This document shows positions 1 through 64,000 of a stretch of DNA of 64,000 nt, one piece after another. Source of the DNA: Clavelina lepadiformis (Eukaryota > Chordata > Ascidiacea > Aplousobranchia > Clavelinidae). The notes beneath the pieces are model-generated. The model saw only the letters and a program-made list of their open reading frames with translations, was not told the origin of the DNA and ran no database searches. The DNA lies in NCBI RefSeq assembly GCF_947623445.1, contig NC_135240.1, positions 25,668,001 to 25,732,000 on the forward strand, written 5' to 3'. The first letter of the stretch is position 1. The number at the start of each line of letters is the position of its first letter. Position numbers and translations under genes: made by a program.

Positions 1-2034
1 TTGCTTTGGGAGGATGTTCGCAAACTGAGAACAACGCGGAAATAACTTATTGTTGATTTATAATATGCGATTAAACTATAGTATGTAGTTCAATTTCCTT
101 CTTCGTCATAATTTAAGTGTTTAAACATTAACCTGGTTCACATATAGGAAAACTTTCTGAGTCAGTTTGGTTTAAACTCCATCTGTTTCCACCTAGACAA
201 ATGCTTTCTGCCCCCTCAGGCGCGTTGAGATGAAAACCATCAATACAAATGTAAGTAATCTTTGCGCCAAGAACATGTTTAAAATTCGGTGGATTTTCAG
301 CCACATGTGCTCCATTTGTTAAAAGTGGCGGATTCCCGCATCCTGATCGAATACTTGTGGATTTTAATTTGTATGACTTTGATTTATGATGACTTTCAAT
401 GACAATATTTTAAAACCACATATTTTGAGTATAAACTTCACCGGCAATTGGTTTCGCGCAAGTAGGTAGAAACAACTTTCCTTCTACTTCAGATAAAGGC
501 AAAATCAACCATGTCTGGCTGCGCAATATTGAATTTCTCCATTCTCCTTGAAAGCAGATGATTGACGTTGAATCGAAAGTATAAAATCCAGGATCACAAA
601 AGTAATCCGCCTGGGCACCGTCTTTTGTTGAAGTTGGAAAGATGTTGGCGTTTTTCACAGGCGGGGGGAATTTGCAATCTGGAATGAATAACAATAGTTT
701 TTATTAAACTGATAATAATAAAACACTTGTTTTAAAAGAATTAACCGGAAAAGCAAACGACCATCTTAGATATCAAAATATTTCAGAGAACAACGGCAAA
801 GATAACCATTTCAACTGAAGCACGCATGGGTGAAGAAATCTTTTGCGTTTTTAAACTCGAAGAATATTTTACCACTTTGCTAAAGAAAAACTTTTATTGT
901 TGTAAGCATAAAAACAATGACTACAGATGACTACATATGTGGGTGGGTCTGGACCTCGCCTCGTCTTCACCCAAAGAGAATCGTAAAAATGACAATCAGG
1001 CAAGATGACAACGTGAGACAAGACTCGTCACCATTGTGGCATCGTATATTATTTGGTACAGTTTTACGTGCAGCCGCTTGCTTCTACCTTTCGTTTACAA
1101 TTAAGGTTTGAACGTTTTTAGTAGTTGACTGTAACAGATTCGAATAGGCGAATCATCAGTGAAACTTCGTACCACCAGCAGATAGTGATAAAAGACTAAA
1201 GCATAAACTCATATGTTATAATTTGATGAAGCATAGAACTTTATAAATGATGATAAACGATACAAGATTAATGAAAGTATGCTGAGCGCAATTAGTCTCG
1301 TCATTAACAATAAAATGCTGCTTCATAAATAATTAATCAGTAATGCAGTAAAATCATAAGCGCAAACAATCTTGTAAAATAATATCTCTTAACTTTTGTC
1401 ACCAAACAAATTACATGCATTTACAGCTTTTTTATACGCTTTAGTAAAGAGGTCGAGTTTAATAAGCTGGATGTTAAATGAAGCAGCAAATTTTGTGAAC
1501 TACGGTAAAGATAAATATACTTTTTTGAAAATACAATGGCTAGAAACGAACTAAACCATATTTTTTTGATTATTTTTTGGGTTATATCACCCTCTCTGAA
1601 AACATTACATCAACATCTAATTTCAAGTTTTCAACTTTCATCTTAAAATACTTTTTCAGCATAATAATAATGATAATATTATATTATTTATTATAATAAT
1701 TATAACAACGAATTGTGAAATAAAATAAATTTGCAACATGAATGAGAGACGAATGCTGATACATTCTATTGGCACATCTGGTGATTAATGAACATACGTT
1801 GTCTGACATGGCTACCGAAAACAGTCTGCTTATATTGTGATTAACTAAGCCATTGCAGAGAACGTTGTTTGCTACACGAATTCTCTATTCAACAATTTCG
1901 TCATTATGTTGCAATCTAAAGCAAGCATATTAAAAAAATGAGCAACCTTGGCTGTTTCTTTGTGACTTACCTTGAGCTTGGGTGAGTGTAAACCACACAC
2001 AGACAAACAAGTCCCTTCTCCAGAAAAATGACAT
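1..2034 (-). CDS. CCP/7TM receptor, copy C (5' part only, runs off the left edge)
   Basis: Third member of the receptor family, cut by the window start. Three exons can be placed. Exon 1, 1971-2034, starts with ATG at 2034 and is 64 nt long: a basic-then-hydrophobic signal peptide (MSFFWRRDLFVCVWF...) followed by a GTAAGT donor. Exon 2, 442-678, encodes CCP1 (DCKFPPP at the start, Trp and FLPTC at the end). Exon 3, 133-342, encodes CCP2 (GCGNPP, then WSL and FPICEP). All junctions are phase 1, and the exon lengths and order match exons 1-3 of copies A and B. The protein is clearly more diverged from A and B than they are from each other. CCP exons 3-11 and the 7TM part would lie left of base 1, so 7TM content here is inferred from the paralogues. 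Confidence 0.82.
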
Positions 2035-3561
2035 GAACGTTTTGATTTTTAAACAAGGCAGGTTTATATAAAAATATATAACAAATTCTGTACCGATAAT
2101 ATACCTTTATTGGAGAGAAACTCTTACGTTTCAAGTAACATTGCGTTAAATGTTGTGTGAGACACTAAGTTTTACTTGAATTTATTTGAAAGTGACTTGT
2201 TACTTTCGGAATATTTCTTTTGTGACACGACTTGGCCGTCCCAAACCACATGATACATGACACGACGGTACGACCTGGATGTTAAAAGTTAATGAAAATG
2301 AAAAGTGCCCCAACGCCTTTTGAAAAAGGAAAGGGTAATACTAGCAGCATGCCTCATCACAAACTATAGATACCTTCCGATGATTCAAATATTTACTTTT
2401 GAAATCTACATGACATATATTTCGTTTCCTGCGTTCTGAACACTAGATAAATTTTGAACTTAGAATGAATTCCTATAACCGTAAAGTCTTCCTGACTAAC
2501 TTTGTCACAAGTGTAGCGATGTACCTGAAATGTTATATTGTGCTGACCACTTGAAATCTTTCAAACTGCTGGCAGCTAAATATAGCCACCTGCTGCATAG
2601 GTAGATATTGATGATATTATAAAGTTCCATTGCGTTATATTCCTCTATTTTCAAACTGATGTTTTCTGTTGCTCTGAATTTCAAAACTGTTTTTGTCAAA
2701 TACAGTACCATACTGTACTTTATGTACCTGCTATGGTCGCAATCAAGCTGACGTTACTTTTGAATGATCGTAAAGATAAGTATAACAGGGTTTCATTCAA
2801 ATAAGTTAGGTGAGAGGCAGATACTTTTCTTCGTATACTTCCAATCTTACTTTGCTGATTTTTTGTGAAAAATTTCCACTCGTTAAACTTCGCGTATATA
2901 CGCTTTAGGTACTGTATATACGCATATATGGTAGGCAATGTAAGCATATATACGGTAAGCACGCACTTCATCACCGCATTTACACATATACCAGGTAGTC
3001 TGCTGTTTCTGATCAATTAATCAAAGCATTTGTGCTCTGCAAACAATTACGTTTGTACAAGAGTCAACGTCGGCTGCATCAATGATAAAAACTTGCCATA
3101 ATTCCTCTTTTTAATGTGTGCTTAATGTTTAGTAATATTGAACATATAAATCAAATTTTTTTTTAAACCTAGTAATGATTGATTTAAACAAAGACATATA
3201 ATTTCCGTTGTCAAAGATTAATTGAGTTTGAAAATACAAACATTCCACAAGTTTTTACGCCAGACGAACACGATTAATGACCGTGCTCAACACGTTTTAC
3301 AATATATCATCCAACAAAACCGTTAAAGCATGAATTAAAAAGGTAAACCATGAAAGCAAGGCCAGCTGGTCATGTTTCAATCCGGTACCATCTGAACTCC
3401 GTTCAGCTGAACTTAAGAATAGCATCCGTTCCAAAGCAGCGTGTAGTAAAATCGTTGCTTTGAAAACTGAAAAATATGTAAAAACAATTAACTTCACCAA
3501 TCACACAAAATTTCAGTTTGGCAATTTTCTTAGGCATGGATACGCTTGACAATCAAAAGAA
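2035..3561. other. Intergenic region between copy C and unit 1
   Basis: AT-rich and without supported genes. Around 2,885-2,995 there are repeated CGTATATACG/CATATATAC stretches. A 67-codon minus ORF at 3,297-3,500 is hydrophobic but lacks splice context. It ends at the left breakpoint of the tandem duplication. Confidence 0.5.
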
Positions 3562-5211
3562 AAAATATTTTTTATTTCACAATGTGGCCTTATAAAATAC
3601 ATACGATAACGCTAGTGTAGCGTTTTAACTTTCGACTGTTGCAAGTTTTTCTTGATACTTACTGAACACAACTGATCAAGATAAGCTTGTCATGTTGGAC
3701 CTTTTCAATAAACAAGTTACTGGACAGGCCGCACATGCCAGGGTTACGTTTGATCTTGAAGTTCTACATAGCATATAGCCTATTGTGTTAAATGTTTGAA
3801 ATTAATCGTTTGAAGAGACCTGTTATATTTCTTAAATTCAAACTTTGGAAATTTTTAAAATGAATTCTTGTATTGTCAAAAGTTTGGCGTTTGCTTCAGT
3901 CCCTCCATATTACTAATGTGTGTTACTGAATATGATATGTCTTTATTTGATTGTCCAAACTACATATAAAGTTTGAGGGCAACATAAACTTTGCCAGGCA
4001 TCAAGGAAAATCAAGCCAATGGTGAAAAGGTTTGTTGATAACGAGGTTCCGAACTAAAAAGATTGAAACAAAAAGACTTTGTCATAACCTGTTAAAAACA
4101 ATTTGGGATGGTGACATCCAGGTTTCTGAAATTTTTCTCCACAATATATTGCTTTGTGCATATCATCTGGTGTTTTCACGCAAACATGCCGTAATCTTTT
4201 TACCGAATCCAAATATCCATTTAGTTCGACAACGTTTCTGACCGATCAATCATCAACTGTTTTCCATTGTTACTGGCTTTTCTGCTACAGCCTTTTGAAG
4301 CACTTCACTCATGTCAACGAAGGTAACTGGTGTATGGCGAAGGCTGGAGGCTTCGCGTTGGTAAGTTTGTATTATTAACAGTTGCAGTTGGCTACTCAAG
4401 ATATGGCTACGCAAGCACTCTTTCCAGGTCTAAAGTTGCAATTAATAACAATTGTCTAGTATAGTTTTTGCTATGGTATTATTCCAGTTATTGTTATTGA
4501 TAACTATAAGCATATAGCCTACTTTAGAAAATAATTGTTGCAAGTAAGCAAACGTTTGATTTTATTTGCCAGTTTTTGATTATCAACTATGTCCAGACGA
4601 GAAAATTGGTAGGAATCAATAAAATCTCCCAACATAATTGGTTGAATGAATTCCAATTTTAACATTCAATTTTACCAACCACCATGGTTGTTTGAACCTA
4701 CAAAATCGACCAAAAATACACTTAAGATTGTACTTCGTACACTCCTCATTGATCGTTTTAACCAATCGCCATGGTCTCAACTGCCTGAGTAAATCTAAGC
4801 TTCAAATCTAAATAGAACAAATAATGTAATTTAAAATTACACTCTTCTTTTTTGAACCCTCTTCCACTGTGCAGTAAAATTCAAAATTTGTTGTTTAAAC
4901 CTAAAATGGCTTTCGATATGGGAAAAAATTATTGTATGCTATATGAGTTACGATTTTATTCAAGTGCATGTCATTAAATGTTCACACGACGATCAGCTGT
5001 TTTGATATTCTCATATAACCAAATATTACTTCCCACATTATTTTCTTGCCGTACATTCACTTTAAATTTAATTGCTTGATTCTGCCGATGTCTCATTCAA
5101 CCAACGTAAAACTATGTCTCTCTACATAGTAAACCCTAATTACAGGTGTTTTTTGCTCCACTGACTTCACCTTTTGAAAACTAAACTAATGGAAACTTTC
5201 CAACAAATAAT
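3562..5211. other. Downstream flank of copy A, left part of unit 1
   Basis: Matches 17,280-19,560 with many differences and indels; clearly less conserved between units than the receptor gene itself. No coding exon could be supported. The unit 2 counterpart contains an extra orphan terminal exon and a transposon. Confidence 0.6.
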
Positions 5212-5217
5212 TTTATT
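5212..5217 (-). terminator. Candidate polyadenylation signal of copy A
   Basis: AATAAA on the minus strand about 107 nt after the copy A stop codon at 5324. The spacing fits a 3' UTR end. Copy B has no equivalent at the same place. Confidence 0.4.
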
Positions 5218-5323
5218 GGGATAAATGTCTTTACATTCGTTTACCGTTTGTCAGCACGTTAAAACACATAAATAGGTGATGCTGCTATACAGTTATTAAA
5301 TATAAGTATTGTTTATATTTTGT

Positions 5324-8300
5324 CTAAAGCGTGGTTTCTTTTGATGATTTTTGCTGATCCATTTCTGAAGAATTCGCTTTGCTATTTTTGATGTTGTCTT
5401 TCTTCGGTTTCTCTACACCCGACTGAACATTCAGTTGCTTCAGGTAACCAGGTCTAAAAATATCCACGATTTCATTCCGAAATTCGCCATCCCTTGCGCT
5501 GTATACAATGACGTTGACTAAGCTGAAACAAAACATAAATGGTTGAACATATTTTGCTGCATGAAAGCAAAGGAAACGTTTTAAAGAATAAATCTTGATA
5601 AGTCTCTATAAATAAATAACCTGTTTGTCATGCTGAGATAAAAGCAAACCAAGAAAGGTGATGCGATGTTGTCGCAAGTTAACTGACCAGCATAGAATAA
5701 GGAACCCACGACAATGATAGGAACTAAACAAGATGGGGAAACTACGACTCAAAACGGGTTTTAGTTGAAAATAGATAGAAATAGATAGGCATATAAAAGA
5801 AAAGCTTAGCTTATTTCATCTGGTTATTATTAGTACAAATCGCACTTAATTTGCTGAATAAACCACGTTGTTAAACGAATTTCATCGATAAACACAGCAA
5901 TAAGTACTTAATGTAATTGTGAATCCAAATTGCATGATTGCTAGAGTCTTCAGCACAGACAACTTTCGTTTCCTCATACGTTTCGATGTCGGTGAAGATT
6001 GATCATTAGCGTTCATTTTCTTTTGCTTATCCGCCTTATATACAAAAGCTGCTGTAAAGAGGCAAGAAGCAGTCTATAAAAAGAAACAGATGTAAAATTT
6101 TGCACAGAATGACCTTCTTTAAATCTTGCTTACTTATAATAGCTAAACATAATCATATTTCCTTTTGCAAGCTATAACATTATCTTCACCATTTTACAAA
6201 CATGATTTGAAAAGTCAAATGATTGCCAAAAACTGTTCTATTCAATTGTTTTATTTTTCTGATCCAAAAAATATTAGAAAATTTTACAGACAGTGATTAA
6301 TACCCTAGGAAAATTACTCACGAGTATGGCAAAAGGAACAACATAAAAAATTGTCATGACAACAGTTGCAGCAGAATAGTCTAAGTTTGAAGAAACTTCG
6401 GTAAGCGCAGGATAGTAAAGGAAGGTTGGTGCGAAGTAGGTGTAAATGAACTGATCAGGAAACCAAGCTGAAATAGAAACAGGTAACATCAGTGTGTTTA
6501 GGAAATTTAAACCGATTTTTGTTCCATATTGAACAAACATAACTTTTCTTAGCTTAATTTCTTACCCGGGACAGTGGCGCTTAACAATGCTAAAGACCAC
6601 ACTACACCCAGACCTAGATAAACTGCTGAATTCAGTTGCCATTTGTAGTGTATCGGCTTTACAATAGCGTAAAGCCTTTCGCCGCCCATATAAACCAAGT
6701 GGTAAAGCGAAGAGGAAAAGGTGAGTATAAGAAACATCGCGCCAACATAAGCTTGTGGAGAACTTTGCAATTTCCACTGCCGGTCGTTCAGTTCAACTGC
6801 AGTCAAGGTCATCGACCAGCTGAAATTAAAGCTCACCACGACCAAAATCTGTATGCCTGAAGCAGCAGTGTGTACAAAATCAAACTTAAATTAAGTGTAA
6901 AAATAAAAAGAGGTATAAAGTTGAAATAAAATGGAAGACATTTGGTAAATCAATTCTCACCTGTCAAGATATCAGCAAATGCAAGAGAAGTTTTGCAGAT
7001 GTCCATTTTAGACGATTTTCCTCGGTTGAGGCGTTTGCATCCAACCCAAATAACCAAAGCATTGCAAACAAAAATTGCCAAACCAAAGAGTAGAACAAAA
7101 AAGAGAAATGGACCTGCTTTTTCCATACCGCACGCTTGACATTCTAACAGGGGTTTGTCGAAGCACTCATAACGGATGTCCGGAGTGGATCCAACGCAAA
7201 ACCCCGGATATCCGCAGATGCTTGTGATATTTGTGATATTTCGGTCATTTTGAGGATCTCTTGTGTTGTTGATGTCAATTGCATCCAATGCTCTACGCGG
7301 TCCCAAAAAGGTGTACGTAACGGGAATGAAGATATTAGGAAGTGCTATAAAATAAAATCATCTTAAAACATTATGTTCCCTCTGTAGACTTTATCGCAAA
7401 AAATAACGGAATTACTTTTCTCGCAAAAAGCGGGAGCGCTGCCCGGAAGCCACCCATATCCTGTACAAGTTATAGTTGGACTTCCGGCAAGAGAAAAAGA
7501 TTCTTCGCAAGCAAACACTATTGTGCTCTCCAAGGAATAGAATCCATTTTTATTCAGAGTTGGTTCACTCAAAATAAGCACATTTTTCCCAGGAGATGGA
7601 GGTTTACTTCTGCAAACTAAAAATACGATTAAAATAATTAACATTTTGGACAAATTTTATAGTTATTATGCAACAAATAAACAAATAAGAATAAAGTCCA
7701 TAATCTTAATTAACTATACATGATCTACTGTACAGTTCATAAGCTACAGTATTTAGGATTGAAATGGTTTTTAATGCAAACAATATCTAAACCTGATCGA
7801 CAGACTGGGAATTCGTTGACTGATTCCATCTCCAGGCTCCATTTGTTACCAGCTTGGCAAATACTCACAGAACCATATGGAGCAACCATCTCCAAGTCAC
7901 CATGGCAGTGATAAGTTATCGAAGCACCTTCGTTGAATGGATATTTACCGGAGTAGTTACCATTTTGTAAAGGCAGTGGGTTTCCACAACCTGCATTTTT
8001 ATTGTGTTGTCAGTTTTAGTCGCAAACTTGCCCCAATGTCTATGTATAGCTTAGAACACATAGACTTATGATGACAGTTGTCTCTTGATTGTTTGATTTG
8101 ATACTGGTTATTTAACACAATACTTTATTTTGGTCTATCACATAAAGAAATTTAGGGAAATCTAAAACATCTGTTATGTTAATTAACCTTTAAACCACCA
8201 ACGCTCCCAACGTTTCAGAAAACAAGTGATCACTTCTACCTGATTGAGGAATACCACATATCGGAGGTTTAACTAAGCTCCAAGAACCGTTTCCTAGACA

Positions 8301-11300
8301 GGTAGTTATTGTAGAATCGTTCGTTGAATGACCTGGTTTGCAAACATACTCATAGCTTGATCCTTCTGTGTTCGATAGAGCTTTGATATTTGTGTTAGCT
8401 ACAGGCGGTGGTGGATAACAAACTAAACAAATGCAAAAATATTTAATGACAGTCTATTGAAGTAACTCGGTTTAATTTATGCCGTTTTTGTTTTAGGGCA
8501 TAAAACCAATGTCAATGATGGTTTGGACTACAATGCATGAATTGAATAAAGTTAATGATAAAAAATACTTCTGCTATTCGTTTCTCTATCACATAACCTG
8601 CGCAAAATACTGTACCTTTTACGCAAGATGGTAGTTCCGGTATCCACACACCGTTATCGCAACTCAGTGTTGGGCTTCCAATAAGACTGAACCCGTTTTT
8701 GCACTTGTAAGTTATAACTGATCTAAAATCAAAGCCATAGGGATTTATTGATGATTGAGCTACAATTTCCAAGCCATGACTTGATCCTGGTGGTAATTGA
8801 GCGCATCCTTAACAAAAATAGCTTGTGCATTATGCAGAAACAAAACTTATAAACTGCAATAAGGTAAAAACCAATTTTTACCGCTGTTGCAAGTGGGAAA
8901 TTCAATCGACCCTTGCCTCAGGCTCCACCTATTTCCTGCCACACAACGGCTGGTACTGCCACTAGGATTATCGATTGTAAACCCATAATCGCAGACATAT
9001 GTCACAGTGTCGCTTTCATTGTAGTAGGCCTGCTGCTCGTAAAATCTACCGTTTTTTAATGGCGGTGGATTGCCACAACCTGACAATGTTGTGGGAAATG
9101 TAGAAGTTAGCAAATGATAACATTTTCAGTTTCAACCCTTCTTCGAGCTGACATTCGCATTCAAATCAGATTCTTAAGATGTTCAAACCTACATTGGACC
9201 TTTCATTTACCTGGGGGTGGAGGTAGTTTACATGCTGAAAGAGACTCATCATCTTTTGGAAACAAAGGAACCCATTTTCCATCGCTATCACATATTATTG
9301 TCTTAGTACGAAAATTAGAAAAGCCTGGTTCGCAGGCGTAGTCAACTGTCCATGTTTGCAGCGTAGATAGAGCGTTAGTAACCGCATTTTCTTCCAATGG
9401 CGTTGGGCCGCAGTCTGCAAACACAAAATAAATTTCTATTTATAGCTTACTTTATGAAAAAGAATTTGGAAAGTAGTCCAATCTAAAAGTATAGCATTAC
9501 TTTATATGTGATAATTAAGCTTCACTTGGCAAAGTTACAAGTCGGGCATTGCGGATCGCGTTTGGGTTCGGACTTAAGGTTGACAAAACATTCGGGCCAT
9601 TTACACGCTCGAATTGATACTCATACTCTGCCATATTTAAGTTGTATCTCACTTTCTTTACACCAATTTGCTTGTGCGTAGACTGCATGTTATCCCCCGG
9701 AGAGCAAAGCATAACTTACCAATTGTTGACAATCAAAGACTTGTATAAAAAGATGACTCTGATTTATTCCATAAATTTAACTTTTGGGTCTAACTCGGGC
9801 TTCAAACAAATGTTCGGGTTCGGGCATGGTTCGGGTTAACAACATGAGGTCCGTTCACAACTCTGTACCTTGGTAACATAGCGGAGGAGTTCCTATTTCT
9901 CCGTTAATCGTCCAATTCCAATTCCCTTCAATACATGTAAGTGTTGCATTCCTCACTAAAATATATTCCGGTTTACAGGTAAATCTAACTTCGACCCCAT
10001 GTGACAAAGACATTTCTTCCTTGTAGCTTTGTACTTTGTCGAGAAGAAACAACCCGCCCGAAGGCTCTGTCGGCAGGGCACCGCAAACTGCATAAAAACA
10101 ACGTAAAAGTTTACGAAAAATGATTTTACATCATTTATGCAAACGTTATGTATTAAATCTTGACAGATATTGCTTAAAAGCCTAGCTACGCATTCTTTTT
10201 ACCAGGTTGACACTTGGGAAATATTTTGGATCCAGATTCCGTAATCCAGGAACTACGACAAATCACATTAGGGCCATCGGGATCAATTAGTTCATATCCG
10301 TCATAGCATGTATAGGTCAAAATATCGCCCTCATTGTTTGAAGGAATATTGAGTAGATATCCGTTTTGAATCGTAGGCGGATTTCCGCATCCTAGGTGAT
10401 GAAGAATGTTAGAATATTTTTCGACAGATTTTGTATCGCTCAGTTTATTTTTCATCATTATTTGCGGAGAGGAGAAAAACGCCGATCATAATGTTCACTG
10501 TGCGTAATTTGCTGTTTGTCGTGAGTAGTCATTACATTATTTATACATATTTTACATCTTTTGCAAATGAACAAAACTTCAACCAAAAACAGTTTTAATT
10601 GAAAATCAAATTTAACGGAAAACGCTGCTGAAGGAAAACGTTTAAGAACAACTTTTTACCTTGTTCTGGAAAACGACATAATGGAAGTTTTTTGAGGTCC
10701 CAATAAAGTTTGTTTCCTTTTCTTCTGCAAGTAGATGTGGTCATGTCACTTGTGGACAATCCTTCATTACAAATGTAGTGAGCAACTGATCCTTCAATTG
10801 TTGAAAATACTCTTACTGTTGCATTTGTTGCTTCTGGAGGATTTCCACAGTCTGAGTAAAATAAAAATATTTTTTTCTCAATAAAAGTTATTAAAGGTTA
10901 ATTTTCTAAACGAATGTTTGTGTCAAATGTTTGGTTTCAGAGTAATGTATAACGAACGAACCTACCGACGGAAAAAAATATACTATATAACTTAATGCTG
11001 TGATGAGTAATGCAACTGATTTCAATGTTTGTTGTAGTTATCTAACAATTTCCTAAAACTCTAAAAAATAATGATTTACCGGGTTCACATCTGGGAAAAT
11101 CTGATGCACTCTTTTCTAAACTCCATTTGTTTCCAATAAGACAAATACTCTTTTTTCCCAATGGAGCCAATAGTTGGAATCCATCAACACAAGAGTAGGT
11201 TATTGTTTGGTCAACTTCATTCACATGATTTATTTGGCGTTCACTTTCATATGCTCCATTTATTAATAGCGGAGGGTTTCCACATCCTTTTAAAATAAAT

Positions 11301-12425
11301 GCCTGGTTAACTTTATTACGGATATACTTGAGCAAAGCTTCCAAACTATCGCAAACATTATACCTTCAGCTGGCTTCACACAAGTTGGGAAGATCAATAG
11401 GCTTGATTCTGAAAGATCATCAGGTGGAAATGGTAATCCGTCATCAATGCTTCTCCATTCCCCAAGAAAGCACACGATGGAAGTAAAGTTTAAAGTATAT
11501 AAACCAGGATTGCAGATGTACCGAGCTAATGAATATTCGACTGTTGAATTGGTAAAAATTGTTGTGTTTCCAACCGACGGAGGGTTGTTGCAATCTGCAA
11601 TGCACAATGTCAATAAAGCCTGTAAAAAGTCTCGTTAATTCGGAAAGATTAAAATTAATGTAGCCGAGGTTAAAATTATTGTTATGTGAAGATAAATGTA
11701 GACAGCAGTTTATTTATAAGCTTTTATCGGACACGTAATTGTTTATTTTCGTGTTAAACAGTTAAAGGCCCTATGATTGGGTAAAAATATTTCTAAGTGT
11801 TTTGGTTAATTTGCAGCTTCACGTATCTTGCTCAATCAAATATTAACAAACACGTAACCATAGTCTTTGCTAATACCATTTTGATGATCACGTTCCAACG
11901 GAATGCACAGTTGTGTGATCTGTTCGATATAGTTTAGTTACAATAGTCGCAGTTTTTCAAAAAAAGAAACTAAAAGATTAACAAAACGAAAACTGTAGAA
12001 TCCCGCAGCATTGTCAAAATTTTACCATAACAATTGTTGAAAGTTGTTTTGCGTAAAGTTAAATATTAATACAACGTTAACAAAAACGTATAAAATTTTA
12101 CAAATGCAAAAAGTTAGCCAACAAAAGTAGACAACACAACCCATTGATTAAGACTGGCAGGTGTAGGTTGAAAAAACGTCATTCACAAACGTTATAAAAA
12201 TGGTTTAGATTAATTTCGACTTGAGTTAAGTCAACATCGAAATAGTAAAAACATGGTCTACCATTCGTCAATGAAACTGCGAGAAGCTTCCTGTATTATA
12301 AAAGCTTAGTTTAGGCTTCAAACCAATTTGTTTTTGGTCGAATATTATTTTAAAATTTTACCTTGAGACTTGGCAACAGAAGTCCACAGCAATAAGAAGA
12401 AATGAATATTCCACAGACAAGACAT
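5324..12425 (-). CDS. CCP(x11)-rhodopsin-type GPCR chimera, copy A (18 exons, 1188 aa)
   Basis: Exons 5' to 3': 12362-12425, 11364-11594, 11080-11286, 10660-10851, 10203-10391, 9869-10087, 9211-9414, 8882-9079, 8616-8807, 8240-8422, 7793-7990, 7416-7616, 6961-7344, 6566-6856, 6322-6467, 5908-6073, 5621-5723, 5324-5522. They sum to 3567 nt with consistent phases. Residues 1-21 are a signal peptide (MSCLWNIHFFLLLW...). Residues 22-759 are eleven CCP/sushi domains, each with four Cys and a Trp-type core, one per exon. Residues 760-835 form a hinge with three N-glycosylation sequons and five Cys. From about 836 come seven helices: TM1 with CNALV, TM2 LAFAD, TM3 GERLYAIVKP at the DRY place, TM4 Trp, TM5 and TM6 Pro, and TM7 NVIVY at the NPxxY place. 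The tail ends KETTL. CCP domains are known ligand- and complement-binding modules. I infer a surface receptor with a large ectodomain; the ligand is unknown. Confidence 0.93.
6566..7344 (-). other. Copy A: hinge and TM1-TM4 exons of the GPCR core
   Basis: Exon 6961-7344 carries the hinge, TM1 and the start of TM2. Exon 6566-6856 carries the rest of TM2, ECL1, TM3, ICL2 and TM4. Rhodopsin-family marks seen are the TM1 Asn (CNALV), LAFAD in TM2, an ERL in place of DRY followed by YAIVKPIHY, and the TM4 Trp. The usual Cys at the top of TM3 and its partner in ECL2 are not seen. The next intron (6468-6565, 98 nt) has a GTAAG donor and a pyrimidine-rich TTTCAG acceptor. A 23-nt alternative intron would also keep the frame open but is implausibly short. 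Confidence 0.85.
9515..9842. repeat. GTTCGGG-rich intronic insertion in copy A
   Basis: The intron between the CCP5 and CCP6 exons holds about 330 bp beginning near GTCGGGCATTGCGG...GGGTTCGG and ending ...GTTCGGGTTCGGGCATGGTTCGGG, unlike the AT-rich surroundings. The same block, more diverged, is in copy B at about 23,865-24,178. The two motif clusters are in the same orientation. It is probably an old mobile element; class unknown. Confidence 0.4.
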
Positions 12426-12480
12426 AAAAATATTGTTTCCAAAATCCCAAAAACTAAAATCGATATTTCTGTAAGTTATA
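12426..12480 (-). promoter_or_regulatory. Possible trans-splice acceptor / 5' UTR of copy A
   Basis: Just upstream of the copy A ATG the minus strand reads TATAACTTACAG, then a 5' leader of about 45 nt. Copy B keeps this site (26751-26800) and adds TTTTCAG 12 nt before its ATG. Many tunicate genes receive a spliced leader at such unpaired acceptors. No TATA box or other promoter element could be supported. Confidence 0.25.
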
Positions 12481-12719
12481 TAAATATGAAAAATTTGAGA
12501 AGTAATGAAAAACGTCTACAAGGACGTTGAAGTTAAACTATAGGCTACAGTGTACGCTTCATGAAAACAAAATCGTTTTTCTTAACATCAGCGTAGCTGT
12601 GTGAATTATACCTGAGACGCATCTTTAATTGCTTGCCTATAGTACTATATGCGGTGTATTAAGTGACTTGCTAACTGAAACTACTGGCATCTCTTTTCAT
12701 TTTGGTGTTTACACTAAAA

Positions 12720-13727
12720 CATACATGTCAAACTCCCGGCCCGCGGGCCAAATCCAGCCCGCTTTACTATAAAATTTGGTCCGCGTAGTTATTTCATACA
12801 TTGAACTATTTCCGGCCCACGAGATCAGCATTGTACAGTATAACTTACTTTTTCAAGCAAGAAACAAGATTATAACAAATCGCACAATACACTAGCACAG
12901 TAGTTTCCCCACCATACGATAGAATAAATAGCTTTATTCTATCGCTTGTAACCTGGGCTGCAACAGAAGAATAATTAAAAATAGCCCAGTCAAAACTGCT
13001 CTTATTCAGCAGCGTCAGTTTAATTTTGGCAAGTCTAATAGTACGGCACCTTTCAATATGGCCAAACTTTGTAATGCAATTTCTAATTTTAACTTTCAAA
13101 TGCATAGTTTCCTTTACATTTTTTGATGCAGGCTACCTGTAGTACGGTCGTGTTTGACAGAATCTTATTACTGCATATCTGCGTATGAGCTTACGGTTAT
13201 AGGCCTATAGCTGTATAGCATACCGTAAGCCGTGTACATTCATTTTTTACATGTTTATTTTATCGGTCTACTTTGTGCTCATATTTGCGAGCGGCTTCTT
13301 TAAACACCCAGCAATGCGGCTCAGACTTAATAAAATATTTTTCAATTCATGTTGTTCCAACTGATTGCGCGGCCCAATTTCCGTGAAATACACTGATTTT
13401 CCCAAAGCCTTGTTTTCAATAATAAGCCTACTTCGTGGTAGGTAAGCTTTTATTCTATTTCATGGTTTATCGAGTGCGACGTATTTTTACTTTTTTTCGT
13501 CAATATTTGTTTGAGTTGTATTCGAAGAAGAATAATACACCGAGCTTTAAACATCAAAAACTTGGTGTTGTTTCGCTGCCTGTTCCAATTCATGTACTCG
13601 TGTCGGGAAACGGTCAGTCAAGTCACGTCAAGTTACGAAACATTCAAACAGTTATCATCCTTACGGCCCGCGGCGTTAAATTAGTTTTGAGATTTGGCCT
13701 TTGGTGCGATTGAGTTTGACACCCTTG
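12720..13727. mobile_element. hAT-like non-autonomous element (unit 1 copy)
   Basis: 1,008 bp bounded by imperfect terminal inverted repeats (left ...TGTCAAACTCCCGGCCCGC, right inverted GGGTGTCAAACTCAATCG). It is flanked by a perfect 8-bp target duplication CACTAAAA at 12,712-12,719 and 13,728-13,735. An empty site with one CACTAAAA sits in unit 2 at 27,042-27,049. The 8-bp duplication and the end sequence fit hAT elements. Internal ORFs (86 and 92 codons) resemble no transposase I recognise. Confidence 0.85.
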
Positions 13728-13943
13728 CACTAAAAGGTCGCATATCTATCGTAATTGCAAACGTTTTATCATACAAATGTTATGTTTTAGACTCTGATGT
13801 CGGAGCGGTATTTGGATCCGAAACACTTATACCGTAGAGCACAGATAAAAGGCAGGAAATTTGTTATTCTTCTGTAGGCGTCAAAACGAACATCCTATAA
13901 ACAGGAAATAAAAATCATACCGCGTTTGTGATGGTAAAGAAAC

Positions 13944-15455
13944 GGTTTGGCGACACTTAATCACGCGACACTTAATCACGCGACACATAATCACCGACAC
14001 ATAATCACTAGGACATTTAATCACGCGACTCTTAATCACGCGACACATAATCACTAGGACATTTAATCACGCGACACATAATCACTAGGACATTTAATCA
14101 CGCGACATTTAATCACACATTTACAGTATCGGCTACCGTACACACTAGGTAACAATGTCATGCATGGGAAATGTAAGCAACTGCACGAAGATAAACTAAA
14201 ATCTCGCTTGACAGATAACGGTCAACTGTGTCAACACGATGACTGTCATCGTGTTGGTGATATTTCTGGCTAAATAACAAAGAGTTTCTAGCTGGTGGAA
14301 GTCAACTTTAAACCAATGTTTTCTGAATTTGACGGTTTAATTTAAATTATAATTAGAATTGTCGCGATACCCATCTATGCGTATATGTGTTGTACTTCGC
14401 TTTTGCAAAACTTTGTTTTAAGAAAGGTAATAGGTAAAAAGTTTTTTCTTCACGTCAGAACCGTTTTGATGGTACTTTGATCAAGAGCTTCGGTGACAAT
14501 AGAATAATGTTACATATTACATAGGTTATACGTAGCAATGCAAAATGACATGTTATTTCCTGATTGGCTAATGTGTTTCTATAAAAACTAAGGTTTGGTT
14601 AAAATCTCCTCTTCTTGTCTCTACACATAATATCAGTTTTACCTTCTGGACTGTTCATTACTGAATTGGAGTTATAGTTTTGTTTAAATGTGAAAAGATG
14701 ATGAAAATGTTTCTAATGTGATACAACTTATTTCGGACAATATAACAATTAGACTTTATGAAGCTGGTGTTGATTTAAAGAAACATTATAGAGAAAGCCG
14801 GCGAAAAAGAGTCAAAGACAATTGTCGGGGAGTTCTAAAAGAAAGACTAATAGCCTTTGGCTTTAGGCCAACCTTAAAAGCAATCCACATCGCCATCCCT
14901 ACAGAGAGATGCACACGAGCTTGAATTACTGAATTTTCCTCACGCTTTTCCAATATTCGTTCTCTACAAAATAAATTCAGGCTATTCAGTACTCCTTTTG
15001 ATGTGGACGCCAATACCATTCCCGAAAAATTTCAAATGGACCTTATTCAAGTGTGAATACATATATTTTGCTCTTTTTGTGATTGGTATGATTGAGATTG
15101 CAGCAATGTAGCGTAATATACTGAAATGAGTGTGAATTATAGTATTAATGAAAGTTCCGGCCCGCCAAAGAGTTGTACACTCGACATTTGGCCTGTGACT
15201 AGCAAAAGGTTGCCGACCCCTGCTATAGACAAAGGCTCTGTCCAAGTGCTGTCGCATCCAAGTGATTATGTGTCGCGTGATTAAATGTCGCGTGATTAAG
15301 CATCCAAATCGCGTGATTAAATGTCCTAGTGATTATGTGTCGCGTGATTAAATGTCCTAGTGATTATGTGTCGCGTGATTAAGTGTCCTAGTGATTATGT
15401 GTCGGTGATAAAGTGTCGCGTGATTAAGTGTCGCGTGATTAAGTGTCGGTACACC
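13944..15455. mobile_element. Foldback-like transposon with terminal arrays of a 14-17 bp motif
   Basis: 1,512 bp found only in unit 1, flanked by a perfect 8-bp duplication AAAGAAAC (13,936-13,943 and 15,456-15,463). The ends are inverted (GGTNTNNCGACACTTAATCACGCGACAC). Each end continues as an array of GACAC(A/T)TAATCAC units joined by GC or TAGG: about 165 bp on the left (13,951-14,117) and about 190 bp on the right (15,262-15,447) in reverse orientation. The interior holds no recognised transposase; ORFs of 68-91 codons are present. The 8-bp duplication suggests hAT-type mobilisation, and the arrays suggest a foldback-like structure. Confidence 0.85.
15150..15222 (-). mobile_element. Solo hAT terminal fragment nested in the array-ended element
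   Basis: On the minus strand this reads CAGGGGTCGGCAACCTTTTG and then GCGGGCCGGAAC, the familiar end of Charlie-type hAT elements. No matching second end was found inside the host element, so it is probably a captured or truncated piece. Confidence 0.5.
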
Positions 15456-15845
15456 AAAGAAACGTGCTTTAGACACTGCCTTTATTTGCTTCTTCTAGGT
15501 CTCAATGCCTTGGGTTGCTAATGTATCTTGCAAAAAGCCTCATTCTTTAATTCCCGACACTTAACAATAACACTGAACAACTGGAGTAATTTCAACATGT
15601 ACAGAATTTAGTTTCAGGAAACTTACAACATCTTAAAAACTCATTATCTTGATAATAAATTATTCATAAATGGTTTCCATGAAAAAAGCTCATTCTTAGG
15701 TAAGGCTTTACTAACCTTGCTTAACATACACAGTTCTAAAACGCGAAATACGATGCCAACACACAGATCAAAACAACTCACAACCTTTACAAGGCTTTAG
15801 AATGAATCGGTTGAATGGATCAATAAATGTCTTTACTAACCTAAC

Positions 15846-16400
15846 AATTTTCGCTCAACTGACAAAATTGAAAGAGTTCTCACTCAGATTACTTCTTATA
15901 CGTGTATGCTGCCTGTTAAAATTATAACATAACAAACATATAACGATTGACTTGGCTACGCGGATATGTGTTGGGTCACGATGTGCCATTTTTATGGAGA
16001 CAAAAATATATGCATCATTTAGACAAAAGCCTAGTGACGTATGTATACCGCACACGTCTAGTTGTTTGACTACATTCTTTGTGTTGTTTTGTGTGTTAAG
16101 AAATCTTGCTCCATTACCACTTTTGACTTGCATTTTTCTAAAATCGGTTGTCGGTTTTGTTAAAAAATAATGCAGAAAGCTTTTGATTTGTTAACTTTAA
16201 CTATTTTTTCTTTCACATTGAAAATCGTCAGGAAAAACACACAATGACTCACAAAAACATTGACTGTCAAACCTTCGAAGCTTCATGCCAATTGCCAACT
16301 GTTTAGGTGCCAACAAAAATTTCTTGTAGAGCATGTAATGCAGCATATAGAAGTTACAATCATTACAGCATGTACGTTGTAACATAAAACAAATTTACAA
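15846..16400. other. Highly conserved block between units, no confirmed gene
   Basis: Nearly base-identical to 30,436-30,990 (I see about one indel and one substitution), while sequence on its left differs often. It contains overlapping ORFs of 92 codons (minus, 15,855-16,133) and 72 codons (plus, 15,952-16,170), identical in both units. Identity alone cannot separate a functional element from recent gene conversion. Confidence 0.5.
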
Positions 16401-16575
16401 GATCAACGTAGTGTGTTACCAGACATTCACATAACCATGTTTGTAGAATCTGAATTTGCCGGGATAGGGCAGCACGATATGTCTTGAGGTAAAAATTAAT
16501 GTATCTGTACCTAATTGATTCACAAACTTTCACATTAGTCTGTTTTTAACAATAATCTGCAACCTGTGGCCTCCT

Positions 16576-16884
16576 GTCTTACAAGACGGGCATTTTCGGA
16601 ATGAGATGGTTGATATTTTCAAACCTGGCTACCTGAAGCAGCTGAGTGTTCAATCTAATGCACAAATACCGAAGAGGCCCCATACCACAAGTAGCAAAGT
16701 GGATTCCATCGAATATTCCAGTAAACTGCAAAAAAGTAACCTGAAGAAGTTTTGGTTTAAACAGAAAAAAAAGCAGGAAAGTATTGTTAATGCAGTAGAA
16801 TTTAATTTCGATACTTTTAGGAGACTACAAATTGGGCAAAAGTGCCGAATCGGGCGAGTTCTACTGTACCGCACCCGCACATAA
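16576..16884 (+). pseudogene. Orphan last exon of a CCP/7TM receptor relative (unit 1)
   Basis: Plus-strand frame reading QDGHFRNEMVDIFKPGYLKQL, closely related to the helix-8 and tail segment of copies A and B (RDGEFRNEIVDIFRPGYLKQL). No TM7 helix, splice acceptor or upstream receptor exon is seen on this strand. The open frame continues about 70 codons past the similarity. It lies opposite in strand to the intact genes, so it is probably a relic of an inverted paralogue. Confidence 0.65.
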
Positions 16885-17505
16885 TTTTTAGTACTATAAT
16901 GTACGCAATAGTTGATACAATCAATTGCCGCCATTGTTACGATTGGCTCGTATTTGACATGACTAATGTTACTGCATCTTTGTTCTTAGGACGCATTGCC
17001 GTGAGCAGTGATATTTGGTTCAATATAAGAACTTCCAATGTATTTTTATTCGTCTGATATACGAAGAGCTAAGTGTAAAAAGAGCTAATATTTCATAGAT
17101 TATACAAACTAAAACGGAAGTGCGACGCAGTTTGCTTTCAAATAGATAAACGAGCAACATGTTGCTTTTGCGTTATCATTACAGAGATCACTTGCTTACA
17201 TGTGTTGGGATCTTAGCTTGAAGAGACAAAAACTGTTGGAGGGTGAATTAACAAAAGCGCTACATTACAATCTTACACTTAAAATATTTTTTATGTCACA
17301 ACGTGGCCTTATTAAATACAGTATATACGATAACGCTAGTGTAGCGTTTTAAGTTTCGACTGTCGCAAGTTTTTCTTGATACTTACTGAACACAACTGGT
17401 CAAGATAAGCTTGTCATACTAGACCTTTTCAATAAACAAAGCTACTGTACAGGCCGCATATGCCAGGATTATGTTTGATCTTGATGTTCTACATAACATA
17501 TAGCC

Positions 17506-17927
17506 CAGGAGTGTCCAACCCGTGGCCCGCGGGAAGGTTCTGAGTGGCCCGGGTGGTATTTTTCGAAATGACTTATATTATCAACTGAATCGCCTACTTA
17601 ATTTATGGCGAACTTACATTCCGAGAAATTGGCTTTTATTGTAGGCTATGCTGTTTTTGTCTATTGCTCTATACTATAGATAGAGCAATAGATAGTAGAG
17701 CAATAGATAATATAGATAATAGAGCAATAGATAGATAATATACTATAGTCTCTAGTGCAGGGGTGCACAACTGTTCAAGTTAATTTTATTGCATCACAAT
17801 TTATTTGTAAGATTAGAATTTTGGTGTGAGTGTTTTAATTAGAAATTAGCAGTAAACACTCAAGTGGCCCGCGCAAACATTCGTACATCGCATGTGGCCC
17901 TTCGGCCAAAAAGGTTAGACACCTCTG
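17506..17927. mobile_element. Short hAT-like element unique to unit 2
   Basis: 422 bp. The left end CAGGAGTGTCCAACCCGTGG and the inverted right end CAGAGGTGTCTAACC match as terminal inverted repeats. The flanks ATATAGCC (17,498-17,505) and ATATACCC (17,928-17,935) are an 8-bp target duplication with one change. Unit 1 has the uninterrupted CATATAGCCTATTGTG at about 3,770. A second CAGGGGTG-type start at 17,758 inside it may be a nested end. Confidence 0.85.
17661..17748. repeat. ATAGAGCAATAGATA-type simple repeat
   Basis: Irregular tandem repeats of AGAGCAATAGAT and ATAGATAATA inside the short hAT-like element; probably expanded after insertion. Confidence 0.7.
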
Positions 17928-18543
17928 ATATACCCTATTGTGTTAAATGTTTGAAATTAATCATTTGAAGAGACCTAGTATACTCGAAAAATTCAAACTT
18001 TAGCAATTTTTAAAATTAATTCTTGTATTTTCAAAAGTTTGGCGTTTGCTTCAGTCCATCCATATTACTAATGTGTGTTACTGAATATGATATGTCTCTA
18101 TTTGATTGTCCAAACTATATAAAAAGTTTGAGGGCAACATAACCTTTGCCAGGCATCCAGGAAAATTAAGCCAGTGGTGAAAAGGTTTTTTGATATTGAG
18201 GTTCCGAACTAAAAAGATTGAAATAAATAGAGTTTGTCATAACCTATTAAAAAACAATTTGGGAAGGTGACACCCGGGTTTCTGGAATCCTTTCTCCACA
18301 ATATATTGCTTTCTTCATATCATCTGGTGATTTCACGCAAACAAGCCGTAATCTTTTTACCGAGCCCAAACATCTTTTTAGTTCGACAACGTTTTCGACC
18401 AAACAATCATCAACAGTTACAGTTGACCACTCAAGATATGGCTACACAAGCACTCTTTCCAGATCTAAAGTTGCAATTAATAACAATTGTCTAGTATAAT
18501 TATTATTTGTCACAACTTTCGTCTTTTTCTTAGTTAGTTTCTC

Positions 18544-18729
18544 AACTTCATCGTGTACAGCGCGAGAGATCAAGATTTTCGGAATGAGATCGTCGATATT
18601 TTCAGACCGGGTTGCTTGAAGCAGCTGAGTTTTCCATCTAATGCCCAAACACCGAAGAAGAGTAGAAACTCAAGTAAAAAAGTGGATTCTAGCGAGAACA
18701 TTATTGAAGCTGGTAACACACAACAATGA
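18544..18729 (+). pseudogene. Third orphan terminal exon of the receptor family
   Basis: 62-codon frame beginning NFIVYSARDQDFRNEIVDIF, matching the end of TM7, helix 8 and tail of copies A and B (NVIVYSARDGEFRNEIVDIF), and ending at TGA. A TTTTTCTTAG acceptor-like site lies just upstream, but the bases between it and the match hold an in-frame TAG. It is absent from the equivalent place in unit 1 (about 4,460-4,500). It is closer to the functional exons than the other two relics. Confidence 0.65.
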
Positions 18730-19663
18730 AAGCAAACGTCGCTTTAGCAAAGAGTACAAAGTTGGTTTTTCAGTTTTTAAACCAATCTTAACATACACAG
18801 GCAGTTGTCAACGGCCTGGAACAAGTTACTTTTATCTTGATTCCAGCTGAAAACCTTCTTCAGTGAAAGATGTTGTAATTTACTTATCTAGACTAAATGC
18901 TTCTAAAATTTCAGTCATTTTTAAAAGACTTTTACAAGTAAATGTACGAAAATACGCGCTAGCTTAACTATAGAGTGTATCAATTTTCTAAAAATATTTT
19001 GAAACAGCTTAAAATGAATATATGTTGTACTTAAAGAGCATTTTGTAAAGAACTGCTCAAATTTGCCACGGGCCTGCAGTTGGTTAATTCGGCCTTGATA
19101 TTATAGCATATACTACATAGCTGTCCAAGTTTTCTCACGTATTTTCATCGTCAATCTGTTTCTTTTATTTTTAACTATAATGACGTTATTCTGCTTGATT
19201 CTAAAATTCCGTTTTGTGAACCCTCTTCCACTGCAATAAAATACAAAGTTTGTTGTTTAAACCTAAATGGTTTTTGATATGGGCAAAAATTATTATAAAC
19301 TATATAAGTTATGATCTTGTGCGAGTGGATGTTATTAAATTCCCCCACGACGATCAGCTGTTTTGATATTCTCATATAACCAAATATTACTTCCCACATT
19401 ATTTTCTTGCCGTACATTCACTTTAAATTTAATTGCTTGATTCTGCCGATGTCTCATTCATCCAACGAAAAACTATGTCTCTCTACATAGTAAGCCCAAA
19501 CACAAGTGTTTTTTGACCCATTGACTTCACCTTTTGAAAACTAAACTAATGGAAACTTTCCAGCGAACTCTTAATACAATTACATTCGTTTACCCTTTGT
19601 CAGCACGTTAAAACACAAAAATATGTGATGCTGCTATACAGTTATATATTTTTTATATTTTGT

Positions 19664-22600
19664 CTAAAGCGTGGTTTCTTTTGATGTTTTTGGCTGATCC
19701 GTCTCTGAAGAATTTGCTTTGTTACTTGTGATGTGGTCTTTTTTCGGTTTCTCTACACCTGACTGAACATTCAGTTGCTTCAGGTAACCAGGTCTAAAAA
19801 TATCCACAATTTCATTCCGAAATTCGCCATCCCTCGCGCTGTATACAATGACGTTGACTAAGCTGAAACAAAACATAAATGGTTGAACATATTTTGCTGT
19901 AAGAAAGCAGTTTTAAAGATAAATTCTTGATAATTCTTTATAAATAAAGAACCTGTTTGTCATGCTGAGATAAAAGCAAACCAAGAAAGGTGGTGCAATG
20001 TTGTCGCAAGTTAACTGACCAGCATAGAATAAGGAACCCACGACAACGATAGGAACTAAACAAGATGGGGAAATAACGACTCAAAACGGGTTTTAGTTGA
20101 AAATAGATAGAAATAGATAGGCATATAAAAGAAAAGCTTAGCTTATTTCATCTGATTATTATTAGCACAAATCGCACATAATTTGCTCAATAAATCACGT
20201 TGTTATACGAATTTCATCGATAAACACAGCTATAAGTACTTAATGTAATTGTGAATCCAAATTGCATGATTGCTAAAGTCTTTAGCACAGACAACTTTCG
20301 TTTCCTCATACGTTTCGATGTCGGTGAAGATTGATCATTAGCGTTTATTTTCTTTTGCTTATCCGCCTTGTATACAAAAGCTGCTGTAAAGAGGCAAGAA
20401 GCAGTCTATAAAAAGAAACAGATGTAAAATTTTGCACAGAATGACCTTCTTTAAATCTTGCTTACTTATAATAGCTAAACATAATCATATTTCCTTTTGC
20501 AAGCTATAACATTATCTTCACCATTTTACAAACATGATTTGAAAAGTCAAATGATTGCCAAAAACTGTTCTATTCAATTGTTTTATTTTTCTGATCCAAA
20601 AAATATTAGAAAATTTTACAGACAGTGATTAATACCCTAGGAAAATTACTCACGAGTATGGCAAAAGGAACAACATAAAAAATTGTCATGACAACAGTTG
20701 CAGCAGAATAGTCTAAGTTTGAAGAAACTTCGGTAAGCGCAGGATAGTAAAGGAAGGTTGGTGCGAAGTAGGTGTAAATGAACTGATCAGGAAACCAAGC
20801 TGAAATAGAAACAGGTAACATCAGTGTGTTTAGGAAATTTAAACCGATTTTTGTTCCATATTGAACAAACATAACTTTTCTTAGCTTAATTTCTTACCCG
20901 GGACAGTGGCGCTTAACAATGCTAAAGACCACACTACACCCAGACCTAGATAAACTGCTGAATTCAGTTGCCATTTGTAGTGTATCGGCTTTACAATAGC
21001 GTAAAGCCTTTCGCCGCCCATATAAACCAAGTGGTAAAGCGAAGAGGAAAAGGTGAGTATAAGAAACATCGCGCCAACATAAGCTTGTGGAGAACTTTGC
21101 AATTTCCACTGCCGGTCGTTCAGTTCAACTGCAGTCAAGGTCATCGACCAGCTGAAATTAAAGCTCACCACGACCAAAATCTGTATGCCTGAAGCAGAAG
21201 TGTGTACAAAATCAAACTTAAATTAAGTGTAAAAATAAAAAGAGGTATAAAGTTGAAATAAAATGGAAGACATTTGGTAACTCTATTCTCACCTGTCAAG
21301 ATATCAGCAAATGCAAGAGAAGTTTTGCAGATGTCCATTTTAGACGATTTTCCTCGGTTGAGGCGTTTGCATCCAACCCAAATAACCAAAGCATTGCAAA
21401 CAAAAATTGCCAAACCAAAGAGTAGAACAAAAAAGAGAAATGGACCTGCTTTTTCCATACCGCACGCTTGACATTCTAACAGGGGTTTGTCGAAGCACTC
21501 ATAACGGATGTCCGGAGTGGATCCAACGCAAAACCCCGGATATCCGCAGATGCTTGTGATATTTGTGATATTTCGGTCATTTTGAGGATCTCTTGTGTTG
21601 TTGATGTCAATTGCATCCAATGCTCTACGCGGTCCCAAAAAGGTGTACGTAACGGGAATGAAGATATTAGGAAGTGCTATAAAATAAAATCATGTGAAAA
21701 CATTATGTTCCCTCTGTAGACTTTATTGCAAAAAATAACGAAATTACTTTTGAAACAAACAGCGGAGGTTCTGTCCGGAAGCCACCCATATCCTGTACAA
21801 GTTATAGTTGGACTTCCGGCAAGAGAAAAAGATTCTTCGCAAGCAAACACTATTGTGCTCTCCAAGGAATAGAATCCATTTTTATTCAGAGTTGGTTCAC
21901 TCAAAATAAGCACATTTTTCCCAGGAGATGGAGGTTTACTTCTGCAAACTAAAAATACGATTAAAATAATTAACATTTTGGACAAATTTTATAGTTATTA
22001 TGCAACAAATAACAAAATAGGAATAAAGTCCATAATCTTAATTAACTATACATGATCTACTGTACAGTTCATAAGCTACAGTACTTAGGATTGAAATGGT
22101 TTTTAATGCAAACAATATCTAAACCTGATCGACAGACTGGGAATTCGTTGACTGATTCCATCTCCAGGCTCCATTTGTTACCAGCTTGGCAAATACTCAC
22201 AGAACCATATGGAGCAACCATCTCCAAGTCACCATGGCAGTGATAAGTTATCGAAGCACCTTCGTTGAATGGATATTTACCGGAGTAGTTACCATTTTGT
22301 AAAGGCAGTGGGTTTCCACAACCTGCATTTTTATTGTGTTGTCAGTTTTAGTCGCAAACTTGCCCCAATGTCTATGTATAGCTTAGAACACATAGACTTA
22401 TGATGACAGTTGTCTCTTGATTGTTTGAATTGATACTGGTTATTTAACACAATACTTTATTTTGGTCTATCACATAAAGAAATTTAGGGAAATCTAAAAC
22501 ATCTGTTATGTTAATTAACCTTTAAACCACCAACGCTCCCAACGTTTCAGAAAACAAGTGATCACTTCTACCTGATTGAGGAATACCACATATCGGAGGT

Positions 22601-25600
22601 TTAACTAAGCTCCAAGAACCGTTTCCTAGACAGGTAGTTATTGTAGAATCGTTCGTTGAATGACCTGGTTTGCAAACATACTCATAGCTTGATCCTTCTG
22701 TGTTCGATAGAGCTTTGATATTTGTGTTAGCTACAGGCGGTGGTGGATAACAAACTAAACAAATGCAAAAATATTTAATGACAGTCTATTGAAGTAACTC
22801 GGTTTAATTTATGCCGTTTTTGTTTTAGGGCATTAAACCAATGTCAATGATGGTTTGGACTACAATGCATGAATTGAATAAAGTTAATGATAAAAAATAC
22901 TTCTGCTATTCGTTTCTCTATCACATAACCTGCGCAAAATACTGTACCTTTTACGCAAGATGGTAGTTCCGGTGTCCACACACCGTTATCGCAACTCAGT
23001 GTTGGGCTTCCAATAAGACTGAACCCGTTTTTGCACTTGTAAGTTATAACTGATCTAAAATCAAAGCCATAGGGATTTATTGATGATTGAGCTACAATTT
23101 CCAAGCCATGTCTTGATCCTGGTGGTAATTGAGCGCATCCTTAACAAAAATAGCTTGTGCATTATGCAGAAACAAAAATTATAAAATGCAATAAGGTAAA
23201 AACCAATTTTTACCGCTGTTGCAAGTGGGAAATTCAATCGACCCTTGCCTCAGGCTCCACATATTTCCTGCCACACAACGGCTGGTACTGCCACTAGGAT
23301 TATCGATTGTAAATCCATAATCGCAGACGTATGTCACAGTGTCGCTTTCATTGTAGTAGGCCTGCTGCTCGTAAAATCGACCGTTTTTTAATGGCGGTGG
23401 ATTGCCACAACCTGACAATGTTGTGGGAAATGTAGAAGTTAGCAAATGATAACATTTTCAGTTTCAACCCTTCTTTGAGTTGACATTCGCATTCAAATCA
23501 GATTCTTAAGATGTTCAAACCTACATTGGACCTTTCATTTACCTGGGGGAGGAGGTAGTTTACATGCTGAAAGAGACTCATCATCTTTTGGAAACAAAGG
23601 AACCCATTTTCCATCGCTATCACATACTATTGTCTTAGTACGAAAATTAGAAAAGCCTGGTTCGCAGGCGTAGTCAACTGTCCACGTTTGCAGCGTAGAT
23701 AGAGCGTTAGTAACCGCATTTTCTTCCAATGGCGTTGGGCCGCAGTCTGCAAACACAAAACAACTTTCTATTTATAGCTTACTTGATGAAAAACAATTTG
23801 GAAAGTAGTCCCATCTAGAAGTATAACATTACTTAATATGTGATAATTAAGCCTCACTTGACAAAGTTACAAGTCGGGCTTTGCGGATCGCGTTTAGGTT
23901 CGAATTTAAGATTGACAAAACATTCGGTCAGATACGCGCCCGAATTTATACTCATACTCTGCCATATTTAAGTTGTAATCTCATTTTCTTTGCACGAATT
24001 TGCATCTGCGTGGACTGCATGCTATAAACCTCCCCCAGAGAGCAAAGCGTAGCTTACCAATTGATGAAAATCAAAGAATTATATAAAAAAATGACTCTGA
24101 TTTATTCAATAAATTTAACTTTTTGGCCAAACTCGGGCTTCAAACAAATGTTCGGGTTCGGGCATGATTCGGGTTAACAACATGAGCTCCTTTTACAACT
24201 CTGTACCTTGGTAACATAGCGGAGGTTTTCCTATTTCTCCGTTAATCGTCCAATTCCAATTCCCCTCAATACATGTAAGTGTTGCATTCCTCACTAAAAT
24301 ATATTCCGGTTTACAGCTAAATCTAACTTCGACCCCATGTGAGAAAGACATCCCTTCCTTGTAGCCTTGTACTTTGTCCAGAAGAAACGACCCGCCCGAA
24401 GGCTCTGTCGGCAGGGCACCGCAAACTGCATAAAGACAACTTAAAACAACGTAAAAGTTTACGAAAAATGATTTTACATCATTTATGCAAACGTTATGTA
24501 TTAATTCTTGACAGATATTGCTTAAAAGCTACAAGTTATTTTTACCAGGCCGACACTTGGGAAATATTTTGGATCCAGATTCCGTAATCCACGAACTACG
24601 ACAAATCACATTAGGGCCATCGGGATCAATTAGTCCATACCCGTCATAGCATGTATACGTCAGAATATCGCCCTCATTGCTTGAAGGAATATTGAGAAGG
24701 TATCCGTTTTGAATCGTAGGCGGATTTCCGCATCCTATGTGATGAAGAATGTAAGAATATTTTTCGACAGATTTTGTATCGCTCAGTATATTTTTCATCA
24801 TTACTTGCGGAGAGGAGAATAACGCTGATGATAATGTGTGCGTAATTTGCTGTTTGTCGTGAGTAGTCATTACATTATTTATACATATTTTACATTTTTT
24901 GCAAATGAACAAAATTTCAACCAAAAACAGTTTTAATTGAAAATCAAATTTGACGGAAAACGCTGCTGAAGAAAAACGTTTAAGAACAACATTTTACCTT
25001 GTTCTGGAAAACGACATAATGGAAGTTTGTTGAGGTCCCAATAAACTTTGTTTCCTTTTCTTCTGCAAGTAGATGTGGTCATATCACTTGTGGACAATCC
25101 TTGATTACAAATGTAGTGAGCAACCGATCCTTCAGTTGTTGAAGATACTCTTATTGTTGCATTTGCTGCTTGTGGAGGATTTCCACAATCTGAGTAAATT
25201 TAAAATATTTTTTCTCATAAAAAATATAACTAAACGGTAAATTTTCTAAACTAAAGTTTGTGTCAATGTTCGGTTTCTGGGTAAATGTTTAACGACAAAC
25301 CTACCGACAGAAAAAAAATATACCATGTAATGCTGTGATGAGTAATGCAACTGATTTCAATGTTTGTTGTAGTTATCTAACAATTTCTTAAAACTCTAAA
25401 AAATAATGATTTACCAGGTTCACATCTGGGAAATGCACTCGTTTCTAAGCTCCATTTGTTTCCAATAAGGCAAATACTCTTTTCTCCCACTGGAGCCCAT
25501 AGCTGGAATCCATCAACACAGGAGTAGGTTATCGTTTGGTCAACTTCATGCACATGATTTATTTGGCGTTCACTTTCATATGCTCCATTTATTAATAGCG

Positions 25601-26750
25601 GAGGGTTTCCACATCCTTTTAAAATAAATTCCTGTTTAACTTTGTTACGGATATACTTGAGCAAAGCTTACAACCTATCACAAACATTATACCTTCAGCT
25701 GGCTTCACGCAAGTTGGAGGGATCAATAGGCTTGATTCTGAAAGATCATCAGGTGGAAATGGTAATCCGTCATCAAAGCTTCTCCATTTCCCAAGGAAGC
25801 ACACGATGGAAGTAAAGTTTAAAGTATATAATCCAGGATTGCAGATGTACCGAGCTAATGAATATTCGACTGTTGAACTGGTAAAAATTGTTGTGTTTCC
25901 AACCGACGGAGGGTTGTTGCAATCTGCAATGAACAATGTCAATAAAGCCTGTTAAAAGTCTCGTTAATTCGGAAAGAATAAAAATAATGTAACCGAGGTT
26001 AATATTATTGTTATATGAAGATAAATGTAGACAGCAGTTTATTTATAGACTTTTATCGGACACGTAATTGTTTATTGTCGTGCTAAAGGCCCTATGATTG
26101 GTTAAAAATGTCTCTAAGTGTTTTGGTTAATTTGCAGCTTCATGTATCTTGTATAAATCAAATTATAACAAACACGTAACTATTGTCTTTGCTAATTGCA
26201 TTTTGACGATCACGTTCCAACGGAATGCACAGTTGTGTGATCTGTTTGATATAGTTTAGTTACAATAGTCGCAGTTTTTCAAAAAAAGAAACTAAAAGAT
26301 TAACAAAAGGAAAACTGTAGTTTTACCCGGCATTGTCTAAATTTTACCACAAAAATTGTTGAAAGTTGTTTTACGTAAAGTAAAATATTAATACAACGTT
26401 AAAAAAACGTGAAACATTTTACAAATGCAAAAAGTTTGCAAATAAAAGTAGACCACACAACCCATCGATTAAGACTGAAAGTTATAGGTTGAAAAAAAGT
26501 CATTCACAAACGTTATAAAAATGGTTTAGATTAAGTTTGACTTGAGTTAAGTCAACATCTAAATAGTAAAACAAGGTAAGCTATATCATTTCTCAATGAA
26601 ACTGCGAGAAGCTTCCTGTGTTATAAAAGTTTAGTTTAGGCTTCAAACCAATTTGTCTTTGGTCGAATATTATTTTAAAATTTTACCTTGAGACTTGGCA
26701 ACAGAAGTCCACAGCAATAAGAACAAATGAATTTTCCACAGACAAGGCAT
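19664..26750 (-). CDS. CCP(x11)-rhodopsin-type GPCR chimera, copy B (18 exons, 1186 aa)
   Basis: Exons 5' to 3': 26687-26750, 25693-25923, 25415-25615, 24998-25189, 24546-24734, 24207-24425, 23543-23746, 23214-23411, 22948-23139, 22572-22754, 22125-22322, 21748-21948, 21293-21676, 20898-21188, 20654-20799, 20240-20405, 19953-20055, 19664-19862; total 3561 nt. Every exon has the same length and phase as in copy A except CCP2, which lacks two codons (SD before FPRC). The reading frame is intact. The signal peptide is MPCLWKIHLFLLLW. Substitutions cluster in CCP1-CCP4 (several in CCP2 and CCP3), in the end of CCP11 and in the cytoplasmic tail. The hinge and TM1-TM5 exons look identical in protein. 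The tail again ends KETTL. It probably has the same role as copy A with altered ligand specificity; this is inference. Confidence 0.93.
20898..21676 (-). other. Copy B: hinge and TM1-TM4 exons of the GPCR core
   Basis: Exons 21293-21676 and 20898-21188 encode the same protein as the copy A exons at 6961-7344 and 6566-6856. The introns here are also nearly identical to those of A; the few differences include one base in the acceptor-side intron and three near the TM1-exon donor. This contrasts with the visible divergence of the outer CCP exons. Confidence 0.85.
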
Positions 26751-26909
26751 AAACATATTGTTCTGAAAATCCCAAAAACTAAAATCGATATTACTGTAAG
26801 TTATATAAATATGAAAAATTTTAGAACTAATGAAAAATGTCTAGCAGGACGTTGAAGTTAAGCTATAGGCTACAGTGTACGTGTCATGAAAACAAAATCG
26901 TTTCCCTTA

Positions 26910-27175
26910 AACTCAGCGTAACTGTGTGAAATATACCTAAGACACATCTTTAATTGCTTGCCTATAGTACCACTTACGGTATATTAAATTAAGTGACTTG
27001 CTAACTCAAACTATAGGCATCTCTTTTCATTTTGGTGTTTACACTAAAAAGTCGCATATCTATCGTAATTGCAAAAGTTTTATCATACAAATGTACTGTT
27101 TTAGATTCTAATGTCGGATCCGGAACACTTATACCATAGAGCACAGATAAAAGGTCGAAAACTTGTTATTCTACA
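26910..27175. repeat. Local duplicate of the gene 5' flank, empty-site version
   Basis: Matches 12,585-12,711 plus 13,736-13,865 of unit 1 but without the 1-kb hAT-like element. A second copy that does contain the element begins at about 28,700. So unit 2 carries this flank twice, one pre-insertion and one post-insertion. Confidence 0.8.
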
Positions 27176-28690
27176 CAAAAAGATTTAAACACATTGAACA
27201 CATTCAAACAGTTAAAGCATGACAGGTCTAATTTCGCAACGCTATCTCCTTCAACTTACAAGAGTCGCCAGAAACCACAAAGCTAGTGCTATTCCGTACA
27301 AACACGGAATTGATCTATATGACTTTGTAGTTGTACAATACTTTATACAAGCCCATTTTGAGTGATTTACTAACAATGCAAAGGGATTTACTTGGGGCTA
27401 CAAATTTATTCAACCGTTGAAGAAAAATAACGACATGTTCAGCTTGGGTAGACCAGGGAATCGAAGCGTGAAGTGCAGGCCACTAGGCCTATAAGTGATG
27501 TAATTACTGTTTATGACACGAGAGCACGCACGCTTATGGTTAAGTTATTTCTTGGTTGCTACAAACACAGAACTTTACAAATTTTCTTAAACATATGGGG
27601 ACGTTACGTTTAATACGCTTACTGTAATGGAATACATTTACCAGTGGTATACACATATCGATATCAGAGTACCCTGCCTCATTAAACCATACTATCATAT
27701 TAGCCATATGATTAATTACTGTTTGCTCAATTACATGTGTGCGTATTATTATACATAGTTTGATCAGCAAAGTGCTCTATGGTTTTATAGATAGGTGGCA
27801 CGTGTTGTATGGTTAGTTGCCTTGTATTTGAACTGTGAAGCACTGACAACCCGTTCCATTTTACCTATTCTAGTATTTGCGAGAAAGCGTAACAGAGTTT
27901 ACAGCAAGTGTCGTTACTGTCTTGAAACTTTTTTTAAATGTTGAATAATGTTGTTGCACGTTTCGCGTATTCCCGTCGAACAAAGCTACAAAATAACCGG
28001 AATTGAAGGGAAAAATGTTGTTTGTTGCAACGCTGAGAATACCAGCATAAACGTTTGTGCATTCCTGTGAAGATTTTAAGTTTATCTTCTAAAATTTTAG
28101 TTTGTAAAATGCAAGGAAAGTTTAAATAAGCTAAAGAATTTAAAAAAGGCTAAGTAAAGATACCAAAATATAAGCCTATAGACTTGCTTGTGCCAGTCGC
28201 AAGGAGTATTAGAAGACCAAAGAGATTTAAACACATGAGTAGAAACTTCGCTTCTGCATTTTTGTTTCTTTTATTCTCTTGGAGGATATTCTACTTTCGA
28301 CACAGTCACGGTTCACTGCATAACAATAAACATGTGGACGACGATAATGATTTTCAGATCTGTTTGCTGCCGGAACAGATTAGTTTTATTATTACGGTGC
28401 AGTTGTTGGGATCCAATGGGTGTAAATTTGAAATTAATTAATGAAATCAGGGGATAGTTTTAGGTTCAGCAATTAACTTAGTTTCAGTTCCTTGAACTGA
28501 TAATGCTGCTGATTTGTATCAAGGCATGGCTTAGCCTAGCCTACTTGAGTTGCGCTGGAACATTTTTTCGTTCACCACATTTAAGGCGAAAAATAAAATG
28601 AATGGATGAAAAATTTAGATAGACCGAGTCATGTTGTATTGTTTCATCTGCCCATATAATTACGCTCCACGCGCAGAATAAAAACTTTAC
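27176..28690. other. 1.5-kb segment unique to unit 2
   Basis: Sits between the two local flank copies and has no match in unit 1. ORFs of 76 codons (27,540-27,770, minus) and 85 codons (28,184-28,441, plus) resemble nothing I recognise. No inverted ends or target duplication were seen. It may be ancestral sequence deleted from unit 1 by recombination between the flanking repeats. Confidence 0.5.
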
Positions 28691-28831
28691 AGATTAAGCT
28701 CAGCGTAGCTGTGTGAATTATACCTAAGACACATCTTTAATTGCTTGCCTATAGTACCACGTGCGGTGTATTAAGTGACTTGCTAACTGAAACTACTGAC
28801 ATCTCTTTTCATTTTGGTGTTTACACTAAAA

Positions 28832-29845
28832 CATACATGTCAAACTCCCGGCCCGCTTTAATATAAAATTTGGCCCGCGTAGTTATTTCATACATTGAAC
28901 TATTTCCGGCCCGCGAGATCATTGTACAGTATAACTTACTTTTTCAAGCAAGAAACAAGATTATAACAAATTGCACAATACACTAGCACAGTAGTTTCCC
29001 CACCATACGATAGAATAAATAGAATTATTCTATCGCTTGTAACCTGGGCTGCAACAGCAGAATAATTAAAAGTAGCCCAGTCAAAACTGCTCTTATTCAG
29101 CAGCGTCAGTTTAATTTTGGCAAGTCTAATAGTAAGGCACCTTTCAATATGGCCAAACTTTGTAATGCAATTTCTAATTTTAACTTTCAAATGCATGGTT
29201 TCATTTACATTTTTTGATGCAGGCTACCTGTAGATGCAGGCTACCTGTAGTGTTTGACAGAATCTTATTACTGCATATCTGCGTATGAGCTTACAGTTAT
29301 ATAGCATACCGTAAGTCGTGTACATTCATTTTTTACATATTCATTTTATCGGTCTACTTTGTGCTCATATTTGTGAGCGTTAAACGTGTGAGCTTTAAAC
29401 GTGTGAGCGTGTGAGCTTTAAACATCCAACAATGCGGCTCAGACTTAATAAAATATTTTTCAATTCATGTTGTTCCAACTGATTGCGCGGCCCAATTTCC
29501 GTGAAATACACTGGTTTTCCCAAAGCTTTGTTTTCAATAATAAGCCTACTTTGTGGTAGGTAAGCTTTTATTCTATTTCATGGTTTATCAAGTGCGACGT
29601 ATTTTTACTTTTTTTCGTCAATATTTGTTGGACTTGTATTCGAAGAAGAATAATACACCGAGCTTTAAACATCAAAAACTTGGTGTTGTTTCGCTGCCTG
29701 TTCAAATTCATGTACTCGTGTCGGGAAACGGTCAATCAAGTCACGTCAAGTTAGGAAACATTCAAACAGTTATCATCCTTACGGCCCGCGGCGTTAAATA
29801 AGTTTTGAGATTTGGCCTCTGGTTCGATTGAGTTTGACACCCTTG
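28832..29845. mobile_element. hAT-like non-autonomous element (unit 2 copy)
   Basis: Second copy of the 12,720-13,727 element in the equivalent place. It has the same ends and the same CACTAAAA duplications at 28,824-28,831 and 29,846-29,853, so it was present before the large duplication. It has small internal indels, including an extra AAACGTGTGAGC-type repeat near 29,385-29,415. Confidence 0.85.
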
Positions 29846-31166
29846 CACTAAAAGGTCGCATATCTATCGTAATTGCAAACGTTTTATCATAGAAATGTTA
29901 TGTTTTAGACTCTGATGTCGGAGCGGTATTTGGATCCGAAACACTTATACCGTAGAGCACAGATAAAAGGCAGAAAATTAGTTATTCTTCAGTAGGTGTC
30001 AAAACGAACATCCTATAAGCAGGAAATAAAAATCATCCAGCGTTTGTGATGGTAAAGAAACGTGCTTTAGACACTGCCTTTATCTACTTCTTCGAGATCT
30101 CTATGCCTTGGGTTGCTAATGTATTTTGCACAAAGCCTCATTATAATTCCTGCCACTTAATAATAACACTGACCAACTGGTGTAAGTTCAACAGGTACAG
30201 AATTTAGTTTCAGGAAACTTACAACATCTTAAAAACTCATTATCTTGATAATAAATTATTCATAAACGGTTTCCATGAAAAAAGCTCATTCTTAGGTAAG
30301 GCTTTACTAACCTTGCTTAACATACTTAACACACGAAATACGATGCCAACACACAGATCTAAGCAACTCACAACCTTTACAAGGCTTTAAAATTAATCGG
30401 TTGAATGGGTCAATAAATGTCTTTACTAACCTAGCAATTTTCGCTCAACTGACAAAATTGAAAGAGTTCTCACTCAGATTACTTCTTATACGTGTATGCT
30501 GCCTGTTAAAATTATAACATAACAAACATATAACGATTGACTTGGCTACGCGGATATGTGTTGGGTCACGATGTGCCATTTTTATGGAGACAAAAATATA
30601 TGCATCATTTAGACAAAAGCCTAGTGACGTATGTATACCGCACACGTCTAGTTGTTTGACTACATTCTTTGTGTTGTTTTGTGTGTTAAGAAATCTTGCT
30701 CCATTACCACTTTTGACTTGCATTTTTCTAAAATCGGTTGTCGGTTTTGTTAAAAAATAATGCAGAAAGCTTTTGATTTGTTAACTTTAACTATTTTTTC
30801 TTTCACATTGAAAATCGTCAGGAAAAACACACAATGACTCACAAAAAACATTGACTGTCAAACCTTCGAAGCTTCATGCCAATTGCCAACTGTTTAGGTG
30901 CCAACAAAAATTTCTTGTAGAGCATGTAATGCAGCATATAGAAGTTACAATCATTACAGCATGTACGTTGTAACATAAAACAAATTTACAAGATCAACGT
31001 AGTGTGTTACCAGACATTCACATAACCATGTTTGTAGAATCTGAATTTGCCGGGATGGGGCAGCACGATATGTCTTGAGCTAAAAATTAATTTATCTGTA
31101 CCTAATTGATTCACCAACTTTCACATTAGTCTGTTTTTAATAATAATCTGCAACCTGTTGCCTCCT

Positions 31167-31340
31167 GTCTTACAAGACGGGCATTTTCGGAATGAGATGG
31201 TTGATATTTTCAAACCTGGCTACTTGAAGCAGCTGAGTGTTCAATCTAATGCACAAATACCGAAGAGGCCCCATACCACAAGTAGCAAAGTGGATTCCAT
31301 CGAATATTCCAGTAAACTGCAAACAAGGCAAAAAAAGTAA
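31167..31340 (+). pseudogene. Orphan last exon of a CCP/7TM receptor relative (unit 2)
   Basis: Duplicate of the relic at 16,576 (same QDGHFRNEMVDIF segment). It has a short insertion that brings a stop codon at 31,340, and a 19-20 bp A-run just after it. No other exons are near on this strand. Confidence 0.65.
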
Positions 31341-31887
31341 CCTGAAGAAACTTGGGTTTAAACGAAAAAAAAAAAAAAAAAAACAGGAAAGTATTGTTAA
31401 TGGAGTAGAATTTAAACTCGACACTTTTAGGAGACTACAAACTGGGCAAAAGTGCCGAATCGGGCGAGTTCTACTGTACCGCACCAGCGCATCACCTTTA
31501 GTACTATAATGTACAATAGTTGATACAATCAGTTGCCGCCATAGTTACGATTGGCTCGTATTTGACATGACTAATGTTACTGCATCTTTGTTCTTACGAC
31601 GCATTGCCGTGAGCAGTGATATTTGGTTCAATATCGGAACTTCCGATGTGTTTGTATTCGTCTGATATAGGAAGAGCTGCGTGTAAAAAGAGCTAATATT
31701 TCGTAAATTATACAAACTAAAACGGAAGTGCGACGCAGTTTGCTTTCAAATAGATAAACGAGCAACATGTTGCTTTTGCGTTATCATTACAGAGATCACT
31801 TGCTTACATGTGTTGGGATCTTAGCTTGAAGAGACAAAAACTATTGGAGGGTGAATTAACAAAAGCGCTACATTACAATCTTACACT

Positions 31888-32248
31888 GCTAGCATTTGTA
31901 TGAACAAGTATTGTAAACAAAGGACAAGGAATGGCAGGTATAAAGTTACAATGATTTGATAACGACCTAAGGAACCACTTCACCGCAGAGCTGACTTGTG
32001 TTGACTGAACTCTATTATGGAGTGCTAGGGTGTGTACGTTAAAGATTAATATTTTCTTTAGCTTGAACAAACAAGAAACCATTTGAAGTTTTGTCACAAT
32101 GGCAACTATTGTGACGACACAATACGTGCTTATTAACCCATAACCCACTATGTAGTGTCCTAGTGAGATGGAATTAGTAGAGTTTTTATAACAAATTTTC
32201 TTTAAAAGCATTTTGTGGGATAGGTACCGGCAGATAGATAAATTCGTC
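31888..32248. other. Segment right of the duplication; 134-codon minus ORF unexplained
   Basis: A minus ORF (31,873-32,277) contains two hydrophobic stretches, one with a GHYIVGYGLISTYCVVTIVA core. It overlaps the start of the plus-strand small gene and crosses the duplication boundary. No splice frame or paralogue supports it as a real exon. Confidence 0.25.
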
Positions 32249-33431
32249 ATGGATGGATGTGAGACTGAAGAGGCCAACTTTCCTGAGAAACTGACCCAAG
32301 CGTCGCTGGCATTATGGAGAAAGTCCCGTTACACGGTCAGGTTATTTATATTTACACCGCAGGATGAGCAATGTTCGGAGTGTTTAATTTAGCCAACGAG
32401 TTTTGGTCAGTTGAAGCCATTTTCTCTGGATATTTCTCTGAAACTTTAACCGAAGATGAAATATGCAAACAATATATTAACTTAACCTGATCTTGTTTTA
32501 CTATTGAGCTTACCGAAACTGATTTTATATTTACCGGTTTCATGGAAGTTTTACCAACTTAAGTAATTTCTCTTCTCGTTCAGCTACATAACCCAACCAT
32601 ATAGGCACTCGTATGGATTATGTCCACCCTAAACGTTTTGTATTAAATTTTTTCCAACAACGTAATACACTGGCGAAGCAGGCATATTAGTCCCTTCGTT
32701 ATAAGCTCAGCTAACATGCAGCCATAAAACGTTTGACACAATTGCAGGGAAAAGCTTACCAGGATCCGGTATTCTCAGCTAATTTAAAGTCATTTTTGAT
32801 GTCGGATCAGCACTTACAGTCCCTGAGTCCAGCAATTAAACGTTGTCGGAGGTAAAAATAAGCGATGATAAACGCAAGCAGAGTCACTGCGCTACACGTT
32901 AAACGACTGCACTTAACGTAAGGTCTTTTTAATCCTTTGTACTTCGGTGGCAGGTGTAGAGAAGTTTTGCCTGACCTCCTTCCAAAGGTTAACCCCAATC
33001 TACCGCTCTACCTGCAGGACGTCCAGAGGTACAACCAAGAACTGATGAACCACGCCGAGACTGTATACAAATATACGTTGCCCGACACAAGAGGTAATTC
33101 ATTCTCTACTTTGCTTTATGTCCTCACTCAACAAGATGCATCACACGTAAAATTGTTTCAAAACTAACTTTATTTTTCCTTTTCGGCATGGTCAAAGTTT
33201 TGTTCTTTTGGTTCAATTACACTAATTACAGTTATTGAAGAGGAGAAATTAGTTGAAAAGACAATCGGCGTTAAGTCCTGGAAGCACGGATTGGTGCTGC
33301 ACGAACAAGCTTGCCTGGTTGATGCTAATGGGAAGAAAATCGAAGAAAGAGTTGTTGACCAATCAGAACAAACTAGCTTGGCAGAATCGTTGTCGATCGT
33401 GGCTGAAATCCTCCAGAAGTGGCAAAGATAA
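32249..33431 (+). CDS. Small three-exon gene, 141 aa, family not recognised
   Basis: Exons 32249-32340, 32960-33093 and 33232-33431 join in phase (426 nt including TAA). Exon 1 starts at ATG (MDGCETEEANFPEKL) and uses an AG|GTTATT donor. Exon 2 follows a GTGTAG acceptor; an alternative CAG six bases earlier also keeps the frame, adding two residues. Exon 3 follows ATTACAG. The protein is soluble, charged and probably helical, with segments LPDLLPKVNPNLPLYLQDV and SLSIVAEILQKWQR near the end. No signal peptide, membrane helix or known motif is seen. Consistent frames across three exons favour a real gene. It lies just right of the duplication boundary. Confidence 0.6.
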
Positions 33432-34315
33432 CAAATGACGTAATAGTTGTCATTTTGACAAAACAAACTCGTTTGTTACGTAACATTTCCAGTCTAGTGA
33501 CAAATTAGCTGGTTGTGTAGGATGGCGTCCATATTAATTACATTTAAGGACAAAATATTAAGATGGTGACCGAAGCAAGTAAGAAATAGGTTGCACTGCT
33601 AGAGTATTACAATAGAATAAGATCATGGTGCGGAATAAGAACAATAACATAACGAGTGGATTCTCTGCAGTACTTAGGAATTGTACCTGAGTTCATTTTT
33701 AGTGAAAATATTCCAGCCATAATGTTTTTTTCTGTTAATATAAAAACGCTTCAAACCTCTCAAACATGTGTAATGTCACGATATTGAAAATGTTGGTTTC
33801 AGTGTTTTGATATTTCTAATTCTATGTAATTTAAAGCAAGTTGTTATACGCAGTGGTTCTAAAATTGACGGAGCCATGGAACAAAATTCAGCTTTACCAA
33901 AAACGAAATACGACAATGAAAGCAATGTATTCAACTACACGGAACAAGCTATATCTTATCAATATCGCTCTCGGTCTAGACTAAAATCTTACAACAGTCA
34001 CAACGATAATAATCGATAATGTAATTGGTATCATTTTTACCCGAACAATGTGTTTATTATTGCTTCAATCCTGAGACACAATGATCCGTTTTGTATCCTA
34101 TAAGTGGCACTATGAATTCGGAAAGAGATGAAAAAGTAGCCAAAGGCGTTTAGATGTGGTATAAAAATGTTCAAAACTCAACCAACCTAAAGAATGTGCG
34201 AAGTAAATAGTTTGACAAACCTGCTACACGCATGTTTATATACTGTACAGCAATTGGCGATCCTAAAGCAAACGCTGTACGAGGAATCTTTATCAATTTT
34301 ATAACAGAGATAAAA
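33432..34315. other. Intergenic, nothing convincing
   Basis: Contains a perfect GTTACGTAAC palindrome at 33,475-33,484 and a 70-codon plus ORF (33,807-34,019) rich in Ser/Asn with no recognisable domain. Confidence 0.4.
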
Positions 34316-34516
34316 TTATCGCAGCAATAAATTCACAAACATTGGAACAACAGCCACAATGATTAGAATAAAGCCAAAAGCGTATTTAAGCCAGGGTTTG
34401 GAACAAAAGTAAAAGCTTAATCCTTTGAGTAAGTTATTCAAGGAAATTTGAACAAATTCCGGTGATGATATCAGTTCATCATTAGAAGCTAAATCCCATT
34501 GAGATTGCAGGCGCAT
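34316..34516 (-). CDS. Possible tail-anchored mini-protein (66 aa) or orphan exon
   Basis: Single ORF starting MRLQSQWDLASNDEL with a polar N-terminal half and one C-terminal hydrophobic helix (YAFGFILIIVAVVPMFVNLLL, then Arg and stop). This layout is typical of tail-anchored membrane proteins. It lies 210 bp beyond the stop of the neighbouring GPCR on the same strand, so an alternative last exon of that gene is possible, though no clear acceptor precedes it. Function unknown. Confidence 0.35.
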   Translation of the reverse strand: MRLQSQWDLASNDELISSPEFVQISLNNLLKGLSFYFCSKPWLKYAFGFILIIVAVVPMFVNLLLR

Positions 34517-34725
34517 TTTAGCACAGATTTCAGTATTTCACCTTGCCGAATGCTTAAATTCAGATATAGTGAGGCTCAAGCCTATAAAGTTTGACATGTT
34601 GTTAACAATGCATTTACTTCCTTGCATGTTTGCAAATGACATACTGGTATAGGCCCATAAGACAACATAAAGAACATAAAAAAGAGTTCACCTGATGGTA
34701 TGTCAGCTTTTTATGCTAACATGCC

Positions 34726-37486
34726 TTAAGATCCGTCTTTAGGTACTTGAATGCGCGTAATGTCGCACTTTAGCAACATTTTTATAAGAGCTTTTTTCAA
34801 ACCGGCTAAATACTTTACCATTAGAATCGGACAAGCTATACAATAGAATGAAATCGAGATATTTACAGTCATGTCAATGTAGATAGCCAACGGCTTGATT
34901 CGTTCAGAAAGATATAAGTCCAGGCTATAGAAAGTCACGGCTGGAGTCGTACAAAGAATTACTAAAACTGACAAGAGAATGACCAGCTTCAAAGAGGGAC
35001 TCAATCTTGGTGCGACTGGGGCCTGAAAGGTATTGATAAGAGGTGTAGCATACATCTACCAGATTCAAAAGCCTAAAACAATTCTTACCATGCTAAAAGT
35101 TGTGTTGCTTCTTGCTTTTCTGCGATCCACCACATCAATTTGATCGTTGATAGCTAGGGATCTAGCTACTGAAAATGGAGCCTGAATAAACACAACTCTA
35201 AACTAAAGAATCACTCGTCTTCGAACACCAAGGATGTTTTCACTTTTAAAAGTTTTTACTTACCGAAGTTTGAACAACGTCATTCACATTATCAGGTGCT
35301 CGTGGTTCTTCTATTACAACCGACCTGATTTCACGCTGCTTTTGGACCCTGCGCATTAAACCTGGAAAATAACAAAATCTCTTTACATAGATTATATTAC
35401 ATAGATTACAAGGTGCTGTGTTATGTTAAAGCAAACTCTTACCAAAACCTTCCTTTCTCATGGAAAATGGAAGATTGTTTTTCCGTTGCGGGAGTTTTCT
35501 GCTCTCCCTGAAATTCAACGTGCAGTCTGCACGTGGTATTATTTTAGCAGGCGTGACGTCTAAAGGAACGTCAATGATGATTTCAGTTGCGGATCCGGCC
35601 GGGTTCTCGTTTCTGTCATGACAGACAGAAACTAATAACATTAGCGTTGCTATTTGCAAATGGGGACATTTTGTCATGACAAAACATATAAATATTAAAA
35701 TTTTATTCATTATGATATTTTAAAGAGGGCAAAATAACTGGACGTTGCAACATCAAACATGAAAATGCGGCCAATTATAAGCACGCTATTGAAACATTGT
35801 GGCATATAGGTATGGTATAGGACTATAGGTTGTAGAACAGGGTAGTCATTATGTCAGACTAGATAAAGGTTTCGAAGATCATTCTGAATTTTGGTGGTTT
35901 AAATTTTCCTAAAAATTTTTCCAACTAACCCCGGTCTCCCCTACCTGTAGAAAGCTCGTACGCTTTTGAAGAGGATAACTGAAATGAAAATGACTTCAAA
36001 TATCCACAGCGTCACAATCGCGATGATAAAAGAATCGGATGACGGCATCCATTGACGAGAGCAATGACTCATCTCTATTTAATAAAAAATACCCGCTAAA
36101 CTTGTTTGGATTTAGGTTACAATGATGAATGATTATGACCTAAAGTAGATAAATATTACCCGAAGCGCAATTGCTGAACAGATAGTAAGCTGGCAGACAG
36201 AGGCAGTGTTCAAGGCAATTCCACTTCGCCATCCCAGCAATTGACAAGGTAACCGCTGCACTCCACGTAACTGCGACGAACGCAACAGCTTTTGCGCGCT
36301 TTGACTAAAACAGCAGGAAACAAATAATATCCCATGCATTGCACAGAACACCAGACAGAAACATAACATAATTTTGTCATGCACAGCAACTTGACTACTG
36401 ACGTATGCTTTTCGTTGCATTTTTGGTGAATCGGTTTGGCTTTTGTTACTTGCAAAGAACTTGGAAAGCCCGCTTATTCCTACAACATTCCTGAAACTCT
36501 CTGTGCGTTTGACAGAATCTTGTGGTAGATTTGCCAAAAACAGCTTCTTTTTCAGTGCGTAGGTGAGCCCGGCGACGCAATTGCACATAACCAGCAGAAG
36601 GCAAATTGTGAAAGATTTACGGAATGCGTACCAGTGCATAATAAACTGATGGAATGAGTCGCTTTGATCAAATCTGGCAAGAACAACGTTGCATTGCCCT
36701 ATAAGTACGCATGCTGTAACTATGGACTATTGCTATAAGTTGTATGGCATCATGCTTTCGAACACCTTTTCGACTTATCAAGCTACTTGCCTGTAAATTT
36801 CTTTTGTTGTCTTATTTTTCTGACCGTGCGGTCTTTCGAAGGCGAAGATATAGTTGAAAATAAGGTAAGCACTCATTGTCGCCAGCAAACAGTTGGCACA
36901 AAGAGCACTTTTGACGAAAACATAAACGCTGTCTATTTTACTCAGCCGCTTGCCTCTGGTGAAGATGGCGAGAAGAGGAATCAAATTTAACAGAATCTAA
37001 GGACAAAGTCGGACAGAGTCATAACTGCAGAGAAGTTACTCAACCGTGTACAAGTTACGTTTACTGCATTTAGAATTGACACGTTTTCGGGTCAAGTCCA
37101 ACCAAAATTCCGAAGCTAAGAATCTCCATACGAGAGCGAAAAAGCCCTGCTCATATTCTTTTCCAAAACCTAATACTGTATACACTCTTGAAAAAAATCT
37201 ACATAAGCTGCCCAATTTGCTGAAAATCTAAAGTGCTATTGATTACGTCACCAAAAGCAACCTGGTGTTACGTAACCAACAACAGCCTGTCAGTCAATAG
37301 CAAGCAAGAGCAAGCAGGTCAAAGCTAAATTCGAAGCAAAATAACTTTTGTAACCACAACTAATGCGATTACATTTTGACTTACTTGCAATATTGGAGAG
37401 ATGACATAGTACTTGAGGAAGGTGGAGTCCTGGGGTTCGCAGTTGTACTTTCTATTGGTTACATTGGTCCAAAAGCTTTCATTCAT
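34726..37486 (-). CDS. Orphan 7TM receptor D1 (8 exons, 535 aa)
   Basis: Exons 5' to 3': 37385-37486, 36791-36996, 36160-36673, 35945-36072, 35443-35612, 35264-35361, 35089-35181, 34726-35022; 1608 nt with matching phases. The start is MNESFWTNVTNRKYNC, with a sequon and no signal peptide. TM1 spans the first splice junction (YYVISPILQ|ILLNLIPLLAIF). TM2 is in exon 2; TM3, a long ICL2 of about 45 residues and TM4 are in exon 3; TM5 in exon 4; about 120 residues of ICL3 in exons 5-7; TM6 and TM7 in exon 8. Exon 2 ends CAG|GCAAGT, a probable GC-AG intron. There is no DRY; CPILMVKY occupies the NPxxY place. It is paralogous to the upstream gene D2. It looks like a very divergent rhodopsin-like receptor; ligand unknown. 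Confidence 0.82.
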
Positions 37487-38193
37487 TTCGATAAATGGCT
37501 GAATTAACTGTTCCCTGTCAACGTTGTGTTTATAAAAAACTTTGGCCTCGAAACCAGCAAGAAGTCAAGAGCTTTATCTGGTACGCTATGAAATCCCAGT
37601 TCTATTACATCCGCTCGTTAGCCTACCTGCTAGTGTCTGCCAATTTACTAATACTGTAATTGTAAAAACGCTTTTTCTCACAACCCTTAACATCAACTGC
37701 GACTACTTGGTTTTTGCGTGGTGAGGCTGGTAAGGCATTTTGTGTTGAATAGAATGGTAGCCCACACAACGGTAATAATGGTATTTGTGCTGTCTTGTTA
37801 TAACAGGAACTGTGTGGGATGGCTCTTGCACAGCAGAATGGTCCAGCTGCCTGCGTTTTATTATGACGTCAGGTATACATATTGTCACAAGGACACGGTG
37901 GCTTAAATTTTAAATGTTATCTTGTTTTGAAGTATATTGATGGGAAGAGCAAGTGCTACGAAACAAAAAGGCTTGAGACTAATCAGTAATCACACGCAAA
38001 TATGATTAATGCGAACTTTTCTGTAATAGGTCTAACTACTCAATCTTAACGCAAAACAGAAATAGAATACACATACAGTATTAATATTACGTTTTGCGTT
38101 GCTTGAAAATGAGTGCAGTAATGACTTGAAACGTTTGCAATTTCATACAACACAACATAAACAACTATATGAAACAACTTTTTTAATGAAACA
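37487..38193. other. D2-D1 intergenic spacer
   Basis: About 0.7 kb between the D2 stop and the D1 start on the same strand. It must hold the D2 3' UTR and D1 promoter. Small ORFs on both strands overlap each other and show no coding signs. Confidence 0.6.
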
Positions 38194-41033
38194 CTACTTC
38201 TTGTCGTTATTGTTGTCCTGTCTGATTGTAATTCTTGTGCAGCATTTGATGGACACAAACAGACCTTGAACAGCCAGTCGTAGCCTCGGCATGTAACATA
38301 CCAAGATGACTGGGGAAATTAAGCCATACCACATGCTCAGCATCACCACCCAAGGGACGCTGTGGGGTGGTAAGACGTAATCTTTGCTTATTACATCAAT
38401 GAGAATGACGACGATGACAGGCGAGGTTGTTGCCAGAAAGAGCAGAAAAATAATGACCAGGAATTTTATTGTTACGTTGCAAGAATAACAGCAAGATAAT
38501 CGACCGCCCTGTAACACAGTTATTGTTGTTAACAAACGTTTACAAGATCGCAGGTTAGTTTACGTCATGCAGTGTAAGCTTTATAATTTTATTTGCAGTA
38601 ACTATATACAGGACTTTATTTTAAAAAAAGGTTAATTTATTTACGCTGTATAGCATTAACAAATGTATTTTATCTTTTTCCTGCTTACCTGATGGGTGTT
38701 GGGTGACTCGAGGTTCATATTCGAAACACTCCTGCAGTGGGAAATCCCCGATATGCTGTTAGCGGTGTTGTCAAGATCTGGACGAAAAAACACCTAATTA
38801 ATAACTAAAGGGAAGGCGAAAGAAATTAATTGCTTGATTGCTGAACAATAACATTGGATGTTAAATTCAAAGCTTATAACCTCCGGTTTCTGTTTTGCAT
38901 TTTGACAGACGCACGATACAAACAGACATACTGTATTTAACTTCATTAGTCATATTTTACAAAATATAATATCCAGTAAACCCACTGCTCATGTTCTCTG
39001 TAGACTTGCTTCCGTATACGTTTCTATTACTCATGTAGAGGCTGTGTGATGAAATCGATCCGCTTGCTGGATTCATGACCAATAAGGACTTCCTTATTGA
39101 CGTAATAAGCATGACAACAATACCTATTATCTCCAATAACCACAAACTAACGATTATCAAAAGGAAACTGTCGGTTAAGGGCTGCCAGACCCTGGAACAG
39201 CGCTGATGTGTATCTGTAAATAAAAAGCAATCTAGTCTTAATGCTTTGTCCAGCACGGACAGGGAATGCATCAAGTAGCTTATAAGGTGGATTTCACAAT
39301 CTCACCTGCTGCACAATACTGGAAATCGCCTTTGTAATCAGCAAACACACAATCGCAGTACTTCAAGCAATTCCAGTCTCCTAACCCACTGAACGACAAG
39401 GAGATCGGTAAAAGCCAAATGCAGGCAATTATGACAGCTGCTATGTTTCTTCTGCGTCGGAGAGTGATTTTCTAAAGTAAAATGCGTAGTACTTGAGAAA
39501 CATGCATCGGATCTGATCAGGCGCTATTGTTGCGCAATAATGAAGAGCCCCAAGATGTTGTCCTTCATTAGCACTTAATTTACGCTTTCGCACATTGAGT
39601 TTCTGGTGACGTCCATAAATGCCACTTTAACTTTGTGTATGCAAGATTTTTTGTAAAGAAATAGCTAGCTAACACAAGTGCCATAAAGGTATTGGATGAT
39701 TTGTCTTAAGTCATTTGGTCCGCTATGTAATACAGGCTGCATTATATTTCAGGTGATCGAATTATGCTTAGGTTTCATTATGCCTTTTGAAGTTGGTTTT
39801 GTTTTTTAATTTTGTACAAGAGTGACAGGAAAGAGAACGTGCTCTACGAAAAATTATTTCGCTAACAGCATTCTAATTTGAAGTCAATTGCTGTTTTCAC
39901 TAACAGTTTCCAGTTAAACTTTGAAAATATTGAAGTTATTACTACAGTATGTTAAGGCCAATAGGTCTATGTTTAAAAAAGTTTTTACATTTTCGTTCCT
40001 GTCTGGATGCGAGATTCTTCCAACAAAATAAGAACTTTCTCGAATTCCATAAATGAGCGAAGAAACATTTGCGTTGAGCACCAAGAAGAGCCCGACGCAT
40101 AGAGATCGCTTGAAAGACCACCACTTTTGAACCGCCTGGTGGTAAGGGTTGTCTGGCTCGACACTGCCAAAAAAAAGTCTAGTGTGCTCACATAGTTGCA
40201 ATACAATGCAACTTAATTGTAAGTAGGCTGGAAATGAACATGTTTAGCCATCACTCCGATTACAGCAATGTGTTTCTTATGTTAAACTTTTAAGGGTATT
40301 AGTATAATAGCTTTGACTGTTTTAAGTAGCTGGTTTTACAGGGTCTTGACGTCACGTTTCACAACTTCAAAACTTGTACGTTTAGAACATAATCATGCGC
40401 TTAAGGTAAAAGTACGTCAAGCTTACTTGAATTGCAATTCAGAAAACCACATTCTTTCGATGATGAAGCCGTAGTTGATGTAATCGTACGTCGACAACAC
40501 GCCGAACACCACGTTGCCAGAAAGCATACTGATGACGTACGCATATACGTAATTATGACGTAGTTTTTTGCGATGCCGTACGGTGGCAATGATTACAATG
40601 GAGTTCAGTACTACCTACACAGGTAGTATTGTAAACGTTCATAAACTTTAACTAAAATTGATAAATCAACGATTTACAAATTTAACTCTTAAACCAGCAA
40701 TTTGAATTTTCTCAATATTCAGAACACAAATATCTTTAAACAAAATAATGCGTTGTTACAACACAGTCCACTGCCTTGTTGAATTCATCATTATACGTGT
40801 CATTATGATGAGCAGTATTGTATTTTTGTATACTGACTCCGTACATAAATACACCAAAAACATATTTACGTTTCTAATTACTTTCGTGTTACCTGTAGGA
40901 AAGGAATTATGGCGTAAGGCAAGACCCACTTGGAGTCTAATGGTTGACATCGTGTCACGTTGCTCGCCGAATTTAGGCCTGTTGTATTCCCGGTCGATGT
41001 ACTGGCATCAGTGCTTGTTACGCTCAAGTTCAT
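38194..41033 (-). CDS. Orphan 7TM receptor D2 (7 exons, 418 aa)
   Basis: Exons 5' to 3': 40893-41033, 40427-40614, 39989-40163, 39306-39471, 39031-39213, 38689-38777, 38194-38508; 1257 nt with consistent phases. It starts MNLSVTSTDAS with a Ser/Thr/Asn-rich N-terminus holding several sequons. TM1 crosses the first junction (IIPFLQ|VVLNSIVIIATV). TM2 follows, TM3 in exon 3, TM4 in exon 4 (AAVIIACIWLLP), TM5 in exon 5, and TM6 and TM7 in exon 7 (SPVILVCY at the NPxxY place). The first two splice sites fall at the same residues as in D1, and the TM3 and TM5 exons align with D1. ICL2 is short, and ICL3 (about 60 residues) is shorter than in D1. Tandem paralogue 0.7 kb upstream of D1. Confidence 0.82.
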
Positions 41034-44000
41034 CTTGCATATGTTATTACTTTAATTTTAAATAAACAAACTCAATAGATCCAAAAAAATCTTTTCTAAA
41101 GACTTGCGTTTTACAGCATAAAACAGACATTTGACAAAGAGTCTTTTGGTAGCATATTTCATTTTTCCTATAATACATGCTAAAAATAAAGGAAATCGAA
41201 AGCAGAAAATATGCTCTATTTTGCTATAGGCGTACGCTAACTTTCATCAGCTTTTACGACTAAATTTCGGACGCTTAACTGTGTATACATGACTTGTCTT
41301 GTCATACAATAACTTGCTGCAGTTTTAAAATATGTAATAATTCTTCGAAATTAAACATGTAGTAGACGTTAATAGCGGTATGTTCTGTTCATCATCCATT
41401 TTAAATTCACTCTATGCCACTTCCTTCCCATGCTATGCCGCTTAATAGCCAACTATATCTTGAAGACGAGTGGCGTCAACATTCCAATTTCTATTTGAAA
41501 CTGAATAGACTGTGGTAACCGGAAGCGAGGTACAGCTAAACGCTTCATTCGTTTGGTTTGTAGCAGTTCTGCAAAGGTTTAACAGGTGCCTTTTAAACAC
41601 ACATATCATGGCCTGTAATCTATTAATGGTACGGTTAAATAATAGCGACATTTACTGTTGCTATTTTGAGAATATTTTTCGAGCCTTTCCGTTACTGCTC
41701 AATGCTATACAAATATATTGATCTCGTTTAATGGTTCCATCTTATCATCGCTCTTTTAATTATTGACAAATTTACCGAATGTGCAGAAAAACAGGTATTT
41801 CCAAAACAGTTTTAGTTTTGCTTTGTGTTCAGCTTAAGTAGAAAAAAAACTTTTTCAGAAAATGGTCAACGCTTGCTTCATGTTTTGCTTTACCAGTTAC
41901 TCATAAAACTTAAAACGATATACATTATTTTTATATTGGTTATGTAAAGAGATATTTTGCATGTGCAATCTCTTTATGTAACGATTACAATCGAAATAGA
42001 CAAAACCTTTACTACAAGACAAAATTCTACGTTGAGATATTGCACTCAGACAAGATTGTCACATGCTGTTGATCATTGTTTTACAAAATGATTAATGGCT
42101 TCCTGAATACGGTACGTTTTGACACCAAAGGATTTTTAAAGCTTACTTCTTCTCGCAAAGGTGTCGCGAAAATTCTAACCCGGCAATTTTCGGGTTAGGG
42201 TTAAAATTAAGGCTTGAATTGTTAAATGTTTAGAAGGGAGAAGGATAGGATTGTCACATATACTCTTGCAACTGCTTACCCCGTTGTGTACTTTTTGATG
42301 ACAGAATGATAGTATTGTTTCCGTTTTTAACAAAAATCCTTCCTTGATTGCGGAGCAACCAATCATGTAGGCTACTGTACAAAGTATAGATAGACTATGC
42401 GGATATTTCCTGGTTTTGTTAACAACGTCGACAGTAGTATTGTAGTTTCAATAAAAGGTAGAAATTGATTTGCGTTGCATTGTGTACAGCACGTGCCTGT
42501 ATCATGTATAAAAATGACTGTATTTTTTTGCTACCAGATTTCGATGTGTTAACGTCATAACAGTCACTACTACGTCATAACGGTCAGTCCTTATAGCTAA
42601 GCTTCCTTATTGATTACCGACAAACTTCCAAATAAATTACCCCAAAGAGAGAAATATGTAAAAGCATTAGGCTTTTAGGCTAACATAAAGCCGTATATGA
42701 AAAGGCACAGAACAATCAAGTAACCTTTCCCAGCCAACGCTAAAAAGAGCTTGAGCCGTTGGTTGTCTCGTATACAAAACTGAGCTTGTCTCTCTAAAGC
42801 CAGTTACTAATCAAATCGAGGGCAAGGAGTTTTTCGCTTTGGGAAGCCCCTCGCAAGAACAAACTGAATAAATAAATACGTCGCGTGGTCTAAATGAGGA
42901 CAGAATAAACACTTCAGCTTAAATACAACAAATATGTATAAGAGATATGCCACCATAGTTATATAAAACATCTGTTTTAAATATCGATTAGTGTATAATG
43001 AATGAAATGATCGCAAAAAAGGAGTGACACAGGTTTTAGCTGTGCAACCAAACGTTATAACGAATTAAACTTCACCATTACACAGCAGGTGGTTCAGAAA
43101 GACTTAATATATTTGTGACCCCATCAGCAGCACTCCTTTTATAGTCATTCACGTAAGATAAAAGCTAAAGATTTCTATTCTGTCAATAATCATTAGAATT
43201 ATTGATTTACTTTAAAGCGCCTCGTTAATTTACATAATCACGAAAATAGAGGCTTCGAGACCCAGTCTCTTCTGCTTTGTCAAATGTCTACCAAAAGTCG
43301 AAATAACGTAAGCAAAGATCACTTTGTTGCTGCATACCTTGTTTGCTGACGTTATGCTGTACAAGACACATTATATTTTCCTATTAGAAATACTTTACAA
43401 AAGTGGTTATATGAGGGTGATGAAAATTAACGGTTTTTGACTTTGTCGTGCTGCACTCATTATACATTGAGGTAGGTTAAAATTAGGCTATAATGTTCCA
43501 GTTTTCCTACCGCCGCTACGTGGCGCCCTGGTTCCGTACTTCAAAATGTGATTTTCAGCCAATTTAACAAACACTTTTGGTTGTAATAGAAAATATTACT
43601 TTTCAAAATGTTTAAAAACAGACTTAGAAATATTAATTTAAAGCAATAGCATTTTTAAAGCCAAAATTTTGACAAAATATTTAATTCAAAAAAAATCCTT
43701 CCTTAAATATATTTTTGTTCTTTCAACTGATGTATAAGTCATATAATTTTTGTTACCAGATATTTGCTTGCATTAAAATAGCTAATAATGAAATCAGAAA
43801 AATGTTTGAAAAACCTGGAATAAAAATTTGTAATATTTTCATTATTTAACGCTACCATTATTTAATGTTTAACTTCTTTAAGTAGCGATTATAACCAAGT
43901 TCAAGCATTGACTAAACACATAAAAACAGGTGTTATTATCAATTTTATGAAAATATTTTTTTGCTATGTCATTCTTGAAAGCGGAACTGAGATGCGACGT

Positions 44001-45295
44001 TTCTGGACAGAACGTACCTGAGATAAGCCGGAAGAGTTCTATGTACTTGGAAAGGTTTAGATGCTTATGTCCTCTTTAAGGAATGCTTGCCTCTAAAGAA
44101 AAGCTACTTTTAGCCTGCTACCTGCCATGTATGACTGGCGCCTGAACATTTTGTGTATAAGTTTTCCCCAGCTTTCTGGGTATAGCTTACAGCATATAAT
44201 CGCAACCAAAACATGTTCAACTAAGTTACTTCCAAAATTATGCTGAACAGTTAGTGAAAAAGAATTTTAACGGTAACTGTTGACGTTAAGTTGCTACAGA
44301 CAATGTGTCTGCGCTGGAAATGACTGGAAAGTAAGTTTTTGTATAATCAATTATGACAATTAAGTCCATGTGTGTTTATGCAGTTTGCTGATTAAATAGC
44401 CTGAGCTAACTCTTTACCAAATGCTGGCGATAAGTAGTTTTTTATCTGTAACCAATTGGCACTTACAACACTTTCAAATTTCAAGATTTGTCATTAACAG
44501 TCCACGTATTATAATCTGTCTCTGCATTTATTGATGTATCTTGTACATAAACGTCCAGGAAATACAATTTAAAGTTTTTAAGCAGAACTATTTCTGAAAT
44601 ATACCAGCATCAAAATATGGCATAAAAGCAAATAGTATTGTTGACCGTTCACAACTCAGTTTTAATATGCAAACATAAGGCAAGAAAAATAGTCAAATCT
44701 ATGTTTAACTGTTGTATTAAAGTTTTAAAATCTTTTATTTTTAACGGATATAAAATTTACCAAGAACTAGAAATGCATATCTTCACTAAACCTTAAACAG
44801 GCAAACGATTTCAAATATAAACTGCCACAAATTTACTTCATGAACAAGTACAAGATTATAAGACAATTATTGCACGACTATAATTGCAATTGTCAAGGTG
44901 ATATAGTTAAAGAATTACTGCGTAAAACTTTTCGAATTATTTGGAAAGAATATGCGTCATTACATGGCAGTCGGGAACGCAAAAACATCTGAGAAGCGCA
45001 ACACGTGGCTGAAATTTACTGCCAGCCGCTGATTGGATAATTTTTGGTTACGCGGTCAGGAGGAAAATCGCGCTTTGGCGTATCAGCTTATAATCAGATA
45101 TATTTTGCCAAATTAAGGTATATTTTGGTGAGCAGTTAGTTTAAAAGTGGAACATTTTTAAAGACATAAATGATTATATTAAAGCGAGAAAATATGAAGA
45201 CAAACAGTGTTATGCTTTTGATTACATGTAAAATATACATGTAGAAACTGCATAGTTACACATTTACTGCAGACTGCAGTGACGAAGTGTTAGCT
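41034..45295. other. Long region with no supported gene
   Basis: Only short overlapping ORFs. One at 42,807-43,016 (minus) has a hydrophobic core FYITMVAYLLYIFVVF but no paralogue or splice support. About 42,550-42,590 has two ACGTCATAAC(A/G)GTCA copies. A GC-richer stretch at 44,955-45,085 has CCAAT-type and CGCG-containing motifs that could be a promoter. Confidence 0.4.
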
Positions 45296-45591
45296 TTAAA
45301 ACAAGACCACACGGATGGAAGAAAAAGCATTAAAAGCTATAAAACAATAAGCTCCATAAGAATAACTAGATGTGTGGCTGGAGACAAGTGAAAAAGATTG
45401 AAGTTTTTTGTTCTGATTGGTCAATGAGTATCCGGGTGGATGAGAGCGGATCTTTCCAACACCAAAGATATGTTCGAAGAATTTTGGATATGACGTAGTA
45501 GCTTGACCTCCAGCATGATTTCGTTTTCTTCTCAGGAATTTATCACCCATTGCGCAGCAGCTTTGCTTATACTTGTATCTGGATATATCAC
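45296..45591 (-). CDS. Candidate terminal coding exon, unknown protein
   Basis: Open from a good TTTGTTTCAG acceptor (45,592-45,601 on the minus strand) to a stop at 45,296. It encodes a basic segment (GDKFLRRKRNHAGG) followed by YPKFFEHIFGVGKI and a hydrophobic Ser/Tyr-rich end. No partner exon upstream was found, so it could also be chance. Confidence 0.25.
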
Positions 45592-48500
45592 CTGAAACAA
45601 AATAATATCATCTAAAAAATTTGTTTTAAAGCAATCGAGTCGTTGATGTCTTTAACCTGGTTTGCTGAGACGCCGCATAGTCAAAGCGTTATTTTATTAT
45701 GTTAATTGTCTTTTGAAAATAAAGCTCTTTTCAAGGATGTTTCATGAAAATTCTCAATTCCCCCAGCAACATGTTTTTAATATTACAAATGTTTGCAATG
45801 ACAGAAAACAACGGCAGGGAACATGCTGGGTATAGAAACAACATTTGTTAGGAGCCATATACATTCAAATATCAAAGCTAGGTTTTGACCTGAGTCACTG
45901 CATGCAAATATTTGCACGTTGCATGAAGCAGCATCTTTTACCTTTCATGATGTTTACAAGTCCATTTGTAGCCCCATCTACTTTTAATGGGATTTCACTC
46001 GTCGTTTAGAAATTAACCAACCTTATTTTCTCTAGTGCTAATTAATTTAACTTTTACTTGAAAAGAATTACTATTTCAATAACTTTACATTTATTCATGG
46101 TTTTGAAAATTTAAACTTCTGGCAGTTAAGTTCTGCCCTTACTTACTCAACATTGCATCATGCTGTAACGTTAAACAGGCTTAAACTTGCCTGAACTGGT
46201 TCGACAGTTGATTACGCAACATTCCCCAACCGGTATACGTGGCACGCAAATACGCTCAGTCCATTGAAAAGGGCATTTGGTGCACCGTCTGCTACTTAGG
46301 AGATAGAGTGTCTCGTACGTGACTCATAAATGTTCAAAACGTGGCTGCATATTCTTCTTGTGTTTAGTCTATAGCCATGTAAAGCAAAATATACAAAGAT
46401 AATGTGGTCAATAGTTTAACATCGACTCTATGTTATGTTTTAAAATGCTCATTTTAATGCTTTTGTTAATTATGCCAATACCCAAAATACCGGTAAAATA
46501 TTACTAAGGATTTTTACTTCTAAGTAACTTCGTCCTTAATTTGCTAAACAAAATCCAGTCTTTGTCATTAGAAACTTTCGATATTCTCAAAATTTACTTT
46601 AAATAAAGTAAAAACATTTTGGTTACGTCAAACATTTGTATAACCTAATAGACATACGTAAATATGCGTTTATTATTCTTTAATGTTTATAAGTTCATTC
46701 AACGTAATGCAACATGCTTATTTTGAATTTAGTTTCAATTTTAATATTCAGTTGTGCCAACTATAGCTATAGCCTAGCAGATGTACTTGGAAAATCTTTA
46801 CGTCATACACAACAACGGTTTCTTCATTGAGGTGCTTTTGACTTCCCAGACATTTTACTTCTTCCAATTCAAGGAAAGGCAATCTAAAAACATAATGAGA
46901 GAATTGCAATTTTTATGATGACTCTTGTGTGTTGTCACAAGTTTTCAAAGACACCAAGTACAGTAAAGTATAGCAACCACTTTTGTAGCATTTTGCAGTT
47001 TGAAGAAATGTTTAAGCCAACCTTACAGCAGATCAAGTGGTGAGCAAAACAATTACTCAAAATGCAGAAAAAATGTAATGTATTCTGTAATTTCTGTAAA
47101 TTTCAGGCAAACACTTTTCGGTCGCCAAACTTCCACAAGTTCGTCTTTGAACTGCTGTAAAGAGGTATTTCACCACATACCCCATCTGCCATTGTTTTGT
47201 CCAAAAAGGAAGATGCTAAGTTTGTTTCATTTGATCTGAAGATATTTTTTTGTTTTCACTTATTTTTTATTTACTTATTAGATAGCAATATTTTAAAAAT
47301 TGATCAATTTAATAGCAATACTTTTTGCTAGTATTTATGCCTGATGTCTCTTTATTTTCCATGATTTCTCATTTGCTTTATATTTCTGTTTTTCATATTA
47401 ACATTATCAATAACAAACTGGTCACAATAAAGAAGACGGTATTCTTACAACCACTGTTGTAGGAATAGCTGCAACTATATATCTATATTCATCTACTGTA
47501 ACAACAGTATCTATTAAACTATTTAACTACCATTTACCCAGGAATTTCTGGGGCACCCTCTCAATAGGTCGTTTCTTGGTATCACTTGAAGCGATATGAC
47601 AATTAGATTTGTTGTTTCGTGGCAAAGGTGCTATGTGAAACCTTGGTCTGTTATTTAAATTAGAACAGAAGTTTAATATGTATCCACAAATTTGCGATCG
47701 CTTTTACGGGACGTGTCATTTTCAGGACAGGCTATGGCATTTTCAGGATATGACTATTTCAAGGGACGGTAATTTATTGCAGCCATTATTTTGTTACTGA
47801 GTTGAAGAGCGATGACGTAATTGAAAGGCAAAGGTCTAAAGCGTAGGAAAGCAAGGAAAAACGATTTATTACGTCATGCATCTTGGCATGAAGCCCAACT
47901 ATTCTCTTTCATTGGTAGATGGAACGCCTATCTCCTCTATCGTCGACCGCCGATTGGACGAATGGAATAATAAAGAAATTAAAAAATTTCCGACATGAAA
48001 GAAAAACGCAAACGTTCCACGTGACAACACCCTTTTTTTCATGTTTTACAACATAAAAAGTTTATAGCTGCTGCGGAAGATGTCATATAGTTGAAATAAA
48101 GGATTTATTTTTTGTTTTTTACTTTAAAATCCTTGGCATGAATAAACTCAGCAAAACAATAAGACAGTTCAGTACCTTTAGCTAGACAACAACAAGTATA
48201 AGTTGTAGAAAGTCTTAAAGGTTTCGTGCTGTAAAACAGATCATTGATAATACGAATGCATTTCAGTTTAGTTCTGTAGCCTTACAGTACATATATTTTG
48301 TTTGTAATTAAATCTGGTGCATTGGCCCCAGCCCAGATAACCCCTTATTCTGACTACCCCAGTGCATTCTGGGAAAAGAAACGTTCTTTTGGCTGCAAAG
48401 GCTTAGTAGTAAGGTGATTTTGTATGTGGCTTAGATACCTGTTTTAATCTGACCCCAAGCTTCTCTATTTACAATCATCATTAATGCTTGAGAAGGTATG

Positions 48501-48839
48501 TTGACGTTACAAATGCAGCCTAAAACATATTGCATTGCACATCATACTGTGGGCCTACTTATTGCTTTGGGATTGCTATAACAAATGGTAGCATTTTTAT
48601 TTGGCAGCAGATTAGTATGAGGCAGGATTGCTATTTTGTACCACCCTCATTTTGAATTCAGTGTCCAAAATGGACACTTAATTCGACCTTTTTATCTCTT
48701 CCATCCAGCCTGCTATTTAAAAATAATAAAATTATCTCTTCTCTGAAGAGCAAAGAGGAAATGATGTTTCCGGTAAAATCACGTGAGCTTTCCTCACAAT
48801 CCAATTCCGTTTTGCTTGCAAAATGAAAATTGCTAACTT
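45592..48839. other. Region with no supported gene
   Basis: AT-rich. Around 47,810-48,020 several promoter-like motifs cluster (TGACGTAA, TACGTCAT, two ATTGG/CCAAT-type boxes, CCACGTGA), but no start exon could be attached. The 79-codon ORF at 47,000-47,239 has no recognisable features. Confidence 0.4.
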
Positions 48840-50815
48840 CAACATAAAAGCTTGTATGTTAAGCAGTAAAATAGCTTTAGTTTTCGTTGAGTTTTAGATT
48901 TTAGATTGTTTCTTGTTAAACACAAATTACAGTGATTTGAGGCTTTCAATGCAGGGAACGGAAAACTAGAAAAGTATGCCAAATTCATCACTTTATCATA
49001 AACAAGTTTTGGGTTAGTACAAAAAGCACGCTTGCAATTTGTTACTTACCATTGAGAGGTGATACGAAAAAAATTGAACGAAGATGGTGTCATCGCTTTG
49101 AAAGAGTCAATTCTGCCACGAAGACTGTACTGTAACATAATGCAAAAAATAATCATAGTTTCAATAGAACTTGGTAGATATGTTTAAGCCTTATTTTTAT
49201 GTTTGCTATTAAGGGCTGTGCGTTGCTTGCTCTGAGCTCTCATATAATCTTAAAAAAGTTTAAATGCTTTCAACTTATATTTGTGTCAAGTGATTTTAGG
49301 TGTTTGTCTGGGTGACGTATGAAATTTTTGTCATTGTCGTAGAACAAAGGCACTTTATCATTCGGTGCAGATGCCTCGGCGTCATTCATCCCATAGATGT
49401 GTCGCAGAAAAAGTAAAATAAACGCTTGTCAACATTTTGCGTTTTTGTGTTTGATGTCGCGACATATTTTAGTTTTCCTGTTTTTAATTCACCACGTTCT
49501 GTGGAGGTGAAAGAGGTTTTGGTATCAAATACTGACGACTCATTCTGTTTGATTAAGATGTGTAAGGTGGCTGAAAACTGTTACTCCAATACCTAGAGTT
49601 TAATTCAGGTCTGCGGTTAAATAACCTGCGGTTAAATAACCTGTGGTTAAATAACCTGTGGTTAAATATAGTGGTGGCACCACTAACGACCTTAGAAGAT
49701 GGAGGTCAGAAAATTTGAAGAAATATTCCAGTTACAATGTCGGAGTTTCTTTGCGTTTACAGGTGATTTGACGATGGAAGGCTATAACGAGTTGATGAAA
49801 ATAGAAATTGAAGAGTTCATTTTTGAGTTCACTATAAAAACTTGTATGTTCAGCAATAATATAGCTCTCGTTTTTATCGAATTTATAGATTTGTTTTCTA
49901 TTGTTTGTTGTTAAACACTGATCACAGTGATTTAACGCCTTCATTACAGGGAATGGGAAATCAGAAAAGCATAATCCATGCATCACCTGATGATGAACAA
50001 GTTTCTGCCGGTCAGTTCAAAAGAGGTACTTGGATTTTGCTTGATGTGACAAGAGTATAGACTTAGCTAATTCTTTAGACATTTAGGAAGTACAGGTATG
50101 GTGGCTAAACACAGGTGACTGCATTAACATAATATGCTCTTACCAAAGGCCGGCATAAAGCACGCCTGGAACTTGTTACTTACCATTGAGAGGTTATAAG
50201 ATAAGATGATTGAGGTGCTGTCGTCACTGGAATGAAGTCGATTCTGCTTCAAAGATTGTTCTGTAAGTTAACGCAAAACATAGTAATGTTTTAGATAGAA
50301 CTTGGTTAACATCTTTAAGGTCTAAATATCTTTATATTTGGTAAGTTCGTTCAAGGTTTATTTTTACATATTTAGTGATTGCGCTTTGTAATTCGGCGCA
50401 AATATCTCGGCGTCATTCGTCATGTAGGTATTTCACCAAGGCTGTAATATGATCTTTTGTCAGCAGTTTGTTCTGCTCTTTGATATCGCGACATATTTTG
50501 TTTTTCCTGCCTTTTTATTTACTGCTTTCTGTGAGAGCGTAAGAGTAGGTACCAAATGTTGACGTCATATTTTATTTTGAGTAAGATCTAAGATAGCCGA
50601 AAAGTGTAACCCCAAGTCATGGAGTTTAATTCTGGTCCATAACCTACGGTCACAAATGAAGGTGGTGCCACTAATGATTTTAGAACATAGAAGTCAAAAA
50701 ATTTGGGAGAAATTCTTGCTGGGTCATACCGGAGTTTGTTTGCGACTACTCAGCATTTATACGTGTTTCTCGTAAAAAGCTAGAACGAGTTGATCAAAAT
50801 ACAAATTGTTCTTAA
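48840..50815. repeat. Diverged tandem duplication, unit about 1 kb
   Basis: Segment 48,840-49,830 is repeated at 49,830-50,815. Shared marks in order: ACTTGTATGTT(A/C)AGCA, ACAGTGATTT, GTTACTTACCATTGAGAGGT, ATAGAACTTGGT, GGCGTCATTC, TCGCGACATATTTT, GGTGGTGCCACTAA and AACGAGTTGAT(G/C)AAAATA. Divergence is considerable. No coding exon is evident; the repeated TTACCATTGAGAGG could be an exon edge. Confidence 0.7.
49611..49668 (+). repeat. 15-bp minisatellite, about 4 copies
   Basis: CTG(C/T)GGTTAAATAAC repeated four times in the first unit of the 1-kb duplication. The second unit has only CATAACCTACGGTCACAAAT at the same place, so the array expanded afterwards. Confidence 0.8.
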
Positions 50816-53800
50816 TACATGGCGATTACATAATAACGCCCACGAACGAATTAAAGATTATTCAAGTTAGTAATAACAAAACGTTGTAAAATTTAAATAT
50901 TAAATGGCAATAGGCTGATAACATCAAAGTGATCTTGTAAAACGAGAAACAAATAAGCAGATATGCGATGCCTGCATCGTGTTTTGATGTTTCAACTTGA
51001 CGATCGCTTTCAAACGTTTTGTGTCCACAAAAATATAGCTGAATCCACAGAGACCAGCATAACTCGTGTTGGTAAATAACTGATTATGGCCAAAATTTTT
51101 TTCTACGTTCTTTACCTTTACTGGGTACTCAGTTATGCAGACAGGTTGTGAAAAGACGCGTTTTCTAAAGATAACCCCATGGTTAAATCTTAGGTTAAAC
51201 AATAGCGGTTGTTTGGAATCAGTCACTGCCAGTTCGAAGCGGGTCTCCATGGAAACGATACTGGTTTAAAGCCGGTTTTTGCCGGAGTACTGTATTCGAT
51301 GTCATCTCGGTTTCGTGTTCACTGCATCAGCTTTAACGGGTGTGGCCTTAAAAAAAGAAGGTGACGTGGAATCGATCAAGCGGAAAGTAATTTTCGGTTT
51401 CCAAATATGGAAGTTCCGCTGAATGTTTGTTCAAGTTAAATATTACAAATTTTAAAACATTGCGCAGGACTAAATATATGCTGTGGTACTGGTAACGATT
51501 AACAAAGCCCGTTGAAAACCTTTGTTCTATGTACTATGTGATTTGATGATTATAAGAAACATTGTTATTGGTTTTAAACACAGCTCTAAACAGCCTTGCG
51601 TTGTATTGAATTACAGTACTAGCAGGGTATTTTTATTGTATACGGAAATTAGTCATGGTTTCATATTTTAACTTCTAAATCTTGGAAAAACGACATAATT
51701 TTAAAAAGTAAGCTTAAAAATCAACTTGTTTAAAAACCTTCAAATTTCCATTTCAAAGAAAACACGTTGATAAACATTGCTTAATAATAGAATTTAGATT
51801 TGATAATTTAAGACGAAACAGGTTGGATTTCCTTTTAATATCGACAAACGCCGCCCAAACACTCATTCTGCATGTCCACTGCATGCTGAATTTGCAACCA
51901 GTACAGTATATAGAGCGAAAAATGCTACATGTCTACGTGTTAAACCTTGAAATGAAAACGCAAAAAATTTGTTTAACTACAGTGAGAAATGAGTAGTGCA
52001 GTTGTCACGGAATAAGCATGCTGCGTTGTACCGAGTTTGATCTAAATTTTTACGTAGTTGTTAAATGGAAAGCTGATGCCGTTAATGCAGTATGGGTGCA
52101 ATATATGACGGTACACTATAGGTTGGCTAAATGCGTTACGTGCTGTGTTTTGACTCGCAATGGGTCAATCGCCATAAGTTGAATGATTTATCGCTTCAAT
52201 TTGCAAAGGTTTTTTGAAAAATTCAGAGATAAGCCTTACAGGACTGCTAGCTGCTGCTAGCTATGTACATCAGTAAGCGTTATAAATTACAAGAAAAATG
52301 CTAAAAAAGTAAAACGTCCGAAGTTTAATTGCTGAAAATAAAAGAAAAACTTAAAGTTAACCTGAGATGTGCCCAATAGCTCTAACTTGGAAGTAAATGC
52401 TGTGACACGTTTTGACATGACATGTATCAACGCCTGCTCTTCCTTGGAATTTTAAGAATTCGCCAAGTGGATTGATAGTTGAAAACTTTGAGAACGTTGA
52501 AAGCCTGCATAAACAAAGCCATATTTTGTAACAATTCAACATCCTATGACTACTGTTTTCTTTTTTCTGTGCTGTAATAAAGATCGATTATGTGGTGATT
52601 TTTGTTTCATGCTTAGAGTTATAACTTGAATAACTTAGTTATAAAGAATCAAACTTGTCAAATCCAAATCGTTTCCAAAAATATGAATTATGATGACGAA
52701 CAGAGCTGAAAATATGAAAAAAAATGATGTATTTACTCCCAAATAAAAACTTCTGTTTTGTTGCAACCTTTGAAAAACACATCTGATTCCGTTCAAGTTC
52801 ATTCAAAATAATCACAGGTTGCCACTTTGGCAACCTGTGATCTTGCAAACAAACAAAGACAAAAAGTAGTCGTAGCTTTGCGTGTCACGTGATCAAGGTA
52901 GTAGTAACGGTTGGGTCTGTAAAGAGGCTGTTTAAGTATATGAAGAAAAAGTCCTCATAGTTTAGCCTTAAAACGTTGGTGAGACTTTTTTCTTTATACA
53001 AAAGTACCTGACTGTAACATAAGGTAAATATGGTTAATGAAACATTATCCTAGCTGACTAGAACTGCAATTTACTCTTTCCACTTAGGTCAAAAAGGGTG
53101 ACAATAGCAAACCAATCAAATCGCAGCGTTTTCATCAAAACGTCATAAATACCCGGTGAGTGGAATCACATAAAGTTCACTAATTGGTGGACTGTCCGGT
53201 ATTCACTTGCAGTAAAGCCAGAAAGCTAAATATTTACAACGGTAAATGTCATCAGCGGCTTTGTGAAACAAGAAAAAAGCTAGCATAGCTTATTTACTAT
53301 AGAGGCAAGTCGTCAGTGGGGCTTGTGAAATCGCGCCGAAGGCCGGACATGCGATTATCAAAAGTTTAGTTCTTAAAAAGGCACGTGATCACGAATGGAA
53401 ATTTACAAAAAAATAAAGATGAGCATAGCATGAACCCACGTGTGGATCAGATCATAAACAGCGAAAGCAAGAGCAAGTTTATATCGGCGACAACATCAAA
53501 CTTACTTTGCGTATACTTACTCAGCACTCGGAGGGTAGTACCAGTAAAATTTTTATGTTTGCTCTAAATACTGAAGGAAGCCCCAGGTTTTGCTTTAGTT
53601 TTGAGTTTCTTAAAATAACGTTTCTCAAAGTTTAAGTCGAAGTGCAATGGTTGGTGGGTGGTGCGGCAGTTGCACCAATGTTGAAAAGGTTGTTGATTTG
53701 TACATTTCCTGATTCCTGATATTTATGTGTTTAAAACTTACCCTCGTAAATTGTGAACAAAACGGAAGCTAAATTTTTGGATAAATTTATTGGCTAAGGT

Positions 53801-54216
53801 GGCAGCTGCAAGACTAGAGTAGAACAAGCATTTTTTCCAGTATGTGTGTTTGCTGCCATTTGCTTTTGAATAAAATATATGATGCATCGCTTAGGCCTAA
53901 TAGGTCTACATTCCAAAGTTAGCAGGGGTTGCACAAAGCTTGAGATCCGAACATTTTATAGCTTGCTGGGACGAGTACTATGATGTTACGTATAGGCGGC
54001 CAGCCATCAAGAACCAGCAAGAAAATGAAGCTAAAGCTTGCCGGCGGGTGATGGTTAGCTGCAGCAGTTAGCCCAATTTAATGAAATGTTAAAAATTGTT
54101 TGAAGGTTTTTTGCTAAATCAAAGTTTAAACTAACCTCATGTACACCTGATATCTGTAATTTGGAGATAAATGCTGTCGTTTGTCGTCCGAGACACATTC
54201 GAAGCTTTTTTCTTAC
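50816..54216. other. Region with no supported gene apart from the palindrome
   Basis: Contains only unsupported short ORFs. The longest (50,924-51,250, minus, 108 codons, starting METRFELAV) has no recognised domain. Confidence 0.4.
52811..52841. promoter_or_regulatory. Perfect palindrome resembling an RFX X-box
   Basis: ATCACAGGTTGCC and its exact inverse complement are separated by ACTTT (13-bp arms, 5-bp spacer). The core GTTGCC-N5-GGCAAC resembles the X-box bound by RFX factors at cilia genes, although the spacer is longer than usual. TGCGTGTCACGTGATC follows about 40 bp later. No start codon could be tied to it. Confidence 0.4.
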
Positions 54217-54535
54217 CATATTGTTGGGAATTTCGCCACGGATTGGTTCGTCTGAGAACACTCCATTCTGTAAAAATTGCTCATGTGGTAAAGTAGGATG
54301 TAGGCTACTATAATATAACTTACCTTTACTATAAATTTTAGAAACATTCACTCATGTGGGACCTCATGTTTCTATCCTAACAAAAAGGGACGTGATATTT
54401 TGTTAAAACATTGACTAGTGGAAGCATTTTAAGACTTATGTGATCTGAAAGGTTAAAAACGGACATATTCTTATAAATGATACCGTTTTTTGGTAACTCA
54501 ACTACGTCATCGAAAGATATCTCTGGGAAATCCAT
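54217..54535 (-). CDS. Candidate 5' end of an unknown gene (two exons)
   Basis: Exon 54484-54535 starts ATG (MDFPEISFDDVVELPKN) and ends at a G|GTATCA donor in phase 1. Exon 54217-54267 follows a TTTTTACAG acceptor, continues in phase (EWSVLRRTNPWRNSQQY) and ends at a GTAAGA donor, again phase 1. I could not place later exons without a stop codon, so this is a tentative gene start on the minus strand. Confidence 0.3.
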
Positions 54536-57379
54536 ATTCCCGTGATACCTGCTGATTTCGTAACAAAAGTACTTAACAAAGAAGCGATGAAAAACATGTC
54601 ATTGTGTATTAGAGTCACCCAGTCTTAAGCTTACAATTGTAAATTTCGGGACAATAACAGATAATTTTAAATAAAAATGACGAGTATAACTTACAGGTAG
54701 AAGGAATATCGTATGCTTACATTCCCAGCCACAGGTGCAAGCATTGGTTAATTGCAAAATACCTTTGATTATCACCTCTGACCATGATCGAAAAGCGTAC
54801 GCTGCTGATTATTCATTATTCTTACTTGACGATTTATGAGAACAGACCGGCTTGTTGTCTCGGGCAAGTGATAAGACGGTTAATTTGTTTGAGATGATTT
54901 TTGACTTTATCGTTGTTATCATATCAAAGTTGAAATGAATATCCTCATCAACCTGCTAGTTATTGCTGGCAATCGCGTGGAATTGCGCAATCCGAAGCTA
55001 ATAAACTCGTGACGTAGTAGGCCCCATAGAAACCAGGCGAATCTTACCACTACCACGGTAGAAATTGGTTGCGTGATATCAACATGGTGGTCGTAATTTA
55101 AATTTGCATAGCACATTAAGGGACTGTAAAGGAATCTTCTATTTTTTCAAGCAACTTCGAAACAGGTTTAGTTTGATTTGTTTTGAAATTGAATGGTTTG
55201 ATTGAGACTCGAATTTTTTTTTCTTCTGTTGTTTATTGTAATATGTCATGAGCTGAATTGTGGATGATCGACTCGTATCTGCCTGTTGAAAAGAATTCCT
55301 AAAATAGTTGTTGAATTGTTTGAAATAGATAGCTTAGAAACCTATCAGACTAACGGAGCACAGTAATACTACAAATAGTTTTATACTCGTGCATATTTTG
55401 AGTTAAATTCGTTAGCAAGGTGATTTTGCTTCATTAAAATTATCGAATTTTGGTTAATCGAAATTATAGATTGTAATATCGTGGTGTTTCAAGGCTGTAT
55501 ATTGACACGGATCAAACTTGTTTTGCAGGAAGACAGCGTAGTGATTTTTCATGGCAGACCTTTCGAAACAATTTTTATCGATATAGCGACATTGCATCAC
55601 GACATTGTTTTCCTGATGATATTATTAACTTTTCATGGTTTCCTTTGATTTCCGGGGCATTGGGGTAAGTTACTTAACGCTCGTTTTTAGGCATTTGTCT
55701 GTTGCACGCTTAAAAGCGACCTTTGCTTTGCCAGTAGCCTTTGTTAACGTTTACTATCATGGCTATTGTTATTGGAATAGCTTAGTCTATCTATAAAATT
55801 TTGGAACGTCTTATACTTGCTTTAAATCGCTCTAGATACTTTTTCATAGTTTAGCACGTACGCAGTTGTCGTTTAAAATATCAAGCCACATCAAAAAAGT
55901 TATAATTACCGCAAGGTGGCGCAGTTAATTCGTTTCAGGTGCAGCAAAGCTTATTCCACGTGTACAGGTGCATTGAATGCTTTTCGTGTTTAAGCGTATT
56001 TTGCTTTCTCTGTCAGACTTATTTAATACTCGTGCGATTAGACATAAACGGTTTCTGAATGCAACCGTTAATTTTAAAGTTATATGTCACATTTGCGATC
56101 GCTTATCGAGGTCTTACCACTTATTCTGAAACTTTAAGGTTTTTTCCCAAAAAAGATTTCCCATCTTCTAAAAATCTGTGGGGAAACTACCGTTTTCGCT
56201 TAGATTTTATAAGAATGTAACTAGGAAGACTCATTTGCAGTTAGGTTATATCACTTATCTCTATATGCGTTTTGAAGGTGTTGAATCTATCAACATCATT
56301 TACATAATTAACAGGTATGCTATATGAGTATAGGCTATACATGTTGTTAGTGATAGGGAGAGGGATAGCTTTGTGTGTTTTTAAATTCAACTGCTACGTT
56401 TTGGTACAAACCGGAAATGGTACAAACCGGTAATTAAATACACCTATAATCTTTTGCTGACTTCAACAATGCGCTTCGCTATGATTAACCAGCTTTGTGA
56501 AAAAAGTTTGTTGAACTATTTCATGACGCCCAAGTTTTAAACAAAGTAGGTATAGGCTTACGCAGCTACAGGTTTCATTTAGCAATGAGACATTTTATAG
56601 AGTCTATAATATAGACGGTAACAGCTTTGCAATCATTGTTATCAATTCAGGAGTGCTAAACTAAACCTTATAAATGTTGTAACTGAACAAATACGCTGCT
56701 TGTTTAAAGGAAGCGGGTTTGGGTCATATAAACCATTGAAAATACAACCGATGCCTTCTGCTTATAAGTTTATAAGCATTATTGTCGAAAAAGGTTTCCA
56801 AATTCAAGTGTTATTAATGTCGTAGATGTAGTGACCGCATTTAATAAAGTGACCGCACACTTAGCTGTTGGATAGCATGAAATAGGGCTTAAAAATGTAA
56901 AGTTAGTTATTATTTTGCTAATGTTCGAGGAATATTGTTAAATGTTTGGTGATCGACTGAACGTCCTACAGGGTTCAAGTTCCGAAGTGACCGACTAGGA
57001 GCCTTTGAGTTGCGGCGGCGATGAACAAAATTTGCCGATATAGCAATCTTACACGATCTAGCATGCTTGGCTGATTTTTGGATTGACTACGGTATGGTTT
57101 GTTTCTTGAATTATTTTTACTTTTGCTTGTCCAGTTATAAGATGTTTTTACGAAAAATGTACCATTTCATGTAAACTTTCACACTCATCTTAGTTTAAAC
57201 ACAGCTTTGCATACTGCGATGATATAAGGGCACATAGGGAGCCATCTTGGTAATAAGATTTTTGATTCCTTTTTTAAGTAATTTAGTTGATCTTCTGTAC
57301 AAATTTGAACAAGTTACCACAATCTAACGGACTATATTAGTTAAAAAATAATTTACTATAGATTTTAGCCGCTTCACCG
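54536..57379. other. Region with no supported gene
   Basis: AT-rich. Short ORFs only (for example 54,919-55,116, minus). A doubled GGTACAAACCGG(A/T)AAT is at about 56,402-56,433. Nothing else stands out. Confidence 0.4.
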
Positions 57380-57540
57380 TCAAAAGCTTTGTTTACCTTC
57401 GAAATTGGTCTTGCTCACGCGTCCGCCATTTTGGTTGTGACATAATTTGCGTCCTGGTTGAAACATCTTCGCCAACATTTCATTACGCACTGCCCTGTGC
57501 CTGCAAAACATGACTTGAACGTTAATCTGAAAGACCATTA
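57380..57540 (-). pseudogene. GPCR-like terminal exon or relic
   Basis: Minus-strand frame INVQVMFCRHRAVRNEMLAKMFQPGR, then a Lys/Asn-rich tail and a stop at 57,380. It aligns without gaps to the TM7 end and helix 8 of copies A and B (NVIVYSARDGEFRNEIVDIFRPG): shared NV, V, RNE, F and PG. A TTTCAG acceptor precedes it but gives a different intron phase from copies A and B. No other receptor exon was found nearby, so it is a relic or a distant family member. Confidence 0.4.
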
Positions 57541-57965
57541 TATCTAAGCATGGCAAAATATATGTACAATAAGTATCTACTAGGTTTCTTAAAACAGAAT
57601 AATTGTGTCCGCAAATTTGGACCCGATCTATGCTTAATAACAACAACGCAAGACGCCATGCCAAACGTTGAGGTGGCAATAATATATCGAACAAAAGTCG
57701 AAAATATATCACAGCTGCCTAGTTGGGCTACTTATTATGAAGCTAGAATTTTATCGGTTTCTGGAATTGACGTGGAAAACCAATGAACGTACTGTATGTG
57801 CATCAGCAAATCGCCTCGTCTCCGGTTAACATTTCTCAAATATTGTAGCCCCTTGTTAGTGGAAAATTACTTAACACTAAATGATAATTATTTATCTGTT
57901 ATGGTTTTGACTCTTCTGCCTTTGCAAGATCAGACGAATTTTACTTGGTAAAAAATGCTTTCATT

Positions 57966-58211
57966 TTACCGAGGGATTCGGTTGGCTTTGTGTTCGGCGA
58001 TTACTGCGCTACTTCCAAAAATGAAATTTGATGCGCTTCCGTAGCTAAATCCGTACGAACTTACATATTTCACATCTATCAGCTTACGTTTTAAAAGCTG
58101 CTTGGGCCTTGGAAAATGTTTTTGATTAACCTTCACCGAGACCTCAATTAGCCTGCAATACGGGAGGCACTTACAGCTGACATTACATCCAAATTTGTCA
58201 AGTAAAAGCAA
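57966..58211 (-). pseudogene. Fragment weakly resembling a DEG/ENaC channel C-terminal region
   Basis: The 81-codon minus ORF contains CKCLPYC, then HFPRP, then FGSSAVIAE. DEG/ENaC sodium channels carry a CxCLPxC motif, an FP a little later, and a GSS/GAS...E segment at the start of TM2, in that order. The spacing is shorter than usual and the second helix is not evident. A weak match; chance is possible. Confidence 0.22.
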
Positions 58212-61200
58212 AATATTTGTTCGTATTCTTACATCTCATACAACAGAGAAGACACTACAAAATTCATTTGGCTTTCAGAGCCAAAAACTTACAAGCACCT
58301 TCATTTTATGAACTGTATATCGTGTTACTTTTGTGAAGACTGAATTTGTTTGACAGAATGTGTTAAAAGTATTGATGTGTTTGCGTAGATTGATTTTTTG
58401 TCGTTTTGTGTGTTTTATATTGACAGGCGCCTGTACAATGCAAGTTTCCGCATTTCGGGTGTCAATCATTTACAGCCTCATCTACTGCACCAGTCAGTCA
58501 TCCGCCCTTAAAAGACGACTGGTTGACGTCATACCATTACAAGATTACACAACAGAAAAAGTATATAATTAATTATGTAATTGACTAAATATTTTCTTCT
58601 GTTCGTACATAAACTGTAAAATTTTTAAATAAAGTTTGGACTAATCTTCTTAGCATGGTATGCAAGTGATGACGTTATGCAGGTGAAATTGCTATTTACG
58701 TATCAATTAACAAACCTATTCTACCGGTGGCAGCATTTATCTCTCCGACAAGTTTTACCAAAAACTGAACAAGTTTCAACTTAATCAACGCCACTTTCTC
58801 CAGGAACGAAGGAAGCCGCATGTAAAGTATTTTAAAGCATCGTTACAATTGATCGATCATCAATTTGCTCTCGCATAGTTTTACATCATATCAGGAAGGG
58901 TTCTTGCTTATTGGCGTATTTTGAAATTTGAACCCAATAAGTCGTGCCGACAAATTTTTAAATCGGACGTAAAATTAAGGTTTAAAAGTTTTTCGTTTGT
59001 CTTATTTTGAAACGTTTGCCCACATGTAACATGTAACATGTAAAATGCTAACATGTAGCTTGCTGGTACCCGAAGTATAAATTTACATTGCAGACAATAA
59101 TTAAAGTTAAAGTTTAAGCAATATAAAAACAACTCAATGACGTAACTAACAATTTGTACCTTTCAAAGCAACGATGTACCGCTTTGTAACTTGATAACTG
59201 TCTTCCTTAAAACCGAAAATAAATCCGTCAGTTTACTCCGCTTTCCAGAAATGAAATATCCAACAGATAGACCTATCTCAGCTTTTAGTATAATTTGTTT
59301 ACTAAGTTGTTTTACGTTGTCCGGTGTAATAATTAACTATATTGAACTATCATTTACTTACGCCTGTGAAAGTTGAATTAGTATTGTTCAAATTGCTGAT
59401 TCAAAGCAACGCTTTGTTGTCTGAAACTCTTTTCTTTGTTACACTCTTTGTTATTGTGCTATACAGGTTCATCGGAATCGTTCCTTCTTTACAAGGAAGC
59501 CAGCTTACAAAAACATTATGCAAGACATAAATAACTGCTGATCAACAAATGTTGAACAACCCGCATGCAAGGTAAGAAAACTACCTGTAAACGTATTCCA
59601 GCAAAAACTACTGTTAAGTATCTGACATATACAGTATATGCATCTTTCCGTCGTCTTTGCGACTAACTATTCGATGGCATATGATTACTAACGTGAGTAC
59701 GCTACCTGCTAATACCGAATAGTTTTCGATCCAATCGTTGAAATGTTGATTGCGAAGGTTATCGGAATTTATATACTATAAGATCAAGCCATACGCTTAT
59801 AAATAGAGGTTGAAAGCCTATTTGGGAATGGTTTGACGGTTATGAATAGTTTTCCTGTCATATTATATCTTAACAGCCATTTATTGCGAATGCCTCGTCA
59901 TGGCAAGTAATTGAATTAGATAGGATATACTTGTCAACACATTGACACTTTGGTATATGAGTCGCACGACGTGTTCACACCTTTAACAGATATTCCGGTT
60001 TGAATTAACACATCAAGTACATTGCACGTGATAACATCACATAACTTGAAGTTTGTTTGTTTAAGTTTTTTGTTAAATCCATCATATCGCCGTTATAAAA
60101 CCAAATAAAACCAACATCAGTTTTAAAAGATCCATCCTTGAAATTGTATAAAGCTACGGACGCTGTTTGCAATATTCGTAATATTGCGGTGTGTAAATAG
60201 ATGGCAATGTTGACCAGAAAGTTATATTCAAATGAAGCGCACTTAACTAATTCCAGTTTGGACTTGCCCGGGTTAATGATAGGCCATCGTCCTATTAATT
60301 TAGCTGTTGTCGGCATAAGTTGGATTGTCGTATTCACTTCTGCAAATAAAGGTGCTGCGTGCTGTAAGCTGTAGTCATGCACTTTAGCCTTCGGTTAACA
60401 TCGCACTCTCGTTATGCAAATCTGCCGTGAATTGCAAAAAAAAAATAACCAGTGATAGACAAAATCTTCGTGTGTAGTGCATGTACATACAGTTTTAACT
60501 GCCATGTTCAAATCGTCAGTGTATTGGGTATATTGTGCTTTTTACTTCCTCCGCAAATAGCCTACTTGTCATATTTTTCAAAAACTTACTACTACATTCT
60601 TTGCAAAATTCAACCGGACGCACAAATTTCCATCGCATGCATAATTATACGCAGCACCTTTTCATGTCCGGCTACTGACTAACGAAAAGTCTATTGTTGG
60701 TATGACTGATTGCATTCTACATTTACAAGTAAAACTTTAGTCAAGAATATACCGACATACAGAGAACGAAAACTGAAGTAAAAGCTGCTGTAGACAACTT
60801 TATTGTTTGTTCTGCGTACGAGACTTAACTCCCGACTTTGCTCCTAACTGATGTTTTATCGGACTGACTATGCGTAGCTAGAGAGCAGGAAAAGTCACTT
60901 TACCTCCGGGGCAAAGTAGATCTGCTGCAATTGAAACAAAAATTTACTTCCGAGCTTTAAAGATCTTGATGAATAGAAACTTTGTAAACACGCCCTCGGC
61001 AGCCATAACTGCATCACGGTTCCCGGAATATGCTTAAACAGTTGAGCAATTGTAGCCTATCTTCACTAACAATTTTCTGATGCCCTTTGCGTCAGATCGC
61101 TGTCTTGCGTTAGGAGAGAATGGTTTTTTACTACTCTGCTTCAACATGTAACTCGAATAACGAGATACTGTAAAGTTAAATATTTTTACTAGCAAAGTCA

Positions 61201-61811
61201 GTTGGCAAAGCATTTTAACTTTTGTTCATACTGTCGCCAGGTAACTCCTAGCATACTGTAATTTAACAATAGGCTATAGTTAGTTGACGACCCGAACAAC
61301 GGCTTTGTTGTGAAAGTTGTTATAAAACAAAACAAGAAACAAAGACAGGTGTTTCTTCCAAATACACTCACACAATATCACAGTACTCTAGATAGCTAGA
61401 GTTGAATGGCTTAGAGGTCTGGCATCGTACAACATTGATTACAGGTATTGACAAAAAATGTCAACTTGAATGCCAACCAAGCCTTGCTGCTAACAAAGTC
61501 AAGAATAGGTAGCCGACAGCATATAAACGCAACCAACTATAGATCAAGATATATGGAGCAGCACTCAAGTCGTGAAATTTAAATGGTCTGGATAGAAACT
61601 GTAACAAGATACCGAGTATAGAACTATTCACAGTACTGGAGTAATTGATACCCCTGGCAGATGTTGGAAATGTTATTTCACCTGACACAGACTCTCTGTA
61701 CAAGTTTTTAAGGAACAGTTCTTGACTTCATCACACTGGAGCAGTTCTCATTCTCGTGCTGGTAAAAGCAGCATGTTGGTGTTTATTCACCAAACGTCAG
61801 CAAAACAATTC
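58212..61811. other. Region with no supported gene; one 125-codon ORF
   Basis: The longest frame is 60,005-60,382 (minus, 125 codons, starting MHDYSLQHAAPLF). It has no signal peptide, one moderately hydrophobic stretch (YNFLVNIAIYLHTAILRIL) and no domain I recognise. Other ORFs are short or hydrophobic by AT-richness. Confidence 0.4.
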
Positions 61812-62050
61812 TCAACACTGGAAAGTTCGTTTGGTTTGAATATCATCCAGGACTTGCTGAGATTCTTCATCTTTAAATCTTTCCTCCAGGCCGGGAACAA
61901 GAGCCTTTGCTTCTTCGGCTGTTTCAGGTTACAAATTTGCAAACGATGCCAGCTCAAATTTATTAAGCTTCTTTCACATTAGCAAGCTTCGTGCGCTAGT
62001 AATTCAATCGACTGAAGCGCTGCGAGTAGTTGAGTTTCTTTATAAAAATC
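61812..62050 (-). pseudogene. POLR2D: Broken intronless copy of RNA polymerase II subunit RPB4
   Basis: The minus strand reads KFELASFANL, a stop, then [37 protein letters not shown] and Cys before TGA at 61,812. This is the strongly conserved C-terminal part of RPB4, the subunit that pairs with RPB7 on RNA polymerase II. Further upstream FIKKLNYSQRFSRLN matches the preceding RPB4 segment, but in another frame. In-frame TGA (after SLLM) and TAA plus a frameshift make it non-functional. No introns are seen across the matched part, so a processed (retrotransposed) copy is likely. The N-terminal third is not recognisable. Confidence 0.85.
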
Positions 62051-62947
62051 TGACACAGTATAAGCAATTAATTGACACCTTCCATGATCACAAAAATGTC
62101 AACCAAAGCACGCTTTTAAGTACAGTAAGTGTCTGTGCAATGGTGCTTGAATTAATGGCCACGTTCTTCCGCATACATTCCAGTGCCTCTCACAACGACA
62201 TGTGCACACCACTCCGTTTTTATCAACAACAAATAAACAAATGCGAGATAACTGTACAGAATATAGCTGCCAATTCAATTTAGCGCCCTAACTAAACATA
62301 TTTATCGCATGACTTAGTTCGGGGAACTAACTCTGGAATATGAGCAATAAAAATCTTACATTTGTGCAAATAGCTACTGTAAGTTAGCGACTATTGCTTA
62401 TTTACCATACATAACTGTTTTTAAAGGTACTTCTAATGATTAAATCGAGTGTTTATCCAATAAAGCTGTGTGGGTATAGACCCCAGGAATGGGTTGTGAG
62501 GTCATATTCTTTTAATTTACAAACTACAGTATGATATAGACGACGTGCTGTATATTCTTTATTCCACAGCAACACTATATATTCTGGTTTGTACAGTTGT
62601 CATTATATTTTATCTTTAAAAGTAAAGATGCATTAAACTTCTCATGTCAGACTGGCAACCGGTTTTTACTGGGGTATGGACGGCTTTCTATTGCGCAATC
62701 GGTCGTCGTAAGAGTTTTAAAAGGTGTGTCTGTTGCCAAGAGGCGGGATTGTTTCAAAGTTCATGACCATATACGAAATTCTACTTTTTATATTCCCAAA
62801 TGTGGGAAAACTAAACTAAACTAGTTGATTAACGTAAAGATTAGGACGTGATTAAAATTAATAAAAAAAATACTATTTTTAAATATAACTCCAAGTGCAT
62901 ATATGGCAGAAGTTATTGTCTTTCGTTCGAGAATATGTTAAATTGTT
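62051..62947. other. Region with no supported gene
   Basis: A 75-codon plus ORF (62,597-62,824) has no recognisable features. Otherwise AT-rich sequence. Confidence 0.4.
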
Positions 62948-63172
62948 TTGTCTCCATGTGAAGTTCCTTTAATCAACATAGTTAACAACATCATATCATT
63001 CGCTGTAACCACCATTAACTATTTAGTAATGTATTGTTTTAGTCGGTTCCGACTGAATTTGGTTGAATTTATATTTCATGGACGCCTCCGTCACATACCC
63101 AGTTGCGCATTGTACCGGTACGTAATTTTCCAAGCCAAAATTAATGCGCGCGCGGTAAAATTAGAAAAATGA
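62948..63172 (+). pseudogene. GPCR TM7-like fragment
   Basis: Plus-strand frame with NIVNNIISFAVTTINYLVMY followed by CFSRFRLNLVEFIF. An Asn-xxx-Tyr at the helix end followed by a basic amphipathic helix 8 (SRFRLNLVEF) is typical of rhodopsin-family TM7. A TAA lies just upstream in frame and no acceptor is evident, so it is probably a relic. It does not resemble D1, D2 or the CCP receptors closely. Confidence 0.35.
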
Positions 63173-63348
63173 AAAACAACTTCCCGCTTGATGACGCAGT
63201 TAACTTGATGGGTCAAATGTGCAACGTGGCATGTTCTGCGTGGTCTGAGATTGCCACAACGTTTCATTGATAAGAAGCCATCAAAATATTTGCGTAATTA
63301 TACTTTACTAATTTACTTCATCTCTTGCTGTTAGGGCTGCGTGTGCTC

Positions 63349-63430
63349 GTCTTCTTTGTTTTCTTTCTTTCTTTCTTTCGTCTTTTTCGTCTTTTTTGTC
63401 TTTTGTTTTTTTCTTTCTTTCTTTTTGCTT
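63349..63430 (+). repeat. TTTC-rich microsatellite
   Basis: Pyrimidine-only stretch of TTTC and TTCGTCTTT repeats. Confidence 0.8.
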
Positions 63431-64000
63431 CAAGTATGACCGTCATTCTGCAATCATAAATGGTTCGGCCGAATATCTCTACTCTGAAAATCTTACGATT
63501 TTCCTCAAATGCATATTTTTAAATGCTTTCGCCGTAACTACCTAGCAGGGTAGGCTATATAGCCCCATCCGAAGTGCACAGGGTTATGCACCTTGGGCGA
63601 AAATATACTGATATGTTCTTTGTGCACTCTGATATAATTGTTCTATATAACGTTATTAAACTACATTGAGGGCACATAAGTTTTCTTGTATTTATTTGTA
63701 TGATAGAAGAAATTTACAAGCGATAAATTGAAAACCATACCGACATGCCTTTGTTGTAAGCTATAAACACTCATACATTAGACACTAGTGGATATACGCT
63801 TCACAGTTGCATATCTTATATCGCTGGTATAGAGTTGGAACTAGGCCTGGCAAAAAAGTTGTTATAACTTCATCAAACATTCATAATAAAGTTATAAAAA
63901 ATCAGCCATCGTAAATGTAAAGCAATTTATAAAGATTTTTAAAAAAACAATTTTTCCTCCATTGTTAAGGACAAAGTTTGAGAAATAGAAAATCAGAGGA
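63431..64000. other. Right edge, nothing seen
   Basis: AT-rich sequence with no ORF or repeat that I can support. Confidence 0.4.

Follow-up and report, generated by a model that had tools for sequence, protein, structure and literature searches.

CCP rods on rhodopsin-class seven-helix cores: a probable receptor family expanded in tandem in Clavelina lepadiformis

Only a small number of class A receptors have a large modular ectodomain, and most of those known use leucine-rich repeats for it. Complement receptor 1 (CR1) is built from seven-CCP repeats and has one membrane helix; factor H is soluble. To our knowledge, the combination of a CCP (sushi) rod with a rhodopsin-type seven-helix (7TM) core is unfamiliar in other animals and represents a non-standard architecture. 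We analysed a window of 64,000 nucleotides from the ascidian Clavelina lepadiformis (NC_135240.1, positions 25,668,001 to 25,732,000), in which genes of this kind lie in tandem, together with their relatives in the genome. We consider it probable that each gene encodes one surface receptor, in which a ligand-capturing CCP rod is joined to a class A core, and that these receptors form a lineage-expanded family.

Gene models and domains of copies 1 and 2

Copies 1, 2 and 3 all lie on the minus strand, an orientation absent from the preliminary description. The models of copy 1 (12,425-5,324) and copy 2 (26,750-19,664) comprise 18 exons each and give one open frame of 1,188 and 1,186 aa, respectively, with GT-AG introns throughout and zero internal stops. 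The outer coordinates described before are exact, the start codons lying at 12,425 and 26,750 and the stop codons ending at 5,324 and 19,664, and the continuous frame claimed from signal peptide through eleven CCPs to TM7 and tail holds in both full models. The splicing of both copies is predicted from the DNA, and the resulting domain order is signal peptide, eleven CCPs, a stalk with a Cys-rich juxtamembrane module, class A 7TM core and tail.

In copy 1, exon 1 (12362..12425, minus strand, as all exons below) holds the start codon and signal peptide (MSCLWNIHFFLLLWTSVAKSQ; donor 7.0, phase 1). Exons 2-12 (7416..11594) carry eleven CCP/sushi modules, one per exon, every one with GT-AG introns and phase 1 at both ends (11594-11364, 11286-11080, 10851-10660, 10391-10203, 10087-9869, 9414-9211, 9079-8882, 8807-8616, 8422-8240, 7990-7793 and 7616-7416). 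Exon 13 (6961..7344; acceptor 7.1, donor 11.4, phase 1) encodes the stalk (FIPVTYTFLGPRR), the Cys-rich juxtamembrane module, TM1 and the start of TM2, and exons 14-18 (5324..6856: 6856-6566, 6467-6322, 6073-5908, 5723-5621, 5522-5324) encode the remaining TM2 to TM7, matching PF00001, and the tail with the C-terminal residues ETTL. Copy 2 follows the same plan with exon 1 (26687..26750; MPCLWKIHLFLLLWTSVAKSQ), eleven CCP exons within 21748..25923 (25923-25693, 25615-25415, 25189-24998, 24734-24546, 24425-24207, 23746-23543, 23411-23214, 23139-22948, 22754-22572, 22322-22125, 21948-21748) and the exons for stalk, juxtamembrane module, 7TM and tail within 19664..21676 (21676-21293, 21188-20898, 20799-20654, 20405-20240, 20055-19953, 19862-19664). 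The two proteins are 95.7% identical, as calculated on the models preceding correction of the TM6-TM7 acceptor. An acceptor of this exon at 5,741 in copy 1 was dropped, AG being absent there in copy 2 and TM6 being poor; the acceptor common to both copies (5,723 in copy 1, 20,055 in copy 2) keeps the frames intact and yields a TM6 reading FTITLIP, comparable to F-x-x-C-W-x-P. Both copies have a weak TM6 donor (0.6).

A Pfam profile search of the joined copy 1 protein, run on an earlier version of 1,194 residues, returns 11 Sushi stretches (PF00084; whole-protein E 7.9e-58, 193.1 bits against a cut-off of 20.7), confirming the count of eleven CCPs, and 7tm_1 (PF00001; E 1e-16, 61.7 bits against a cut-off of 30.5) over residues 854-1136. 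Two paralogues on C6 likewise show Sushi plus 7tm_1 (67.3 and 33.2 bits for the latter), so that the class-A-like core proposed earlier exceeds the curated cut-off in all three proteins. Up to E 10, the Pfam families found in copy 1 are Sushi, 7tm_1 and an HRM match under its cut-off, and no others; among these three families listed, from which weak matches can be filtered, there is no GPS/GAIN, 7tm_2, leucine-rich repeat or class C family. Of the single-helix CR1/CR2-type architecture the CCP stack is present, but the core is 7tm_1. The closest solved-structure matches of the ectodomain are CR1 (4.1e-102), factor H (1.5e-47) and complement receptor 2, and those of the core are weak and scattered among beta-adrenergic, S1P, 5-HT, galanin, rhodopsin and other receptors, with no LGR/RXFP among the 60 of 102 solved-receptor matches listed.

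Alignment of six of the 36 known paralogues, with Ballesteros numbers assigned in this analysis, shows N1.50, D2.50, E3.49-R3.50, W4.50, P5.50, P6.50, N7.49 and Y7.53 being invariant in all six. In E/D-R-Y, the third position holds L, V or I, and CWxP and NPxxY are replaced by the variants F-T-x-T-L-x-P and N-V/F-x-x-Y, in which P6.50, N7.49 and Y7.53 are kept; variation in these two motifs also occurs among accepted class A members. P7.50 and the toggle W6.48 are absent from the six sequences, and position 3.25, whose Cys forms the C3.25-ECL2 disulfide, is Ala in all of them, C3.25 being missing also from S1P, LPA and cannabinoid receptors. With P7.50, W6.48 and C3.25 missing, coupling could therefore be unusual or absent. 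A hydropathy scan recovers six of the seven helices, TM3 not being called.

The tandem array and its relatives in the genome

The third copy in the row of three reported in the preliminary description is real, the window holding its first CCP exons (676-449, 340-134 and one starting at 22; region 1..676, minus strand), and the gene model extends past the window to 7TM and tail at about C1:25,662,078. The number three is an undercount: the head-to-tail array consists of ten genes, copies 1-3 included, with 9-14 CCPs detected per gene. Upstream of five array genes other than copy 1, short exons resembling its exon 1 were selected by eye from a list consisting mostly of chance hits (best E per gene 1e-4 to 9.9). 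Three fragments on the plus strand (16.58, 18.54 and 31.15 kb) are similar to the last exon only, with no other TM exons beside them at E below 1, and are taken as relics.

Genome-wide, CCP exons lie upstream on the same strand in 18 of 36 examined relatives of the 7TM, on three contigs; the other 18 have no CCP in the approximately 2-5 kb covered upstream. The family size is a lower bound: the 36 genes examined are fewer than the whole family, the exon search covered 98 of its 255 candidates, with 122 matches listed, and loci on C2 (1,643,812, 1,993,092, 1,997,146, 2,008,636, 2,016,962, 2,025,063, 2,029,117 and 2,035,301) lie outside the 36. The ten tandem copies and the members on two other contigs thus support the suggested expansion of a receptor family. 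A tree with the 18 CCP genes alone as a single clade is rejected (AU p 0.006); the best tree places them together with the CCP-less genes C3, C6:19,082,672 and C2:1,810,886 on one side of a branch with support 35/3. One gain of the CCP stack followed by a loss is compatible with this tree, but given this branch support two gains may also have occurred. The family would have grown by tandem duplication together with gain and loss of CCP units, and the paralogues would therefore probably differ in ligand range.

The CCP exons favour phase 1. For 166 CCP hits in the 18 loci, acceptors scoring above 3 within 9 bases of the expected place occur in phase 1 for 157, compared to 1 in phase 0 and 10 in phase 2, and donors scoring above 4 in phase 1 for 144, compared to 10 in each of the other phases. 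Clustering of the CCPs in 13 of the 18 models, i.e. those with at least nine CCPs, resolves three alternating types, alpha, beta and gamma, copy 1 reading alpha-beta followed by three alpha-beta-gamma units. Compared to a 14-CCP reference, the order of CCPs was matched in quality by 0 of 2000 free shuffles for a C6 gene and by 3 and 0 of 2000 for two C8 genes; on shuffling within type only, the numbers were 8 for the C6 gene and 95 and 121 for the C8 genes. On C8 the collinearity therefore reflects mainly type order, a control result that weakens a one-to-one correspondence of single CCPs there.

Proposed function and competing explanations

Our data suggest a model according to which a secreted N-terminus is followed by a CCP rod built largely of repeating alpha-beta-gamma units, linked to a rhodopsin-class 7TM with most class A signalling motifs by a short stalk and a juxtamembrane module containing five cysteines. 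The rod would most probably capture a protein or glycoprotein ligand, either on another cell or particle or in solution, and this capture would shift or free the stalk and Cys module relative to the outer face of the 7TM, in much the same way as the ectodomain and hinge work in leucine-rich-repeat GPCRs. The core would then signal via G proteins, and the tail, ending in T-x-L or T-x-F in most array members, would be held by PDZ scaffolds; we infer these steps, surface expression included. A furin-like site at the stalk residues GPRR was not adopted, the arginine pair being absent in copy 3 and in the C6 gene 19,087,991.

Any assignment of a ligand, or of a part in allorecognition, gamete interaction or immunity, is inference. 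A repertoire for self/non-self recognition, i.e. allorecognition, gamete or complement-opsonin sensing, as opposed to one conserved ligand per receptor, is a tentative and somewhat doubtful reading. The ectodomain's resemblance to CR1, factor H and complement receptor 2, the variation of CCP number and units among tandem copies and the presence of CCPs in tunicate vCRL1 and fester point to it, but likeness to CCPs is no proof of complement binding. In its favour, too, the CCP parts evolve faster than the 7TM parts in nine of nine pairs, which share genes, but omega stays below 1 for both parts in all nine, indicating purifying selection on both, and the CCP values of 0.25-0.51, being pairwise averages, show constraint on average. 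Diversifying selection on the CCPs was considered, but these averages, which are not site-wise, do not favour it and lend no support to fast-evolving recognition. It is unlikely that the at least 18 CCP-GPCR loci form a tunicate-lineage repertoire wiring complement-style modules to G-protein signalling, with specificity arising by duplication and by gain, loss or exchange of CCP units between tandem paralogues, and serving self/non-self or opsonin sensing without single-pass complement receptors. In this reading, the stalk, with the motif F-I-P-x-x-Y-x-F-Y-G-P in array members, might serve as a tethered agonist.

We regard it as quite unlikely that the genes yield two products, a full-length receptor and, when the intron behind the last CCP is retained, a CCP protein that is soluble or anchored in another way. 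In 17 genes, read-through beyond the last CCP donor adds 2 to 36 residues before a stop, and soluble forms of complement receptors exist; against this, the read-through peptides are unlike between groups and so give no sign of selection on them. The longest of these peptides (C8:16,499,037) holds a hydrophobic stretch, as judged by eye.

An artificial origin of some array copies in the assembly, with alleles of a highly polymorphic animal placed one after another as if they were separate genes, appears distinctly improbable. Copies 1 and 2 are identical in coding sequence in CCP9, CCP10, TM1, TM2-4 and TM5 with the surrounding introns being 94-100% alike, the genes at C1:25,605,763 and 25,621,201 differ by a dS of 0.07-0.11, and several sets of C2 exon matches score identically. 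However, the dS between copy 1 and copy 3 exceeds 1 in both parts, marking some neighbours as old paralogues, CCP number is unequal between copies, and other copy 1/2 introns differ by up to 10%, making conversion tracts an alternative to alleles; the architecture itself is independent of copy number.

The preferred reading, one chimeric gene for rod and core, finally has to be weighed against two neighbouring genes, the first encoding a secreted or membrane CCP protein and the second a class A receptor of its own. Genome-wide, 121 of 122 ectodomain matches share the strand of a family TM1 exon and lie no more than 9 kb upstream of it, on three contigs, and together with the phase-1 bias and the three CCP types this placement is a strong argument against two genes. 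By eye, none of the best 150 of 1,412 Sushi candidates in the genome falls at the CCP-7TM loci, so that CCP genes are plentiful elsewhere, whereas such arrays are found only upstream of the family 7TM in those 121 matches. Copies 1 and 2 join with donor 4.5 and acceptor 7.1, and their TM1 frame offers no usable Met, the sole Met before TM1 in the exon 13 frame of copy 1 adjoining the helix; several array genes, in turn, have an in-frame Met in the stalk. The CCP-to-7TM join is free of stops in 12 of the 18 CCP-bearing models, five contain stops in the joined frame (C1:25,553,853, C1:25,657,031 and three on C8); for a further one (C1:23,960,976) the TM1 acceptor was not found. One stop interrupts the TM2-4 exon in the gene whose TM1 lies at C1:25,546,822; those on C8, affecting three of four joins, are located at the CCP-to-TM1 join and may stem from automatic splice choice. 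The joins were sought by script at phase-1 sites only, with chosen TM1 acceptors scoring -0.2 to 7.8. Two neighbouring genes, in favour of which speak these stops and acceptors, the stalk Met, the merely predicted exon joining and the 18 of 36 relatives without CCPs, are highly improbable and were rejected on join quality, open frames, the 121 of 122 placement and the constraint on both parts as protein, which together support the single chimeric gene first described.

Comparison with known receptor systems

A CCP-bearing class A family would show a second route to a protein-capturing ectodomain on such a core. The presence of CCP-less related cores in the same genome, together with the tree, makes the gain or loss of the CCP stack datable and testable. 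Should complement fragments, gamete coats or tunic cells prove to be the ligands, the proteins would provide a direct, testable signalling receptor for tunicate self/non-self recognition.

Adhesion GPCRs likewise place a long modular extracellular region on seven helices, but they combine GAIN/GPS with 7tm_2, neither of which appears in the copy 1 Pfam result. GABA-B receptor 1a also has sushi domains, two in number, at a GPCR N-terminus, but its class C core and Venus-flytrap domain differ from the PF00001 core found here. Tunicate vCRL1 and fester are CCP-containing surface proteins linked to allorecognition and are not known to be seven-helix proteins. LGR, RXFP and glycoprotein-hormone receptors share the class A core, the large modular ectodomain and a stalk or hinge between the two, with leucine-rich repeats taking the place of the CCP modules found here. 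CR1 and factor H share the long CCP stack, which here has repeated three-CCP units; in the receptors described here, in contrast, the stack is followed by seven helices.

Joined CCP-7TM gene models

Two complete gene models occupy the minus strand of the 64-kb window at C1:25,668,001-25,732,000, copy 1 (12,425-5,324; 18 exons, 1,188 residues) and copy 2 (26,750-19,664; 18 exons, 1,186 residues), both composed of a signal peptide exon, eleven exons coding for complement-type (sushi) modules (CCPs), an exon for the stalk, the Cys-rich juxtamembrane module and TM1, four further TM exons and an exon for TM7 and tail. Every intron is GT-AG and the frame is open throughout, all copy 1 CCP exons being phase 1-1. 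Pfam assigned eleven Sushi stretches and one 7tm_1 domain to copy 1 (as a 1,194-residue version, the acceptor of the final model differing by 18 bases) and likewise Sushi and 7tm_1 to two paralogues on contig C6. The models bear out the continuous frame from signal peptide through CCPs and seven-helix (7TM) core to tail proposed for two copies in the preliminary description. The three copies in a row described there have to be extended: a third minus-strand gene indeed begins in the window at 676, its rest lying outside, and the head-to-tail array on the window's contig C1 numbers ten genes between 25.54 and 25.69 Mb, each with 9 to 14 detected CCPs, the one with nine, showing a large gap between its CCPs, being possibly incomplete.

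Exon phase, modelling of the join, genomic co-location, Met placement and signal-peptide-like exons together argue indirectly for CCP and 7TM exons forming one gene. Among 166 CCP hits at 18 loci, 157 have a phase-1 acceptor scoring >3 no more than 9 bases from the expected position (phase 0: 1; phase 2: 10) and 144 a phase-1 donor scoring >4 (phases 0 and 2: 10 each), looser limits giving 161 and 164; phase-1 sites far outnumber the others, so the CCP exons carry the phase required by the joined frame. At the CCP-to-TM1 join, where phase 1 alone was sought, both sites were located in 17/18 loci with chosen TM1 acceptors scoring -0.2 to 7.8, and no TM1 acceptor was found at C1:23,960,976. Twelve of the 18 joined models are open to the end and five contain stops (C1:25,553,853, C1:25,657,031, C8:16,485,386, C8:16,512,722 and C8:16,923,528), the quality of the modelled join thus being good for C6 and most of C1 but poor for contig C8.

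A 388-residue ectodomain query (six of the 14 CCPs encoded at C1:25,605,763; E up to 1e-5) gave 122 genome matches, 121 of them on the same strand and at most 9 kb upstream of a TM1 exon of the 7TM family, with C1:25,098,840 as sole exception. CCP genes are plentiful elsewhere in the genome, as by eye none of the best 150 of 1,412 candidate Sushi matches lies at a CCP-7TM locus. In the TM1 exon frame of copies 1 and 2 the sole Met ahead of TM1 abuts the helix; several other array genes have a stalk Met. In five other array genes a signal-peptide-like exon precedes the first CCP (best E 1e-4 to 9.9), and in three none was found; these exons were picked out visually from a list in which chance matches predominate.

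Further traces lie in the window. Three plus-strand fragments (16,582-16,713, 18,538-18,696 and 31,146-31,304) resemble the receptor's tail exon only, no other TM exon matching beside them, and are probably relics of dead copies. The spacers adjoining copies 1 and 2 (12.6-17.2 kb and 28.7-31.8 kb) are duplicated too (the repeats listed being 91-98% identical), with start-to-start distances of 14.6-16.1 kb versus 14.3 kb for the genes. Minus-strand open frames at 34.7-40.2 kb and 57.4-60.4 kb appear by eye to be pieces of other seven-helix receptors; five pieces gave nothing over the Pfam cut-off.

Family distribution and history of the CCP stack

Searching the genome (209 Mb, 95 contigs) with the 7TM part gave at least 122 exon-level matches (98 of 255 first-look candidates scored). 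CCPs lie upstream in 18 of 36 genes examined (C1 11, C6 3, C8 4) and were not seen within the ~2-5 kb searched upstream in the other 18 (C2 15, C3 1, C6 1, C8 1). A juxtamembrane motif like C-x-x-P-G-x-C ... C ... C-x-x-C-G precedes TM1, by eye whole or partial in the examined rows and worn in several. A second big cluster of the family, with no CCP seen upstream, lies at C2:1.98-2.13 Mb, where exon matches with identical scores occur in several groups of two to four, some spaced ~16-19 kb, reflecting either recent duplication or assembly copies. The CCP-less relative at C2:15,447,813 has ILPDRIPILEPEA-type repeats in its N-terminal frame, an open frame shared with TM1. The Ciona-type spliced-leader 16-mer occurs 1,483 times in the genome (reversed control pattern: 0), making a tunicate origin very probable; among the places listed is a long tandem array of 745-base steps at C6:12.15-12.21 Mb.

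Clustering the CCPs of 13 genes, cut at three groups, gave types alpha (a), beta (b) and gamma (g) alternating along the stack: abg-ab-abg-abg-abg in the four 14-CCP genes, ab-abg-abg-abg in copies 1 and 2, b-abg-abg-abg in the long C6 gene and ab-abg-ab-ab in two C8 genes. As modelled, C1:25,657,031 (abg-ab-abg-g-abg) and copy 3 (b-abg-ab-abg) depart from whole units. Copy 1 CCPs pair singly with positions 4-14 of the 14-CCP reference, so that copy 1 and the 14-CCP genes differ by one three-CCP unit. The observed collinearity with the reference was matched by 0/2000 free shuffles for the C6 gene and 3/2000 and 0/2000 for the two C8 genes, and by 8/2000, 95/2000 and 121/2000 within-type shuffles, respectively. 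The contigs have the type order in common, which is compatible with one ancestral CCP stack; one-to-one correspondence of single CCPs has support on C6, that on C8 being weak.

In a midpoint-rooted tree with long branches, built on 36 rows and 182 columns from the juxtamembrane module to TM4, presence of CCPs requires two changes, for which we prefer one gain and one loss of the stack over the possible alternative of two gains. In the best tree a branch of very low support (35/3) separates the 18 CCP genes plus three CCP-less rows from the remainder, and a clade of the 18 CCP genes alone was rejected (AU p 0.006).

Selection and possible gene conversion

Comparing copy 1 with copy 2 gives pN/pS of 0.0348/0.0993 (CCP1-5), 0.0131/0.0278 (CCP6-11) and 0.0102/0.0348 (7TM part). 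Within the CCP9-TM5 stretch coding changes fall in CCP11 only and introns are 94-100% alike, this near-identity suggesting gene conversion. At the end of CCP11 (21,748-21,790 versus 7,416-7,458) differences cluster tightly within nearly identical surroundings, resembling a short tract converted from another paralogue. Omega over nine paralogue pairs, non-independent as they share genes, ranges from 0.25 to 0.51 in the CCPs and from 0.10 to 0.28 in the 7TM part, with CCPs higher in 9/9; each module is conserved at the protein level, the CCPs less tightly, and the averaged values give no sign of positive selection.

Receptor class and relation to known systems

Pfam (7tm_1) and motif residues assign the core to class A, in agreement with the class-A-like core described earlier. 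Its profile matches solved structures weakly (beta-adrenergic, S1P2, 5-HT1A, galanin, rhodopsin and others), no class A subfamily standing out among them. Ballesteros position 3.25 is Ala in 6/6 aligned paralogues, so these cores lack the usual TM3-ECL2 disulfide. Five cysteines ahead of TM1 and one in ECL3, invariant in six aligned rows, may form a disulfide-bonded cap. Of the 13 CCP-bearing genes whose tail was modelled, 8 have a C-terminus conforming to a class I PDZ ligand. The ectodomain's top solved-structure matches, complement receptor 1, factor H and complement receptor 2, show shared modules, not shared ligands.

We propose a model according to which the CCP rod would capture a ligand, capture would be passed on via the stalk and Cys cap to a core signaling through a G protein, and PDZ scaffolds would hold the tail. 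LGR and glycoprotein-hormone receptors offer the closest working analogy, the likeness being one of layout: Pfam found no leucine-rich repeats in copy 1, placing the CCP-7TM receptors outside that group. To our knowledge, no receptor class combining CCP modules with a class A core has been described; the known GPCR with sushi domains, GABA-B1a, carries them on a class C receptor, whereas here they are joined to a class A core.
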